DNA of 64,000 nt from Aliiroseovarius sp. S1123 (lineage in GTDB: Bacteria; Pseudomonadota; Alphaproteobacteria; Rhodobacterales; Rhodobacteraceae): NCBI RefSeq assembly GCF_023015885.1, contig NZ_JALKBE010000001.1, positions 434,001 to 498,000 of the forward strand. Direction: 5' to 3'. Under the pieces are notes generated by a model that was given only the letters and a program-made list of their open reading frames with translations, did not search any database and was not told the DNA's origin. The position numbers were made by a program, and so were the translations under genes. How positions within the stretch are numbered: the stretch's first letter is position 1; each line of letters begins with the position of its first letter. Positions 1 to 64,000 of the stretch are shown piece by piece.

Positions 1-1
1 G

Positions 2-304
2 GCCCGCGCGGTTGTCAGTCAGCGGATGAAGGACGGAACGACCTTCATGTATCACGCGCAAGAGAAAATCGTGAACACGCCCGGGTCCGAGAAGACCGGT
101 AAACGCGGCGGCATTCACAACTCGGTCACGCGCGCGACGCTGAAGCCCACCCATATGATCGGCGGCTATGCCCAGCAATCTTACGGTTTCAACTACTACG
201 GCACCGTTGGTGCGAACCGCGATGAATTCGTCGTGGTGCGCAAGATGAAGAAGGTTGACTGGCTCGACCGTGAAGCGACCCCGAATAAGGAGGCAGCAGA
301 ATGA
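2..304 (+). CDS. narG: Respiratory nitrate reductase alpha subunit, C-terminal end (partial)
   Basis: This is the last 100 codons of an open frame that enters from the left edge of the window. The encoded tail, with GGIHNSVTRATLKPTHMIGG and a following YGFNYYGTVGANRDEF stretch, is the characteristic C-terminus of NarG, the molybdopterin-containing catalytic subunit that reduces nitrate to nitrite on the cytoplasmic side of the membrane. Its stop codon overlaps the narH start in an ATGA, so the two are translationally coupled. The active site and the FS0 cluster lie outside the window and cannot be judged. The identity is firm because narHJI follow directly. Confidence 0.95.
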   Translation, partial: ARAVVSQRMKDGTTFMYHAQEKIVNTPGSEKTGKRGGIHNSVTRATLKPTHMIGGYAQQSYGFNYYGTVGANRDEFVVVRKMKKVDWLDREATPNKEAAE

Positions 305-1824
305 AGGTACGTGCTCAAATCGGCATGGTGTTGAACCTTGATAAATGTATCGGGTGCCACACCTGCTCTGTGACGTGTAAGAACGTCTGGACGTCCCGTG
401 ATGGTGTTGAATACGCATGGTTCAACAACGTGGAAAGCAAGCCGGGCACCGGCTATCCGACCGACTGGGAAAACCAGGCGCGTTGGAACGGTGGCTGGGA
501 ACGCACCAAATCGGGCAAGTTGCAGCCCAAACAGGGGTCGAAATGGCGGATCTTGGCGAATATCTTCGCCAACCCCGACCTGCCCGAGATCGACGACTAC
601 TATGAACCGTTCGATTTCGACTATGACCACCTGAAGTCCGCGCCTGAAATGGAGGCCTTCCCGACCGCGCGCCCGCGCTCCAAGATCACTGGCGAGCGGA
701 TGGAGAAGATCGAGAAGGGGCCGAACTGGGAAGAGATCCTGGGCGGCGAATTCTCGAAACGTGGTGAAGACTACAACTTCGAAGGCATCCAAAAGCAGAT
801 CTACGGGGAATACGAGAACACCTTCATGATGTATCTCCCTCGTCTGTGCGAACACTGCCTGAACCCGGCGTGTGCCGCGTCCTGCCCCTCGGGCGCGATC
901 TATAAGCGTGAGGAAGACGGCATCGTTCTGATCGACCAAGAGAAGTGTCGCGGTTGGCGGATGTGTGTCTCGGGCTGTCCTTACAAAAAGGTCTACTACA
1001 ACTGGTCGACCGGTAAGTCCGAGAAATGCACCCTGTGCTATCCGCGCATCGAAAGCGGCAACCCGACAGTCTGTTCGGAAACCTGCGTAGGCCGGATCCG
1101 CTATCTGGGTGTGATGCTCTATGATGCCGATAAGATCGAGGAAGCCGCGAATGCGGAAGCCACTACCGATCTGTATGACGCGCAGCTGGGTGTTTTCCTT
1201 GACCCGAGCGATCCCGAGGTGATTGCCGCCGCAGCACGCGATGGTGTCCCGCAGGATTGGATCAAGGCAGCTCAGGAAAGCCCGATCTGGAAGATGGCGA
1301 TGGAATGGAAAGTGGCGTTCCCGCTGCACCCCGAATATCGCACCCTTCCGATGGTCTGGTACATCCCACCGCTTAGCCCGATCCAGAACGCGGCCGAAGC
1401 AGGCGCAATCGGCACAGACGGCGCAATGCCCGACGTGAAGAACCTGCGTATCCCGGTCAAATATCTGGCCAACATGCTGACCGCTGGGGACGAAGCCCCC
1501 GTTGTCACCGCGTTGGAACGGATGCTTGGCATGCGGGCCTATATGCGCTCGAAAACCATCGAGGGCGTTACGGATGAAGGTCTGGCTGAACGCGTTGGTC
1601 TGACCGGTCGAATGATCGAGGACATGTATAAAATCATGGCCTTGGCTGACTACGAAGACCGTTTCGTGATCCCAACCACGCACCGTGAGCAAGTTGAAGA
1701 TGCTTACGATCTACGCGGCGGCTGCGGGTTCACGGACACCAATGGCTGTTCCGGTGGAACGTCCAAGGCCTCGCTCTTTGGCGGTGCCAAGAAAGCCCTG
1801 AAAATGCCGTCGGAGGTGATGTAA
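301..1824 (+). CDS. narH: Respiratory nitrate reductase beta subunit (iron-sulfur protein)
   Basis: The 507-residue product is the electron-transfer subunit that passes electrons from the haem b of NarI through four Fe-S clusters to NarG. The first ferredoxin motif, CIGCHTCSVTC, uses Cys16, 19, 22 and 26. Further clusters are seen as CEHCLNPACAASCP, the CRGWRMCVSGCP motif in which a Trp replaces a Cys as expected for the 3Fe-4S site, and CTLCYPR with a later CSETC. The length matches the family. It starts within the narG stop (ATGA) and its own TAA (1822-1824) overlaps the narJ ATG by one base, so narG-H-J-I are tightly coupled. Confidence 0.97.
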   Translation: MKVRAQIGMVLNLDKCIGCHTCSVTCKNVWTSRDGVEYAWFNNVESKPGTGYPTDWENQARWNGGWERTKSGKLQPKQGSKWRILANIFANPDLPEIDDYYEPFDFDYDHLKSAPEMEAFPTARPRSKITGERMEKIEKGPNWEEILGGEFSKRGEDYNFEGIQKQIYGEYENTFMMYLPRLCEHCLNPACAASCPSGAIYKREEDGIVLIDQEKCRGWRMCVSGCPYKKVYYNWSTGKSEKCTLCYPRIESGNPTVCSETCVGRIRYLGVMLYDADKIEEAANAEATTDLYDAQLGVFLDPSDPEVIAAAARDGVPQDWIKAAQESPIWKMAMEWKVAFPLHPEYRTLPMVWYIPPLSPIQNAAEAGAIGTDGAMPDVKNLRIPVKYLANMLTAGDEAPVVTALERMLGMRAYMRSKTIEGVTDEGLAERVGLTGRMIEDMYKIMALADYEDRFVIPTTHREQVEDAYDLRGGCGFTDTNGCSGGTSKASLFGGAKKALKMPSEVM

Positions 1825-2540
1825 TGGACCGTTCGTTAAAAGCTATCTCGCTGGTTCTAAGCTACCCCACGCGCGAACTGCAGCAGGCCATGCCGGAAAT
1901 CGGCGCGGTGCTGGCATCGGACAGCCGTCTTACAGCGGCTGCCCGGCGCGACCTGCGCCCCTTGGTTGACGCCTTGGGCACGCAGGACATCTATGACCTG
2001 GAAGAGCAGTACGTGCTGCTCTTCGACCGCTCGCGCACTTTGTCGCTGAACTTGTTTGAACATGTTCACGGCGAAAGCCGCGACCGGGGCGGCGCGATGG
2101 TGTCGCTGGTCGAAATGTATCGCGAGGCCGGGTTTGATCCGGTGTCGAGCGAACTGCCGGACCACCTGCCTGTTCTATTGGAATTCCTGTCCACGCGTCC
2201 CTATGCCGAGGTACAGGATACCTTGGCGGACGCGGCGCATATTCTGGAAGCGTTGAGCGAACGACTGGCTCGACGTGAAAGCCCATATGCTGCCGTGTTC
2301 GCCGCTTTGTTACTGCTGTCAGGCGTTGAAGCCGACAAAGAGGCCGTGGCCGAGCTGCTGGAACAGCCCGAGGTCGATCCCAACGATCTGGAGGCACTGG
2401 ACGAGATCTGGGAGGAAAGCGAAGTGCGCTTCGGCCCCGATCCTAACGCCGGTTGCCCACAAGTGCGCGACATGCTGGCGCGCATGGATGAACCCAAATC
2501 AGACACAGCAGCCCGCGCCCCCGGCGTGGCTGCGGAATGA
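1824..2540 (+). CDS. narJ: Nitrate reductase assembly chaperone (delta subunit)
   Basis: The 238-residue product matches NarJ, a cytoplasmic redox-enzyme maturation chaperone. It binds apo-NarG, delays its membrane attachment until the molybdenum cofactor is inserted, and is not part of the final enzyme. The family signs are an N-terminal LSYPTRELQQAMPEI helix, the YVLLFDRSRTLSLNLFEHVHG segment and an acidic helical C-terminus. The start overlaps the narH stop by one base and the stop overlaps ATG codons of narI, as expected inside a nar operon. Confidence 0.95.
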   Translation: MDRSLKAISLVLSYPTRELQQAMPEIGAVLASDSRLTAAARRDLRPLVDALGTQDIYDLEEQYVLLFDRSRTLSLNLFEHVHGESRDRGGAMVSLVEMYREAGFDPVSSELPDHLPVLLEFLSTRPYAEVQDTLADAAHILEALSERLARRESPYAAVFAALLLLSGVEADKEAVAELLEQPEVDPNDLEALDEIWEESEVRFGPDPNAGCPQVRDMLARMDEPKSDTAARAPGVAAE

Positions 2541-2551
2541 TGGAGGCAGAG

Positions 2552-3250
2552 ATGCATAATTTTCTGTTCGGAATCCTCCCCTATATCGCCCTTGGCGTGG
2601 GGATCATGGGAAGCATCGCGCGCTATGACCGCGATCCCTTCACCTGGAAAACCTCGTCTTCGCAGCTGTTGCGTCGCAAGCAGTTGGTCATCGGCTCGTC
2701 GCTGTTCCACGTCGGCGTTCTGATCATCTTCTTCGGCCACCTTGTTGGTCTTCTGACCCCGATCTGGATCTTTGACGCCATCGGCATCAGCCACGGCGCC
2801 AAACAGCTTCTGGCCGTTGTGGCCGGTGGTATCGCGGGTGTCATGGCGCTGGTGGGCGGCGGGATGCTGTTCCATCGTCGCTGGACTGATCCGCGTATCC
2901 GTCAGACCTCGAGCTTCTGGGATATCGCCATCCTTGCCATGCTCTTGGCACAACTGGTGCTGGGTCTTGGTACGATCTTCGTGTCGCTGGGGCATCTGGA
3001 CGGACACGAGATGGTTAAGTTCATGTCGTGGGCACAGGGGATCTTCACCTTTGACGGCGCCGCCGCAAGCTATATCGCGGATGTATCGCTGGTCTTCAAA
3101 CTGCACCTGTTCCTTGGGCTGACAATCATCCTTGTCTTCCCGTTCACGCGTCTTGTGCACATGCTGTCGGCCCCTGTGCGCTATATCTGGCGTCCCGGTT
3201 ATCAGGTGGTGCGTTCGCGCCGTCAGAAACCTGCAAACCCTGCGGAGTAA
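2552..3250 (+). CDS. narI: Respiratory nitrate reductase gamma subunit (cytochrome b)
   Basis: The 232-residue product is the membrane anchor that oxidises quinol and carries two b-type haems. About five hydrophobic helices are visible, beginning with FLFGILPYIALGVGIMGSI, and histidines in the second and last helices are in place for haem ligation. Two ATGs at 2537 and 2540 lie upstream in frame. The ATG at 2552 is preferred because a full GGAGG (2542-2546) stands five bases before it. With NarGH this completes the quinol:nitrate oxidoreductase. Confidence 0.94.
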   Translation: MHNFLFGILPYIALGVGIMGSIARYDRDPFTWKTSSSQLLRRKQLVIGSSLFHVGVLIIFFGHLVGLLTPIWIFDAIGISHGAKQLLAVVAGGIAGVMALVGGGMLFHRRWTDPRIRQTSSFWDIAILAMLLAQLVLGLGTIFVSLGHLDGHEMVKFMSWAQGIFTFDGAAASYIADVSLVFKLHLFLGLTIILVFPFTRLVHMLSAPVRYIWRPGYQVVRSRRQKPANPAE

Positions 3251-3255
3251 AAACC

Positions 3256-4056
3256 ATGAATGCGGCCCTGTTCCCCGATCTCGTCGTCAATGGTGAAACC
3301 GTTCCTCATGCGGTCGTCGCCGCCGAGGCGCAGAACCATGACGCCCCCACCGGCAAGCCCGGCATTGCCTGGCGCAAGGCAGCGAATGCTGTTGCCGTGC
3401 GGACCCTTCTTTTACAAGAAGCCCGCAAGCGCCAGATTATGGCCGATCCGGCCGAGGTCGCACCGGGCCGCTTTGAAACAGAAGAGGAGGCCCTGATCCG
3501 GGGCCTTCTCGAAACCGAAGTCGAGGTCGCCGCGCCCAGCGAGGACGCCGTTCACGCAGAATGGTCCCGCGATCCTTCGCGTTTCCGCGCGCCGCCGCTG
3601 TGGGAGGTCTCGCACATCCTGATCGCTTGCGACCCGCGCGACAAAGATGAAACAACGGCAGCAAAGGCCCGCGCCGATCACGTGCTGGATGCTGTCACTG
3701 CGAACCCGCGCAAGTTCGGCCACATCGCCGAAGAGCACAGCGATTGCGGCTCGAAATCCTCAAGCGGGGCGCTGGGCCAGCTTGGGCCGGGCGACACAGT
3801 CCCCGAGTTCGAAAAGGTACTGCGTGGATTGGCCAGCGGTGCCGTTACGACTGAACCTGTTCTGACCCGTCACGGCTGGCACATCATCCGTATGGACGCC
3901 GCCGAAGTAGGGGCCGAACTGCCGTATGACAGTGTGAAGCCCCGCATCGCCGACGCAATGGAAAAAGCCGCATGGGCGAAAGGCGCACGTGCCTTCGTCG
4001 CCGAGCTTGCCGCCAAGGCCGAGATCAAAGGCGCAGATCTGAAACCGGTGGAATGA
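3256..4056 (+). CDS. Parvulin-type peptidyl-prolyl cis-trans isomerase
   Basis: The 266-residue product has a PpiC/rotamase domain at about residues 110-215. It shows the family pattern WEVSHILIACDPR, then GALGQLGPGDTVPEFEKVL and a terminal RHGWHIIRMD strand. No signal peptide is visible, so it is probably cytoplasmic. It begins six bases after narI and is part of the nar transcription unit. Parvulins are known in nar operons of other proteobacteria, where a role in folding or maturation of the nitrate reductase is assumed. The isomerase call is firm and the client is inferred from position. Confidence 0.88.
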   Translation: MNAALFPDLVVNGETVPHAVVAAEAQNHDAPTGKPGIAWRKAANAVAVRTLLLQEARKRQIMADPAEVAPGRFETEEEALIRGLLETEVEVAAPSEDAVHAEWSRDPSRFRAPPLWEVSHILIACDPRDKDETTAAKARADHVLDAVTANPRKFGHIAEEHSDCGSKSSSGALGQLGPGDTVPEFEKVLRGLASGAVTTEPVLTRHGWHIIRMDAAEVGAELPYDSVKPRIADAMEKAAWAKGARAFVAELAAKAEIKGADLKPVE

Positions 4057-4090
4057 TCCGGTACGATCACGCCCACGGAAAGGAAAAGAC

Positions 4091-4609
4091 ATGAAGATTG
4101 CCTACACGATGTCCACGGGCCGCGGTGATACTGATGAGCTGCTGTTGGAGTTGGCGAACCGGCTGACCTCTTACGGCTGGCGTCTGGGCGGCATTGTCCA
4201 GATCAACACCGAACGGGATTATGACGGGCCGTGTGACATGGACGTCAAAGTCCTTCCCGATGGCCCGGTTCTGCGGATCTCGCAGAACCTTGGCCAGAAC
4301 TCGCGCGGGTGCCGGTTGGATGCAGGCGCGCTTGAGGCATCGGTCGGGTTGGCCGAGGCCGAACTGGCCAAGGGTATCGATTGCCTGATCATCAACAAAT
4401 TCGGCAAGCAAGAGGCCGACGGGCGCGGATTTCGCAACGTGATTGCCAATGCGCTTGCCGATGACATCCCGGTTCTGGTCGGGCTTAATCAGCTGAACAA
4501 AGAGGCCTTTCAGACCTACACAGACGGTCTGGCCACGCAGCTTGATGGCAATATCACCGCGCTGGAACGTTGGTTCCTGGAGCAGACCAGCGACCTGAAA
4601 TGCGCATAA
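4091..4609 (+). CDS. DUF2478 family protein, nitrate-reductase-linked putative nucleotide-binding protein
   Basis: The 172-residue product matches the DUF2478 family. The N-terminal segment IAYTMSTGRGDTDELLLELA sits where a P-loop would be, but the lysine of a Walker A motif is missing. The conserved blocks CDMDVKVLPDGPVLRISQ and LIINKFGKQEADGRGFRNVI are present. Members commonly lie beside molybdoenzyme or molybdate-transport genes, so a role in molybdenum cofactor supply or NarG maturation is plausible but unproven. It is the last gene of the nar operon and is convergent with the AraC regulator 12 bases away. Confidence 0.8.
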   Translation: MKIAYTMSTGRGDTDELLLELANRLTSYGWRLGGIVQINTERDYDGPCDMDVKVLPDGPVLRISQNLGQNSRGCRLDAGALEASVGLAEAELAKGIDCLIINKFGKQEADGRGFRNVIANALADDIPVLVGLNQLNKEAFQTYTDGLATQLDGNITALERWFLEQTSDLKCA

Positions 4610-4621
4610 GGCAGGTCCCTG

Positions 4622-5608
4622 TCATCCCCGACCACGGATTGCGCTTGGCGTGGTGCCGAACCAGCGATTGAAGGCGCGGAAAAACGCGCTTGGTTCGGCA
4701 TAGCCCACCTGGCGGGCGATCTCGGACACGGGTAGGTCGGTCTTCTTCAAGAGCGATATCGCCAGATTGCGCCGGCGCTCTTCCTTGATCTCACCAAAGC
4801 TCTGACCTTCCTCCTTAAGGCGCCGATGAAGCGTCGAGGTCGACATGCCAAGCTTCTCGGCCATTGCGTCAACGCTGTCCCACGCATCTGTTGTGCCTGC
4901 CGACAGCTCTTTGATGATTTGCGCCTTGATGCCATCCCCGTGGCGATAGCCGGTCAGAAACGCGGTTGGCGCCGATTTCAGAAACCGCTTCAACGCGCGG
5001 TCGGATCGGTTGATCGGCTTTCGTAGGTATTTTCGTTCAATCAACATCTGGGCGCAGTCGGCGTTGAACCGGACGGGCACCCCGAAAAAATCCCCGTAGT
5101 CATTGGTCGATGTGGGTTCGGCACAGGGAAACTGGATGTGCCGAATGGGGATGCGCGTGCCGATCAGCCAGCAATTCAACGCGTGCAGAATGGTGAAGTA
5201 CAGACGGTACGAGAACGCCGACTTGACCGGACCCTGCTCGGACAGCTCGACCATAGCATGCCGGCCATCAATGCTCAGTCTGCCTGCCGGATCCTCCAAC
5301 ACAATCGTTAGAAACCGCAGCGCGCGTGCCATCGCGACCTCAAGGTTGGGGGCGTGGCGGGTGGCATGGCCCAGTATGGTAAAGCTGCCGGGCCGCATGG
5401 GGCGGGCGGCGAGGCCGAAGAACTCGTCCTGCATGCGAAAGGATAGTTCCAACCAGATCTGGCCAAATTGCTCTGCCGTCAACCGGTCCAGATCATCGGG
5501 CGGGATGCCAAGTGTATGGAGCAGGGCGTCCATATCCACCCCAGCGCTGCGACCACAGTCGATTGCTTCGTTCACAAAGGCGCGGGGAATGGTGCTGGTC
5601 TTGAGCAT
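4622..5608 (-). CDS. AraC family transcriptional regulator
   Basis: The 328-residue product has an N-terminal ligand-sensing domain of the arabinose-binding-like type (about 20-210) and a C-terminal AraC double helix-turn-helix (about 225-325). The recognition part includes AEKLGMSTSTLHRRLKEEG and the family tail VGYAEPSAFFRAFNRWFG. It is divergent from the acyl-CoA dehydrogenase gene, with 166 bases between the starts, and so probably controls it. Regulators of this architecture often sense fatty or amino-acid breakdown products; the ligand here is unknown. Confidence 0.88.
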   Translation of the reverse strand: MLKTSTIPRAFVNEAIDCGRSAGVDMDALLHTLGIPPDDLDRLTAEQFGQIWLELSFRMQDEFFGLAARPMRPGSFTILGHATRHAPNLEVAMARALRFLTIVLEDPAGRLSIDGRHAMVELSEQGPVKSAFSYRLYFTILHALNCWLIGTRIPIRHIQFPCAEPTSTNDYGDFFGVPVRFNADCAQMLIERKYLRKPINRSDRALKRFLKSAPTAFLTGYRHGDGIKAQIIKELSAGTTDAWDSVDAMAEKLGMSTSTLHRRLKEEGQSFGEIKEERRRNLAISLLKKTDLPVSEIARQVGYAEPSAFFRAFNRWFGTTPSAIRGRG

Positions 5609-5774
5609 GGCATTTCCTGTCAGTTATGTGAAATATACTGGCATCGCCTGCAACTTACTTCAATTGTATAGTTCCAAGTTGACCCAACCGGATTCGTAGC
5701 GTGTCACGACCAGACGACATAGAGCGAAAGTGGGAAAGAAATCATCGCCGCTTTAGGCAGACAGGAGACATGAC

Positions 5775-6920
5775 ATGCTTGATGAAACCCAAACCGCCAT
5801 TCGCGACATGGCTGCGCAGTTCGCCCAGGATCGTCTGTGGCCCGGTGCAGAGGAACGTGACCGCACGGGCAATTTCCCCCGCGAACAGCTGACTGAAATG
5901 GGCGAGCTGGGCTTTTTGGGCATGCTTGTTCCGGAAGAGTACGGCGGGATCGAGCTGGACGCTGTGACCTATGCCAGCGTGGTCGAGGAAGTCGCCGCTG
6001 GGGACGGTGCCTGTTCCACCATCCTGTCCGTCCACAGCTCGGTCGGTTGCGGCCCCATCGTGAAATACGGCACCGAAGAGCAGAAGCAGAAATACCTGCC
6101 GAAGTTGGCCAGCGGTGAGTGGATCGGTGGGTTCGCTCTGACAGAACCGCAGGCCGGGTCGGACGCTTCGAAACTGCGCACGACGGCGGTTCTGGACGGA
6201 GATCACTATGTTCTGAACGGCGCGAAGCAGTTCATTTCCTCAGGCAAGAACGGCACGGTGATCATCGTGTTCGCTGTGACCGACAAGGAAGCAGGATCCA
6301 AGGGCATCAGCGCCTTTATCGTGGAAACCGACACCCCCGGATACGAGGTTGTTCGGGTTGAAGAGAAGCTGGGGCTGCATTCGTCGGATACCTGCCAGCT
6401 GTCGTTCGAGGATATGCGCATTCCGAAGGAAAACCTGCTGGGGGCAGAAGGCGAAGGCTATAAGATCGCTTTGGCGAACCTTGAAGGCGGGCGCATCGGG
6501 ATTGCCTCGCAAGCAGTTGGGATGGCGCGAAAATCGCTGGAGCTTGCTATTGAGTATGCGCAGGAGCGCAAGGCGTTTGGCAAGGAAATCGCCCAGCACC
6601 AAGCGGTCGGATTCCGTCTGGCCGACATGGCCACCAAGGTCGAAGCCGCGCGTCAGCTGGTTCAGCATGCGGCCCGTCGCCGTGATGCTGGTCTGCCCGC
6701 GCTGCGGGAAGCCTCGATGGCGAAACTGTTCGCCACGGAGATGGCGGAAGAGGTGTGCTCGGCGGCCATTCAGACATTCGGCGGATATGGCTATCTAAGC
6801 GACTATCCGGTCGAGCGGATCTATCGCGATGTCCGCGTGGCACAGATCTATGAAGGCACCAGCGACATCCAGCGCCTTGTGATTGCACGCGATCTGATCG
6901 CCAATCCCGGCCCGCGCTGA
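5775..6920 (+). CDS. Acyl-CoA dehydrogenase (short or branched chain type)
   Basis: The 381-residue product is a flavoprotein that introduces the alpha,beta double bond into acyl-CoA and passes electrons to ETF. It shows the FAD-contact motif GGFALTEPQAGSDASKLRTT near residues 120-140 and the tail YGYLSDYPVERIYRD. The catalytic base is expected at Glu360 in IYEGTSDIQR, the position used by short-chain and isobutyryl-type enzymes. The exact substrate cannot be read from the sequence. It stands alone opposite an AraC regulator, which is its likely controller. Confidence 0.93.
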   Translation: MLDETQTAIRDMAAQFAQDRLWPGAEERDRTGNFPREQLTEMGELGFLGMLVPEEYGGIELDAVTYASVVEEVAAGDGACSTILSVHSSVGCGPIVKYGTEEQKQKYLPKLASGEWIGGFALTEPQAGSDASKLRTTAVLDGDHYVLNGAKQFISSGKNGTVIIVFAVTDKEAGSKGISAFIVETDTPGYEVVRVEEKLGLHSSDTCQLSFEDMRIPKENLLGAEGEGYKIALANLEGGRIGIASQAVGMARKSLELAIEYAQERKAFGKEIAQHQAVGFRLADMATKVEAARQLVQHAARRRDAGLPALREASMAKLFATEMAEEVCSAAIQTFGGYGYLSDYPVERIYRDVRVAQIYEGTSDIQRLVIARDLIANPGPR

Positions 6921-7192
6921 GGCCTAACTTGCAGATTTGAGGGGGCGATCGTTCCCTCAAAAGGTAAACAGGGGCGGGGGCGCAAACAGCGCCCGCCCAA
7001 CTACAAAGCGCCCATGGTTGCCAGCAACTCAAGCAAGCACATCGAATGTGGTTGGTTGGGTTCAATCGAATTTCTTGAAGCGCTCTCGCCTTTTTCAAAT
7101 GTTTCCCTAAAGTGTTGTTGCCGGATTGAGGGTGGTGGGACGATGAAATCACACGCATATTTCGGGTATCTGCACTCTGATTTGGAGCATTC
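6921..7192. other. Intergenic region with two hairpins between acyl-CoA dehydrogenase and ureidoglycine aminohydrolase genes
   Basis: Two GC-rich inverted repeats are seen: TTTGAGGG (6936-6943) with CCCTCAAA (6954-6961), and a larger imperfect one around 6973-7000 pairing GGGCG.GGGCGC with GCGCCCGCCC. Neither has a T-run, so they may stop transcription of the upstream gene only weakly. An upstream in-frame 17-codon reading frame (7143-7196) overlaps the next gene's ATG but has no convincing ribosome binding site. Confidence 0.4.
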
Positions 7193-8026
7193 ATGAGCAC
7201 ACAATATTATGCACCGCAGGGGGGACTTCCCGCCCAGACTCAGCTTCTGACCGACCGGGCCGTATTCACGGATGCGTATGCGGTGATCCCGAAGGGGGTA
7301 ATGCAGGATATTGTGACCAGCTTTTTGCCCTTTTGGACGGGCACGCGGCTTTGGGTCCTGTCCCGCCCGCTGAGTGGCTTCGCCGAGACATTCTCGCAAT
7401 ACATCATGGAAGTGCAGCCGGGTGGAGGGTCTGACCGGCCCGAGGATGATCCAGACGCGCAGGCCGTGTTGTTTGTGGTCGAGGGCACCGCGACGTTGGA
7501 AGTGGCCGGGGGCGTTCATGAACTGACGCCGGGGGGCTATGCCTATCTGCCGCCTTCAGAACAATGGAAGTTGCACAACAAAGGCGACGAGGTGCTTCGA
7601 TTCCATTGGATCCGCAAAGCCTATCAGCGGGTCGAGGGGTTGGACGCACCCGATGTTCTGATCCTGAACGAAAACGACATCGCGCCCACGCCGATGCCGG
7701 ATACGGATGGCAAATGGGCGACGACGCGGTTTGTGGACCCGAACGACCTGCGCCATGACATGCATGTGACGATCGTGACGTTCGAGCCGGGCGGGGTCAT
7801 CCCATTTCTGGAAACCCATGTCATGGAACACGGTCTATACGTGCTGGAAGGCAAGGCGGCCTATCGCTTGAACCAAGATTGGGTCGAGGTCGAGGCCGGT
7901 GACTTCATGTGGCTGCGCGCGTTCTGCCCACAGGCCTGTTACGCGGGCGGGCCGGGGCGCTTCCGGTATCTGCTGTATAAGGATGTGAACCGCCATATGC
8001 CGTTGCGGCTGGGTGGCGGTCGCTAG
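7193..8026 (+). CDS. allE: (S)-ureidoglycine aminohydrolase (bicupin)
   Basis: The 277-residue product has two cupin folds (about 60-140 and 190-270), as in the allE/UGHY family. That family converts (S)-ureidoglycine, made from allantoate, into (S)-ureidoglycolate and ammonia. The manganese ligands of the C-terminal cupin are conserved: Glu207, His209 and His213 in ETHVMEH, and Gln247 in FCPQACYAGG. The ATG has GGAG five bases upstream. Its stop shares the four bases CTAG with the convergent bhcR stop. The position links late purine degradation to the bhc operon. The symbol is by family resemblance. Confidence 0.88.
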   Translation: MSTQYYAPQGGLPAQTQLLTDRAVFTDAYAVIPKGVMQDIVTSFLPFWTGTRLWVLSRPLSGFAETFSQYIMEVQPGGGSDRPEDDPDAQAVLFVVEGTATLEVAGGVHELTPGGYAYLPPSEQWKLHNKGDEVLRFHWIRKAYQRVEGLDAPDVLILNENDIAPTPMPDTDGKWATTRFVDPNDLRHDMHVTIVTFEPGGVIPFLETHVMEHGLYVLEGKAAYRLNQDWVEVEAGDFMWLRAFCPQACYAGGPGRFRYLLYKDVNRHMPLRLGGGR

Positions 8027-8868
8027 GACAGGTCTGGCGCGATCCCGCCGATGGCTTGGGTAAGCTCACGCGATGCGTCAATGACCGCGCGGCTTAACCG
8101 GTCGGTTTCGTTCTGGCCGACGCGGCTGGTGGGGCCCGAGACCGAAATCCCGGCGACCACTTCGTTGTTCATGTCAAAAACGGGCGCCGCTATGCACCGC
8201 ATCCCGGCGTTTTTCTCTTCATTGTCGATGGAAAAGCCCCGTGCACGGGTCTGCTCCAGATCCGCCCGAAGGTCTTCTGCTGTCGTGATCGTGTACTCGG
8301 TAAAGGTCTCGAACGCTGCTGTATCGAGCACCCGCTTCAACCGGTCGTCGTCCATATAGGCCAATATCGCTTTGCCTATGCCCGATGAGTGCATGGGCGA
8401 TAGTGAGCCGGGGGGGAAGAATGCGCGGATGTTGGCGTGGGTCTCGACCTGGCTCAGAAACAGAACAGACCCCTCCTTTTCAATGCCCAGGTTTGCTGTC
8501 TCTCCGGTGGTTTCCATCAGCTTGCGCAGAATGGGGCGGGCCCGGTCGACAAGGCTGGTGCGCCGCAGGAAGCGTGCGCCGATGACAAAAGCGCGTGCGC
8601 CGATGAACCAGACTTGCTCGACGGTGTCGAACTCGACCAGTCCGCGCGTTTCGAGCGTCACCAGAACCCGGTAAACCGTCGCGGGTGATTGCCCCATTTC
8701 TTCGGCAATCACCGACAAGGGTTTGCCCTGCGCCTCGCTCAGATGCTCGAAAACCTCCATCGCGCGATCAAGCGATTTGATCGTGTTCTGAGCGGTTTTG
8801 TCATGCCAGTCGCGGGGGCGTCCGCGGGCCTTGCGGGTGGGTGATGTGCTGTCTTTCTGAGATTCCAT
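8023..8868 (-). CDS. bhcR: IclR family regulator of the beta-hydroxyaspartate cycle
   Basis: The 281-residue product has an N-terminal winged helix (about 30-90; IAEEMGQSPATVYRVLVTLE) and a C-terminal IclR effector domain (about 105-275), including GIEKEGSVLFLSQVE and AGISVSGPTSRVG. It is divergent from bhcA. In Paracoccus the IclR-type BhcR at this place controls bhcABCD and responds to glyoxylate; the same role is inferred here from gene order and family. The 5' end lies beside an AT-rich 166-base regulatory region. Confidence 0.9.
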   Translation of the reverse strand: MESQKDSTSPTRKARGRPRDWHDKTAQNTIKSLDRAMEVFEHLSEAQGKPLSVIAEEMGQSPATVYRVLVTLETRGLVEFDTVEQVWFIGARAFVIGARFLRRTSLVDRARPILRKLMETTGETANLGIEKEGSVLFLSQVETHANIRAFFPPGSLSPMHSSGIGKAILAYMDDDRLKRVLDTAAFETFTEYTITTAEDLRADLEQTRARGFSIDNEEKNAGMRCIAAPVFDMNNEVVAGISVSGPTSRVGQNETDRLSRAVIDASRELTQAIGGIAPDLS

Positions 8869-8887
8869 AAAAACCCTCGCATTTTAA

Positions 8888-8904
8888 GTGAAAAATAAAT
8901 TCAC
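8888..8904. promoter_or_regulatory. Inverted repeat in the bhcR-bhcA control region
   Basis: GTGAA-N7-TTCAC forms a 17-base inverted repeat 20 bases upstream of the bhcR start. It is a candidate BhcR operator. This rests on symmetry and position only. Confidence 0.4.
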
Positions 8905-8907
8905 AAT

Positions 8908-8968
8908 ATGAAAAAGTCAATGGCTTGATAAATAACGTAAAAATCAACATCGTCAAAAATGAAAAAGT
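8908..8968. repeat. Direct repeat ATGAAAAAGT, two copies 51 bp apart
   Basis: The ten-base word ATGAAAAAGT occurs at 8908-8917 and again at 8959-8968, about five helical turns apart on the same face of the DNA. It lies in the AT-rich gap between bhcR and bhcA and may be part of the regulator binding region. AT richness makes chance repeats more likely. Confidence 0.35.
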
Positions 8969-9034
8969 ATTTCAAAAAAATATCCCTCGAAAATCGGGCC
9001 GGATAAAGTGGCCCCAATGACGAAGGAGAACCCC

Positions 9035-10228
9035 ATGAGTTTTCAGAACCCCGTTTTCATTCCGGGCCCGACCAACATCCCCGAAAGCCTGCGCAAGGCG
9101 TCCGACATGCCGACGATTGACCATCGTTCGCCGCTGTTCGGTCAGATCCTGCACCCGGCGCGCGCGGGCGTGAAGAAGATCCTGAAAAGCCAAACGGCCG
9201 AGGTCTTCATCTTCCCCTCCAGCGGCACGGGCGGCTGGGAAACGGCCCTGACCAACACGCTGTCCGCAGGTGACAAGATCCTTGCTGCGCGCAACGGCAT
9301 GTTTTCGCATCGTTGGATCGACATGTGTCAGCGCCACGGCCTGGATGTCACCATTGTTGAGACCCCGTGGGGTGAAGGTATTCCCGCAGATCGCTATGAA
9401 GAGATCCTGACCGCAGACAAAGGCCACCAGATCAAGGCGGTCTTGGCCACGCATAACGAAACCGCCACCGGCGTTAAGTCCGACATCGCAGCGGTGCGTC
9501 GCGCGCTGGACGCGGCTGGGCACCCGGCACTGCTGTTTGTCGATGGCGTAAGCTCGATCGCGTCGATGGATTTCCGCTTTGACGAGTGGGGCGTTGATGT
9601 TGCGGTAACGGGTTCCCAGAAAGGGTTCATGCTGCCCGCCGGTCTGGCCATCGTGGGCTTCAGCACCAAAGCGATGGAGGCGACCAAGACAGGCACATTA
9701 CCGCGCACGTTCTTTGACGTGCATGACATGGCGAAGGGCTATGCCAACAATGCCTATCCCTACACGCCTGCTGTGGGGCTGATGAATGGCCTGAACGAAT
9801 CCTGCAAAATGCTGCTGGATGAGGGGCTAGAGAACGTCTTTGCCCGCCACAACCGCATTGCGGAAGGTGTACGCGCCGCCGTGGGGGCGTGGGGGCTAGA
9901 GCTCTGTGCCGCATCCCCGAACGTCTATTCCGACACGGTCAGCGCCATCCGCACGCCTGCGCATTTCAACGCGACCGACATCGTAACATTGGCCGCCGAA
10001 AAATACGGCGTCGCCTTTGGTGTCGGGTTGGGAGAGGTCGCCGGAAAAGTGTTTCGCATTGGTCACTTGGGCAGCATGACCGACGTCATGGCCCTGTCAG
10101 GCATCGCGACGGCTGAGATGTGCATGGTTGATCTTGGTCTGGACATCACGCTGGGCCTCGGGGTTGCCACGGCGCAGGAATACTATCGTGGAAGCGCCGC
10201 CATGACCCAGCAAGAGGCTGCGGAATGA
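9035..10228 (+). CDS. bhcA: Aspartate-glyoxylate aminotransferase (BHAC)
   Basis: The 397-residue product is a class V PLP aminotransferase. In the beta-hydroxyaspartate cycle it moves the amino group of aspartate to glyoxylate, giving glycine and oxaloacetate. The PLP lysine is expected at Lys196 in TGSQKGFMLP, and the N-terminal FIPGPTNIPESLR and FPSSGTGGWE motifs are family-typical. A longer frame opens at a GTG at 9008, but the ATG at 9035 has AAGGAG (9023-9028) at the right distance. The order A-B-C-D with the IclR gene opposite matches the described operon exactly. Confidence 0.95.
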   Translation: MSFQNPVFIPGPTNIPESLRKASDMPTIDHRSPLFGQILHPARAGVKKILKSQTAEVFIFPSSGTGGWETALTNTLSAGDKILAARNGMFSHRWIDMCQRHGLDVTIVETPWGEGIPADRYEEILTADKGHQIKAVLATHNETATGVKSDIAAVRRALDAAGHPALLFVDGVSSIASMDFRFDEWGVDVAVTGSQKGFMLPAGLAIVGFSTKAMEATKTGTLPRTFFDVHDMAKGYANNAYPYTPAVGLMNGLNESCKMLLDEGLENVFARHNRIAEGVRAAVGAWGLELCAASPNVYSDTVSAIRTPAHFNATDIVTLAAEKYGVAFGVGLGEVAGKVFRIGHLGSMTDVMALSGIATAEMCMVDLGLDITLGLGVATAQEYYRGSAAMTQQEAAE

Positions 10229-10239
10229 AGGATACGCCG

Positions 10240-11190
10240 ATGTATATCCCCACCTTTGATGACATGCTGGAGGCGCACGCGCGCATCCGGCCCTACATCC
10301 GCCGCACACCGGTTCGGACCTCGGATTACCTGAACGAGCTGACCGGGGCCGAGCTGTTCTTCAAGTGTGAGAACTTTCAAGAACCGGGCGCGTTCAAGGT
10401 CCGCGGTGCCTCGAACGCGGTGTTCGGGTTGGATGATGAACAAGCCGCCAAGGGCGTTGCGACCCATTCGTCGGGCAACCATGCCTCTTGCCTGTCTTAT
10501 GCCGCGATGAAGCGGGGTATTCCGTGCAACGTGGTCATGCCGCGCACCGCGCCGCAGGCCAAGAAAGACACGGTGCGGCGATATGGGGGCAAGATCACAG
10601 AATGCGCGCCGTCGACCTCGTCGCGGGAAGAAACCTTTGCCCGTGTGCAAGCTGAAACCGGCGGTGATTTCGTGCACCCCTACAACGATCATCGCGTGAT
10701 CGCCGGGCAGGGAACCTGTGCGCGCGAGTTCATCGAGCAGACCGACGGTCTGGACGCCGTTGTTGCGCCCATCGGGGGGGGCGGCATGATCTCGGGCACC
10801 TGCCTGACGCTGTCGACCTTGGCGCCGGAAACGCAAGTGATCGCAGCCGAGCCCGAGCAGGCCGACGACGCCTATCGCAGCTTCAAGGCGGGGTACATCA
10901 TCGCCGACGATGCGCCCAAAACCATCGCGGATGGGCTGCTGGTGCCGCTGAAGGACCTGACCTGGCACTTCGTGTCGAACCACGTGAGCGAGATCTACAC
11001 CGCCTCGGATCCCGAAATCATCGACGCGATGAAGCTGATCTGGAAGCACCTGCGCGTGGTCATGGAGCCGTCCAGTGCCGTACCGCTCGCCACCATCTTG
11101 AAAAACCCCGACGCGTTCAAAGGCAAGCGCGTAGGCCTGATTATCACCGGCGGCAATGTCGATCTCGACCGCCTGCCGTGGACTCTGTGA
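10240..11190 (+). CDS. bhcB: erythro-beta-hydroxyaspartate dehydratase (BHAC)
   Basis: The 316-residue product is a fold-type II PLP enzyme of the serine/threonine dehydratase family. In the cycle it removes water from beta-hydroxyaspartate to give iminosuccinate. PLP is bound by Lys53 in PGAFKVRGASNA, and the phosphate loop is PIGGGGMISG. An ATG at 10225 overlaps the bhcA stop, but the ATG at 10240 is chosen because AAGGA stands seven bases before it and the protein then begins MYIPTFDDM. Sequence alone would also fit serine racemase; the operon settles the call. Confidence 0.93.
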   Translation: MYIPTFDDMLEAHARIRPYIRRTPVRTSDYLNELTGAELFFKCENFQEPGAFKVRGASNAVFGLDDEQAAKGVATHSSGNHASCLSYAAMKRGIPCNVVMPRTAPQAKKDTVRRYGGKITECAPSTSSREETFARVQAETGGDFVHPYNDHRVIAGQGTCAREFIEQTDGLDAVVAPIGGGGMISGTCLTLSTLAPETQVIAAEPEQADDAYRSFKAGYIIADDAPKTIADGLLVPLKDLTWHFVSNHVSEIYTASDPEIIDAMKLIWKHLRVVMEPSSAVPLATILKNPDAFKGKRVGLIITGGNVDLDRLPWTL

Positions 11191-11202
11191 AGGAGAATGA
11201 CA

Positions 11203-12366
11203 ATGAACGCAGTGACCAATTTCGATAACCTTATCGTTGGCTTTGACGTTCCGGCCCTGCCGGGTATGGACGAGGCTGACATCCAGACCCCCGCGCTTGT
11301 ACTGGATCTGGACGCGCTAGAGCGCAATATCAAGAAGATGGGCGACTATGCCAAGGCGCATGGGATGCGCCACCGGGTGCACGGGAAAATGCACAAGTCG
11401 GTGGATGTGGCCAAGCTGCAGGAAGAACTGGGCGGCGCGGTGGGTGTCTGCTGCCAGAAAGTGTCCGAAGCCGAGGTGTTCGTGCGCGGCGGCATCAAGG
11501 ACGTTCTGGTGTCGAACCAAGTGCGTGACCCGCTGAAAATCGACCGTCTGGCGCAGCTGCCGAAATTGGGCAGCCGGATCATCGTTTGTGTCGATGATCT
11601 GGACAATGTGGCCGATCTGTCGGCTGCCGCGCAGAAACACGGCACCCAGCTGGAAACCTTCATCGAGATCGACTGCGGCGCAGGTCGCTGCGGTGTGAAC
11701 TCGACCGCGGATGTGATCGAGATTGCCAAGGCGATTAACGCCGCCGACAACCTGAAATTTACCGGTATTCAGGCCTATCAGGGCGCGATGCAGCACCTTG
11801 ACACCTACGAGGCGCGCAAAGAGAAGCTGGACGTCGCCATCGGCATGGTGAAAGCTGCCGTTGATGGTCTGAAGTCAGAGGGCATCGCGTGCGAATTGGT
11901 CTCGGGCGGGGGCACAGGCTCCTACTATTTCGAGTCCAATTCGGGCGTGTATAACGAGCTGCAGTGCGGGTCTTACGCGTTCATGGATGCGGATTACGGC
12001 CGTATCCTCGACAAGGATGGCAACCGGATCGACCAGGGCGAATGGGAGAACGCATTTTTCATCCTGACCTCGGTGATGAGCCATACCAAGGCCGACAAGG
12101 CCATCGTCGACGCGGGACTGAAGGCGCAGTCGATTGACAGTGGTCTGCCCGTTGTCTTTGGACGAGATGATGTCGAATACATCAAATGCTCGGACGAACA
12201 TGGCGTGGTGTCTGATCCGGACGGCGCCCTGAAGGTCAACGACAAGCTGCGCCTTGTGCCGGGCCACTGTGATCCGACCGCCAACGTCCATGATTGGTAT
12301 GTGGGCGTGCGTGGCGGCAAGGTCGAAACCCTCTGGCCGGTCTCGGCACGCGGCAAGGCGTTTTAA
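11203..12366 (+). CDS. bhcC: beta-hydroxyaspartate aldolase (BHAC)
   Basis: The 387-residue product belongs to the fold-type III, D-threonine-aldolase-like PLP family. In the cycle it joins glycine and glyoxylate to form erythro-beta-hydroxyaspartate. The N-terminal PLP lysine is expected at Lys62 in HRVHGKMHKS. The C-terminal part has the metal-binding end of the family, with LVPGHCDPTANVHDWYVGVR. Two in-frame ATGs exist; 11203 is chosen because AGGAG (11191-11195) is seven bases before it and only one base before 11197. It is followed by a strong hairpin before bhcD. Confidence 0.94.
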   Translation: MNAVTNFDNLIVGFDVPALPGMDEADIQTPALVLDLDALERNIKKMGDYAKAHGMRHRVHGKMHKSVDVAKLQEELGGAVGVCCQKVSEAEVFVRGGIKDVLVSNQVRDPLKIDRLAQLPKLGSRIIVCVDDLDNVADLSAAAQKHGTQLETFIEIDCGAGRCGVNSTADVIEIAKAINAADNLKFTGIQAYQGAMQHLDTYEARKEKLDVAIGMVKAAVDGLKSEGIACELVSGGGTGSYYFESNSGVYNELQCGSYAFMDADYGRILDKDGNRIDQGEWENAFFILTSVMSHTKADKAIVDAGLKAQSIDSGLPVVFGRDDVEYIKCSDEHGVVSDPDGALKVNDKLRLVPGHCDPTANVHDWYVGVRGGKVETLWPVSARGKAF

Positions 12367-12381
12367 GGAACCTCTGAGGTT

Positions 12382-12397
12382 GGCCCGGTGACGGGCC
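12382..12397 (+). other. Small GC hairpin after bhcC
   Basis: GGCCCG-GTGA-CGGGCC makes a 6-bp stem with a four-base loop 15 bases after the bhcC stop. It may shield the 3' end of the bhcABC message, in series with the larger hairpin that follows. Confidence 0.4.
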
Positions 12398-12412
12398 TAA
12401 CCCTCCTGAACT

Positions 12413-12442
12413 GGGTGGAGCGTCACGCTCCACCCGCTTTTT
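12413..12442 (+). terminator. Rho-independent attenuator between bhcC and bhcD
   Basis: GGGTGGAGCG (12413-12422) and CGCTCCACCC (12426-12435) form a perfect 10-bp stem with a three-base loop, followed by GC and five T. This is an intrinsic-terminator shape inside the operon, 14 bases before the bhcD start. It probably lowers bhcD transcript relative to bhcABC. Confidence 0.7.
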
Positions 12443-12456
12443 CAAAGGACACAGAC

Positions 12457-13422
12457 ATGTATATCGTTCCAGAACGCGAGATTGCGGGCCTCATGACCCG
12501 CGAGGCCGCCTTTAGCGCGGTGGAACAAGTTTTCGCGGCGATGGCGTCGGGGGATGCCTATAATTTCTCGGTGATCCGCGAGGCGATTGGCCACGAAGAT
12601 GCGCTTTATGGCTTCAAAGGTGGGTTCGATCAGGCCGGGCTGACTTTGGGGCTGAAGGCTGGTGGCTATTGGCCCAACAATCTGGAAAAGCGCGGGATCA
12701 TCAATCACCAGTCAACCGTATTCCTGTTTGACCCAGACACCGGCAAGGCCAAGGCGATGGTGGGGGGGAACCTGTTGACTGCTCTGCGTACCGCCGCGGC
12801 GTCGTCCGTTTCGATCAAGCACCTTGCACGCGAAGATGCGAAGGTGATCGGTATGATCGGTGCGGGCCATCAGGCCACGTTCCAGCTTCGCGCCGCACTT
12901 GAGCAGCGGTCATTTGAAAAGGTGATCGGCTGGAACCTGCATCCCGAGATGCTGCCCAACCTTGCGAAGGTTGCCGCCGAAGCTGGACTGCCCTTTGAGG
13001 CAGTCGAACTGGATGGCATGACCGAGGCAGACGTGATCATCTCGATCACCTCGTCCTTCGATGCCATTCTTGGTGCAGGCCAAGTCAACCCCGGCACGCA
13101 CATCGCCTGCATGGGCACCGACACCAAAGGCAAGCAAGAGGTCGATCCGCAGCTTCTGGTCAAGGCGGATGTTTTCACGGATGAAGTGGCGCAGTCCATC
13201 ACAATCGGCGAAGCGCAGCACGCCGTGGGGCAGGGACTGATTCAAGAAAGTGACGTGGCGCAGATCGGCGCGGTGATTAACGGGACCAATCCGGGGCGGA
13301 GCTCGGACGATCAGATCACGCTGTTTGATGGCACCGGTGTTGGGCTGCAGGACCTTGCCGTGGCGTCGTCGGTCGTAGAGCTTGCGATCGAGAAAGGCAT
13401 CGCCATCGAAGTCGATTTCTGA
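12457..13422 (+). CDS. bhcD: Iminosuccinate reductase (BHAC)
   Basis: The 321-residue product belongs to the ornithine cyclodeaminase/mu-crystallin family. In the cycle it reduces iminosuccinate with NADH to regenerate aspartate. A Rossmann motif is seen as IGMIGAGHQATFQ near residue 130, and the family segment CMGTDTKGKQEVDPQLL follows. An upstream in-frame GTG at 12388 would place the terminator hairpin inside the coding region. The ATG at 12457 with AAAGGA before it is therefore preferred. Confidence 0.93.
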   Translation: MYIVPEREIAGLMTREAAFSAVEQVFAAMASGDAYNFSVIREAIGHEDALYGFKGGFDQAGLTLGLKAGGYWPNNLEKRGIINHQSTVFLFDPDTGKAKAMVGGNLLTALRTAAASSVSIKHLAREDAKVIGMIGAGHQATFQLRAALEQRSFEKVIGWNLHPEMLPNLAKVAAEAGLPFEAVELDGMTEADVIISITSSFDAILGAGQVNPGTHIACMGTDTKGKQEVDPQLLVKADVFTDEVAQSITIGEAQHAVGQGLIQESDVAQIGAVINGTNPGRSSDDQITLFDGTGVGLQDLAVASSVVELAIEKGIAIEVDF

Positions 13423-13445
13423 TCGGGCACACAAATCCAGACAGC

Positions 13446-13474
13446 GCCCGCCCGGTTCTCCGTGGCGGGCGTTT
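13446..13474. terminator. Terminator after bhcD
   Basis: GCCCGCC (13446-13452) pairs with GGCGGGC (13464-13470), followed by GTTTT. It ends the bhc operon and overlaps the 3' end of the convergent LysR gene. Confidence 0.7.
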
Positions 13475-14394
13475 TACGTTGTCAGGGGGCTGTTTGCCTT
13501 CAGCATTACCAACCCGCGGCGTGCAACGAAGTCCACCAATCGTCGGACCTTAGGGTCCTGCAGTTTCTTGTGGGGGTATAGGCATCCGAACATCGACGGC
13601 ATGGGGCGGGCATTGGGCAGGATTTCCACCAACCGTCCCGATTGCAGATGCTCGGCGACTTCAAACAGCGGTTTGTTCACAATCCCGCGCCCGTCCAGCG
13701 CCCAGTTCAAGAGCACATCGCTGTCATCCGCGTCGTATTTTCCAGACACCTCGAACTTGCGATACCCGGCCTCGGTGTTAAGCGTCCAGAAATACTCGGG
13801 CGAGCGGGGATAGCGGAGCAACAGGCAGTTGTGACCCTGTAGCAGGTCATCGGGATGCTGCGGTGTGCCCGCTTGTTCCAAATATCCGGCGGTCGCGCAG
13901 AGCACGCGCGTGCAGTCTGCGATCTTGCGCAGTTTCAGGCTGCTGTCATGCGGTGTGCCAACGAAGAAGGCCACGTCCAGACCGTCTGCAAGGATATCGA
14001 CCTTGCGATCCGACATCCGCATCCGCACGTCGATATTCGGATTTTGATCCACAAACTCGGGCACCAACGGGGCAATGATCCGCCGACCGGCGGCCATCGG
14101 CGCAGTCACCCGAACCGTGCCGCGCGGTGCGTCCGAGAAGCGGGCCACGACGCTTTCGGCTTCGTCCACCGTCTCCAGAATGCGCAGGGCTTCGGAATAG
14201 AACTGCTGGCCGACCTCAGTCGGGGTCAGCGACCGTGTCGTCCGATTGAACAGCCGCACCCCCAGATGTTTCTCTAATTCCTTGATCCGCTTGCTTGCCA
14301 CGGCAGGCGTAAGGCGCAGGTCGCGCCCGCCAGATGTGATGCTGCCCAGCTCGACCACGCGGCAGAAGACTCGCAAGCTTTCCATATAGGCCAT
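13474..14394 (-). CDS. LysR family regulator, divergent from xdhA
   Basis: The 306-residue product has an N-terminal helix-turn-helix (residues 4-63) and a periplasmic-binding-like sensor domain (about 90-295). It is a close paralogue of the LysR protein at 26273-27190: both share stretches such as LGVRLF.RTTRSL.PTE and APLVP.F plus an R[MT]SDRKVD-like motif. It is divergent from xdhABC and is their likely regulator. The inducing ligand is unknown; a purine-pathway intermediate is inferred from context. Confidence 0.88.
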   Translation of the reverse strand: MAYMESLRVFCRVVELGSITSGGRDLRLTPAVASKRIKELEKHLGVRLFNRTTRSLTPTEVGQQFYSEALRILETVDEAESVVARFSDAPRGTVRVTAPMAAGRRIIAPLVPEFVDQNPNIDVRMRMSDRKVDILADGLDVAFFVGTPHDSSLKLRKIADCTRVLCATAGYLEQAGTPQHPDDLLQGHNCLLLRYPRSPEYFWTLNTEAGYRKFEVSGKYDADDSDVLLNWALDGRGIVNKPLFEVAEHLQSGRLVEILPNARPMPSMFGCLYPHKKLQDPKVRRLVDFVARRGLVMLKANSPLTT

Positions 14395-14454
14395 TGGGGT
14401 TCCTTACTTTTCTCAAGTCAGTTTGGTGCCGCTTGCGCCCATTATAGCCATTAT

Positions 14455-14469
14455 CAACGATTTGTTGAA
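14455..14469. promoter_or_regulatory. Inverted repeat in the xdhA promoter region
   Basis: TCAAC-GATTT-GTTGA is a perfect inverted repeat 93 bases upstream of the xdhA start, between it and the divergent LysR gene. Size and place suit a LysR-type site, but the bases differ from the palindromes before puuD. Confidence 0.4.
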
Positions 14470-14561
14470 AGTATTTTCCAAAAGACATCATTTTTCCGTG
14501 CAGTCATCCGCCGTAAGCTCACCTTCATACCCGCCCACGCGGGATAGGTTTGGGAGGCCTC

Positions 14562-16025
14562 ATGACGTATCAAAGCACCATTCGCTTTCTTCTGAACGGT
14601 CAGGAAAAGACCGTCTCCAGCGTGAAAGCCACGCTGACGCTTCTGGACTATCTGCGGCTTGAAGAGCGTCTGACTGGCACCAAAGAAGGGTGTGCAGAAG
14701 GCGATTGCGGGGCCTGTACGGTGATGGTCGGGCGGCTTCAAAACGGCGCGCTGCACTATGAGACTGTGAATGCCTGCATTCGCTTTCTGGCGTCGCTGAA
14801 TGGTTGCCACATCGTCACGATTGAGCATCTGGCCGGTCCCAAGGGGCGGTTGCATCCCGTGCAGCAAGCGATGGTCGATTTCCATGGCAGTCAGTGTGGC
14901 TTCTGCACCCCGGGCTTCGTCATGTCGCTCTATGCCCTGTGGATGGAGAACCCGCAGCCGAGCGCCCATGAGGTCGAAACTGCCATCCAGGGGAACCTCT
15001 GTCGCTGCACAGGTTATGAGCCTATCGTGAAGGCCGCAATGGCTGTCAACCAATATGGCACCCCGGCACATGACTATCTGAATACCGAGCGTGCGACAGT
15101 GACGGCACAGCTGACCGCTCTGGCCCAAACCACGCGTATCGAGACTGGCCCGGAAGATGATCGCGCGATCCTGCCGATCGACGTTGCCGACTTTGCCACT
15201 GTCCTGGCCGAGAACCCCAAGGCGACCATCGTTGCGGGATCGACCGATGTAGGCCTGTGGGTGACAAAGTTCATGCGACCCATCTCTCCGGTCGTGTTCA
15301 TCACCCATCTGGATGAACTGAAATTCATCAAGATGACCGACGATGCGCTGACCATCGGCGCGGGTGTGACCTATAGCGAAAGCCAATCTGCGATCCGTCA
15401 GGCCTTCCCCCATTTGGGCGAATACTGGGACCGGATTGCTGGCTGGCAGGTGCGGAACATGGGGACGATTGGGGGCAACATTGCAAATGGCTCTCCGATT
15501 GGGGACACGCCGCCCGTCCTGATCGCGCTGGGCGCTGAAGTGACGTTGCACAGCACCAAAGGTTACCGCGCGTTACCGCTTGAGGATTTCTTCGTCGAAT
15601 ATGGCAAACAGGACCGCAACGAGGGCGAATTTGTTGCCAGCATTCGCATCCCCCGCGCCTCTGCGTCGCAGATTGATGCGGCCTATAAGATTTCGAAACG
15701 CCGGGACGAGGATATCTCATCCGTTGCTGCCGGGTTAAGCGTATCGGTCGAAGATGGGATCATCACCGACGCCCGTATTGCGTTTGGCGGTATGGCTGCC
15801 ACGCCGAAACGAGCAACTGCCGCAGAGGCCGTGCTGGTCGGCCAGCCATGGAGCGCCGAAGTTTTCGATGCCGCCGCCAAGTCGCTTGCGGAGGACTTCT
15901 CACCACTCACCGATTGGCGTGCGTCGGCAGAATACCGGCTGCTTGTGGCCGGAAACCTGCTGCGCCGTTTCCACCTTGAACATGACACTGCCAGTGACGT
16001 GCCCGCACGTTTGGCGATTGCGTAA
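14562..16025 (+). CDS. xdhA: Xanthine dehydrogenase small subunit (Fe-S and FAD)
   Basis: The 487-residue product carries the two [2Fe-2S] clusters and FAD of xanthine dehydrogenase, which oxidises hypoxanthine and xanthine to urate with NAD. The first cluster uses Cys44, 49 and 52 (CAEGDCGAC) and Cys72. The second uses Cys112, Cys115, Cys147 and Cys149 (CGFC and CRC). The FAD domain starts near residue 190, with IVAGSTDVGLWV and a later MGTIGGNIANGSPIGD. The ATG at 14562 has GGGAGG four bases upstream. It is followed by xdhB and xdhC. Confidence 0.95.
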   Translation: MTYQSTIRFLLNGQEKTVSSVKATLTLLDYLRLEERLTGTKEGCAEGDCGACTVMVGRLQNGALHYETVNACIRFLASLNGCHIVTIEHLAGPKGRLHPVQQAMVDFHGSQCGFCTPGFVMSLYALWMENPQPSAHEVETAIQGNLCRCTGYEPIVKAAMAVNQYGTPAHDYLNTERATVTAQLTALAQTTRIETGPEDDRAILPIDVADFATVLAENPKATIVAGSTDVGLWVTKFMRPISPVVFITHLDELKFIKMTDDALTIGAGVTYSESQSAIRQAFPHLGEYWDRIAGWQVRNMGTIGGNIANGSPIGDTPPVLIALGAEVTLHSTKGYRALPLEDFFVEYGKQDRNEGEFVASIRIPRASASQIDAAYKISKRRDEDISSVAAGLSVSVEDGIITDARIAFGGMAATPKRATAAEAVLVGQPWSAEVFDAAAKSLAEDFSPLTDWRASAEYRLLVAGNLLRRFHLEHDTASDVPARLAIA

Positions 16026-16037
16026 GGGGGCGATGAG

Positions 16038-18362
16038 ATGAAAGACCTTCAAGCCGTTAAAGGTGCCGCGCATCAGAACCTGAAACATGACAGTGCGGTC
16101 AAACAGGTGCAGGGACGTGCGGATTATACTGATGACATCGCCGAACCCATTGGAACGCTGCATGCGTATCTTGGGGTCTCGACCGTGACCCACGGCAAAA
16201 TTCTGTCGATGGATCTGTCGCGTGTGCGTCAGGCCCCCGGTGTGGTCACCGTGTTGACCGCCGAAGACGTGCCGGGGGTGAATGATGTCAGCCCCACGGG
16301 GCGCCATGACGAACCGGTATTCCCGACCGAGAAGGTGGAGTACCACGGCCAACCTATGTTTGCGGTGATCGCCGAAACTCGAGACGCAGCACGCCGCGCG
16401 GCAGAGCTTGCAGATGTGGAGTATGAGGTTTTGCCGCACGCACTGGATCCGGTGGCCGCTGAAAAGGCAGGTATGCCCCTTGTCACCGACCCTCTGAAGC
16501 TGGAGCGCGGCGATGTCGAGGCCGGGTTTGATGCGGCGACGCACCGGATCTCGGGGCAGATGATCGTCGGCGGTCAGGATCACATGTATCTGGAGGGCCA
16601 CATCGCCTTTGCCATTCCCGGTGAGGATGATGACGTGATCGTCCATTGCTCGACCCAGCACCCAAGCGAGGCGCAGCATATGGTGGCTCATGTTTTGGGC
16701 GTTCCGAACAACGCGGTCGTGGTCAATGTACGCCGTATGGGCGGTGGGTTTGGCGGCAAGGAAAGCCAGATGAACCTGTTCTGCGCCGTTGCCGCGCTGG
16801 GTGCCAAGAAGCTGAACCGCCCCGTCAAGATCCGCCCGGATCGCGATCAGGATATGACGGCAACCGGAAAACGGCATGATTTCGTGATCGACTATGATCT
16901 GGGGTTTGACGATGAGGGCCGCATTCAGGTTGTGGACAGCCAGTTCGCCGCCCGCTGCGGCTATTCCTCGGACCTGTCCGGTCCCGTTACGGACCGCGCG
17001 TTGTTTCACGCGGACAACGCCTATTACTATCCCAATGTGCGCCTGACCTCGCGCCCGCAAAAGACCAACACGGTCTCGAACACTGCGTTTCGTGGGTTTG
17101 GCGGGCCGCAGGGCGCGGTGGCCGCCGAGCGGATGATCGAAGAGATCGCCTTTGCGCTGGGCAAAGACCCGTTGGAGATCCGCAAGGCCAACTTCTATGG
17201 CGATGAAACGGACGGGCGCAATGTGACGCCCTATCATCAGACGGTCGAAGACAACGTCATCGGTCGGATCGTTGACGAGCTGGAAGACAGCGCGGACTAT
17301 CAGGAACGTCGCAAAGCGATCCTTGAGCACAATGCCAAAGGCGGCGTGATCCGCCGTGGCATCGCGCTGACCCCGGTGAAGTTTGGCATCTCGTTCACCG
17401 CCACTTGGTTCAATCAGGCGGGCGCTCTGGTCCATGTCTACAATGACGGCTCGATCCACCTGAACCATGGCGGGACCGAGATGGGGCAGGGGTTGAACAC
17501 CAAGATTGCGCAGGTTGTGGCCGAAGCCTTTCAGGTCGATTTCGATCGGATCAAGATCACCAAGACCACGACCGAGAAAGTGCCGAACACCTCGGCGACC
17601 GCTGCCTCTTCCGGGGCGGACTTGAATGGTTTGGCAGCGCTGGATGCGGTCGAGCAGATCAAGGCGCGGCTGGTGGCCTTTGCGGTGGAAAGCCGTGGCG
17701 TGTCGGAAGATGCGGTGGAGTTCCGCCCCAACCACTTACGGATCGGGGATGAAACCATCGCCTTCGATACCTTCATCAAAGAAGCCTATATGGCGCGTGT
17801 GCAGCTGTCGGCGGCCGGGTTCTATAAGACGCCGAAAATCCACTGGGACCGTGCCTCGGGCACCGGGCGGCCGTTTTATTACTACGCCTATGGGGCCTCA
17901 TGTTCCGAGGTTGCCATCGACACGCTGACCGGAGAATACCGGATCGAGCGGACGGACATTTTGCATGATGTGGGCCGGTCGCTGAACCCGATCTTGGACA
18001 AGGGGCAGGTGGAAGGTGCCTTTGTGCAGGGCATGGGCTGGCTGACCACGGAAGAGCTGTGGTGGGACGACGCCGGTCGCCTGCGCACCCACGCGCCGTC
18101 GACCTACAAAATCCCGCTCGCCAGCGACCGCCCGCGCGTATTCAACGTGGACCTTGCGGACTGGTCCGAGAACCGCGAAATGACGATCAAGCGGTCGAAA
18201 GCGGTGGGGGAACCCCCGTTCGTGCTGGGTGTGTCGGTGTTGGAAGCGCTGTCGATGGCGGTGGCCTCGGTGGGTGACTATCGTACCTGCCCGCGCCTTG
18301 AAGCGCCTGCGACACCCGAACGTGTCCTGATGGCGGTTGAACGCCTGCGCGCACAGGGGTGA
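16038..18362 (+). CDS. xdhB: Xanthine dehydrogenase large subunit (molybdenum-binding)
   Basis: The 774-residue product holds the molybdopterin active site. It has the aldehyde oxidase/xanthine dehydrogenase hammerhead domain near 20-130. The cofactor motifs follow in order: MGGGFGGKE near residue 235, TAFRGFGGPQG near 350, and GTEMGQGLNTKIAQ near 475. The catalytic glutamate lies in VGEPPFVLG near 724. The start has AAGGGGG eight bases before ATG. The length fits bacterial XdhB. Confidence 0.95.
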   Translation: MKDLQAVKGAAHQNLKHDSAVKQVQGRADYTDDIAEPIGTLHAYLGVSTVTHGKILSMDLSRVRQAPGVVTVLTAEDVPGVNDVSPTGRHDEPVFPTEKVEYHGQPMFAVIAETRDAARRAAELADVEYEVLPHALDPVAAEKAGMPLVTDPLKLERGDVEAGFDAATHRISGQMIVGGQDHMYLEGHIAFAIPGEDDDVIVHCSTQHPSEAQHMVAHVLGVPNNAVVVNVRRMGGGFGGKESQMNLFCAVAALGAKKLNRPVKIRPDRDQDMTATGKRHDFVIDYDLGFDDEGRIQVVDSQFAARCGYSSDLSGPVTDRALFHADNAYYYPNVRLTSRPQKTNTVSNTAFRGFGGPQGAVAAERMIEEIAFALGKDPLEIRKANFYGDETDGRNVTPYHQTVEDNVIGRIVDELEDSADYQERRKAILEHNAKGGVIRRGIALTPVKFGISFTATWFNQAGALVHVYNDGSIHLNHGGTEMGQGLNTKIAQVVAEAFQVDFDRIKITKTTTEKVPNTSATAASSGADLNGLAALDAVEQIKARLVAFAVESRGVSEDAVEFRPNHLRIGDETIAFDTFIKEAYMARVQLSAAGFYKTPKIHWDRASGTGRPFYYYAYGASCSEVAIDTLTGEYRIERTDILHDVGRSLNPILDKGQVEGAFVQGMGWLTTEELWWDDAGRLRTHAPSTYKIPLASDRPRVFNVDLADWSENREMTIKRSKAVGEPPFVLGVSVLEALSMAVASVGDYRTCPRLEAPATPERVLMAVERLRAQG

Positions 18363-18366
18363 TCCG

Positions 18367-19218
18367 ATGTATTCCGCCCAATCCCTTCTTCAGTTCCTCA
18401 ACGGTCCCGGCCCGGTCGCAAGCGTGCGGCTGACCAAAGTGCGTGGTTCCTCCCCCCGCATGGCCGGGACCGAAATGTTTGTGAAAGCTGATGGATTGTG
18501 GGGCACAATTGGTGGTGGCCAGCTGGAGCATCTGGCGATTGATGCCGCGCGAAACCTGCTGGCGAACGGTGATCTGTCGCAGCATCTGGATGTCCCGCTT
18601 GGGCCCGAGATTGGCCAGTGCTGCGGGGGACGGGTCGAGATCATTGTCTCGCGTATGAGCGCGACAGACAAAGACATCGCCATGGAAACCGTCCAGTTGG
18701 AAGAGGCCGAGCAGCCTGCGGTTTATGTTCTGGGCGCTGGGCATGTTGGGCGTGCACTGGCGGATTTGCTGCAGCACCTTCCGGTCCACTGCGTTCTGGT
18801 AGATCAACGCGAAGACGAGCTTGCCCTGTCGCACGCCGCTGTCGAAAAACGGTTAAGTGTCGTGCCCGAGTTCGATGTGATGAACGCGCCGCAAGGCAGC
18901 GCTTTTGTCGTGCTGACCCACGACCACGGATTAGATTTTCTGCTGACCTCGGCCGCGCTGGAACGTGGCGATGCAGCCTATGTAGGAATGATTGGGTCCG
19001 CCACAAAGCGGGCGAAATTCGCAAGCTGGACCCGCAAGAATTGCGACGACTTATCCGTCGCACCCTTGATCTGCCCCATCGGGGCAGGCGGTAGCCGCGA
19101 CAAGCGGCCAGCCGTGATTGCCACCCTCGTGGTGGCCGAAGTGATCACGGCATTGACCTCTGAAACTACCGCAAAATCCCCTGACTGGGGCGCTGTCTCG
19201 CATATCGCGGCGCAGTGA
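18367..19218 (+). CDS. xdhC: Xanthine dehydrogenase accessory protein (cofactor insertion)
   Basis: The 283-residue product resembles XdhC, which binds the molybdenum cofactor, supports its sulfuration and delivers it to XdhB; it is not in the final enzyme. The N-terminal XdhC/CoxI domain has VRLTKVRGSSPRMAGTEM and the GTIGGGQLEHLAI block. The C-terminal Rossmann-like domain (about 120-265) has AVYVLGAGHVGRAL. It starts four bases after the xdhB stop, completing the xdhABC unit. Confidence 0.93.
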   Translation: MYSAQSLLQFLNGPGPVASVRLTKVRGSSPRMAGTEMFVKADGLWGTIGGGQLEHLAIDAARNLLANGDLSQHLDVPLGPEIGQCCGGRVEIIVSRMSATDKDIAMETVQLEEAEQPAVYVLGAGHVGRALADLLQHLPVHCVLVDQREDELALSHAAVEKRLSVVPEFDVMNAPQGSAFVVLTHDHGLDFLLTSAALERGDAAYVGMIGSATKRAKFASWTRKNCDDLSVAPLICPIGAGGSRDKRPAVIATLVVAEVITALTSETTAKSPDWGAVSHIAAQ

Positions 19219-19286
19219 AACAACACGGGTTGGCTATGGATCGAGGAGGATCCGGCGTGAACTCGGTTTGATTGAAGGAGGTCCCC

Positions 19287-20870
19287 ATGAGGGATGGGAG
19301 TTACACATATAAGCTGTTTCATCGCAGCGATTTCAGCGCGTTCTGGGCGCTGTTCACCGACAACCTGATCAACTTGATGGTTCTGGCGGGCATCTGTCAG
19401 TTCGTCTTCCAAATGCCAGCCGAGATCGTCTATGGGCGCATCGTACCAGGTGCTGCCATCGCGATCCTTGCGGGGATCGCGGTTTATGTGGGCCTCGCGA
19501 AACGCGCAGCGGCGCAACATGGGCGGGACGTGACGGCAATGCCTTACGGCATCTCGACGCCGGTAATGTTCGTCTATCTGTTTGGCGTGATCGGGCCGAT
19601 TTACTGGTCGACAAATGATCCGGTTCTGGCCTGGCAGGTTGGCATCGGCGCGGGTTTCATGGGCGGGATCGTCGCCGCTATGGGCGCGATCATCGGTCCT
19701 TGGCTGAAACGCGTTACGCCGCGGGCAGGTATGCTGGGCACGCTCTGCGGGATCGCCCTTGTGTTCATTGGCACCGTGCCGCTGGCCACCGTGTTCGAGA
19801 ACCCGTTCATCGGCTTTGCCTCGATGATCATCATCCTGTGGGGGCTGGTGGGCCGCTTTCGCCTGCCGTTCAACATTCCGGCCGGTCTGCTTGCGCTGAT
19901 CGTCGGGACGATCGTGGCCTTTGCCATTGGCGAAGCCAAAATCAGAACGGATGGCGTCGGTTTCTATCCGCCCATGCCCTATATCGGTGACCTGATCGCA
20001 GGTATTCAACACCTGTTTGCCAACCCGGAACTGTTCCTGGTTCTGGTGCCGGTGCAGATCTACAACTTCATCGAAACGATGAATAACGTAGAAAGCGCTG
20101 AGGCTGCAGGAGACCATTACCCGGTTGCAACCTGCCAGATCACCGATGGTGTGGGCACGATGGTTGGCGCGGTCTTCGGTTCACCTTTCCCGACCACGGC
20201 CTATATCGGCCACCCGGCCTATAAGCGGATGGGGGCACATTCCGGATATATCATCGGCGTGGGGGTCGTGATCCCTGTTGCCGCGTTCCTTGGCCTGTTG
20301 GCGTTCCTGAATAACCTGATCCCTGTGGCGGCTGCCGCGCCGGTTCTGGTCTTCGTGGCGCTCAGCCTGATCACCAACACCGCCCATTCGGTCAAGACCG
20401 ACCATATGGCAGCTGTGACCTTCGCGATGATGCCGCATGTGTCGGCGTTCCTGATGGTCAAGTGGGGGTCGCTCATCGGTGCACTTGGAGCTGTTGGCGT
20501 AGCTGGATTGCCGCAGCTTGGTGATGAGGCACTGACCGCTGCCCTGTTGCAGCAAGGTGCCCATTTCGAGGGTCATCTGGCGCTATCCCAAGGTGCAATC
20601 CTGACGGGTTTGATCTGGGGTGCCATTGTGGCCAGCGTCATCGACGGCAACTTCAAAAATGCCGGCGGCTTCGCCTTGGCAGCGGCGATTATGTCTGCTT
20701 TCGGGATCATCCACGGTGCTAGCCTGCATTGGCCCGAGCTAAGTGGCGTGTCCGCGGGTTACCTGATCTCAGCCGCGTTCCTCTACATCTATCCGCTTTT
20801 CCACAAGGAAGACGAGTTGGTGAACGAGAACGTCGTGGTCGAGGAAGCGCCCACCACTCCGGCGGAATAA
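19287..20870 (+). CDS. NCS2/AzgA-like purine permease
   Basis: The 527-residue product is a polytopic inner-membrane transporter with about 12-14 helices. It belongs to the nucleobase/xanthine permease superfamily, with segments such as AMPYGISTPVMFVYLFGVIG and ETMNNVESAEAAGDHYPV. It differs clearly from the NCS2 protein at 22389-23807. A perfect AAGGAGG precedes the ATG at 19287. It lies between xdhC and guanine deaminase, so hypoxanthine, guanine or xanthine is the likely substrate. The substrate is inferred from context only. Confidence 0.8.
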   Translation: MRDGSYTYKLFHRSDFSAFWALFTDNLINLMVLAGICQFVFQMPAEIVYGRIVPGAAIAILAGIAVYVGLAKRAAAQHGRDVTAMPYGISTPVMFVYLFGVIGPIYWSTNDPVLAWQVGIGAGFMGGIVAAMGAIIGPWLKRVTPRAGMLGTLCGIALVFIGTVPLATVFENPFIGFASMIIILWGLVGRFRLPFNIPAGLLALIVGTIVAFAIGEAKIRTDGVGFYPPMPYIGDLIAGIQHLFANPELFLVLVPVQIYNFIETMNNVESAEAAGDHYPVATCQITDGVGTMVGAVFGSPFPTTAYIGHPAYKRMGAHSGYIIGVGVVIPVAAFLGLLAFLNNLIPVAAAAPVLVFVALSLITNTAHSVKTDHMAAVTFAMMPHVSAFLMVKWGSLIGALGAVGVAGLPQLGDEALTAALLQQGAHFEGHLALSQGAILTGLIWGAIVASVIDGNFKNAGGFALAAAIMSAFGIIHGASLHWPELSGVSAGYLISAAFLYIYPLFHKEDELVNENVVVEEAPTTPAE

Positions 20871-20957
20871 CGCCCTTACCTCTGGTGTGGGCCGCGGCGC
20901 GGTCTGTCGGCCCACTCCATCATCCGCTTACTCACAGCAAAAGAACCGGATTTACAG

Positions 20958-22310
20958 ATGACAAACTCACAGCCGCGGACGCTCCTGCGGGGGCGGACGC
21001 TCGACTTCAACAGGAAGCCTTTGGATGAGAACGACACTGAGGCCTATAACTATCTGGAAGATGGCGCGATCTTGGTCGCAAACGGCAAGATCGAAGCGAC
21101 CGGACCCTATTCACAGCTTTCAGCCAGTGCGCCAGATGCGACGGTGATCGACCACCGCCCGCATCTGTTGATGCCTGGCTTCATTGATATGCACGTCCAT
21201 TTCCCTCAGGTGCAGGTGATTGCCTCGTGGGGCGCGCAGCTTTTGGACTGGCTGAACACCTATACATTCCCTGAAGAGACACGCTTTGCAGACGACGCGC
21301 ATGCCGCTGCGATGGCCGCGCATTTCTGTGACCTTCTGACCGGTCACGGTACCACAACGGCGGTAGCTTTTGGGTCCGTCCACGCGGGATCGGTCGACGC
21401 ACTTTTCACCGAAGCCGCGAAACGCAACATGTGCATGATCAGCGGCAAGGTCATGATGGATCGTAACGCGCCGGACGGGCTGCGGGATACGCCGCAGACG
21501 GGGTATGATGACACGAAGGCGCTGATCGAGAAGTGGCACGGCGTGGGTCGCGCGCAGTATGCGATCACGCCGCGATTTGCGATCACCTCGACGCCTGAAC
21601 AGATGGAAATGGCAGGCGCGTTGGTGGCAGAGCATCCCGATTGCTTTGTCCAAACGCACCTGAGCGAGAACCATGACGAAATCGCTTTCACGGCTGAGCT
21701 GTATCCGGACGCACCCGACTATCTGGGCGTTTATGAACGCTATGGTTTGCTGGGGAAAAAGACCTTGCTGGGCCATGCTATTCACCTGACCCCGCGCGAG
21801 ATTGATGTGCTGGCGGACACGCGTTCCAAGCCTGTGTTCTGTCCGACCTCTAACTTGTTTCTCGGGAGCGGTCTGTTTGACGATGCGGGCCTAACCGCGC
21901 GCGGCATTCAGAACGGGATCGCCACCGATGTCGGGGCGGGGACCAGCTATTCGATGCTGCAGACCCTGAATGAGGGTTACAAGATCCTGCAGCTTCAGAA
22001 CCAGAAACTGCACCCGCTTGCAGCGTTTGACTGGATCACGCGGGGCAATGCCGAGGTGTTGGGACTGTCTGACAAGATCGGGTCCTTGGCCGCGGGTTCG
22101 GATGCCGATATCGTGGTTCTGAACGCCCGGGCCACACACGCGATGGAGCTTCGGATGCAACGGGCCGAGACGCTGTCGGAAGAGCTCTTCATCCTGCAAA
22201 TGCTGGGGGACGACCGCGCAGTTGAGCAGGTCTATGTGGCAGGCGAGGCCGCCAAAACGGGACGCACCAGCACAGGTCTTGAGAATGTCGAAGAACCGGT
22301 TGCTGCCTAA
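20958..22310 (+). CDS. guaD: Guanine deaminase
   Basis: The 450-residue product is an amidohydrolase that converts guanine to xanthine and ammonia. The metal site begins with PGFIDMHVHFPQ (His79 and His81), and the guanine deaminase block FCPTSNLFLGSGLFD lies near residue 300. The length equals that of known GuaD. It feeds xanthine directly to the XDH encoded upstream. It ends at a strong bidirectional terminator shared with the convergent permease gene. Confidence 0.94.
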   Translation: MTNSQPRTLLRGRTLDFNRKPLDENDTEAYNYLEDGAILVANGKIEATGPYSQLSASAPDATVIDHRPHLLMPGFIDMHVHFPQVQVIASWGAQLLDWLNTYTFPEETRFADDAHAAAMAAHFCDLLTGHGTTTAVAFGSVHAGSVDALFTEAAKRNMCMISGKVMMDRNAPDGLRDTPQTGYDDTKALIEKWHGVGRAQYAITPRFAITSTPEQMEMAGALVAEHPDCFVQTHLSENHDEIAFTAELYPDAPDYLGVYERYGLLGKKTLLGHAIHLTPREIDVLADTRSKPVFCPTSNLFLGSGLFDDAGLTARGIQNGIATDVGAGTSYSMLQTLNEGYKILQLQNQKLHPLAAFDWITRGNAEVLGLSDKIGSLAAGSDADIVVLNARATHAMELRMQRAETLSEELFILQMLGDDRAVEQVYVAGEAAKTGRTSTGLENVEEPVAA

Positions 22311-22330
22311 ATCCAGCATAGCCCCACAAG

Positions 22331-22359
22331 AAAAGCGGCGTGAGTGTCACGCCGCTTTT
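22331..22359. terminator. Bidirectional terminator between guaD and the NCS2 permease
   Basis: AAAAGCGGCGTGA (22331-22343) and TCACGCCGCTTTT (22347-22359) form a perfect 13-bp stem with a three-base loop, with T and A flanks that serve both strands. Confidence 0.9.
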
Positions 22360-22388
22360 CATCTTGTTCGACTTTGTCGATCCCAGCT

Positions 22389-23807
22389 TTAATCGCCTTT
22401 TGGCAGCGATCCCTGACCGCGACCGGCCAACCCACCCGAGACTTCCTCGGTCGACTCGTCCGACAGTTCTTCCGGAAGGATCAAGTTCAGCACAATCGCA
22501 ATCGCAGCAGCAGGCAGAATGCCCGATGTTGCCAGAACCTTGATCGTGGACGGCAGATGCTGCAGCGCACCCGGCTCCAGCTGAAGGCCAAGCCCCAGCG
22601 ACAGCGAGATGGCAAAGATCACCATGTTACGACGGTTCCAGTCGACATCCGACAGCATCGAGATACCAGCCGAGGCCACCATGCCGAACATCACGATCAC
22701 ACCGCCGCCCAGGACTTCGATCGGAATCGACGAGATGATTGCCCCAATCTTGGGGACAAGCCCGGCAAGGATCAGGAAGATCGCACCGATGGTCACCACG
22801 TGACGGCTCATCACGCCGGTCATGGCGATCAGGCCCACGTTCTGGCTGAAGGATGTGTTGGGCAGAGCACCGAACAGACCAGAGATAGCGGTGCCAAGAC
22901 CGTCGGCATAGGTTGCACCTTGGATCTCGGTGTCGGTGGCTTCACGTCCGGCACCACCTTTGGTGATCCCCGACACGTCGCCTACGGTTTCCACCGCGGA
23001 TACGAAGGACATCAGGCAGAACCCGATTATCGCAGCGACCGAGAACTCGACGCCGAAGTGGAAGGGGTTCGGAAGCGCGAAGGGCGCTGCGCGTCCGACG
23101 TTGCCAAGGTTCACCTCGCCCGCGGCGAAGGCAAATACATAGCCCACGAGCAGACCGATCAGAACCGCGGATACTGACAGCATACCGCGGGTATAGAACT
23201 TCAGGCCGAGCGTGACGAAGATCACGACCAGCGCCATCGACCAATTCATCAGAGATCCATATTCAGGCTTGCCGATCGCTGGAACGCCACCCGCTGCATA
23301 CTGAATGCCGACCTTGACCAGAGCCAGACCGATCATTGTCACTACAAGGCCCGTGACCAGAGGTGGTAAGGCAAAACGGATCCTGCCGATGAACAGGCCT
23401 AGGAACGCATGGAACAAGCCCCCCACGATGATCCCGCCCATCAAGACTGCGATCGCATCGACCCCTTTGCCCGCAACCAACGGGATCATGATCGGGATGA
23501 ACGCGAAAGATGTACCCTGTACAATCGGCAAGCGGGCGCCAACCGGGCCAAGGCCGATGGTCTGGATCAGGGTTGCGACACCTGCAAAGAACATCGACAT
23601 CTGGATCATATAGATCATCTGCGGAAAATCCGGGCTGTTCGAGCCGAACCCAAACCCGGCGGCCCCGCAGACGATGATCGCCGGGGTGACGTTAGATACG
23701 AACATTGCCAGCACGTGCTGGATGCCCAAGGGCACTGCCTTGGCAAGTGGTGGTGTGTAGTTGGGATCGCGCAGCTGCTCTGGCGTCCCGATGGATGTGT
23801 TAGCCAT
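22389..23807 (-). CDS. NCS2 family xanthine/urate:cation symporter
   Basis: The 472-residue product has about 12-14 membrane helices and the nucleobase-ascorbate transporter signature. The segment SQNVGLIAMTGVMSRHV carries the QN.G....TG pattern seen in xanthine and urate carriers, in contrast to uracil carriers. It follows allA and the allantoinase fusion on the same strand and is likely their operon partner. Xanthine or urate import is inferred from the signature and the neighbours. Confidence 0.88.
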   Translation of the reverse strand: MANTSIGTPEQLRDPNYTPPLAKAVPLGIQHVLAMFVSNVTPAIIVCGAAGFGFGSNSPDFPQMIYMIQMSMFFAGVATLIQTIGLGPVGARLPIVQGTSFAFIPIMIPLVAGKGVDAIAVLMGGIIVGGLFHAFLGLFIGRIRFALPPLVTGLVVTMIGLALVKVGIQYAAGGVPAIGKPEYGSLMNWSMALVVIFVTLGLKFYTRGMLSVSAVLIGLLVGYVFAFAAGEVNLGNVGRAAPFALPNPFHFGVEFSVAAIIGFCLMSFVSAVETVGDVSGITKGGAGREATDTEIQGATYADGLGTAISGLFGALPNTSFSQNVGLIAMTGVMSRHVVTIGAIFLILAGLVPKIGAIISSIPIEVLGGGVIVMFGMVASAGISMLSDVDWNRRNMVIFAISLSLGLGLQLEPGALQHLPSTIKVLATSGILPAAAIAIVLNLILPEELSDESTEEVSGGLAGRGQGSLPKGD

Positions 23808-23855
23808 TATTATTCCTCCCTATGGTGCCGGATCGCTTCCTCCTTCGATCCGGCT

Positions 23856-24344
23856 TTATGGCGTCTCGATTCTGATTTCCTCCTTGAACCAGTGTTCCTG
23901 TAGGTTCGGCCCCGTGCCGATCCTGTCGATCACCGCAAACTGTCCCTGTTCTGTCAGGGGTGCGCAGACCCCATGCCAGGTGTTGCGATGGTAGTTCACG
24001 CCCTGTCCGGGGGCGGCGATGAAGGCCACGGGCGTTCCCGGCTGGCCGCCCGCGTCCGGGGCAACGACGACTAGGTACGGTGCGCGGCTGATCGGAATGA
24101 ACGCTTGGCTGCCGTCCGGGTGGCGCTCCACCATGTCCAGCACCATCGGCAAGCTACGTGCTTCGGCGTCAAAGATGCTGATCCCAGCTTGCCCGTCAGA
24201 GAAATCAAGCGTCGCACGGTCATGATACCGCCCGCAAAGCCCCTGATTGATCATCTTGTCAGGCGCGCCCGCGGTGTCGAGCACGTCACCAAACGGTGCG
24301 AAGGCCTCGGGCGTCAGGGGAAGGGGGGTGATTGACAGGGTCAT
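23856..24344 (-). CDS. allA: Ureidoglycolate lyase
   Basis: The 162-residue product matches AllA, which splits (S)-ureidoglycolate into glyoxylate and urea. Family motifs are FAPFGDVLD near the N-terminus, ERHPDGSQAFIPIS in the middle and NYHRNTWHGVCAPL near the C-terminus. Its ATG overlaps the stop of the allantoinase fusion (ATGA). The glyoxylate it makes is the substrate of BhcA and BhcC encoded 11 kb to the left. Confidence 0.94.
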   Translation of the reverse strand: MTLSITPLPLTPEAFAPFGDVLDTAGAPDKMINQGLCGRYHDRATLDFSDGQAGISIFDAEARSLPMVLDMVERHPDGSQAFIPISRAPYLVVVAPDAGGQPGTPVAFIAAPGQGVNYHRNTWHGVCAPLTEQGQFAVIDRIGTGPNLQEHWFKEEIRIETP

Positions 24345-25753
24345 GCGGCGAACTTCTCGTCCAGACGAATTTCAGCGATCCGCTCGACCTGTCGGCAGGC
24401 CTCGGCGAATTCGGTGTCGCGGTCATTGCCGATCCGGCGATGGAACGCCTCCAGAATGCTGGGCTTGGTGTTGTCCTTCACCGCGATGATGAAGGGGAAG
24501 CCGTGCTTGGTGGTGTACGCCTCGTTGAGTTTCGTGAAGGTCGCGCGTTCGTCGTCGGTCAACATGTCCAGACCGGCACCGGCCTGTTCGGATGTGCTTT
24601 CTGCGGTCAACCGTCCAGCGGCGGCCAGTTTTCCGGCCAAGTCAGGGTGCGCCACCAGCACGCCCAAGCGCGCCTCTTCGCTGGCGCTGCGGAATACGCG
24701 GGCCAAGGCGTTGTGCACGCCTGCGGCCGTGTCATGGGTTGGTCCCAGCTCCAGACCAAATGCGCCCTCGGCAATCCAGGGGCTGTGTTCAAACACGCCG
24801 CCGAACTCGCCCACGAATGTCTCTTGGTCCATTTCGGACGGTTTCAATCCCTGCATTGGGGGGTGCTCCTTGGCCCAGTGATCGGCGATCTGTTCGCGGG
24901 TGGCGAACCAGACGCCGTCATGTGATCTGAAGTGGTCGATGATACGTTTCAGCGCCACGGCCCGGCCCGGACGTCCGATCAGGCGGCAATGCAGGCCGAT
25001 GGACAGGATCTTGGGCGCGCCTGCTTCCCCTTCCGCATAGAGCATGTCGAAACTGTCTTTCAGGTAGCTCTCGAACTGATCGCCATTGGTGTATCCTGCC
25101 TGGATCGCAAAGCGCATGTCGTTGCAGTCCATCGTGTAGGGAACTACCAGTTGATCCTTGCCGCCGGCATGGATCCAATAGGGCAGGTCATCTGCGTAAC
25201 TGTCTGCGATATAGGCGAAATCACCTTCTTCGGCGGCCAAGTCCATCGTGTTCATTGAACAGCGACCGGTGTACCAGCCACGCGGGGCCGTGCCAGTGAC
25301 TTCGGTGTGCAGGCGGATCGCTTCGCGGATCTGTGCCCGTTCTTCGTCTGCCGACATATCCTTATGTTCGACCCATTTCAGACCGTGGCTCGCGATCTCC
25401 CAGTTTGAGGCCTTCATCGCCTTAAGCTGCTCCGGCGCGCGGGCCAAAGCCGTGGCCACGCCATAGACCGTGACAGGCAGGTCCTGAAGAAGACGATGCA
25501 CGCGCCAGAACCCGGCACGCGATCCGTATTCATAGATGGATTCCATGTTCCAATGGCGCTGCCCCAGCCATGGCTGTGCCCCGGTGATCTCAGACAGGAA
25601 AGCTTCGGAAGCTGCGTCGCCATGCAGGACACAGTTCTCGCCGCCCTCTTCATAGTTCAGGACGATCTGAACGGCGATCTTTGCGTCGCCGGGCCATCTG
25701 ACGACCGGAGGGGTGGCTCCGTATCCGGTCATGTCTCGTGGGTATCGTGTCAC
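24341..25753 (-). CDS. puuE-uraD: Fused allantoinase (PuuE type) and OHCU decarboxylase (UraD)
   Basis: The 470-residue product joins two enzymes. Residues 1-300 are a cofactor-light allantoinase of the polysaccharide deacetylase type (RYPRDMTGYG, LNYEEGGENC and SHGLKWVEH), which opens allantoin to allantoate. Residues 303-470 are UraD, which decarboxylates OHCU to (S)-allantoin, with the expected catalytic His323 in FEHSPWIAEGAF. The steps are consecutive, UraD first. The start is a GTG at 25753, because residues 1-8 are the conserved beginning of PuuE; an ATG at codon 8 lacks a ribosome binding site. Confidence 0.93.
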   Translation of the reverse strand: MTRYPRDMTGYGATPPVVRWPGDAKIAVQIVLNYEEGGENCVLHGDAASEAFLSEITGAQPWLGQRHWNMESIYEYGSRAGFWRVHRLLQDLPVTVYGVATALARAPEQLKAMKASNWEIASHGLKWVEHKDMSADEERAQIREAIRLHTEVTGTAPRGWYTGRCSMNTMDLAAEEGDFAYIADSYADDLPYWIHAGGKDQLVVPYTMDCNDMRFAIQAGYTNGDQFESYLKDSFDMLYAEGEAGAPKILSIGLHCRLIGRPGRAVALKRIIDHFRSHDGVWFATREQIADHWAKEHPPMQGLKPSEMDQETFVGEFGGVFEHSPWIAEGAFGLELGPTHDTAAGVHNALARVFRSASEEARLGVLVAHPDLAGKLAAAGRLTAESTSEQAGAGLDMLTDDERATFTKLNEAYTTKHGFPFIIAVKDNTKPSILEAFHRRIGNDRDTEFAEACRQVERIAEIRLDEKFAA

Positions 25754-25916
25754 GTGGTTTCCCTTTGTTTGTCTTGGGTGTCATTCTAAGGCGAAAATCC
25801 GCGCGCACTTTCAAATTAATCAAGAAGGATTGTTCGGCAGTCTGGCTCTGTGTGCGTCTGCGCTTACAGACTAATAAGAGGGTGCCAAGCAAAAGCCCAA
25901 ATAGGAGACACCGAAG

Positions 25917-26270
25917 ATGACAGGCTACCTGACCACGCATGTGCTTGATACCGCCCGCGGGTGTCCCGCAGAGGGGTTGAAGATCGAGCTGTTTCGGCTT
26001 GATGGCACTGCGCGCAGCTTGCTGAAGACGCTGGTGACAAATGATGATGGGCGGACCGATGAACAGATCCTACCCGCCGAGAAGTTTGAGACCGGCGAAT
26101 ACGAGCTTGTCTTCTATGCAGGGGACTATCTGGACAGCATCGGCATTCCGCCTGAAGCGCCCCGGTTCCTAAATGTGATCCCGCTGCGTTTCGGCATGTC
26201 CGAGGCGTCGCATTATCACGTGCCACTGCTTCTATCGCCCTTCGGCTATTCCACCTACCGCGGCAGCTGA
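25917..26270 (+). CDS. uraH: 5-hydroxyisourate hydrolase
   Basis: The 117-residue product is a transthyretin-like enzyme that hydrolyses 5-hydroxyisourate, the product of urate oxidation, to OHCU. It has the conserved GYLTTHVLDTARGCPAEG start and ends with the hallmark tetrapeptide YRGS. It is divergent from the puuE-uraD fusion and convergent with the LysR gene, whose stop is two bases away. It sits between the genes for the steps before and after it. Confidence 0.96.
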   Translation: MTGYLTTHVLDTARGCPAEGLKIELFRLDGTARSLLKTLVTNDDGRTDEQILPAEKFETGEYELVFYAGDYLDSIGIPPEAPRFLNVIPLRFGMSEASHYHVPLLLSPFGYSTYRGS

Positions 26271-26272
26271 GC

Positions 26273-27190
26273 CTAGCCCCGCTCCGTGCTGCGGATGCTG
26301 GTCGCGATCCGGTCGATCACGAACTCCATAAACAGTCGTGACTTGGGGTCCTGACCGCGACGGTGGGTGAACAAACAGGCCATCTGGATCGGCTCGGGCG
26401 GGGTTTCGGTGGCGACGGGCACCAGTCGCCCCGATTTCAGGTGTTCCGAAATCTCGAATACCGGCTTCATCGCGATGCCGTTTCCACCCAGCGCCCAATC
26501 GGTCAGCACGTCCCCGTCGTCCGATTCATATCGCCCGGTCACGCGAAAGCGCTTCGGGCCGTCTTTCGTGGTCAGAAGCCACTGGAACTCGGTCGCGCCG
26601 GGGAAGCGCAGGTTCAGGCATTCATGCCCATTGTTGATCAGGTCGTCGCCGTTTTGCGGCATGCCGCGTTGCTTAATATACTCAGGGGTCGCGCAGAGAA
26701 CCCGTTCTACGTCAGCAATCTTGCGGATCTTAAGGTTGCTATCTTCCGGTTGTCCTAAGAAGAACGCCAGATCGAGCCCCTCGGTCGTCAGGTCCACTTT
26801 GCGGTCGGTCATACGAAGACGCACGCTGACTTCCGGATACTTTTTCAAAAAGTCTGGGACCAAGGGGGCGATCAGACGGCGCCCGACGCCCAAAGGGGCG
26901 GCGACATAGAGCGGTCCCTTGGGGTTATCCGTAATATCAACGATTTGCGCCTCGGCGTTTTCGACGGCTTCCAAGATCTCAGTCGCACCGCGATAGAACC
27001 TTTCGCCCTGTTCGGTCGGGGCCAAGCTACGCGTGGTGCGCTGGAACAGCCGAACGCCCAGATAATCTTCCAACTGAGAGATGCGCGAGGAGGTCACCGC
27101 AGGGGACACCCGAAGGTCGCGCCCCGCAGCCGACATGCTGCCAAGCTCATAGACACGGACAAAGGTTCGGATGTTGGCGAGATAGGACAT
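26273..27190 (-). CDS. LysR family regulator, divergent from puuD
   Basis: The 305-residue product has an N-terminal helix-turn-helix (residues 3-62, GRDLRVSPAVTSSRISQLE) and a sensor domain (about 90-290). It is about half identical by eye to the LysR protein divergent from xdhA, so the two arose by duplication. Its promoter region, shared with puuD, holds clear palindromes. It probably regulates urate oxidation and perhaps its own gene. Confidence 0.9.
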   Translation of the reverse strand: MSYLANIRTFVRVYELGSMSAAGRDLRVSPAVTSSRISQLEDYLGVRLFQRTTRSLAPTEQGERFYRGATEILEAVENAEAQIVDITDNPKGPLYVAAPLGVGRRLIAPLVPDFLKKYPEVSVRLRMTDRKVDLTTEGLDLAFFLGQPEDSNLKIRKIADVERVLCATPEYIKQRGMPQNGDDLINNGHECLNLRFPGATEFQWLLTTKDGPKRFRVTGRYESDDGDVLTDWALGGNGIAMKPVFEISEHLKSGRLVPVATETPPEPIQMACLFTHRRGQDPKSRLFMEFVIDRIATSIRSTERG

Positions 27191-27214
27191 TGTTCTGTTT
27201 TTCTTGATGCTGCT

Positions 27215-27235
27215 TGGTATTTAGCAGCAATACCA
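27215..27235. promoter_or_regulatory. Candidate LysR binding site upstream of puuD
   Basis: TGGTATT-N7-AATACCA is a perfect 21-base inverted repeat midway between the LysR and puuD starts. Size and position fit a LysR recognition site. Confidence 0.6.
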
Positions 27236-27242
27236 GAATAAA

Positions 27243-27268
27243 TATGCTTAGCATAGAGTGTCGCTAAG
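27243..27268. promoter_or_regulatory. Second palindrome cluster upstream of puuD
   Basis: TATGCT-T-AGCATA (27243-27255) is a perfect 13-base palindrome. Overlapping it, CTTAGC (27247-27252) and GCTAAG (27263-27268) form another inverted repeat with a ten-base spacer. Lying 20-45 bases before the puuD ATG, it could be the activation site next to the recognition site. Confidence 0.45.
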
Positions 27269-27288
27269 ACGAATAGTGGAGGTATGCC

Positions 27289-28521
27289 ATGTACGACTTG
27301 GCAATTTTGTGGGACTGGATCGCGTTTTCTGTGCGGTGGCTGCACGTCATCACTGCAATGGCGTGGATTGGTGCGTCGTTCTATTTCATCGCGCTTGATC
27401 TGATGCTGAAACCCAATCCCAATCTGCCCGAAGGCGCCTATGGCGAGGAGTGGGAAGTGCACGGAGGTGGGTTCTATCACACGGTCAAATACCTTGTGGC
27501 TCCATCAGAAATGCCCGAGCATCTGACATGGCATAAATGGCAAAGCTACACGACTTGGCTGTCGGGCGCGGCGTTGCTGATGATCATCTATTGGGTCGGG
27601 GGCGAGCTGTTCCTTCTGGACCCCACCAAGGCAGACTTGGCCTTGTGGCAGGGCATCCTGATCTCGGGCGGATCGCTGACCATCGGGTGGCTGCTCTATG
27701 ACCAGATGTGCAAATCGAAGCTGAGCGAGAACCCAACGCTTCTGATGCTGCTGTTGTTTGTGATCCTTGTGGCGATGTCCTGGGGCTATAGCCAGATTTT
27801 CACTGGGCGTGCGGCGCTACTGCATCTGGGAGCGTTTACGGCGACCATCATGACGGCAAACGTGTTCTTCCAGATCATGCCCAACCAGCGCATCGTTGTG
27901 GCGGACCTGAAGGCCGGGCGGACGCCGGATTCGAAATACGGCAAGATCGCCAAGGTACGCTCGACCCATAACAACTATCTGACCTTGCCGGTCGTGTTCC
28001 TGATGCTGGCGAACCACTATCCACTGGCGTTTGGGACCCAGTATTCCTGGATTATCGCCAGCCTGATTTTCCTGACCGGCGTCACCATCCGTCACTACTT
28101 CAACACCATGCATAAGACCGGCAAAGGGCCGAATTGGACGTGGTTGGTGACCGTACTGCTAATGATTTTGATCGCATGGCTATCGACGATGCGCGCCGGG
28201 GAAACATACGAAGAATCCGAGGCACGCGCATTGACACCCTATGAGCAGACATTTGCCTCGGCCGATGGGTTCGAAGACGCATATTTTGCTGTGGTCGGGA
28301 ACTGCTCGATGTGCCACGCCCGAGAGCCGTCATGGGATGGCATGTACTGGGCGCCGAAAGGGGTGGTTCTGGAAACGGAAGCAGACGTCGCGCGTCACGC
28401 CAAGCAGGTCTATCTGCACGCAGGTGCGTCCCACGCCATGCCCCCGCCCAATGCGATCGAGATGGATCAGGAAGGTCGCGACTATATCGTGGCGTGGTAT
28501 CAAGGCGCCACGTCCAACTAA
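27289..28521 (+). CDS. puuD: Membrane urate oxidase with cytochrome c domain
   Basis: The 410-residue product matches PuuD, which oxidises urate to 5-hydroxyisourate. Residues 1-320 hold about eight membrane helices of the family, starting DWIAFSVRWLHVITAMAWIG. The C-terminal domain is a cytochrome c with the haem motif CSMCH at 339-343 and a likely Met384 ligand in HAMPPPN. Electrons thus probably enter the respiratory chain and no peroxide forms. GGAGG stands before the ATG. Confidence 0.95.
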   Translation: MYDLAILWDWIAFSVRWLHVITAMAWIGASFYFIALDLMLKPNPNLPEGAYGEEWEVHGGGFYHTVKYLVAPSEMPEHLTWHKWQSYTTWLSGAALLMIIYWVGGELFLLDPTKADLALWQGILISGGSLTIGWLLYDQMCKSKLSENPTLLMLLLFVILVAMSWGYSQIFTGRAALLHLGAFTATIMTANVFFQIMPNQRIVVADLKAGRTPDSKYGKIAKVRSTHNNYLTLPVVFLMLANHYPLAFGTQYSWIIASLIFLTGVTIRHYFNTMHKTGKGPNWTWLVTVLLMILIAWLSTMRAGETYEESEARALTPYEQTFASADGFEDAYFAVVGNCSMCHAREPSWDGMYWAPKGVVLETEADVARHAKQVYLHAGASHAMPPPNAIEMDQEGRDYIVAWYQGATSN

Positions 28522-28550
28522 GGGCGCGGCGCGCTTTTCCTACTTGTACC

Positions 28551-29885
28551 TCAGGATCGGAGCGCCAGGGCCAGTTGGTTCTGGCGCTCGATCACTTTCG
28601 GAAGGTCGACGGTCGCCATCTGACCATCCCGTACGACCTGCCGCCCTTCAACGAACAGATGTTTGACCCGTGTCGGACCGGCAAGCAGCAAGGCTGCGGG
28701 AACCCAGCTTCCGGCACTTTCGATGCCGGATACATCCCAAACCGCGATATCTGCCCGTTTGCCGACCGCCAACCGTCCACAATCATCGCGGCCAAGAACA
28801 TCCGCACCCCCACGGGTGGCGATCTCTAACGCTTCGCGGGCGGACATGGCATCAGCCCCGTTGGCCACGCGCTGCAGCAGCATGGATTGGCGCGCTTCCA
28901 AGATCAGGTTCCCCGCGTCATTGCTGGCGGACCCGTCGACACCCAGACCCACCGGCACACCCGCATCACGCATCTGGCGCACAGGGGCGATCCCGCTGCC
29001 CAAACGGCAGTTCGAGCACGGGCAATGCGCAACACCGGTCTTGCTGCGTGCAAAGAGGTCGATCTCTTGCCCATCAAGCTTCACACAATGGGCATGCCAG
29101 ACGTCATCCCCGGTCCAGCCAAGGTCCTCGGCATATTGACCGGGGCGGCAGCCGAATTTCTCTAAAGAATAGGCAATGTCTTCATCGTTCTCGGCCAGAT
29201 GGGTGTGAAGCATGACGCCCTTGTCACGCGCCAGTAGGGCGGCGTCGCGCATCAAGTCTCGGCTGACCGAGAAGGGAGAGCACGGGGCAAGCCCGACACG
29301 GACCATCGCCCCGTCGCGATCGTCGTGGAACGCATCGACCACGCGGATGGAATCCTCCAGGATAGCGCTTTCCTTCTCGACCAGACTGTCCGGGGGCAGC
29401 CCCCCGTCGCTTTCCCCGATGCTCATCGCGCCGCGCGTCGGGTGGAACCGCAGCCCGACCTCTTGCGCGGCGGCGATCGTGTCGTCCAGCCGCGCGCCGT
29501 TGGGATAGAGATACAGGTGGTCCGAGCTGAGCGTGCAGCCAGACAGCGCGAGTTCCGCCAACCCCACTTGGGCCGAGATAAACATCTCTTCCGGGCCAAA
29601 GCGGGACCAGATCGGATAGAGCGTCTGAAGCCAGCCAAACAGCAAGGCGTCTTGTCCACCCGGCACTGCGCGAGTCAGGGTCTGATAAAGGTGATGATGT
29701 GTGTTCACCAATCCGGGTGTCACGACGCAGCCACGTACGTCATGGATGTCGCCGTCGCTTCTCAGCCCCGTGCCAATTTCGGCAATTACACCGTTGCGCA
29801 CCCGGATATCAGCGCCCGACAGCTCGGTCCTTGTGTCATCCATCGTCAGGATGGTGTCTGCATTTCGAATAAGAATTTCGGTCAT
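28551..29885 (-). CDS. Probable 8-oxoguanine deaminase (amidohydrolase)
   Basis: The 444-residue product is an amidohydrolase of the TrzN/AtzA/8-oxoguanine deaminase group. It has the metal motif THHHLYQTL (His63, His65), HTHLAENDEDIAY near 230 and GLGVDGSASNDAGN near 320. In this group 8-oxoguanine deaminase gives urate and ammonia, which fits the place beside puuD. The frame is open further upstream to 30029, but the ATG at 29885 gives the normal length. Specificity within the group is inferred from context. Confidence 0.85.
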   Translation of the reverse strand: MTEILIRNADTILTMDDTRTELSGADIRVRNGVIAEIGTGLRSDGDIHDVRGCVVTPGLVNTHHHLYQTLTRAVPGGQDALLFGWLQTLYPIWSRFGPEEMFISAQVGLAELALSGCTLSSDHLYLYPNGARLDDTIAAAQEVGLRFHPTRGAMSIGESDGGLPPDSLVEKESAILEDSIRVVDAFHDDRDGAMVRVGLAPCSPFSVSRDLMRDAALLARDKGVMLHTHLAENDEDIAYSLEKFGCRPGQYAEDLGWTGDDVWHAHCVKLDGQEIDLFARSKTGVAHCPCSNCRLGSGIAPVRQMRDAGVPVGLGVDGSASNDAGNLILEARQSMLLQRVANGADAMSAREALEIATRGGADVLGRDDCGRLAVGKRADIAVWDVSGIESAGSWVPAALLLAGPTRVKHLFVEGRQVVRDGQMATVDLPKVIERQNQLALALRS

Positions 29886-30214
29886 CTTTGCCCCTTTTGA
29901 TTGGCCCGTCTCAGAAGGGATGTGCAAAGGCGATGGAAAACGGGGCAAGAACCACCTTAGCCATGTCAGTAAGCTGGAAAACCTGAAGGGTGTCAATTTC
30001 TTTGCCATGGCGACAGGAAGGATGTGCATTCGTGCTTGCAGCGACCGTTAGTAGTTATTCAAAAGACAGCGAGCCCCCAAATGTCGGTATGTAACCTAGA
30101 GCCGGGCTCGCGCTATGCCGATGCGGCTTACGCCGATGGTGATCTCGTGCAACGTGGGCGGCTCACCTGATACGGATCAAAGTCAGCGATGTCTGAGAGT
30201 GATGGAATGAACGT
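29886..30214. other. Intergenic control region between oxoguanine deaminase and antiporter genes
   Basis: This 329-base gap has divergent promoters by layout. Apart from the FNR-like box near its right end, only a short GC inverted repeat (GAGCCC near 30088 with GGGCTC near 30104) is seen. No credible small gene was found. Confidence 0.4.
30167..30180. promoter_or_regulatory. FNR-like box upstream of the antiporter
   Basis: CTGAT-ACGG-ATCAA differs at one base from the TTGAT-N4-ATCAA consensus of FNR/Dnr regulators. It lies 35 bases before the antiporter start. A single box with one mismatch is weak evidence. Confidence 0.35.
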
Positions 30215-31372
30215 ATGGAACTTGCTGGAATTCTTGTAACATTGGGCGCGCTCTTTCTGGTGGGCCTTGCGGCAGACGAACTCGGGCGTGTTACGCGGCT
30301 GCCTCGGGTCACTCTGCTTTTGCTGCTTGGGGTCGCGATCGGGAACGAAGGGTTCGATTTGGTGCCCGGTGACGTTGTGCAGTGGTTTGACGAGCTTTCT
30401 ATTGTCGCCCTGACGATGGTGGCGTTCCTTTTGGGTGGGTCACTGACACGCAAGAACTTCACCCGCCACGGGATTGCAATTTTTACGATCTCTTTGGCTG
30501 TAGTGTTTGCAACGCTTGTCGTGGTTACGTTTGGGTTGTGGGGGGTGGGCCTTGCGCCGGAGCTGGCCTTGCTACTTGCCGCCATCGCGACCGCGACCGC
30601 ACCTGCCGCAATGGCGGATGTCATCCATCAATCTGGGGTCAAGAACGGGTTCACTGAAACGCTGAAGGGGATCGTCGCTGTTGACGATGCCTGGGGGCTG
30701 ATCGTGTTTAGTGTCGTGCTGGTTCTGGTTGGCCAAGCAAGCGGCTGGACCAGTGTGGTAAAAGGGGCTGGGTGGGATCTGGGCGGTGCGATTGTGCTTG
30801 GGTGTGTGCTGGGTACCCCCGCGGCGTTCCTGACCGGGCGGTTGAAGCCAGGTGAACCCCAACAGGCCGAGGCCATCGGGATCGTGTTTCTTGCGGCGGG
30901 ATTTGCCCTGTGGCTAGAGGTCTCGTTCCTGATCACCGGCATGACCGTCGGCGCCATCATCGCGAATTTCGCAAAGCACCATTATCGTGCCTTTCACGAG
31001 ATTGAGCATATCCAGTGGCCGTTCATGATCCTGTTCTTCCTGCTGGCTGGCGCTTTGCTTGAGGTGGACGCGCTGTTGCTTTTAGGGTGGACGGGGATCG
31101 GATTTCTATTGCTGCGGATTGTTGGGCGGCTCGTCGGAGGGGCCATTGGTGCGCTGCTTGGGCGGGTGCCGGGCAACGAAGTGCGCTGGTACGGCCCGGC
31201 GCTTTTGCCGCAAGCGGGTGTTGCGGTCGGTATGGCGCTGGTTGCAGGTGAGCGATTTCCGGAATGGTCTTCCATCATCATGGCCTTCACAATCGCCAGT
31301 ACGGTCGTGTTCGAAATCATCGGCCCGCCGCTGACGTTTTTGGCAATTCGCAGGGTGTCGAAAGAAAGCTGA
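30215..31372 (+). CDS. Monovalent cation:proton antiporter (CPA2-like)
   Basis: The 385-residue product has about 12 membrane helices across its whole length and no cytoplasmic TrkA domain. Family-like features are GRVTRLPRVTLLLLLGVAIG in the first third and ATATAPAAMADVIHQSGVKN near residue 130, typical of the Na+/H+ exchanger fold. The exchanged ion is unknown. It stands alone and ends at a terminator shared with the convergent gene. Confidence 0.82.
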   Translation: MELAGILVTLGALFLVGLAADELGRVTRLPRVTLLLLLGVAIGNEGFDLVPGDVVQWFDELSIVALTMVAFLLGGSLTRKNFTRHGIAIFTISLAVVFATLVVVTFGLWGVGLAPELALLLAAIATATAPAAMADVIHQSGVKNGFTETLKGIVAVDDAWGLIVFSVVLVLVGQASGWTSVVKGAGWDLGGAIVLGCVLGTPAAFLTGRLKPGEPQQAEAIGIVFLAAGFALWLEVSFLITGMTVGAIIANFAKHHYRAFHEIEHIQWPFMILFFLLAGALLEVDALLLLGWTGIGFLLLRIVGRLVGGAIGALLGRVPGNEVRWYGPALLPQAGVAVGMALVAGERFPEWSSIIMAFTIASTVVFEIIGPPLTFLAIRRVSKES

Positions 31373-31381
31373 TCAAAGAAA

Positions 31382-31406
31382 AAAGGGCCGCAACACGCGG
31401 CCCTTT
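31382..31406. terminator. Bidirectional terminator
   Basis: AAAGGGCCGC (31382-31391) and GCGGCCCTTT (31397-31406) form a perfect 10-bp stem with loop AACAC between two convergent genes. Confidence 0.85.
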
Positions 31407-31426
31407 CTAGTGTGTCTGGCAGGGCG

Positions 31427-31789
31427 TTAGTCGACCCGCTTGCCAGGTTTTTGCAAGAACAGCGCGTCGAAGGTATAGACCAGAATGGCTGCACCCACCG
31501 CGCCCATCGCGGCAATGCCCAACAGGATGATCAGGTCAATTGGCCCGCCAAGATCCGAGAGGCTGGAATGGGTCATTTTCTGTACGAAGATCACGGCGAA
31601 CACCGCCCCGAATGGCATCGACAACTGGGCGCGCAGGAATTTACGCCAGCTGACGGCACGATCGCGGATCAGCACATAGAAATAGGCCAGCGTGATCACC
31701 GCCGCCACAATGACCATGACCCAGAACAGGGTGGGGCCGAAGATTTCTTCAAAGACGGCGATCAGGGTGCCAAAAGTAAGTTCTTTCAT
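31427..31789 (-). CDS. Small membrane protein (DUF5368-like)
   Basis: The 120-residue product has three hydrophobic segments (about 12-40, 60-75 and 85-110) and a basic tail, so it is an integral membrane protein. It resembles the uncharacterised DUF5368 family of Rhodobacterales; this assignment is from memory of the family pattern. It follows the sulfide:quinone reductase gene by 14 bases on the same strand. It may anchor or assist that exported flavoprotein, which is inference from position. Confidence 0.65.
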   Translation of the reverse strand: MKELTFGTLIAVFEEIFGPTLFWVMVIVAAVITLAYFYVLIRDRAVSWRKFLRAQLSMPFGAVFAVIFVQKMTHSSLSDLGGPIDLIILLGIAAMGAVGAAILVYTFDALFLQKPGKRVD

Positions 31790-31803
31790 CGGTCAAATCC
31801 TCC

Positions 31804-33117
31804 TTATGCGTCGCCACGGATCATGGCGTTATAGGTGGCTTTCAGGGCGACTTCTTTCATCAACCAGCTGATCCACAGTTCTTCCAATGGCGCGATCACA
31901 CCCGGGAAGCTGGGGGTCAGGTCGTTGTTGTAATCGAACTCGATCAGCATCGCGCGGCCCACGCGGGTGATCAGCGGGCAGGAGGTGTAGCCGTTATAGC
32001 TCGCGTCGCTCCTGGTGCCTGCGATCTGCGCGACTAGGTGCTCTTCGACCACCGGAACCTGCCACTTGGCACTGGCCGCGGTTTTGCCTTTCGGCACGCC
32101 GGCGATGTCGCCCACGGCGAAGACGTTATCGAAGAAGTTGTGACGCAGCGTGTGTTTATCGACGGTGGCCCAGCCGCGACCATCCCAGCTGCCGGGATCG
32201 GTCAGGGCCGAGTTGCGGACCACGTCGGGCGCTTGCTGAGGCGGCACAATGTGCAGATAGTCATAAGGCATCTCCGCGTCGCCGTTTTCAGTGGCGAAGG
32301 TGGCCATCTTCTTGCCCGCGTCCACCGATTTCAGCACATGGCTGTAATGTGGCGTGATCTCGCGCTGGCCAAACAGCATCCGCAACTTTTCCGAGATGAT
32401 CGGAACACCGAACAGGGCCTTGTTGTGGGCCATATAGTTGATGTCGAGCTTCGTGGTGCCAGCCTTGCGGGCGATGTCGTCAATCAGGAAGGTGTGCTTG
32501 ATCGGTGCGCCTGCGCATTTCATTTCCGTCGCAGGGCGGGTGAAGATGCCAACGCCGCCATCTTCGGTATAGCGGCCTGCGGCCTCCCACGTCTTTGCGG
32601 CGTAATCCGGCCCGGCGTAAAGCGACCCGATGCCGTTCTTGCCGATCATGTCCATTTCGAAACCTTCGATGGCGCTGTAGTTCAGGACAAGACCCGTTGC
32701 CAGCACGAGAAAATCATAGGGCACGGTCTTGCCGCTTTCGGTCATGACCTTGTTGCCGTCCGGGTCGATCTCGGCGGCACGTTCGGAAATCCAGGTGATG
32801 TTCTTGGGCAACCAGTCGCCGGTTTGAGAAACCGAGTACTTGGCCGGTTTCAGACCCGCCGCGATCAACGAGAAACCGGGCTGGTACCAGTGTTCTTTGC
32901 GCGGGTCGATGATGGTGATCGTAGCACCATTCAGGCGGCGCGACAGGCGGTTGGCCAGCGCGGTGCCAGCGGCGCCTGCGCCAAGGATGACGATCCGGGC
33001 CTTGGTGTCGATGGGGGCAGGGGCAGCGGTCGCGCCAGCGCCCGCGGCCATAAGGGCACCCGCGCCTGCGGCAAATCCCAGAAATCCGCGGCGTGTTGCG
33101 TTGAAGTTGTGTGACAT
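31804..33117 (-). CDS. Type II sulfide:quinone reductase-like flavoprotein with Tat signal
   Basis: The 437-residue product begins with a twin-arginine signal (TRRGFLGFAAGAGALMAAG, residues 8-26) and an Ala-rich cleavage region. An FAD Rossmann motif, IVILGAGAAGTALANRL, follows near 42. The two cysteines of type II SQR enzymes are present: Cys201 in EMKCAGAPIKH and Cys380 in GYTSCPLIT. It should oxidise sulfide and reduce quinone, apparently on the periplasmic side. The ATG at 33117 has GGAGG before it. A candidate sulfide-responsive operator lies upstream. Confidence 0.86.
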   Translation of the reverse strand: MSHNFNATRRGFLGFAAGAGALMAAGAGATAAPAPIDTKARIVILGAGAAGTALANRLSRRLNGATITIIDPRKEHWYQPGFSLIAAGLKPAKYSVSQTGDWLPKNITWISERAAEIDPDGNKVMTESGKTVPYDFLVLATGLVLNYSAIEGFEMDMIGKNGIGSLYAGPDYAAKTWEAAGRYTEDGGVGIFTRPATEMKCAGAPIKHTFLIDDIARKAGTTKLDINYMAHNKALFGVPIISEKLRMLFGQREITPHYSHVLKSVDAGKKMATFATENGDAEMPYDYLHIVPPQQAPDVVRNSALTDPGSWDGRGWATVDKHTLRHNFFDNVFAVGDIAGVPKGKTAASAKWQVPVVEEHLVAQIAGTRSDASYNGYTSCPLITRVGRAMLIEFDYNNDLTPSFPGVIAPLEELWISWLMKEVALKATYNAMIRGDA

Positions 33118-33174
33118 GAGCGACCTCCAATCAGGCAATGCTTCGTTCTGAGAGTCTCTCTACGCTTGTTAAGT

Positions 33175-33190
33175 ATTCAAGTCTATGAAT
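33175..33190. promoter_or_regulatory. Candidate SqrR/BigR operator
   Basis: ATTC-AAGTCTAT-GAAT fits the ATTC-N8-GAAT pattern described for the sulfide-responsive repressors SqrR/BigR. It lies 58 bases before the SQR start. No such regulator gene is in the window. Confidence 0.6.
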
Positions 33191-33320
33191 GTGTTAAGGG
33201 GATGGGGGTGGCCTAATGACGCAGTGAAATTGCGGTGGGATCAGATCGCAAATCTGTGTATGAAGCGGCAGGGCGGAGTTTCTACCGCCTTTGTAGATAT
33301 TGCAGCGCGCGCGAGTATTT

Positions 33321-33338
33321 GGTATACAGCGGCATACC
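33321..33338. promoter_or_regulatory. Inverted repeat upstream of acnB
   Basis: GGTAT-N8-ATACC is found 79 bases before the acnB start. It looks like an operator but I cannot assign a regulator. Confidence 0.35.
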
Positions 33339-33416
33339 GCAGACAAATCCGGCCCCAGAAGATTCTGTTTTGCCGGGTGAACGGGCTGCATCAAACTCGA
33401 AATCGTAGGGATCGTC

Positions 33417-36206
<2,790 letters not shown>

Positions 36207-36232
36207 AGCCGGCAACGGTGAGACACAGAAAG

Positions 36233-36258
36233 GGCGGGGATATTCCCCGCCCTTTTTC
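36233..36258 (+). terminator. Terminator of acnB
   Basis: GGGCGGGG-ATATT-CCCCGCCC followed by five T is a perfect 8-bp stem intrinsic terminator. Confidence 0.92.
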
Positions 36259-36339
36259 GCATTTAGGGTGCACTGGCGTTCCTACGAGACGATCTGAATA
36301 AGGTTGTGTCGCTTGAAATGTCATGTGAGACTTTAGATC

Positions 36340-36702
36340 ATGCACACTGCAAACTTAGCCCTTCGGTTCTTCCTTGAGCTCGCGGCGCTGGCCGGGTTCA
36401 GTGTTTTTGCCTGGAGTTTGAGCGAAGGTTTTTGGCGCTTCATCGCGGTCGGCGGAACCGTATTACTGCTCGGCGTAATTTGGGCGACATTTGCAGTGCC
36501 GGATGATCCCAGTCGATCGGGGAATGCGCCGCTGCCTGTTCCTGGAACTGTACGCTTGATTTTGGAATGGGCGGTGTTATTCGGTGGAGCTTGGGCGTTC
36601 TATGCCACGGGGTACACGTGGCCGGGGTTCTGGCTCGCCGCGCTTACAGCGGTTCATTACCTGTTATGGCCAAGTCGCATTGCGTGGCTTTTGCAGAACT
36701 AG
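36340..36702 (+). CDS. YrdB-like small membrane protein (DUF2568)
   Basis: The 120-residue product has four hydrophobic segments across its length and a short soluble loop near 50-65. It resembles the YrdB/DUF2568 family of unknown function, with NLALRFFLELAALAGF at the start and TVRLILEWAVLFGGAW in the third helix. It stands alone between acnB and the convergent glutamine-synthetase-like gene. Confidence 0.75.
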   Translation: MHTANLALRFFLELAALAGFSVFAWSLSEGFWRFIAVGGTVLLLGVIWATFAVPDDPSRSGNAPLPVPGTVRLILEWAVLFGGAWAFYATGYTWPGFWLAALTAVHYLLWPSRIAWLLQN

Positions 36703-36755
36703 GTTTGTCCTGGAAATCTGAGGGCTGCCGCAGCCATCCTTCCCCCAAAACACAA

Positions 36756-36779
36756 CAGGGCGGGGATTTCCCCGCCCTG
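36756..36779 (-). terminator. Terminator of the glutamine-synthetase-like gene
   Basis: CAGGGCGGGG (36756-36765) pairs with CCCCGCCCTG (36770-36779). On the minus strand the stem is followed by TTGTGTTTT, so it serves the leftward gene. Confidence 0.75.
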
Positions 36780-36807
36780 AGTCATCTCAAGATTTTGCGC
36801 CAGTGGA

Positions 36808-38184
36808 TCACGCATTCAGCAGCAAGTGCTGACGCTCCCACGGCGAGATTTCGCGTTGGTACTCCTCGTTCTCGGCCCATTTGATGTCGGAATAGAGTTT
36901 GCAGAACTCTTCGCCCAGAACGGCACGCATCTCGTTGGCCTCGTCGAATAGCTCCAACGCAGCACGCAGCGAGGCAGGCAGGGGTTCTGCCACGTCCCAG
37001 ACCTCCTTCTCGGCTTCGGCGCGGGGTTCGACCTTGTTGATCATACCCAGATAGCCACATGCCAGCGAGGCTGCGAGGGCGATATAGGGGTTGGAATCCA
37101 TCCCAATCACGCGGTTCTCCAATCGGCGTGCCGCCGGGCTGGAATGGGGTACGCGCAGACCTGTGGTCCGATTGTCGCTTGCCCATTCAAGGTTCGCAGG
37201 GGCCGAATGTCCGTCGACGGTGATCCGGCGGAACGAATTCACGTAGGGCGCCAGAAGCGGCACCACATCCATCATGTATTTTTGCGACCCGCCAATAAAC
37301 CAACGGAACAGGTCGGTGGCAGAACCATCTTCGTTCGAGAAGATGTTCTGGCCCGTTTCCGTGTCTACAATCGACTGGTGCACATGCATCGCGCTGCCCG
37401 GTTCGTCGCGGATGGGCTTGGCCATGAAGGTTGCAAACACGCCGTTCTTCAGGGCCGCTTCGCGGATCGTGCGTTTGAACAGGAACACCTGATCGGCCAG
37501 TTTGATCGGATCGCCGTGGTTCAGGTTGATCTCGATCTGACCTGCGCCGCCTTCCTGAATAACGGTGTCGATCTCAAGCCCTTGCGCTTCGGCAAAATCA
37601 TAAATCGAGTCGATGACGGGCCCGTATTCATCCACTGCCGACATCGAATAGACCTGACGGCTGGCGCCTTTGCGTCCCGTACGCCCGATGGGCGGCTCGA
37701 TGGGTTCATTCGGGTCGTGGTTGGGCTTGGTCAAATAAAATTCAAGCTCGGGCGCGATGACGGGTTTCCATCCTTTCGCAGCGTAAAGATCTACAACGCG
37801 CTTCAGAAGCCCACGCGGTGCGATCGCCAGCGCCGAACCGTCGCGGTTATACATGTCGCAGATCACCTGCAGCGTGACATCTTCGGACCACGGCACGGCA
37901 CAGGCCGTGGACATGTCGGCGCGCAGCACGACATCCCGTTCAACCCACTGGTTCTCGATCTCCATATCGACATATTCGCCAGAAATCGTCTGATAGAAGA
38001 GCGAAATGGGCAGGGCCAGATCAGTCGAAGGATCAAACTTCGCGGCAGGCATCGCCTTCCCGCGCGAGGTTCCGACAATGTCGGGGATGATGCACTCCAC
38101 TTCTTCAATGCGACGCCCATCTGCATAGGCGACAAAATCAGCGGACAAGTTCTGGGCCCAATCCAAGGGGCGCTTTCGTGACAT
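36808..38184 (-). CDS. Glutamine synthetase family protein (gamma-glutamylamide ligase type)
   Basis: The 458-residue product has the GS catalytic fold, with APELEFYL near 145, GQIEINLNHGDP near 220, HVHQS near 270 and NRTTGLRVPHSS near 340. The short N-terminal domain and overall pattern resemble PuuA-type gamma-glutamylputrescine synthetases more than GlnA, and the GlnA adenylylation site is not obvious. A GGAGG precedes the ATG. It is divergent from an amino-acid ABC transporter, so it may modify an imported amine or amino acid. Confidence 0.85.
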   Translation of the reverse strand: MSRKRPLDWAQNLSADFVAYADGRRIEEVECIIPDIVGTSRGKAMPAAKFDPSTDLALPISLFYQTISGEYVDMEIENQWVERDVVLRADMSTACAVPWSEDVTLQVICDMYNRDGSALAIAPRGLLKRVVDLYAAKGWKPVIAPELEFYLTKPNHDPNEPIEPPIGRTGRKGASRQVYSMSAVDEYGPVIDSIYDFAEAQGLEIDTVIQEGGAGQIEINLNHGDPIKLADQVFLFKRTIREAALKNGVFATFMAKPIRDEPGSAMHVHQSIVDTETGQNIFSNEDGSATDLFRWFIGGSQKYMMDVVPLLAPYVNSFRRITVDGHSAPANLEWASDNRTTGLRVPHSSPAARRLENRVIGMDSNPYIALAASLACGYLGMINKVEPRAEAEKEVWDVAEPLPASLRAALELFDEANEMRAVLGEEFCKLYSDIKWAENEEYQREISPWERQHLLLNA

Positions 38185-38366
38185 CAAAACCTCCTTCGGC
38201 GTCGGGTGTCATACGACGCCGGTTTTCATAAAAAGAGTTGGTGCTGAATATTTGATCAAATTATGCAGAAGGTCAATGGCTCGTTTCTGACGGCGCTTTT
38301 CTCTCGTACAGTGACAAGCTTCGCGCTAGGCTCTGATGAAATATCCATTCTGGGGAGATTTGAGAC

Positions 38367-39182
38367 ATGAAAACATTGATGACGATCCTCTGTGCGTCGC
38401 TGGCAGGTAGCGCGGCTTTTGCAGCTGACCACTGTGCCGCTGGTAAGACGCTGACCGATGGTGTGCTGACCATCGCCACTGGCAACCCCGCCTATTACCC
38501 GTGGGTCATGGACGACGCCCCCGAAAGCAAACAGGGGTTTGAGGCCGCCGTGGCCTATGCCGTCGCGAACGAAATGGGCTTTGCTGACGATGCCGTCACT
38601 TGGGTGCGCACCTCGTTTGACGAGGCGATTCAGCCCGGCGCGAAGAATTTTGACTTCAACCTACAGCAATACTCGATCACGCCCGAACGGGAAGAGACGG
38701 TTGATTTCTCACTGCCCTATTACAGCTCGGCCATGGCCATCCTGACCACACAATCGGTGGTCGAGAAGATGGGTGAGCCGACCATGGAGGCCCTGAAAGG
38801 GCTGCTCTGGGGCGCAGGGGCCTCGCACACTGGCGCGACCATGGTGGGTCAGGTGATCGCCCCGGATCAGGACGTGCTGCTGTATAACGACAACACCGAC
38901 GTGACCGCGGCCCTGCAGGCCAACCAGATTGACGCGGCGCTGTTTGACTTGCCGACCGCGCTGTACCTGTCGGCTGTTGTGGTCGAAAACGGCGCGCTTC
39001 TGGGCCAATTCCCGGCAGAGCGTTCTGAGAACCCGGATCAATTCGGTATGTTGATGGCCGATGGAAGCGCTCTGAAACCTTGCGTGGACGAAGCGATCCA
39101 AGCCCTGACAGACAGCGGTAAACTGGCCGAGATTGAAGCCGAGTGGCTGCAAGGCGCCACTGGCGTTCCGGTTATTCAATAA
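38367..39182 (+). CDS. Amino-acid ABC transporter substrate-binding protein
   Basis: The 271-residue product has an N-terminal signal peptide (1-19, cut after AFA) and a polar amino-acid binding domain. Typical blocks are TSFDEAIQPGAKNFDFNLQQ, SITPEREETVDFSLPYYSSA and DAALFDLPTALYL. It delivers a periplasmic substrate to the permease and ATPase encoded downstream. The substrate cannot be read from the sequence. Confidence 0.9.
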   Translation: MKTLMTILCASLAGSAAFAADHCAAGKTLTDGVLTIATGNPAYYPWVMDDAPESKQGFEAAVAYAVANEMGFADDAVTWVRTSFDEAIQPGAKNFDFNLQQYSITPEREETVDFSLPYYSSAMAILTTQSVVEKMGEPTMEALKGLLWGAGASHTGATMVGQVIAPDQDVLLYNDNTDVTAALQANQIDAALFDLPTALYLSAVVVENGALLGQFPAERSENPDQFGMLMADGSALKPCVDEAIQALTDSGKLAEIEAEWLQGATGVPVIQ

Positions 39183-39199
39183 GGCGGACGTCGCACGGA

Positions 39200-40039
39200 A
39201 TGACGAAGGCAGACGAAAACCCGGCCATGCCGGGGCGGCGCGCGCAGTATGAAGCTGCGTTGCGCCGCCGCTCTTTGTGGGTCGCGGGTGTCTCGACCAG
39301 TTTGGTGTTTCTGGCCATTCTGGTGCTGGTCCCGCTGGCGCCCGGCTGGGAGGCCGTGAAGAAAAGCTTCTTCAACTGGGGTGTCTTTTCCAAGACCTTT
39401 CCGGGCCTACTGGACGCCTTCCTGCTGGACATCGCCATCTTTGCATGGTGCGCGCCGTTGATCGCGCTTCTGGGTCTGTTCGTGGCGATCTGCCGCGACA
39501 TCCAGAAGCCCGCGCTTTACCCACTGCGCCTGTTTGCGACGGTCTATACGGACGTGTTTCGCGGGCTGCCAGTCATTCTGGTGATCTATCTTGTGGGCTT
39601 CGGCATCCCCGGTCTGGGCCTGCCGCGCCCGTGGAATTCGCCCTATATCTGGGGCTCACTGGCGCTGATCCTCGTCTATGCGGCCTACGTGGCCGAGGTG
39701 ATCCGATCCGGCATCGGGTCGATCCATAAAAGCCAAAGCTCAGCCGCGCTGTCACTGGGGCTGTCGAACGCCGACACCATGCGTTACGTGATTCTTCCGC
39801 AAGCCCTGCGCAACGTTTTGCCCGCCAATATGAACCTTGTGGTCGCCCTGCAAAAAGACGTGGCGCTTTTGTCCTTCGTCGGGCCCGTCGAGATCTTCCG
39901 GCAGGCGGGCGTTTACAAGTCGCTCTATGCCAGCTTCACGCCCTATGTGGGGGCGGCGCTCATCTTCTTGGCAATTACCATTCCGATGACGCGGTTTGCC
40001 GATCACCTGATGAACAAACGCCGCAAGCAGGAACAATAA
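39200..40039 (+). CDS. Amino-acid ABC transporter permease
   Basis: The 279-residue product is an inner-membrane permease of the His/Glu/Gln/Arg type. It has about five helices and the EAA loop [20 protein letters not shown] that docks the ATPase. The frame is open further upstream into the binding-protein gene, but the ATG at 39200, 17 bases after that stop, is more likely. The next gene starts four bases after its stop. Confidence 0.9.
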
Positions 40040-40043
40040 GCCC

Positions 40044-40766
40044 ATGCTGTCGCTACGAAATATCCAAAAGAGCTTTGGCAATCATCATGTGCTGTGTGGC
40101 ATCGACCTTGAGGTCGCGAAGGGCGAGATGGTGTGCCTGATCGGCGCATCGGGTTCAGGGAAATCGACGTTGCTGCGTGCGGTGAACCTGCTGGATCCCG
40201 TCGACGATGGCGAGATCTGGTTTGACGGAGTGGACATCGCCGAACCGGGACTGGACCCGCAGCCCATCCGCCAGCGCATCGGGCTGGTCTTCCAGTCCTT
40301 CAACCTGTTCCCGCATATGTCGGCGGCAGAAAACGTTATGCTGGCCCCACGTCGTGTGAAGGGGCTGTCCCGCGCGGCGCAGCGGGGCCGTGTGGAAGAG
40401 CTGTTCGAGCGCTTTGGTCTGGCGCACCGGATCGATCATTATCCCGATCAGCTGTCAGGTGGTCAGCAACAGCGCGTGGCGATCATCCGTGCGTTGGCAA
40501 TGCAGCCCGACATCCTGCTCTTTGACGAGATCACCTCGGCACTCGACCCTGAACTGGTGGCCGAGGTTCTGGACGTGCTGCGTAGCTTACGTGCAGAAGG
40601 CATGACCATGATCCTTGCGACGCACGAAATGGGCTTCGCGCGCGAATTGGCGGACAAAGTGTGCTTTTTGGAAAGTGGGCGCATTTTGGAAGAGGGCACA
40701 CCGGCACAAATCTTTGATGCCCCACGTGAAGAGCGGACGCGGCAGTTTTTGTCTCAGGTGCTCTAG
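40044..40766 (+). CDS. Amino-acid ABC transporter ATP-binding protein
   Basis: The 240-residue product is a complete ABC ATPase. Walker A is GASGSGKST near residue 33, the Q-loop lies in [15 protein letters not shown], the signature is LSGGQQQR near 138, and Walker B is [13 protein letters not shown] near 158. The switch histidine lies in [11 protein letters not shown]. It resembles GlnQ-type subunits and completes the three-gene importer. Confidence 0.93.
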
Positions 40767-40778
40767 GGGCAGCCGGGC

Positions 40779-40922
40779 TTAGCGCCAGAAGGCCACCCAC
40801 TCGGTCAGTTCAAGGAATTTCTTGGCCAGAAACAGAAGGTTCTCGGCGTCCCAGACAACTACATCCAGCCCGACCAGCAGCAGGATCACTGCGCCCAGAA
40901 TGATGGCCAACTGATTAGTCAC
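40779..40922 (-). CDS. Small single-pass membrane protein, 47 residues
   Basis: A GTG at 40922 with AGGAG seven bases upstream opens a 47-codon frame ending in TAA at 40779. The product has a hydrophobic stretch at 5-23 (LAIILGAVILLLVGLDVVV) and ends WVAFWR. Similar tiny proteins ending in AFWR occur in Rhodobacterales as I recall, without known function. It is convergent with the ABC ATPase gene, 12 bases away. Confidence 0.65.
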   Translation of the reverse strand: MTNQLAIILGAVILLLVGLDVVVWDAENLLFLAKKFLELTEWVAFWR

Positions 40923-41035
40923 AAAGAAGCTCCTGCCTGTTTTCAGCGATTATGCAAGCCGCACCGGTGGGGGCAAGGTAAAACACGGAAAGATTAATGG
41001 GGGTATTAGCGCAATACGATTTTGGCGGGATTGTA

Positions 41036-41488
41036 TTAAGATAGATGCCTCGGCATGCCTGTTCCCCATCCATCCTCGCCGAATATCAATGCAGGCGGAC
41101 AATCGGCTTTTTTATCGAGTGTGCCCCAAATCTTCTCAAGCCAATCGGCAGCAACTTCTACGATTACATCATTCACAGAGAATGGCTGGTCGAATGGATC
41201 AAACATAGGGAGGTCATTCGCGGCCGTTTCACCGCGAGTGTATGCATCAAACAGTACCCGATGCCCCTCTATTGCTTTGTTCAAGCTGAACAGGTCGGGA
41301 CCATCAAGATGCAAGACGACAGAGAACATTCCATCTGGATCTTGGTTCGGGTGAACCCCGAATTGTATTTCACGTGCGTTATTTGGAAGCTTGGTCAAGG
41401 CCGCCACTAATGTCGTCCTCGCTTCCTCAGTGTGGGAAACAAGGATGGATATGAGTGTTGAGCGGTACTTCGTCCGTTCGTCTTGCAA
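41036..41488 (-). CDS. Uncharacterised 150-residue protein
   Basis: The product is soluble and acidic, with no membrane segment. Features are LHLDGPDLFSLNKAIEGH in the middle, MFDPFDQPFSVNDVIVE and an end ALIFGEDGWGTGMPRHLS. It may belong to a family of about 140-residue proteins of unknown function (perhaps DUF6389), but I cannot confirm this. The likely start is a TTG with GGAGG eight bases before it. The region is visibly richer in A and T than its neighbours, suggesting acquired DNA. Confidence 0.6.
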   Translation of the reverse strand: MQDERTKYRSTLISILVSHTEEARTTLVAALTKLPNNAREIQFGVHPNQDPDGMFSVVLHLDGPDLFSLNKAIEGHRVLFDAYTRGETAANDLPMFDPFDQPFSVNDVIVEVAADWLEKIWGTLDKKADCPPALIFGEDGWGTGMPRHLS

Positions 41489-41565
41489 AACTTACACCTC
41501 CGGCTCTCCTAAAGGGAGAAATACAAAATCAAGCTATAAAAGCCGATATGAATTGTGGTCAACGC

Positions 41566-41601
41566 AAAAGAAAACCCCCAAGGGCAGGGCCATTGGGGGT
41601 T
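41566..41601 (-). terminator. Terminator of gap
   Basis: AACCCCCAA (41573-41581) pairs with TTGGGGGTT (41593-41601). On the minus strand it is followed by TTCTTTT. Confidence 0.8.
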
Positions 41602-41626
41602 CTCAGAAACTTTTTTCAGGGGTGGC

Positions 41627-42625
41627 TTACAGCGAGCCCATCTTCACGGCCAGATCGCCCATGCGGGTCGAGAAGCCCCATTCGTTGTCATACCACGCCA
41701 GAACGCGGACCAGACGGCCGCCGATCACTTTGGTCTGGTCTGCGGCAAAGATCGAGCTTTCTTCAGTGTGGTTGAAGTCGGTCGAGACCAGTTTCTCTTC
41801 CGTGTAGCCCAGAACACCTTTCATGGCGCCTAGCGACTGCTCTTTCATCACGGCGTTCACGTCTGCGACGGTCACGTCCTTTTCGACCACAACGGTCAGG
41901 TCCACCGCCGAGACATTCGGGGTCGGAACGCGGACGGCCGAGCCATCCAGCTTGCCTTTCAGTGCGGGCAGAACCTCGCCCAGAGCTTTTGCAGCACCGG
42001 TCGAGGTCGGGATCATCGACATGGCGGCGGCGCGGGCGCGGTACAGGTCCTTGTGGCGACGGTCCAGCGTCGGCTGGTCGCCGGTGTAAGCGTGGATCGT
42101 GGTCATGATGCCGCTTTCGATGCCGAAAGCGTTCAGCAGAACCTTGGCCACCGGGGCCAGACAGTTGGTGGTGCACGAACCATTCGACACCATCACGTCA
42201 CCGGCGGTCAACATCTCTTCGTTCACGCCGCAGACGATGGTTTTGTCCACGTTGGTGCCGGGGGCCGACAGCAGAACTTTCTTGGCACCACGCTCGAGAT
42301 GCGGTTTGGCCTTGATGCCGTCGTTGAAGTTGCCGGTGCATTCCAGAACAACGTCACAGCCGTCCCAGTCCAGCTCGTTCATGTCATAGGTCGACATCAT
42401 CTGCATCGGGCCTTGGCCTACATCCATGGTGCCGTCGCCCAGAACGACGTCGTTCGGGAAGCGGCCATGCACGCTGTCATATTTCAGAAGATGCGCTGCG
42501 GTTTCCAAGGGGCCGGTCGCGTTGACCTTCACCACCTGAATATCTTCGCGTCCAGACGCAGCGATCTGCGCCAGGGTGCAGCGGCCGATGCGACCAAATC
42601 CGTTGATACCGACTTTGACGGTCAT
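41627..42625 (-). CDS. gap: Glyceraldehyde-3-phosphate dehydrogenase, type I
   Basis: The 332-residue product has the NAD(P) fold start VKVGINGFGRIGR. The catalytic Cys151 is in SNGSCTTNCLAP. The rest of the catalytic domain is typical, up to WYDNEWGFSTRM. It links glyceraldehyde-3-phosphate and 1,3-bisphosphoglycerate. At the position where NAD-dependent enzymes keep an Asp for the adenosine ribose (usual VND), this protein has VNA near 35-37, so NADP use or dual use is possible. Confidence 0.95.
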   Translation of the reverse strand: MTVKVGINGFGRIGRCTLAQIAASGREDIQVVKVNATGPLETAAHLLKYDSVHGRFPNDVVLGDGTMDVGQGPMQMMSTYDMNELDWDGCDVVLECTGNFNDGIKAKPHLERGAKKVLLSAPGTNVDKTIVCGVNEEMLTAGDVMVSNGSCTTNCLAPVAKVLLNAFGIESGIMTTIHAYTGDQPTLDRRHKDLYRARAAAMSMIPTSTGAAKALGEVLPALKGKLDGSAVRVPTPNVSAVDLTVVVEKDVTVADVNAVMKEQSLGAMKGVLGYTEEKLVSTDFNHTEESSIFAADQTKVIGGRLVRVLAWYDNEWGFSTRMGDLAVKMGSL

Positions 42626-42905
42626 GGGTGTTTCCTCTTTCTCATGGCGGCATACGTGTGCCGCGAGGGGTGTTCAGACTTGCACGCGGTATACCGTTGA
42701 CTGCAGGGCCACCCAACCCAGAAAACACCTTCCGTAGCAGCATGATAGCGAAAACATCAGCGATCTTTTGATTTGGGCCTACAGGTTAGCGCAAACCTTC
42801 ATGGGGCTGAATTAATGGCAGGGTCTGGTCGTCATGCCCTTGCCCTTCAGGGCGGTTTCGCTAGATTCGCCCCACAATGAGTACAATGAAAGTAGAGGCG
42901 GTACG
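42626..42905. other. Divergent promoter region between gap and DUF808 gene
   Basis: The 280-base gap separates two divergent genes. I see no clear operator or small gene in it. Confidence 0.3.
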
Positions 42906-43868
42906 ATGAGCGGTTTGATTGCACTTCTGGACGACGTGGCGGGGATCGCCAAAGTCGCTGCGGCCTCGATCGACGATGTGGCGGGGCAGGCAGCCAAGGC
43001 CAGTGCGAAAGCGGCAGGCGCTGTGATCGACGATGCGGCTGTGACGCCGAAATACGTTCAGGGGTTCGAAGCCAAGCGCGAGCTGCCGATTATTGGGCGC
43101 ATCGCCTGGGGCTCGATCAAGAACAAGCTGATCATCCTGCTGCCCATCGCGCTGCTTTTGTCGGCCTTTGCGTCTTGGGCAATCGCGCCCCTTCTGATGC
43201 TGGGCGGGGCGTATCTGTGTTTTGAAGGGGCAGAGAAGGTTTGGCATGTGCTGTTTCCACACGAACATACGTGGGACCACGCAGAGCACCCTGAAGGCGA
43301 CCCGGCCCATTTGGAGGAAAGCAAGGTTGCGGGCGCGATCAAGACCGACTTCATTCTGTCGGCCGAGATCATGACCATCATTCTGTCAGGCATCCCCAAC
43401 AGCAATTTCTGGATGGAGGCGGCCACGCTTGCTGTCGCTGCTGTGGGCATCACCGTCGCGGTCTATGGCTCGGTCGCGCTGATCGTGAAAGCGGATGATT
43501 TCGGCCTTTATCTGGCCAACAACGCGCGGCTGGGAGTGACGCAGGCGCTTGGCCGAGGGATCGTGAAAGCGATGCCCTATGTCATGAAAACACTAACCAT
43601 CGTTGGCACCGCCGCGATGATTTGGGTCGGCGGGTCGATCATCGTGCACGGGTTGCACGAACTGGGCTGGCATCTGCCTTATGACACCATTCACCACCTG
43701 GCTGTGGCTGCTGCACATGCGGTGCCGCAATTCGCGGGTGCCGTGGAATGGGCCGTAACGGCTGCGCTGGACGGCGTACTTGGTCTTGCGCTGGGTGTTC
43801 TGATCATCCCCTTGGCGACGCGCGTGATTGGCCCGATCTGGGGTGCGATCTTCAAAGAGAAAGCTTAA
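42906..43868 (+). CDS. DUF808 (YedI-like) membrane protein
   Basis: The 320-residue product matches the DUF808/YedI family, with the start MSGLIALLDDVAGIAKVAA and IDDAAVTPKYVQGFEAKREL. The remainder holds several membrane helices, including KLIILLPIALLLSAFASW. Function is unknown. The ATG at 42906 is chosen because it gives the conserved start. Its stop shares TTAA with the convergent EamA gene. Confidence 0.85.
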   Translation: MSGLIALLDDVAGIAKVAAASIDDVAGQAAKASAKAAGAVIDDAAVTPKYVQGFEAKRELPIIGRIAWGSIKNKLIILLPIALLLSAFASWAIAPLLMLGGAYLCFEGAEKVWHVLFPHEHTWDHAEHPEGDPAHLEESKVAGAIKTDFILSAEIMTIILSGIPNSNFWMEAATLAVAAVGITVAVYGSVALIVKADDFGLYLANNARLGVTQALGRGIVKAMPYVMKTLTIVGTAAMIWVGGSIIVHGLHELGWHLPYDTIHHLAVAAAHAVPQFAGAVEWAVTAALDGVLGLALGVLIIPLATRVIGPIWGAIFKEKA

Positions 43869-44737
43869 GCTTTCGGCCTTGATCGACTGAGCAGGAACAG
43901 ACCGCTTAGGACAATGACGGCGCTGCCCGCCAGCGTCATCATGTCTGGGCGTTCGTGGAAGACCACAACGCCCAGAATGAGCGCGAAGAGAAGCCGCGAA
44001 TAGCGAAACGGCGTGACGACCGAGACCTCTCCGGTCCGCATGGCCAGCGTCAAAGCGCCATAGGCAAGAATACCGCAAACAATGGTCAGCATGATGTATC
44101 CGCTGGCCGCCGTTGTCATAGGGCTAATCTCGCCAGCCGCAGCCATCAAGACGAGCCCAGACACCGTCAGAACTACAAACCCGGCTACACCCAACTGCGC
44201 CGCGTTTAATGTCGCCGGGCTTGCGCGGGTGGCCAGATCACGTCCGGCGAAACCAAGCATTCCCAGCACGGCAAAGATCGACAGCGGGTCGAAGGCGTCC
44301 AGGCCAGGGCGCAGGATCATCAGAACCCCGATGAAACCCACAAGAATGGCCAGCCAGCGGCGTATGCCAACCTGTTCCTTGAAGAAGACGACGGCGCCTA
44401 GCGCGACGACCAGTGGCGTGGCCTGCAAAATGGCCGAGGCACTGGAAAGCGGGGTCAGGGCGATGGCCAGCGCATAGAACATGCGGCCGGCGATCTCAGA
44501 GAGCGACCGCCATATCAGCACGGGCGAGCGTAGATCCGGGTGGAAAACCCGCGTACCCTGCGCGCGGGCGAGCGCTGCAAAGATGATCAATCCACCCAAG
44601 CCGAATAGCACAACAGCCTGTCCAATCGGGATGTCGCGGGCTGCGGCCTTTAGCGCCATGTCTTCCAGCGCAAAGGCTGCCATGGCGAAGACCATGAACA
44701 GCGCACCACGGTGATTTTCGCTAAGAGCTGACAGCAC
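43865..44737 (-). CDS. EamA family (DMT) transporter
   Basis: The 290-residue product has ten hydrophobic helices in two EamA repeats (about 10-140 and 150-285), for example GALFMVFAMAAFALEDMALK and YSRLLFALILGVVVFHERP. Drug/metabolite transporters of this type usually export small metabolites. The substrate is unknown. It overlaps the DUF808 stop and precedes the tkt terminator. Confidence 0.88.
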   Translation of the reverse strand: MLSALSENHRGALFMVFAMAAFALEDMALKAAARDIPIGQAVVLFGLGGLIIFAALARAQGTRVFHPDLRSPVLIWRSLSEIAGRMFYALAIALTPLSSASAILQATPLVVALGAVVFFKEQVGIRRWLAILVGFIGVLMILRPGLDAFDPLSIFAVLGMLGFAGRDLATRASPATLNAAQLGVAGFVVLTVSGLVLMAAAGEISPMTTAASGYIMLTIVCGILAYGALTLAMRTGEVSVVTPFRYSRLLFALILGVVVFHERPDMMTLAGSAVIVLSGLFLLSRSRPKA

Positions 44738-44803
44738 GTTGGCATCCTTTGATAAAACAGGCGCAGACTGTCCGATCTAGGACGGGTTTGAAAGGTAAAA
44801 GAA

Positions 44804-44829
44804 AACGCCCCACCAATTGGCGGGGCGTT
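44804..44829 (-). terminator. Terminator of tkt
   Basis: AACGCCCCACC (44804-44814) pairs with GGCGGGGCGTT (44819-44829), with one wobble pair on the minus-strand RNA. On the minus strand it is followed by TTCTTTT. Confidence 0.85.
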
Positions 44830-44845
44830 CATTTCAGATAGGCCG

Positions 44846-44888
44846 AAAAATCTTCGAAGATTTTTGACCGGAATTTTGCAAAATTCCG
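44846..44888. repeat. Two adjacent perfect 20-bp palindromes after tkt
   Basis: AAAAATCTTCGAAGATTTTT (44846-44865) and CGGAATTTTGCAAAATTCCG (44869-44888) are perfect, loopless palindromes three bases apart. They start four bases beyond the tkt stop. They may be binding sites, REP-like repeats or message-stabilising hairpins. Confidence 0.6.
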
Positions 44889-44892
44889 TTGC

Positions 44893-46917
44893 TTATCCCA
44901 GCAGCTCGTTGGCTTTGGTCACCACGTTGTCGGTGGTGATGCCGAACTTCTCGAACAGGACACCAGCCGGGGCCGAGGCACCAAAGCCGGTCATGCCGAC
45001 AAAGGCTTGCTTGGCTTCGCGGCCGCGTTCACCCAGCAGTAAACGATCCCAGCCGCCATCACGTACGGCGGCTTCGATGCCGACGCGCACGGGCCCCGCG
45101 GGCAGAACCTTGCGGCGATAGGCTTCGTCCTGCTCGGCGAACAGCTCCATACAGGGCATCGAGACAACGCGGGTGCCGATGCCTTGGGCTTCCAGCTGTG
45201 CGCGTGCTTCCATCGCCAAAGATACTTCAGAACCGGTGGCAACCAGAATGACCTGACGCTTACCAGCTTCTGCGTCTGCCAGAACGTAGCCGCCCTGAGC
45301 GGTCAGGTTTTTCTGTTTGTACTCGGTGCGCAGGGTAGGCAGGTTTTGACGGGTCAGAACCAAGGTCGATGGCGTCTCTTTCGAGGTCAGCGCGATCTCC
45401 CATGCCTCAGCCGTTTCCACCGTGTCGGCAGGACGGAACGTATAGCTGTTCGGGGTCGCCCGGCAGATTGCCAGATGCTCGACCGGCTGGTGGGTCGGAC
45501 CGTCTTCGCCAACACCAATCGAGTCGTGGGTCATCACGAATACGGTCGGGATCCGCATCAGCGACGCCAGACGCATCGAGGGACGCGCGTAGTCGGTGAA
45601 GCAGAAGAAGGTACCGCCATAGGGGCGCATGCCGCCATGCAGGGTCATGCCGTTCATCGCAGCGGCCATACCGTGCTCGCGGATGCCCCAATAGATGTAG
45701 CGGCCACCACGGTTGTCGGTGTCAAAGACGCCCAGATCACCAGTCTTGGTGTTGTTCGATCCGGTCAGGTCGGCCGAGCCGCCCACGGTTTCCGGCATCA
45801 CCGGGTTGATCACCGACAGCGCCATTTCCGACGACTTTCGGGTCGCAACGGAAGGTTTGTTCTCGGCAACCTCTTTCTTCAACTTGCGCACTACCGAGGC
45901 CAGCTTCTTCGGGGCGTCCAGCGCATAGGCGCGTTTGAATTCGCCCTGTTTACGCTCGGAAATGCTAGCGAAGCGTGCGTCCCAATCAGCGCGTGCTTCA
46001 GCGCCGCGAGACCCCATGGCTTCCCACTGCGCTTTGACGTCGGCGGGCACTTCGAACGCACCCTGCGGCGCGCCGTAAACCTCTTTCGCGGCAGCAAGCT
46101 GTTCTGCGTCGGTCAGGGCGCCATGACCTTTCGACGTGTCCTGAGCGGCGTGGCCCAAGGCGATATGAGTTTTGCAGGCGATCATCGACGGTTTGTTGGT
46201 CGATTTGGCTTTGGCGATGGCTGCGTCGATCTGCTCGGGATCATGGCCGTCGACTTCCTGAACGTGCCAGCCCGAAGCCTTGAAGCGCTGAACCTGGTCG
46301 GTGCGATCCGACAGCGATACTTTGCCGTCGATGGTGATGTCGTTGTTGTCCCACAGGACGATCAGCTTCGACAGCTCGTGACGCCCAGCAAGCCCGATGG
46401 CTTCCTGGCTGATGCCCTCCATCAGGCAGCCATCGCCCGCGATGACATAGGTGTAGTGATCTACGATTTTCTTGCCGAAATGGGCGCGTTGGATTTCTTC
46501 TGCCATCGCGAAGCCAACAGCGTTGGCGATGCCCTGACCCAGCGGGCCGGTGGTGGTCTCAACGCCGGACACGTGACCATATTCCGGGTGACCAGCGGTG
46601 ATTGCGCCCCATTGACGGAAGTTCTTGATCTGGTCCAGGGTGACGTCATTGTAGCCGGTCAGATAGAGCAGCGAATAGATCAGCATCGAGCCGTGACCAG
46701 CAGACAGGATGAACCGGTCGCGGTCTTCCCAGCGCGGGGCGGTGGGGTCAAACTTCAGGTGCTTTTCAAACAGAACGGTTGCCACATCGGCCATGCCCAT
46801 CGGCATGCCAGAGTGGCCTGAATTTGCGGCGGCAACAGCATCCAGCGTCAACGAGCGGATGGCGGCGGCTTTTTTCCAGTGATCAGGGTGGGCTTTGGCA
46901 AGTGCAGCGATATCCAA
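44893..46917 (-). CDS. tkt: Transketolase
   Basis: The 674-residue product moves two-carbon units between sugar phosphates with thiamine diphosphate. Motifs include [15 protein letters not shown] near 30, [13 protein letters not shown] near 155 and [17 protein letters not shown] near 465. The frame is open to 46983, but the preferred start is the TTG at 46917, giving [14 protein letters not shown] with AAGGA nine bases before it. It is near gap, as in other Rhodobacterales. Confidence 0.94.
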
Positions 46918-47179
46918 GGTCCGAGTCCTTTGGCTAAGTAAAGATTGGCCCCTGATAGCAGTCCTGCCGGTTGGGTCAAGCAAAGCAAGGCTCTCGGGCG
47001 TTTTGGTGGGGTTAAGTGTCTGTAATCGCCCTTATGATCGATTCGCTGCGGCATATTTCACGGCATTTAGAGAAGATATCGCGACGAATCGCGTTTGAAT
47101 GCGCATAGGTCTCTCTGGGCGTTGAGTGTTTGGCAGGCTTGTGACAAGATTGAAGCGAGAGAATTATACAGGGCATATT

Positions 47180-47683
47180 ATGAGTGATATCTCCGAACTC
47201 GAGACGCGCATTACAACGGCGCTAGAGCGGATCAATGCGGGGCTTGATAAGTGGGCGGACCAACCATCGGCGAACGCCGATGAGGTCGACACACTTACCC
47301 GCCAGCTGGACGATGAACGCACCGCAAACGCGCAACTGAACGAACGGCTGTCTGCACTGAAAGATCAGATGAGCGAAAAGCTGGTTGTTGTTGAAAACGC
47401 GTTGTCTCAGTTGCAGGCACAGCTTGCACAGGCCGAAGCGGCTGCAGATGCACTGCGTCATAGTAACCAAGAGCTGCGCAGCTCGAATGACGCGTTGCGT
47501 GTGGCGGCGTCAACCGGTGTGGTTGAGCCGGCGTTGATCAATGACGCGATGGGGGCTGAATTGTCCGCCTTACGTGCGACGCAGCAGGCTGATCGGGCCG
47601 AGCTGGACGCTGTTCTTGGCGAGCTGACGATCATGGCCGCCACCGAATCCACCCCCGCAAGCGAGGAGGAGCCTCATGCCTGA
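47180..47683 (+). CDS. zauP: Coiled-coil ZapA partner protein
   Basis: The 167-residue product is almost wholly helical coiled coil, rich in Glu, Gln, Ala and Leu (for example LNERLSALKDQMSEKLVVVE). It overlaps zapA by eight bases. In Caulobacter a coiled-coil protein, ZauP, encoded in this place forms a pair with ZapA that focuses the Z-ring. The call rests on gene order and coiled-coil character rather than on a sequence motif. Confidence 0.75.
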   Translation: MSDISELETRITTALERINAGLDKWADQPSANADEVDTLTRQLDDERTANAQLNERLSALKDQMSEKLVVVENALSQLQAQLAQAEAAADALRHSNQELRSSNDALRVAASTGVVEPALINDAMGAELSALRATQQADRAELDAVLGELTIMAATESTPASEEEPHA

Positions 47684-48065
47684 CGTCATGATAACGATCG
47701 GAAGTCGCAGCTTTGAAGTGGCCTGCCAGGAGGGTGAAGAACATTTCCTAAAATCTGCTGCCGCCATGTTGGACACCGAAGCGTCGGTTCTGGTCAGTCA
47801 GATCTCAAACCTGACTGAAAGCCGGATGTTGTTGATGTCGGGGCTGATGCTGGCCGACAAGACCGCCGGGATGGAAGATAAGGTCAAATTGACCGAGCGC
47901 CGCGTGGCCGAGCTGGAGCGCGAGCTTGAGGCGCTAAAGAACGCTGAACCTCAGAAAGTTGAGGTGCCGGTGGTGCCCGCGTCGGTCACTGACACGCTGG
48001 CCGAGATTGCGGCCCGGACCGAAGCGATGGCGGCCTCGGTGGAAGAGCGCTTCAAGGCGGACTGA
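47676..48065 (+). CDS. zapA: Cell division protein ZapA
   Basis: The 129-residue product has the ZapA domain in its first 100 residues (MPDVMITIGSRSFEVACQEG) followed by a coiled-coil tail. ZapA binds and bundles FtsZ filaments at midcell. A strong GAGGAGG precedes the ATG, which lies inside the end of zauP. The gene ends at a clear terminator. No 6S RNA gene follows it, unlike in many proteobacteria. Confidence 0.9.
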   Translation: MPDVMITIGSRSFEVACQEGEEHFLKSAAAMLDTEASVLVSQISNLTESRMLLMSGLMLADKTAGMEDKVKLTERRVAELERELEALKNAEPQKVEVPVVPASVTDTLAEIAARTEAMAASVEERFKAD

Positions 48066-48088
48066 CTCCAGACAACCAAACAAAAACA

Positions 48089-48120
48089 AAGGCGCGCCGA
48101 AAACTCGACGCGCCTTTTTC
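48089..48120 (+). terminator. Terminator of zapA
   Basis: AAGGCGCG (48090-48097) pairs with CGCGCCTT (48110-48117) and is followed by T. Confidence 0.85.
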
Positions 48121-48185
48121 TTGTCTCAAATATCCCGGGGTGAGCCCGGTACGGGCGAGGGGCAGCGCCCCTTGCCGCACTCCGT

Positions 48186-48548
48186 TCAAGCGTTAGCTTC
48201 GCGGATCTTGTCAGCCGCGTCTTTGTTGAACGCCACGCCATTGTCAGCAAACAGCGTGTCCAGCTCGCCCGACAGGGTCATCTCGGTCACGATGTCACAG
48301 CCGCCCACAAACTCGCCTTTGACGTAAAGCTGCGGGATGGTCGGCCAGTCGGAATATTCCTTGATGCCTGTGCGGATTTCTTCATCCGCCAGCACATTCA
48401 CATCGGCATAATCCACGCCCATGTAGTTCAGCACGCCAGCCACGCGGGACGAGAACCCGCATTGCGGCATCTCTTTCGTGCCCTTCATATAAAGCACCAC
48501 GTCATTGGCTTTGACGGTTTCGTCGATGCGGGTTTTTGCGTCGGTCAT
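48186..48548 (-). CDS. grxD: Monothiol glutaredoxin (Grx4 type)
   Basis: The 120-residue product has the CGFS active site ([12 protein letters not shown]) and the glutathione-binding [17 protein letters not shown] segment. Monothiol glutaredoxins carry [2Fe-2S] clusters and pass them on, often as complexes with BolA. The bolA gene lies in the same cluster on the same strand, with one small membrane-protein gene between. Confidence 0.96.
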
Positions 48549-48586
48549 TTTCTAGTCCTTGTCTGTGGTCTAATCAGCGCTTGCTG

Positions 48587-48826
48587 CTACAAGCGCTTGG
48601 ACAATCGGTCGTTAAATTGGTCGATTTTTTTGTTGCGTCGGTGCGCTTCGTCGACCGATTTTGTGTCGGTGGCTTCCAAGCCGAGTTCGGGTTTGACATC
48701 ATCCGCAGTTCTCTCAGCAAGGCGGGAGGAAAGCGAGCGATGCTTGTTGCGCTTCAAATAGGCTTCACCAAGCGCTGCGACTATGATTACTGCGACGATA
48801 CCTCCGAGTATCTTTGCAGCAATCAC
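48587..48826 (-). CDS. Small membrane protein between bolA and grxD
   Basis: The 79-residue product has one N-terminal membrane helix (KILGGIVAVIIVAALGEAYL) and a charged C-terminal tail with DEAHRRNKKIDQFNDRL. The GTG start overlaps the bolA stop in GTGA, so translation is coupled. I do not recognise the family. Its place between the two partners of an iron-sulfur complex suggests a related role, which is inference only. Confidence 0.65.
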   Translation of the reverse strand: MIAAKILGGIVAVIIVAALGEAYLKRNKHRSLSSRLAERTADDVKPELGLEATDTKSVDEAHRRNKKIDQFNDRLSKRL

Positions 48827-49059
48827 TCAGGTACCTTCGTGGTCAGCGCCAGCGCGTGCAGCTCGCCCGAGTCGATCTGTTCACGCACGGTGGCGTTCAC
48901 GGCACGTTGCTGCTGCACGCGGTTCATGTCGCGGAAGCTTTCATCCACGACCTCGGCAGCCCAGTGATTTCCGTCACCGGCCAGATCGGTGATGGTGATC
49001 TGGGCGTCGGGGAAACCTGCGCGGATCAGGTCTTCGATTTTGGATGCTTCCATGGACAT
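48823..49059 (-). CDS. bolA: BolA family protein
   Basis: The 78-residue product fits the short BolA/IbaG type with the conserved block DGNHWAAEVVDESFRDMNRV and the ending ELHALALTTKVP. BolA proteins bind monothiol glutaredoxins through a shared [2Fe-2S] cluster and act in iron homeostasis. The grxD gene is 275 bases downstream in the same direction. Confidence 0.93.
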   Translation of the reverse strand: MSMEASKIEDLIRAGFPDAQITITDLAGDGNHWAAEVVDESFRDMNRVQQQRAVNATVREQIDSGELHALALTTKVPE

Positions 49060-49118
49060 TGGCCAAACCTTTTATCTGTTTTGTTTAACTTATGTGCCGT
49101 GCAGAGGGGCTGCAAGGG

Positions 49119-49658
49119 CTAGCGGCGCGTTGCGGCATCACGAAAACTGGTCAGGACCGCACGGGCGTCAGATAGGATACCGGCTTCTTCCGCTTGGGCC
49201 AGCGAGGTTTCTGTCCAAGCGGGGTCGGGAAGAAGGCGGTCGAGCATCGCTTGGCGAGCGGCCTCTTGCGAGACTGACAGGGGCAGGCGCGCGGCCAGAT
49301 GCAGAAGCTCGGCCATGTCGCAGATCGCCCGCATCCGGCGATAGGCTTCGGACACGGCTTCTAGCGTTTCGCGGTCTTTGCGCCAGCGTTTGCGCGGGAA
49401 GATCTGCTGGGTCACATACTGTCCTGCGCCTTTGCAATCGAACTTGGCGCAACCCGGAAAGCCCTGATCGCTCAGGGTTTCGTGGATGCGACACAGGTTG
49501 TCCGTGCCCAGATGGCGACACGGCGCAAGGGCACGTTTGTCGAAGGCGAAATCATCGCCCGCGTCAAAGCCCGGAGACACACAGCACAGCCCCATACAGC
49601 CCGCGCAATCAGCGGTCAGCGTTGAGGGATCCTGCGCCAGCGGCACCGGGCCTGTCAT
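49119..49658 (-). CDS. Cysteine-rich YkgJ-like protein
   Basis: The 179-residue product has a cysteine-rich N-terminal half: CAGCMGLCC near 18-26, then CRHLGTDNLC and GCAKFDC. This resembles YkgJ-type metal-binding proteins. The C-terminal half is helical. Its ATG is immediately next to the purL stop, so it is probably co-transcribed with purL. The function is unknown. Confidence 0.7.
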   Translation of the reverse strand: MTGPVPLAQDPSTLTADCAGCMGLCCVSPGFDAGDDFAFDKRALAPCRHLGTDNLCRIHETLSDQGFPGCAKFDCKGAGQYVTQQIFPRKRWRKDRETLEAVSEAYRRMRAICDMAELLHLAARLPLSVSQEAARQAMLDRLLPDPAWTETSLAQAEEAGILSDARAVLTSFRDAATRR

Positions 49659-51818
49659 TTACGTGTGCGCCTGATCGAAACCGGTGCGGAAGATCTGGGC
49701 CAGTTCTGCCAGAGGGGCTTCCGAGCCGCCCATTTTCACACTGTCGCCGGTGAAACGGCCAACGGTGGAGATCGGAACGCCAGCGCGGCCCGCCTCGATC
49801 ATCAGCGCTTCGGCCTGATCGAAGTTACAGGCCACCAGATAGCGCGCCTGATCTTCGCCAAACAGCGTCGGGGTGTCCGAGGCGTCCAACTGTACGCCCA
49901 CGCTACCGGCCTCGGCCATCTCGAACGCAGCCAGTGCCAGACCACCATCTGACAGGTCCGAGCAGGCCTTGATCAGCGCGCGGTTGGCGTGGATGAAATC
50001 GCCGTGGCGCTTTTCAGCGTCCAGATCCACATGCGGGGCGTCGCCGTCTTCGCGGTTGAAGACCTCGGCCAGCAGAGCGGATTGGCCCAGATGACCTTTG
50101 GTTTCGCCGACGACCATGGCGACATGACCGTCACGGGCTACGCCACCGATCATGTCGTCCAAGCTATCCAGCAGGCCCACGGCGCCGATGGTCGGGGTGG
50201 GCAGGATCGCTTGGCCGTCGGTCTCGTTATAAAGCGAGACGTTGCCCGACACGATCGGCACGTCCAGCGCGGCCACAGCCTCGCCGATGCCTTTGATGGC
50301 GCCGACGAACTGGCCCATGATCTCGGGCTTTTCGGGGTTGCCGAAGTTCAGGTTGTCGGTGGTGGCGAGCGGCTTGGCGCCGACAGCGGTCAGGTTGCGG
50401 TACGCTTCAGCCACCGCTTGACGGCCACCTTCCAGCGGGTTCGCTTTCACATAGCGGGGCGTCACGTCCGAGGTGAAGGCCACGGCCTTGTCGGTGCCAT
50501 GCACGCGCACGATGCCTGCACCCAGACCGGGGGCACGCACGGTGTCGGCCATAACCATGTGATCATATTGTTCATAGACCCACTGCTTGGCCGCGTGGTT
50601 GGGCGAGCCGATCAGCGCTTTCAGACCGTCAATCGGATCGATCTCGGGTACGTCAGCCAGATCCTCGGCTGCCGGGGTTTCGACCCACGGGCGGTCATAT
50701 TCCGGAGCGCGGCCCGACAGGGGCGATAGCGGAAGGTCGGCTTTGACCTCGCCGTGATGCATGATCAAGAAGCGGTCTTCGGCTAGCGTTTCGCCAACGA
50801 TAGCGAAATCGAGGTCCCACTTTTCGAACACGGCGCGGGCCTCGGCCTCTTTTTCTGGCTTCAGAACCATCAACATCCGCTCTTGGCTTTCCGACAGCAT
50901 CATTTCGTAGGCGGTCATGTTGTCTTCGCGCTGCGGAACGTCTTCCAGGTTCAGCTTTACGCCCAGACCACCTTTGTCGCCCATTTCAACAGCCGAACAG
51001 GTCAGGCCAGCAGCGCCCATATCCTGGATCGAGATCACGGCGCCGGTCTGCATCAGCTCCAGCGTGGCTTCCATCAGGCGTTTTTCGGTGAAGGGGTCGC
51101 CAACCTGAACGGTGGGACGCTTGTCTTCAATGGTGTCGTCGAACTCGGCCGAGGCCATGGTCGCACCGCCCACGCCGTCGCGGCCAGTTTTTGCGCCAAG
51201 ATACACAACGGGCATGCCGACGCCCGAGGCTGCCGAGTAGAAGATCTTGTCTGCATCCGCCAGACCGGCAGCAAAGGCGTTCACAAGGCAGTTGCCGTTA
51301 TAAGCCGGGTGGAAGCGCACTTCGCCGCCCACGTTCGGAACACCAAAGCAGTTGCCGTAGCCGCCGATGCCTTCGACAACGCCGTTGACAAGCCGTTTAG
51401 TCTTGGGGTGATCAACCTCGCCGAAGCTTAGCGCGTTCATCGCGGCAATCGGGCGGGCACCCATGGTGAAGACGTCACGCAGAATGCCGCCCACGCCGGT
51501 GGCCGCACCTTGGTAGGGCTCGATGTAGGACGGGTGGTTGTGGCTTTCCATCTTGAAGACGATGGCCTGACCGTCGCCGATATCCACGATACCTGCGTTC
51601 TCGCCCGGACCACAGATGACCTGCGGGCCTTCGGTCGGCAGGGTACGTAGCCATTTCTTCGACGACTTGTAGGAACAGTGTTCGTTCCACATGGCCGAGA
51701 AGATGCCCAGTTCCGTGAAGGTCGGCTCGCGTCCGATGATTTCGAGGATCAGCTCGTACTCATCAGGTTTCAAGCCATGTGCTTCAATCAGATCAGTGGT
51801 GATTTTCGGCTCGCTCAT
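49659..51818 (-). CDS. purL: Phosphoribosylformylglycinamidine synthase subunit II
   Basis: The 719-residue product is the ATP-dependent synthase subunit of purine biosynthesis that makes FGAM from FGAR and glutamine-derived ammonia. Motifs include [18 protein letters not shown] near the start and [20 protein letters not shown]. The length fits the small-type PurL that works with PurS and PurQ. The frame is open upstream to 51875; the ATG at 51818 gives the family start MSEPKIT. Confidence 0.96.
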
Positions 51819-52283
51819 GCGGGGTCCCCTTCGGCGTTGCATCGACATCGACTCGCATTTGGAGCGAATGCACATGTCAGTTGCGGGCCTTTTAGGGGAA
51901 GGGCGGGCTTTGGGGAAGTGTTTGATGCCTTGTTTTGCGGGAACATGCGGCGTTCAGGCAAAAAAAAGGCCGGGCAAAGCCCGGCCAAGTCCAACAGGGA
52001 GGTAAAAACCGACTAGAGCGATGCTCAACCATCGGCTTTGAACCTGATTTAGGGGGGGGGATGAGTCGCTTCAAGGTAAAATGCTGCATTGCAGCTATGC
52101 ATTTTGCGCATGCCTGAGGCGTATTATGTCAGCGCGCAGGTGCCCTTAGGTCAACTCTCTTTCAGATAGCTCAATGATTATATTAACTTAACGTGGTTAA
52201 TTGCTCGCGCAAAGGGACGATTCTCAGGAAAATGCAGGGATTCGAGTGTTGCGTGATCGCATCACTATTAACGAATGTATTTC
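51819..52283. other. 465-base gap between purL and a LysR gene
   Basis: The gap includes a strong minus-strand terminator and a structured AT-rich stretch that may be a small RNA. It has no convincing protein gene. An 18-codon frame at 52061-52117 follows a run of G but has no family resemblance. Confidence 0.5.
51961..52125 (-). ncRNA. Candidate small RNA ending in a strong terminator
   Basis: On the minus strand, GGCCGGGC-TTT-GCCCGGCC is followed by seven T, ending at 51961. Upstream lie an inverted repeat AAAATGC (52078-52084) / GCATTTT (52099-52105) and an unpaired CCTCCC that could pair with ribosome binding sites. A CATAAT (-10-like) lies near 52122-52128. It could instead be the long 3' end of the LysR message. 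Confidence 0.35.
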
Positions 52284-53177
52284 TTAGCTTGCCATGCTGC
52301 GGCGCTGCGCTGCCAGCTCGGATGTGACAAAATCCCGGAAGGCTTCGATCCGTTTCGAGGCGCGCAACTCTTCGGGATATGCCAAGTAAACAGGGATATC
52401 CTTGCTTTCAATATCAGGCAGAACGCGGGTCAGCTGGGGGAAGTCTTGCGTGATATAATCCGGCAGCACCCCGATCCCCAGATCGTTCAGCACCGATTGC
52501 AACACGCCGAAATAGTTGTTCACAGTCAGAAGCGATCCGACGTCATAGGTCAGAAGCTCGCGCACCAGTGCAGCCCCAGCACTGACCTGTGCTGCGGAAG
52601 TGTTCTGGCAGATCAGGCGAAATTTCGACAGATCGTCAAGCGTTTCGGGTATGCCGTTGGCCTCGAGATAGCTGGGGGTCGCATAAAGGCGCATATGCAC
52701 GTCCATCAGCCGCTTGCGGATCAGGTCCGCCTGGCTGGGTTCTTTCATGCGAATGGCCACATCTGCCTCGCGCATGGGAAGATCCAGCACGCGTTCTTCC
52801 AGCATCAGGTCGATGCGCAGATCGGGATAGGCTTCATAAAGCTTGGGCAGTCGTGGGGCCAGCCACATCGAGCCAAAGGCGGTTGTGGTCGTAACGCGGA
52901 GTTCACCGAACACCTCTTCCTTGCTGTCCCGAATGCGCGCGACGGCGGCTTCAAGGCGGTGGTTCATTGCCTTGGTGGCATCAAACAGAAGTTCACCCTG
53001 TTCCGTAAGAATCAGTCCCCGAGCGTGGCGGTGAAATAGGGTGGCATTCAGCCCTTCCTCAAGCGCTCTGATTTGGCGGGAAACAGCGGATTGCGACAAG
53101 TGAAGCGCGTCACCCGCATGGGTCAACGACCCAGCATCTGCCACGGCGTGAAATATTCTGAGTTTATCCCAGTCCAT
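52284..53177 (-). CDS. LysR family regulator
   Basis: The 297-residue product has an N-terminal helix-turn-helix (DWDKLRIFHAVADAGSLTHA then LHLSQSAVSRQIRALEE) and a LysR sensor domain. It is not close to the two paired LysR proteins in the purine region. It is divergent from the indolepyruvate oxidoreductase gene and may control it. The ATG at 53177 gives the conserved start MDWDKLRIF. Confidence 0.88.
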   Translation of the reverse strand: MDWDKLRIFHAVADAGSLTHAGDALHLSQSAVSRQIRALEEGLNATLFHRHARGLILTEQGELLFDATKAMNHRLEAAVARIRDSKEEVFGELRVTTTTAFGSMWLAPRLPKLYEAYPDLRIDLMLEERVLDLPMREADVAIRMKEPSQADLIRKRLMDVHMRLYATPSYLEANGIPETLDDLSKFRLICQNTSAAQVSAGAALVRELLTYDVGSLLTVNNYFGVLQSVLNDLGIGVLPDYITQDFPQLTRVLPDIESKDIPVYLAYPEELRASKRIEAFRDFVTSELAAQRRSMAS

Positions 53178-53343
53178 GGCGTACGAACCAATCCCTGTTA
53201 GCGTGTAATCTTTCATACTGTTACCATCAGAATCGTGATGAAAGCCAGAACGGATTGTGATTGGATTTGTTTTGATGGGTCATATATTATGACCTAAAAT
53301 GGAGCGCGATCTCCAGCACGCTATTCGTATTGGGAGGTACGGC

Positions 53344-56300
53344 ATGGGCAAGCCAGAAATCACTCTGAACGACCGGTTTGATCTGTCGAAAGATCAAGTT
53401 TTGTTGAACGGCACGCAAGCTTTGGTGCGTTTGATGCTGACGCAAAGAGAACGTGACCGGCGGGCGGGGTTGGACACGTCCGGCTATGTGACCGGGTACC
53501 GCGGATCCCCTTTGGGCGCGGTAGATCTATGGATGTCGCGCGCGCAAGGTGTGCTGGGCGAAAATGACATTCTGTTCCAGCCGGGCCTGAACGAAGATCT
53601 GGCAGCCACGGCATTGTGGGGCAGCCAGCAGGCGGAAGTGCGCGGCGAAGGCGCGCGCGATGGCGTTTTTGGGCTGTGGTACGGCAAGGGGCCGGGCGTG
53701 GACCGCACCGGTGATGTCATGCGCCATGCCAATATGGCGGGATCTTCGTCCAAAGGCGGCGTTCTGATGGCGATGGGGGATGACCACACGGGCGAAAGCT
53801 CGACCGTTCTGCACCAATCTGACTGGGCGATGGTGGATGCCTATATCCCGGTCCTCAGCCCCGCGGGCGTTCAGGAAATCATCGACTTTGGTGTATATGG
53901 CTATGGTCTTAGCCGGTTTTCGGGTCTTTGGGCTGGGCTAAAGGTCATGAAAGACACGGTCGAGGCGACCTCGGTCGTGGATGGCCGCCCGGACCGAATG
54001 CAACTGGTCACGCCCGAGTTCGACATGCCCGAGGGCGGGCTGAGTATTCGCCTGATCGACGATCGCATCCCGCAAGAGGCGCGGATGATCGACTATAAAC
54101 GCTTTGCAGCCGAGGCCTACGCCCGTGCCAACCGCATCGACAAGCGTGTCTGGGGCAAGCCGGGGGCGAAGATTGGTTTCGTTGCGGCGGGGAAGAACTG
54201 GCTGGATTTGGTCCATGCGATGAGCCTTCTGGGCATCGATGAGGGCGAGGCCGAGCGACTGGGCATCACCACTTATAAGGTTGGCCAGACATGGCCCTTG
54301 GACATGACCAGCTTCCACGAATGGGCCGAAGGGCTGGACCTGATTGTTGTCGTCGAAGAAAAGCGCAAGTTGATCGAAGTGCAGATCAAGGAAGCCATTT
54401 TTGATGATCGCCGGGGCCGTCGTGTCTATGGCTGGCACAAGGGTGACACCTGGGAGAACGGGCGCCAATTGGAGCTGTTCCCGACCCGATACGCGCTTGA
54501 TCCGATCATGATCGCCGAAAAGCTGGGTGATATTTTGGTAGAGGAGGGGCGCGGCACGGAAGCCGTCAAAGCCGGTCTGGACGCACTGGCGCAGGCACGC
54601 GGGGCGGACAATGCGCCCAATATCGCGGCGCGTCTGCCCTATTTCTGCTCGGGCTGCCCACACAATACCTCGACCAAGCTGCCAGATGGCAGCCGTGGTT
54701 ATGCGGGGATCGGCTGTCACTATATGGTGCAGTGGATGGACCGCTCGACGCTTGGTTCGACCCAAATGGGCGGCGAGGGTGTGAACTGGATTGGCGAGGC
54801 GCCGTTCTCGAAAACCGACCATGTGTTCCAGAACCTTGGCGACGGGACCTATAACCATTCGGGCATTTTGGCGATCCGCGCGGCTTTGGCTGCGGATGTA
54901 AATATCACCTACAAGATCCTCTACAACGATGCCGTCGCAATGACCGGCGGGCAGACCAACGAAGGGGATCTGGATGCACCCCGGATTGCCCGCGAGGTGC
55001 TTGCGATGGGGGCCAAGAACATCTTCGTTGTCTATGATGACAAAGAGGATGTGGATCCTGCCGCCTTCCCGAAAGAGGTGAGCCTCCATTCACGCGACGA
55101 GCTGTTACCGATCGAAGAAAAATGCAGGGATTTGAAGGGGGTGTCGATCATCCTCTATATCCAGACCTGCGCGGCCGAAAAGCGCCGCCGCCGTAAGCGC
55201 GGGCTGTTCCCGGACCCGGATAAGCGGGTCTTCATAAACACGGATATTTGCGAGGGCTGCGGCGATTGCGGAGTGCAGTCGAACTGTGTCTCCATCGTTC
55301 CGGTCGAGACCGAGCTGGGTCGTAAGCGTGCGATTGACCAGTCCAGCTGCAACAAGGATTTCAGCTGTGTGAACGGCTTCTGCCCGAGCTTCGTGACCGT
55401 GGAAGGTGCGAAGTTGAAGAAGGCGGCTACGGCCGAGATCGACTTGCCGGACCTGCCTATGCCCGAGCTGCCGAAGATCGACGGCACGTTCAACACGGTA
55501 ATCACCGGCGTCGGCGGCACCGGCGTTGTGACCATCGGCGCCGTGATGGCGCAGGCTGCCCATATCGACGGCAAAGGCGCCGGCATGATGGAGATGGCGG
55601 GCCTTGCCCAAAAGGGTGGCGCGGTCACGGTCCATCTGCGACTGGCAGAGAAGCCCGAAGATATTTCGGCCATTCGTGTGGCAACCGGGGAATGCGATGC
55701 GCTGATCGGGTGCGAGCTGGTGGTCTCTGCGGCGTCTACGACGTTGGGCCTGACCAAAACCGGGCGCACGGGTGCCGTGGTGGACAGCCACGAAACCGTG
55801 ACGGGCGAGTTCACGCGCAACACGGATTTCACCATTCCGGGTGATCAGTTGCAGCTGTCATTGCAGGCCCGATTGCGCGACCGGTTGTCGATGTTCGACG
55901 CAAGTGAATTGTCGCGGGTTCTGATGGGCGACAGCATCTTTTCGAACATGATGGTGCTGGGCGCATCTTGGCAGGCGGGCTATGTGCCGCTGACCTTTGA
56001 CGCCTTGATGCATGCAATTGACCTGAATGGCCAAGCACCCGAGCGCAACAAACGCGCGTTTGAACTGGGGCGCTGGGCGGTTGCCTTCCCCGAGGACGCA
56101 GCGAAGTTCACACAGGAAGACGTGGCCGAGCTGCCGAAAACTCTGGCGGACGTCATCGCTTTCCGTGCGGATCATCTGGTGAAATATCAGAACGAAACGC
56201 TGGCGCGGAAGTATCGCGATTTCGTAGCTGCAATGCCCGAGGGGCTGCAAGAGTCCGTGGCAAAAGGCTATCACAAGCTGTTGGCTTATAAGGATGAATA

Positions 56301-56760
56301 CGAGGTCGCGCGCCTGTTGTGCGAGACCCGTGCCAAAGCCGAGGCCGAGTTCGATGGCGATCTAAAGCTGACCTATCACCTTGCACCGCCTCTGTTGGGG
56401 GGCACGGATCCCGTTGGTCGTCCGAAAAAGCGCGCCTTTGGCGCGTGGTTCGAACGTGCGGCCCCGCTTCTGGCCAAGATGAAAGGGTTGCGCGGCACCG
56501 CGCTGGATCCCTTCGGCCGGTCCGATGAACGCGTGACCGAGCGCAAGCTGATTGCCGATTACGAGGCCGACATGCTGCGTCTGGCGGCAGGCTTGACCGA
56601 CGCCAATACCGAGGTCGCGCTGGAAATCGCCGCGCTGCCCCTGTCGATCCGCGGCTTCGGCCCGGTGAAAGAGGCAAGCGTCGTTGCGGCAGACACCAAG
56701 CGCCGTGCGCTTTGGGCTAAGTTCGAAGGAACTGGTCCGGTTCAAGAGGCGGCAGAATAA
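53344..56760 (+). CDS. Indolepyruvate ferredoxin oxidoreductase, fused subunits
   Basis: The 1138-residue product fuses the alpha and beta parts of indolepyruvate ferredoxin oxidoreductase, which decarboxylates aryl- or branched 2-oxoacids to acyl-CoA. The thiamine diphosphate region has CSGCPHNTST near 435. A ferredoxin-like cluster, ICEGCGDCGVQSNC, lies near 635. The gamma-like domain starts at GVGGTGVVTIG near 720. The ATG at 53344 is preferred over one at 53299. Confidence 0.92.
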   Translation: MGKPEITLNDRFDLSKDQVLLNGTQALVRLMLTQRERDRRAGLDTSGYVTGYRGSPLGAVDLWMSRAQGVLGENDILFQPGLNEDLAATALWGSQQAEVRGEGARDGVFGLWYGKGPGVDRTGDVMRHANMAGSSSKGGVLMAMGDDHTGESSTVLHQSDWAMVDAYIPVLSPAGVQEIIDFGVYGYGLSRFSGLWAGLKVMKDTVEATSVVDGRPDRMQLVTPEFDMPEGGLSIRLIDDRIPQEARMIDYKRFAAEAYARANRIDKRVWGKPGAKIGFVAAGKNWLDLVHAMSLLGIDEGEAERLGITTYKVGQTWPLDMTSFHEWAEGLDLIVVVEEKRKLIEVQIKEAIFDDRRGRRVYGWHKGDTWENGRQLELFPTRYALDPIMIAEKLGDILVEEGRGTEAVKAGLDALAQARGADNAPNIAARLPYFCSGCPHNTSTKLPDGSRGYAGIGCHYMVQWMDRSTLGSTQMGGEGVNWIGEAPFSKTDHVFQNLGDGTYNHSGILAIRAALAADVNITYKILYNDAVAMTGGQTNEGDLDAPRIAREVLAMGAKNIFVVYDDKEDVDPAAFPKEVSLHSRDELLPIEEKCRDLKGVSIILYIQTCAAEKRRRRKRGLFPDPDKRVFINTDICEGCGDCGVQSNCVSIVPVETELGRKRAIDQSSCNKDFSCVNGFCPSFVTVEGAKLKKAATAEIDLPDLPMPELPKIDGTFNTVITGVGGTGVVTIGAVMAQAAHIDGKGAGMMEMAGLAQKGGAVTVHLRLAEKPEDISAIRVATGECDALIGCELVVSAASTTLGLTKTGRTGAVVDSHETVTGEFTRNTDFTIPGDQLQLSLQARLRDRLSMFDASELSRVLMGDSIFSNMMVLGASWQAGYVPLTFDALMHAIDLNGQAPERNKRAFELGRWAVAFPEDAAKFTQEDVAELPKTLADVIAFRADHLVKYQNETLARKYRDFVAAMPEGLQESVAKGYHKLLAYKDEYEVARLLCETRAKAEAEFDGDLKLTYHLAPPLLGGTDPVGRPKKRAFGAWFERAAPLLAKMKGLRGTALDPFGRSDERVTERKLIADYEADMLRLAAGLTDANTEVALEIAALPLSIRGFGPVKEASVVAADTKRRALWAKFEGTGPVQEAAE

Positions 56761-56829
56761 GTGTTCAGCGGGTGACATAAAGCTGTTACATCACGCGGCC
56801 AAATAAGGCGTCCATCAAGGATCACGCAG

Positions 56830-57702
56830 ATGAGCAGACACGTCGCCCGCGACATCACTTACGCACATAGTGCCGAAACGCGCCCCGGCCGTGCGGTCAT
56901 CCGGGTCATGGAAAACGCGACCGGGCGGTTGCGCCTGATCAAGCGCGCCCATGGCTATGATGCCGATGTCGCGCAGGGGCGGGATTTCTGGCAGGTGATG
57001 GTCGAGCGTTACGGGCTGTCGCTTGATTTCATTGAAGGGTCTCTGGATCAGATCCCGAGGGATGGCCCTTTGATCGTGGTGGCCAACCACCCCTACGGCA
57101 TTCTGGATGGGCTGGTGCTGGGCCATATCCTCAGCCGCCACCGTGGCGATTTCCGAATTCTGGCCCATCAGGTATTCCGCAAGGCCGAGGATCTGAACCG
57201 CGTAATCCTGCCCGTTGACTTCGCCGAAACGCGCGAGGCGATGAAGGTAAATCTTGAAACGCGCAATGCCGCGCGCAGCTTTCTGGCGGATGGTGGCGCG
57301 ATCGGGATTTTCCCCGGCGGCACCGTCTCGACCGCGCAAAAACCGTTCGGCACGCCGCTGGATCCCGGTTGGCGTCGGTTCACGGCGCGTTTGATCGCGA
57401 AATCTAATGCCACAGTCGTTCCGATCTGTTTCCACGGCCACAACTCGCGCAGTTTTCAGGTGGCCAGTCACTTGCACACGACGCTGCGCATGGCGCTCTT
57501 GATCCGCGAATTCGGAAAGCGGACCGACAAACCCGTAAGCCTGTCGGTCGGCCAGCCGATTTTGCCCAGTGAATGGGGCGAATATGCAAAAGACGCCAAA
57601 TCCATGATGGATTTCCTGCGCGATCGGACCTATGCCTTGTCCAAGACCCCTGGTGCTCAAGGCGCCTACGGGTTCGAGTTTGAGGACAAGCACAAGGCAT
57701 AA
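56830..57702 (+). CDS. Lysophospholipid acyltransferase family protein
   Basis: The 290-residue product has the acyltransferase motifs [16 protein letters not shown] (NH..D form, near residue 80) and [10 protein letters not shown] near 160. It probably acylates a lysophospholipid or similar acceptor at the inner membrane. The true substrate is unknown. It is followed four bases later by murI. Confidence 0.85.
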
Positions 57703-57706
57703 GGCG

Positions 57707-58519
57707 ATGGCAGTAGGAATTTTCGATAGCGGTCTGGGCGGATTAACGGTTCTGGATGCGGTCTCGAAACGCCTGCCAGATGTGGATTTCGTCTATTACG
57801 GCGACAACGCACATGCGCCTTACGGGGTGCGGGATGCAGATGATGTCTATGACCTGACGACCAAGGCCGTGTCGGCATTGTGGGATCAGGGCTGCGATCT
57901 GGTCATTCTGGCCTGTAACACCGCCTCGGCGGCCGCTTTGCGCCGGATGCAGGAAAGCTGGATCCCGACCGACAAGCGGGTGCTGGGCGTGTTCGTACCC
58001 CTGATTGAAGCGCTGACCGAACGCCAATGGGGCGATAACTCGCCCCCGCGCGAGGTCGAGGTGAAGCACGTTGCGTTGTTTGCCACGCCCGCCACCGTCT
58101 CCAGCCGCGCGTTCCAGCGTGAACTGGCCTTCCGTGCCATCGGCGTGGATGTCGAGGCGCAGGCCTGTGGTGGTGTCGTGGATGCCATCGAAGACGGCGA
58201 CTTGATCCTGGCCGAAGCGCTGGTGCGCAGCCACGTTGACGCGCTGAAACGCAAGATGCCCAAGCCCGAGGCCGCCATTCTGGGCTGTACCCACTATCCG
58301 CTGATGGAAAAGGAATTCCAGGAGGCGTTGGGGGCAGATGTGAAGGTCTATAGCCAAGCTAATTTGGTGGCGGAAAGCCTTGCGGACTACCTGGAGCGGC
58401 ATCCGAAAATGCGCGGAACGGGGACAGAATCGAAGTTCCTGACCACGGGCAATCCCGCCCAAGTGTCCAACCGCGCGACCCAGTTTCTGCGACGAAAGAT
58501 CGCTTTCGAAGCCGCCTGA
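57707..58519 (+). CDS. murI: Glutamate racemase
   Basis: The 270-residue product interconverts L- and D-glutamate for peptidoglycan. The start [14 protein letters not shown] and the two catalytic cysteine regions [13 protein letters not shown] near 70 and [13 protein letters not shown] near 187 are present. The ATG at 57707 is preferred over an upstream one inside the previous gene, since it gives the conserved start. Confidence 0.94.
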
Positions 58520-58573
58520 TTGCAAGGCGCACGCAAAACACCTATCTATCCTTCGAATTCGCAGGAGGTCTGA

Positions 58574-59602
58574 ATGACCCACAAAATCGCCATTCTTGGT
58601 GCGTCCGGCTACACGGGTGCCGAGCTTGTTCGCCTGATCGCCACCCATCCGTCGATGGAAATCGTTGCTTTGTCTGCCGACCGCAAGGCCGGGCAAGAGA
58701 TGTCGGATGTTTATCCCCATCTGCGTCATCTGGATCTGCCGAAGCTGGTCAAAATGGACGAGATTGATTTCTCGAACGTTGATCTGGCCTTTGCCGCTCT
58801 ACCGCATGGCCTGAGCCAAGCGCTGGTGCGCGACTTGCCCGAAAGCGTGAAAGTCGTCGATCTGGGCGCGGATTTCCGTCTGCGCGATCCGGCCGAGTAC
58901 GAAAAATGGTACGGCGCGCCGCATGTGGCGGTCGAGCTGCAGAAGACGGCTGTTTACGGTCTGACCGAGTTCTATCGCGACGACATCAAGAACGCGCGTC
59001 TGGTGGCGGGGACCGGCTGTAATGCTGCGACCGTGCAATACGCGCTACGCCCGCTGATCTCGGGTGGGTTGGTCGATCTGGACCGGATCATCTGTGATCT
59101 GAAAAACGGCATCTCGGGGGCTGGCCGGTCGCTGAAGGAGAACATGCTGTTTGCCGAACGCTCGACCGATGTGTTGGGCTATGCGCAGGGTGGTACGCAC
59201 CGGCATCTGGGTGAGTTCGATCAGGAGTTCTCGATGCTCGCAGGCCGTGACGTGCGTATCCAGTTCACCCCGCATCTGGTGCCGGTGAACCGGGGCATTC
59301 TGGCGGATTGCTATGTAGACGGCGATCCGCAGGCGATCCACGCGGCGCTTGTGGCGCAATATTCGGACGAGCCCTTCGTCACCGTGCTGCCCTTCGGCAA
59401 GCTGCCCAGTATGGGGCAGGTGATGGGATCGAACCAATGTCATCTGGGCGTGGCAGGCGACCGTATTCCGGGCCGCGCGCTGGTCGTGTCGGCCTTGGAC
59501 AACCTGTGCAAGGGGTCGTCTGGGCAAGCGCTGCAGAACGCCAACCTAATGCTGGGCGAAGATGAAACCACCGGGCTGATGTCGCCCCCCGTCTTCCCGT
59601 AA
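58574..59602 (+). CDS. argC: N-acetyl-gamma-glutamyl-phosphate reductase
   Basis: The 342-residue product catalyses the third step of arginine synthesis with NADPH. The nucleotide fold starts [18 protein letters not shown], and the catalytic cysteine is in [14 protein letters not shown] near 151. AGGAGG precedes the ATG. It lies upstream of ccmE, a common order in Rhodobacterales. Confidence 0.96.
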
Positions 59603-59629
59603 CCGAAACGCCTTAAGAAGGAGCCCCCG

Positions 59630-60082
59630 ATGGCCGGTCTTAAAAGCCTGAAGAAAACCCGTCGTGTTCAGATCATCGTGCTGGCCTTCGTGGCGCTTGC
59701 CTTGTCGACGGGGCTGATTGGCTACGCGCTGAAGGACGGGATCAACTATTACCGGTCGCCCACCGAAGTGATCGCTGAACCGCCCCGCGCGGACGAGGTG
59801 TTCCGCATGGGCGGGCTGGTTTCCGATGGCTCGATCGTGCGCGGGCAGGGGGAAACGGTCAGCTTCTCGGTGACCGACGGCGCCGAGACGGTGCCCGTGC
59901 GCTATACCGGCGTGCTGCCCGACCTGTTTTCTGAAAATCAAGGTATGATTGGCACGGGGACTTATGTCGATGGGGTCTTTGAAGCCACTGAAATCCTTGC
60001 AAAACATGACGAAGAGTACATGCCGAAAGAGGTCGTGGATAGCCTGAAGGAAACGGGCGTCTACGTCGAACCGGACTATTGA
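59630..60082 (+). CDS. ccmE: Cytochrome c maturation haem chaperone CcmE
   Basis: The 150-residue product has one N-terminal membrane anchor (VQIIVLAFVALALSTGLIGY) and a periplasmic beta-barrel domain. The haem-binding His126 lies in LAKHDEEYMPKEV, as expected for the covalent haem attachment. It hands haem to CcmF. Here ccmF is separated from it by five small genes. Confidence 0.95.
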   Translation: MAGLKSLKKTRRVQIIVLAFVALALSTGLIGYALKDGINYYRSPTEVIAEPPRADEVFRMGGLVSDGSIVRGQGETVSFSVTDGAETVPVRYTGVLPDLFSENQGMIGTGTYVDGVFEATEILAKHDEEYMPKEVVDSLKETGVYVEPDY

Positions 60083-60093
60083 TTTCGACATTG

Positions 60094-60099
60094 TTAACC
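60094..60099 (+). promoter_or_regulatory. CtrA-like half site
   Basis: TTAACC, within the palindrome GTTAAC, lies 49 bases before the muramidase start. CtrA controls GTA release genes in Rhodobacter, but full sites need a second TTAA seven bases on, which is absent here. Confidence 0.25.
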
Positions 60100-60147
60100 T
60101 GACTTCCGCAGCCTTGTTCCCGTGTTCTAAACGCGGGGAAGGCCCGG

Positions 60148-60759
60148 ATGCAAAGTGTCACAGACATCGCAGATCAGATTGTCGCCCGTGAAGGCGGCTA
60201 TGTGAATGACCCCGATGATCCCGGCGGGGCAACGAATTTCGGGGTCACGATCCACACCATGCGCCGCTTGGGGCTGGACCTGGACGGGGATGGCAAAATC
60301 ACGCCCTCAGACGTTAAGCGCCTGACCCGCGCGCAGGCGCGCGATATTTTCCTGAAGCACTACTTCTACAAGCCACGGATCAGTGAGCTGCCCCAGCCGC
60401 TGCAGGCCACGGTGTTTGATATGTATGTGAATGCGGGTGGGAATGCAGTGCGGATCCTGCAACGACTGCTTTCAAAGATGGGCTATGAGCTCTCGCAGGA
60501 CGGGGCGCTTGGACCACAGACGTTGGGCATTGCGCGCACGGCAATGGAGGCCGCCCCGGATCATCTGGTAGATGCTTACGGGATCGAGCGGCGCAATTAC
60601 TATTACCGCCTTGCCGATCGTCGCCCGGCCTCGCGCAAGTATGCGCGGCGCAAGGATGGCGGCAAGGGCGGTTGGATCACACGCGCCGAGGAATTCATCG
60701 CGCCCCGCTATCACTTCACCAATGCAGATCACAAGGAAAGGGTGCGGGCATGGGGCTGA
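60148..60759 (+). CDS. GH108 N-acetylmuramidase (GTA-type endolysin)
   Basis: The 203-residue product has the GH108 catalytic domain, with Glu15 in AREGGYVNDPDDPGGATNFG as the expected catalytic residue. A peptidoglycan-binding-3 domain (about 95-180) follows with LQRLLSKMGYELSQDGALG. No signal peptide is seen, so it needs a holin, which the next gene supplies. In R. capsulatus an endolysin-holin pair of this type releases gene transfer agents. Confidence 0.88.
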   Translation: MQSVTDIADQIVAREGGYVNDPDDPGGATNFGVTIHTMRRLGLDLDGDGKITPSDVKRLTRAQARDIFLKHYFYKPRISELPQPLQATVFDMYVNAGGNAVRILQRLLSKMGYELSQDGALGPQTLGIARTAMEAAPDHLVDAYGIERRNYYYRLADRRPASRKYARRKDGGKGGWITRAEEFIAPRYHFTNADHKERVRAWG

Positions 60760-61334
60760 TCGGAGACGTGATCCGCGTGCTGTTTGGCGGGCGCGGCAAT
60801 GTGGTGCGCGAAACCGCGGAAGTGTTTCGTGAGAACGCCGAGGCAGCCTCGGCGCGTGATGCCGATTTGCAGATGACGGTGATCGAGGCTTTCGCAGCGG
60901 AATTCGCCCACGCGCGTCGCGGTCGGTTTGATCGGTTCATGGATGCCCTGAACCGCGTGCCGCGCCCGGCCTTGGCCCTGTCGACACTGGGCCTGTTCGC
61001 AGCGGCAATGGTGGACCCGGTTTGGTTCGCGGATCGGATGCTCGGTATCACTCTGGTGCCCGAGCCTTTGTGGTGGCTGATGGGCGCCATTGTCAGCTTT
61101 TATTTCGGGGCCCGCCAGCAAGTTAAGGGACAAGAGTTCCAGCGTTCGATCGCCGAGGTATTAGTGCGCGCAAATGACTTGCGGGCCACTGCAGATCCAA
61201 AAGAGGCCGCGTCTTTAACCGTCGACTTTGCTCCTTTGGGCATAGGCCAGCTCTCGGCAACTGTCCCAGCAAATGTGGATGTCAGCGACAATGCTTCCCT
61301 GAAGGACTGGAAGGCGCAGCAAGATGGCAAGTGA
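60750..61334 (+). CDS. 3TM holin of gene-transfer-agent type
   Basis: The 194-residue product has hydrophobic segments around residues 70-90 and 100-125 (LALSTLGLFAAAMVDPVWFA and LWWLMGAIVSFYFGARQQV) and resembles the GTA_holin_3TM family. It would let the muramidase cross the inner membrane. The ATG at 60750 overlaps the muramidase gene by ten bases, so expression is coupled. Confidence 0.82.
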   Translation: MGLIGDVIRVLFGGRGNVVRETAEVFRENAEAASARDADLQMTVIEAFAAEFAHARRGRFDRFMDALNRVPRPALALSTLGLFAAAMVDPVWFADRMLGITLVPEPLWWLMGAIVSFYFGARQQVKGQEFQRSIAEVLVRANDLRATADPKEAASLTVDFAPLGIGQLSATVPANVDVSDNASLKDWKAQQDGK

Positions 61335-61512
61335 CATGATCCTGAAACTGGTGGCAGAACATGGCCCTTGGGTCTTGCTGGTCTTCTATCTGCTCTATCG
61401 CGATTTGCAGAAGGATCAGGCTACGCGGGCGGTGCTGGACAAGAACTCGTCCATCCTGATCGAGATCACGACGATTATTCGGGAACGGTTGCCCTCGGGC
61501 GGGGGGCGATGA
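61324..61512 (+). CDS. Small membrane protein of the lysis cassette, 62 residues
   Basis: The product has one hydrophobic segment (residues 14-25, GPWVLLVFYLLY) and a polar helical tail. The start overlaps the holin gene by 11 bases. It resembles small phage membrane proteins of the BhlA sort only in layout. The function is unknown; a holin helper or antiholin role is inference. Confidence 0.6.
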   Translation: MASDMILKLVAEHGPWVLLVFYLLYRDLQKDQATRAVLDKNSSILIEITTIIRERLPSGGGR

Positions 61513-61652
61513 TGATCTGGCGTCTGTACCACTGTGTCAAAGAGCGGCTCAAGGACGTCCTTCTGGCGGATCGCTTTCAGAAAGCACTTACACGAAACGA
61601 ACAAGCAGCTGCTGAACTTGATGCAGTTGTCCGAGGTATCTTGCACAAATGA
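61509..61652 (+). CDS. Small soluble protein of the lysis cassette, 47 residues
   Basis: The start overlaps the previous stop (ATGA) and its own stop overlaps the next start (ATGA). The product is short, helical and charged, with LYHCVKERLKDVLLADRF. I do not recognise it. The coupling on both sides supports a real gene. Confidence 0.5.
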   Translation: MMIWRLYHCVKERLKDVLLADRFQKALTRNEQAAAELDAVVRGILHK

Positions 61653-62074
61653 AACAAGCAGCTCTCTTAGTCGCGATACTGGCCGTTTTGCTTCAAGCCG
61701 GGTACTGGGCGGTGGGCTATCAGGCCATCTTCCAGATCGGATTTGGTGCCATCACGCTGATGGGCCTGATGATCGCCCTAACCTTCCTGTGGCTCTACCT
61801 GCAACGTGCCACCCCATTGGCGCTGGGTATGGCCTATAGCTGGTGCGGGGCGAGTTTGGTGCTGGGCTGGTGGTGGATCTACGCGCTTCTGGGTGCGCCT
61901 GAGGCGATGACCGCAAGCGCGCTGCATTTCGCGCCGCTTGCCGTGTATTTGTCTGGGGCAGTTCTTCATTTTAGCGTGATTCACCGATCATTCGGACTGC
62001 ACGGTGCGGCGTTCCTTGCGCCGGTTCTTGGGGCCGTGATGTGCTCGTCCGCTGTTTACCTGCTGGTTCACTAA
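61649..62074 (+). CDS. Uncharacterised four-helix membrane protein
   Basis: The 141-residue product is nearly all hydrophobic, with four membrane helices, for example LVAILAVLLQAGYWAVGYQA and VLGWWWIYALLGA. I do not recognise the family. It is the last of five coupled genes between ccmE and ccmF. It could belong to the lysis set or to haem handling; the sequence does not decide. Confidence 0.6.
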   Translation: MKQAALLVAILAVLLQAGYWAVGYQAIFQIGFGAITLMGLMIALTFLWLYLQRATPLALGMAYSWCGASLVLGWWWIYALLGAPEAMTASALHFAPLAVYLSGAVLHFSVIHRSFGLHGAAFLAPVLGAVMCSSAVYLLVH

Positions 62075-62163
62075 GGCCGATCAAAACAAAAGCCCGTGAC
62101 CGGGTGCCGCATCTCGCGGCAAGGGCTAGTGACCGGGGCCGACTCTCTGTACAGTCCGCCGCA

Positions 62164-64000
62164 TGATTACAGAGCTTGGACATTTTGCGCTGATCTTGGC
62201 GCTGGGCGTGGCGGTGGTGCAAACCATCGTGCCACTGATCGGGGCACATAAGGGCTGGAACAGCTGGATGGAGATGGCCGTACCAGCGGCCACGATCCAG
62301 TTCCTGTTGATCCTCACGTCTTTTCTGGCGTTGACATATGCGTTTGTGACCTCGGATTTCTCGGTCCGACTGGTCACACTGAACTCGCATTCTGCCAAGC
62401 CGATGCTCTATAAAATCTCGGGTGTGTGGGGGAACCACGAAGGGTCGATCCTGCTGTGGGTTCTGATTGTTGCGGGCTTTGGTGCGACAGCCGCCTGGTT
62501 TGGGCAAAACCTGCCAAAAACGTTGAAGGCACGGGTGCTTGCGGTGCAAAGCTCGATTGCGGTGGCATTCTTGGCCTTTGTCATTTTCACCTCGAATCCG
62601 TTCCTGCGTCTGGCGCAACCGCCCTTTGACGGGCAGGATCTGAATCCGCTGCTACAAGACCCCGGTTTGGCCTTCCATCCACCGTTCCTGTATCTGGGCT
62701 ATGTGGGCCTTTCGATGGCGTTTTCCTTCGCTGTCGCCGCCTTGATCGAAGGCCGTATTGACGCCGCGTGGGGCCGCTGGGTTCGCCCGTGGACGCTGGC
62801 CGCGTGGGTCTTTCTTACCATCGGCATCGCGCTTGGTAGCTGGTGGGCCTATTACGAGCTTGGCTGGGGCGGGTTCTGGTTCTGGGACCCTGTTGAGAAT
62901 GCATCCTTCATGCCATGGCTGTTCGCAGCAGCCCTGTTGCATTCGGCCATCGTGGTCGAGAAGCGTGAGAGCCTGAAAAGCTGGACCATCCTGCTGGCAA
63001 TTCTTGCGTTCGGGTTCTCGCTGATCGGGACGTTTATCGTACGCTCGGGCGTGATCACTTCGGTTCACGCATTCGCATCCGACCCCGAGCGCGGCGTGTT
63101 CATTCTGTTCATCCTGCTGTTCTTTACCGGCGGCGCGCTGACGCTGTTTGCGGCCCGCGCCGGCGCGATGGAGGCCAAGGGCGTCTTTGGCTTTGTCAGC
63201 CGTGAAAGTGCGTTGGTGGTGAACAATATCCTGTTGGCCGTGTCGTCCTTTGTGGTGTTCGTCGGCACGATCTGGCCCCTCGTGGGTGAGGCGTTCGATC
63301 GCAAGATCTCGGTCGGCGCACCGTTCTTCGAAGCTGCCTTTACACCCTTTATGGTTGTCTTGGCCTTGGTGCTGCCGATCGGCGCTATGCTGCCGTGGAA
63401 ACGGGCCAAAATTGGGCGCGCTGTGAAGCAACTGATCCCGGCTTTCGTCTTGTCCATTGCGGTTTTGGCGCTGGTCTGGGCGATGCAGACGGATAAGTCT
63501 GCACTGGGGCCGATTGGCATGTTCTTGGGCACCTGGCTGGTCGCCGGGTCCATGACGGATATTTTCAGCCGCACGGGACGTGGTGCCATCGCAGGCCGCC
63601 TGTCGCGCCTGACCCGTCTGCCGGGGGCCGACTGGGGCAAGTTTGCCGCTCATGCTGGGCTTGGGATCACCATGATGGGGATTTCCGGCCTGATGGCGTG
63701 GGAGGTCGAGGACATCCGCGTTGCCCAGATCGGTGAGACCTTCCAAGTGGCCGAGTATGATATCACGCTAGAAGCTGTCGGGCGCGAGCAGGGGCCGAAC
63801 TATATCTCGACAAAGGCCACCGTCATTGTGTCGCAGCACGATGACGGGATTGCGACCCTCTATCCCGAGAAGCGCGTCTATCCCGTGCAGGCCATGCCCA
63901 CGACCGAAGCCGCGATCTCGAACGGGTTCTGGACCGATATCTATGTGGTGATTGGCGACCCGCAAGAAGGCGGCGGCTGGGCCGTGCGCACCTTCATCAA
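62164..64000 (+). CDS. ccmF: Haem lyase subunit CcmF (partial, cut at right edge)
   Basis: The first 612 codons are present and the frame runs off the window. The product is the large membrane subunit that attaches haem to apocytochrome c. It has many membrane helices and the tryptophan-rich WWD motif GWGGFWFWDPVENASFMPWL near residue 237, which handles haem. The beginning MITELGHFALILALG is typical. The C-terminus is not visible. Confidence 0.95.

What the first reader, a model, noticed from the sequence alone, without database searches (positions are those of the whole stretch)
7193..29885. Purine degradation and the beta-hydroxyaspartate cycle in one block: a purine-to-oxaloacetate route
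The block codes for guanine, xanthine and probable 8-oxoguanine conversion to urate, then PuuD, UraH, UraD, PuuE, AllE and AllA down to glyoxylate, and for BhcABCD, which turns two glyoxylate into oxaloacetate. The cycle was described for glycolate assimilation by marine bacteria. Physical linkage to purine breakdown suggests it also lets cells use purine carbon, not only nitrogen. I do not know of this link being highlighted.
Basis: partly seen in the sequence, partly recalled or inferred. Interest (0 to 1): 0.75.

Follow-up and report, generated by a model that had tools for sequence, protein, structure and literature searches.

The report
Purine-breakdown cluster carrying hydroxyaspartate cycle genes
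In this marine bacterium, and recurrently in its relatives, the genes that take purines apart down to glyoxylate sit beside the genes that turn glyoxylate into a central carbon compound, which suggests that these bacteria eat the carbon of purines as well as the nitrogen.

Summary
Observation confirmed: window 7193-29885 encodes GuaD, 8-oxoguanine deaminase, XdhABC, PuuD, UraH, PuuE-UraD, AllA, AllE, BhcR and BhcABCD, each over its curated cut-off. The enzyme that opens allantoate is unsettled; two candidates exist.

The linkage recurs: two or more purine genes near a bhcB-bhcC locus in 21 of 53 other genera of the family, 42 of 80 named loci, 10 of 10 Paracoccus loci among them, and 2 of 17 loci from a class-wide sample. 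It is scattered over the bhc tree (17 changes, 13 forced). Glycolate oxidase GlcD lies in 1 of 165 bhc neighbourhoods. No glyoxylate carboligase passes its cut-off in 120 genera.

Best reading: the BHAC stands where E. coli and Pseudomonas have the gcl genes, as the assimilating end of purine catabolism. Against tight co-regulation: the BhcR-type box precedes bhcA but not purine genes. Expression and growth were not testable. New variant of a known kind.

The parts
7193..8026 (+). allE, (S)-ureidoglycine aminohydrolase (cupin); also matches NCBIfam NF040771 'bifunctional allantoicase/(S)-ureidoglycine aminohydrolase'
   Evidence: 536 vs 445; 511 vs 350; nearest solved chain 1sq4, 479 bits
8023..8868 (-). 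bhcR, IclR-family regulator of the BHAC
   Evidence: 393.5 vs 350; AllR model 142 vs 406, not met
8889..8903 (+). BhcR-type box, distal copy (TGAAAN5TTTCA, 1 mismatch)
8960..8974 (+). BhcR-type box, proximal copy (exact), 48 bases before bhcA
   Evidence: exact in 75 of 133 and within 1 mismatch in 100 of 133 bhcA upstream regions of fetched loci; 1.3 expected for the latter in base shuffles; the pattern was read off these same sequences
9008..10228 (+). bhcA, aspartate-glyoxylate aminotransferase
   Evidence: 748 vs 650
10225..11190 (+). bhcB, beta-hydroxyaspartate dehydratase
   Evidence: 583 vs 550
11197..12366 (+). bhcC, beta-hydroxyaspartate aldolase
   Evidence: 762 vs 690; 6qkb
12388..13422 (+). 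bhcD, iminosuccinate reductase
   Evidence: 585 vs 500; 6rqa
13474..14394 (-). LysR-family regulator, divergent from xdhA
   Evidence: family-level similarity only, no cut-off reached
14550..16025 (+). xdhA, xanthine dehydrogenase small subunit
16038..18362 (+). xdhB, xanthine dehydrogenase molybdopterin subunit
18337..19218 (+). xdhC, xanthine dehydrogenase accessory protein (start uncertain)
19287..20870 (+). conserved membrane protein, putative permease, without a Pfam or NCBIfam family; beside xdhC or guaD in relatives
   Evidence: no family; 71-93% identity to 11 homologues; context
20958..22310 (+). guaD, guanine deaminase
   Evidence: 561 vs 375
22389..23807 (-). pbuX-type xanthine permease (NCS2)
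   Evidence: 436 vs 414
23856..24344 (-). allA, ureidoglycolate lyase (glyoxylate + urea)
   Evidence: 266 vs 260
24341..25753 (-). puuE-uraD fusion: allantoinase plus OHCU decarboxylase
25917..26270 (+). uraH, hydroxyisourate hydrolase
   Evidence: 122 vs 87
26273..27190 (-). LysR-family regulator, divergent from puuD
   Evidence: family-level similarity only
27289..28521 (+). puuD, membrane urate hydroxylase with C-terminal CxxCH motif
   Evidence: (434 vs 26.9)
28551..29885 (-). 8-oxoguanine deaminase (longest ORF to 30029; start at 29885 likely)
   Evidence: (681 vs 532)

Best explanation
The block is a purine-catabolic gene cluster whose glyoxylate-assimilating end is the beta-hydroxyaspartate cycle. 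Guanine, 8-oxoguanine and xanthine are converted to urate (GuaD, 8-oxoguanine deaminase, XdhABC), urate to allantoin (PuuD, UraH, UraD), allantoin to allantoate (PuuE), and through ureidoglycine and ureidoglycolate to glyoxylate and urea (AllE, AllA). BhcA aminates one glyoxylate to glycine with aspartate, giving oxaloacetate; BhcC joins glycine to a second glyoxylate; BhcB and BhcD rebuild aspartate. The net product is one oxaloacetate from two glyoxylate, hence from two purines, without loss of glyoxylate carbon. The BHAC stands in the place that gcl-hyi-glxR-glxK holds in the E. coli and Pseudomonas allantoin systems, with BhcR in the place of AllR. Shown here: gene content, recurrent linkage, no Gcl over cut-off. 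Inferred: enzyme activities (from families), flux, induction by purine-derived glyoxylate, growth on purine carbon. Open: which enzyme opens allantoate.
For: All enzymes over curated cut-offs or gathering score. Two or more purine genes near a bhcB-bhcC locus in 21 of 53 other genera, 42 of 80 named loci, and 2 of 17 class-wide loci, both outside the family. Several gene orders and 17 label changes on the bhcABCD tree, 13 forced by starred branches, so the linkage was made, broken or kept many times. GlcD in 1 of 165 bhc neighbourhoods; AllE within 10 kb of bhcC in 19 of 50 genera, GlcD in 0 of 50, AllE-GlcD 0 as control. Gcl over cut-off in 0 of 120 genera, E. coli control positive. E. coli has the same design with gcl; P. 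aeruginosa gcl-cluster mutants cannot grow on allantoin as sole carbon source (PMC12694930, abstract and passages). In P. denitrificans glyoxylate raises bhc promoter activity and BhcR is needed for it (PMC11323563 section 5); AllA would supply that glyoxylate.
Against: Many bhc loci are not linked to purine genes (32 of 53 genera, one of these with allE alone; seven of the unlinked loci are on stretches under 15 kb). The BhcR-type box is before bhcA but not before purine genes: within 1 mismatch AllE 0 of 50, PuuE 0 of 50, XdhA 0 of 20, PuuD 0 of 47, AllA 0 of 49, PbuX 0 of 39, GuaD 0 of 15, 8-oxoguanine deaminase 0 of 7, UraH 1 of 53; the window's own xdhA near-match at 14466 is not found in the other 20. 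No allantoicase and no AllC equivalog in the genome, so one step rests on family names. Malate synthase G is present and could take glyoxylate with acetyl-CoA. A glcDEF-like operon lies elsewhere in the genome, so the same bhc genes very probably serve glycolate too. On the tree the linked label is also somewhat clustered. No expression or growth data.
Confidence: 0.8

Rival explanations
1. Purines are used for nitrogen only. The BHAC is there to remove toxic or excess glyoxylate, or to serve glycolate, and the linkage reflects shared need for glyoxylate handling rather than carbon growth on purines.
For: A glcDEF-like operon is in the genome; GlcD-like matches are in all 120 genera, none over the curated cut-off, the best one above 400 bits in 111 of 120. 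Purine ring carbon is mostly lost as CO2 and urea (pathway knowledge). Glyoxylate toxicity was postulated for E. coli on allantoin (PMC12694930 discussion passage). bhc is not linked to two or more purine genes in 32 of 53 genera.
Against: bhc is almost never beside glcD (1 of 165 loci). Detoxification would need fewer steps than a four-gene carbon-conserving cycle (inference). In P. aeruginosa the gcl-cluster mutants grew on glucose plus allantoin, which argues for a carbon role of that equivalent module.
Confidence: 0.15
2. Neighbourhood without function: bhc and purine genes are merely close on a shared ancestral or mobile segment.
For: Linked loci are somewhat clustered on the bhc tree (17 changes against a shuffled mean of 23.1, 7 of 500 shuffles as low).
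Against: At least 13 forced changes, several different gene orders, recurrence in records named Stappia, Fulvimarina and Nitratireductor and in two further families of the class sample, and a lone bhcC directly behind allE in four genera.
Confidence: 0.05
3. Purine-derived glyoxylate goes mainly to malate synthase G in the glyoxylate/TCA cycle, with the BHAC a side route.
For: Malate synthase G is present in the own genome, 1016 vs 989 bits.
Against: Malate synthase needs acetyl-CoA and gives no net assimilation from glyoxylate alone (pathway knowledge); the bhc genes, not glcB (on another contig, C14), are in the cluster.
Confidence: 0.1

Closest known systems
Beta-hydroxyaspartate cycle of Paracoccus denitrificans (bhcR-bhcABCD)
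   Same: Same four enzymes and regulator over curated cut-offs, bhcR divergent from bhcA, conserved boxes in the bhcR-bhcA intergenic region.
   Different: Studied there for glycolate (PMC11323563: passages and section 5); here embedded in purine genes. Whether P. denitrificans itself is linked was not seen; all 10 Paracoccus loci among the 80 named ones are.
E. coli K-12 allantoin/glyoxylate cluster (allS-allA-allR-gcl-hyi-glxR-allW-allB-ybbY-glxK / allE-allC-allD)
   Same: Allantoin genes beside a glyoxylate-assimilation module and an IclR-family regulator; BhcR is reported as a close sister group to the IclR/AllR clade (PMC11323563 section 5).
   Different: Glycerate pathway (Gcl) instead of the BHAC; allantoinase AllB instead of PuuE; no xanthine or urate enzymes in the stretch seen; [quoted passage not shown]
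Pseudomonas aeruginosa gcl cluster PA1498-PA1502
   Same: Dedicated assimilation of allantoin-derived glyoxylate as carbon, shown with mutants (PMC12694930 abstract and passages).
   Different: Gcl route to pyruvate; the glycerate pathway loses one CO2 per two glyoxylate (PMC11323563 introduction passage).
Ruegeria pomeroyi DSS-3 xanthine catabolism (Cunliffe 2016, doi 10.1093/femsec/fiv150)
   Same: Marine relative using xanthine; the paper is cited for xdhABC (SPO0652-0654) in PMC9038784 (passages).
   Different: Paper not held. From recall only: growth on xanthine as carbon and nitrogen source, glyoxylate named as an intermediate; I do not recall a BHAC assignment.

Membership tests
Beta-hydroxyaspartate cycle | BhcA, BhcB, BhcC, BhcD all above curated cut-offs | tested here: met
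Beta-hydroxyaspartate cycle | bhcR divergent from bhcABCD, BhcR over cut-off | tested here: met
   coordinates 8023-13422
Beta-hydroxyaspartate cycle | Conserved palindromic site in the bhcR-bhcA intergenic region | tested here: met
   exact in 72 of 119 intergenic regions, 0.04 expected by base shuffling; pattern read off the same sequences; window has one exact and one 1-mismatch copy. Binding by BhcR not tested
Beta-hydroxyaspartate cycle | Two glyoxylate to oxaloacetate in vivo | not testable with these tools
   no enzyme or growth assay
Oxidative purine degradation to glyoxylate | Xanthine to urate to allantoin (XdhABC, PuuD, UraH, UraD) | tested here: met
   (family level)
Oxidative purine degradation to glyoxylate | Allantoin to allantoate (PuuE) and ureidoglycolate to glyoxylate (AllA) | tested here: met
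   (family level)
Oxidative purine degradation to glyoxylate | Dedicated allantoate amidohydrolase (AllC) or allantoicase | tested here: inconclusive
   No allantoicase, AllC equivalog model 208 vs 598; an M20 protein elsewhere passes a subfamily model named allantoate amidohydrolase (650 vs 452) but lies by a dihydropyrimidinase; AllE passes NF040771
E. coli-type allantoin/gcl regulon | Glyoxylate carboligase | tested here: not met
   own best 338 vs cut-off 711
E. coli-type allantoin/gcl regulon | AllR regulator | tested here: not met
   142 vs 406 for the AllR model; BhcR model met instead
E. coli-type allantoin/gcl regulon | Regulator site shared by glyoxylate and allantoin genes | tested here: not met
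   BhcR-type box not found before purine genes (consensus scan only)

The most novel reading that the evidence does not exclude
In Alphaproteobacteria the BHAC is, by ancestry and main selection, the carbon-conserving end of purine catabolism, recruited where gcl is missing, and its use for glycolate is secondary and in trans. The lone bhcC placed directly behind allE in four genera of the family (three of them, those searched for BhcB, have none over cut-off) would be a reduced or earlier form in which the aldolase alone takes up purine-derived glyoxylate with glycine.
Probability: 0.25. Interest if true: 0.75.

Novelty: new variant of a known kind. Interest (0 to 1): 0.55.

Why it matters
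It gives the BHAC, known as a glycolate pathway, a second natural source of glyoxylate, and predicts that many roseobacters and Paracoccus species can grow on purine carbon by a carbon-conserving route, returning nitrogen as ammonia and urea. Purines are exuded and used by abundant ocean microbes (PMC11698098, start of abstract and passages), so the fate of their carbon matters for the marine carbon and nitrogen budget. The prediction is directly testable with bhc deletion strains.

Tried and rejected
Shared BhcR control of purine genes: not supported. One search had a slicing fault for genes cut by contig ends; one search is the corrected run and alone is used. A weak excess of 2-mismatch boxes before AllE (8 of 50 vs 2.3 in shuffles), PuuE (10 of 50 vs 4.0), UraH (13 of 53 vs 3.5) and PbuX (4 of 39 vs 1.0) is left as inconclusive.

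Mutual exclusion of Gcl and BhcC across the class: 8 and 13 of 385 genomes over cut-off with no genome in common, but only about 0.3 in common would be expected by chance, so nothing is claimed.

Identity of the family-less permease: no Pfam match at E up to 10 beyond a weak, sub-cut-off DUF2499 stretch, no credible solved relative, predicted model at mean pLDDT 38, so no fold search was run.

Allantoate step: one search scanned the wrong strand of L180 and found nothing; one search is the right strand. I first took the lack of AllC as pointing to a bifunctional AllE; the M20 hit reopens that. Allantoicase occurs in 2 of 120 genera, both among the 11 without an AllE match (Fisher p 0.008), which fits AllE covering the same step but does not prove it.

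The lone-bhcC tree has long branches meeting and is not used beyond its counts of rows. The bhcABCD tree is a quick one with SH-aLRT support only; up to 14 of its rows are named loci that I picked by hand, and L081 (allE alone) was labelled linked.
Full report
Observation. Scores against curated cut-offs are in the observation check. The order is allE, bhcR (reverse), bhcABCD, LysR (reverse), xdhABC, permease, guaD, then on the reverse strand pbuX, allA and puuE-uraD, then uraH, LysR (reverse), puuD, and 8-oxoguanine deaminase (reverse). The nearest named record is Aliiroseovarius marinus (98% identity in BhcC, the same gene order from allE to guaD, where the fetched stretch ends). The window lies in a 3.23 Mb assembly, contig C11.

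Completeness of the route. From guanine, 8-oxoguanine and xanthine to allantoate each step has a gene in the block. Ureidoglycine to glyoxylate is covered by AllE and AllA. The step that opens allantoate is not settled. The genome has no allantoicase and no AllC equivalog (208 against 598). One M20 protein on another contig passes a subfamily model named allantoate amidohydrolase (650 against 452) but sits next to a dihydropyrimidinase (482 against 393), so it may belong to pyrimidine breakdown. AllE itself passes NF040771, 'bifunctional allantoicase/(S)-ureidoglycine aminohydrolase' (511 against 350); this is a family name, not a test. Allantoicase occurs in 2 of 120 genera, both without an AllE match.

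Is the linkage more than local? In one genome from each of 120 genera of the family, BhcC is over cut-off in 51 and BhcB in 53. I fetched up to 20 kb around each of the 67 BhcC matches above 360 bits other than the window's own, plus one more contig (G079:C55), 68 loci in all, and mapped the window proteins on them at 40% identity or more. Five stretches (G100, G002, G089, G036, G088) were shifted towards purine genes already seen; on the maps each of the five still has two or more purine genes within 10 kb of bhcC. Apart from the window itself, 53 genera hold a bhcB locus; 21 of them have two or more purine genes in the stretch, and one more (G066) has allE alone. Seven of the unlinked loci are on stretches under 15 kb, so 21 may be an undercount. 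The purine genes themselves are common (XdhB over cut-off in 116 of 120, AllE in 83 of 120), so presence alone would not give linkage. Among the best 80 of 590 named relatives, 42 loci have two or more purine genes, 40 of them among the 74 with all four bhc genes; this set is biased to near relatives, overlaps the first (for instance L112 and L053 appear to be one contig) and holds two loci of one genome (L138, L139). It includes Ruegeria, Shimia, Leisingera, Roseovarius, Stappia, Fulvimarina, a Nitratireductor MAG and 10 of 10 Paracoccus loci. Not linked are, for example, both Marinobacterium records, Roseovarius nubinhibens, the four Mameliella records, and a second type of bhc in Ruegeria whose BhcA is about 60% identical to the window's. 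In the class sample 13 of 385 genomes have BhcC over cut-off (3 of them in the window's family); of 17 loci fetched, 11 over and 6 under the cut-off, 2 are linked, both outside the family.

Orders differ: allE-bhcR-bhcABCD-pbuX-allA-puuE-uraH-LysR-puuD in many genera; xdhABC-permease-guaD in front of allE or bhcR in others; the xdh group between bhcD and pbuX in the window; allE moved behind allA (L034, L048, L131, L133, L140); several Paracoccus with allE and puuE in front of bhcR. On a tree of joined BhcABCD proteins (69 rows, 33 linked, the window and L081 with allE alone counted as linked) the label needs 17 changes, 13 forced by starred branches; the shuffled mean is 23.1 and 7 of 500 shuffles are as low, so the label is also somewhat clustered. 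The tree cannot tell gains from losses.

Contrast with glycolate. The own glcD lies on another contig (C18); the ORFs behind it I read as glcE and glcF by eye. A GlcD at 54% identity is found in 1 of 165 bhc neighbourhoods (L186); three further loci have hits at 23-24%. By position, AllE is within 10 kb of bhcC in 19 of 50 genera, GlcD in 0 of 50, and AllE and GlcD are within 10 kb of each other in none (best GlcD match per genome only). At 50 kb the counts are 20, 1 and 2. GlcD matches in the family all fall below the curated cut-off, so the name GlcD there rests on score level.

No Gcl. Glyoxylate carboligase is over cut-off in 0 of 120 genera, the best match 354 against 711, in the range of related thiamine enzymes such as acetolactate synthase (my reading); E. 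coli passes. Malate synthase G is present in the own genome.

Regulation. A 15-base box TGAAAN5TTTCA, read off the bhcR-bhcA regions themselves, is exact in 72 of 119 of them against 0.04 by base shuffling. It is not found before purine genes (figures under evidence against). The window has one near-match 84 bases before xdhA (14466), with no counterpart within 1 mismatch in the 20 xdhA upstream regions tested elsewhere. In P. denitrificans BhcR is needed for bhc expression, which rises with glyoxylate (PMC11323563 section 5). So the simplest coupling is metabolic: purine breakdown makes glyoxylate, glyoxylate turns on bhc. The two LysR genes beside xdhA and puuD are the likely purine regulators (inference).

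Comparison. E. coli has allA-allR-gcl-hyi-glxR next to allB, glxK and allE-allC-allD, and one paper states that glyoxylate-use genes are often found with allantoin genes, data not shown (PMC10163214, passages). P. aeruginosa needs its gcl cluster to grow on allantoin carbon (PMC12694930, abstract and passages). The present block works like these but is not a member: Gcl and AllR were tested and not met. It is a variant with another assimilation module.

In print. Searches for BHAC or bhc terms with purine terms and for purine use by Rhodobacteraceae or R. pomeroyi gave no title or abstract start that reports the link, among the rows listed (5 of 5, 20 of 46, 21 of 21, 20 of 181, 15 of 96; none found, 5 of 5, 20 of 24). 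Of the five papers I read passages and one section of one (PMC11323563), which names purines and allantoin as sources of glyoxylate in its introduction; the other four I saw only in the listing. PMC7574528 uses the term hydroxyaspartate but not purine, xanthine or allantoin. The founding BHAC paper and the R. pomeroyi xanthine paper are not held. So I can say only that I did not find it.

Lone bhcC. In four genera of the family a bhcC without bhcB nearby lies directly behind allE (L083, L091, L096, L192); in three of them (G025, G072, G097, within the 120 searched) no BhcB is over cut-off in the genome; the fourth, G141, was not searched for BhcB and shows no other purine gene in its stretch. 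Twelve other lone bhcC rows are not near purine genes. I have no mechanism for the lone form.

Noticed in passing
window 19287-20870: A membrane protein 71-93% identical to 11 homologues, beside xdhC or guaD in relatives, passes no Pfam or NCBIfam family: a candidate uncatalogued purine permease.
   Followed up: partly
L083, L091, L096, L192 (genomes G025, G097, G072, G141): A lone bhcC directly behind allE; in G025, G097 and G072 no BhcB is over cut-off in the genome.
   Followed up: partly
L071/L072 (G055) and L051/L052 (G099): Two bhc clusters in one genome, one linked to the purine cluster; the second G055 cluster has only fragmentary allE matches beside it.
   Followed up: no
G011 and G063 of the 120-genus sample: The only two genomes of 120 with allantoicase are two of the eleven without an AllE match.
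   Followed up: partly
window 301-4056: narH, narJ and narI of respiratory nitrate reductase over cut-offs, followed by a protein with sub-cut-off similarity to peptidylprolyl isomerases.
   Followed up: no
window 33417-36206, 41627-42625, 44893-46983: Aconitase B (Pfam), a type I GAPDH and a transketolase lie downstream of the block.
   Followed up: no
G000:C11:20927-23179: A second XdhB-like gene over cut-off (1193.5 bits) in the own genome, outside the window.
   Followed up: no
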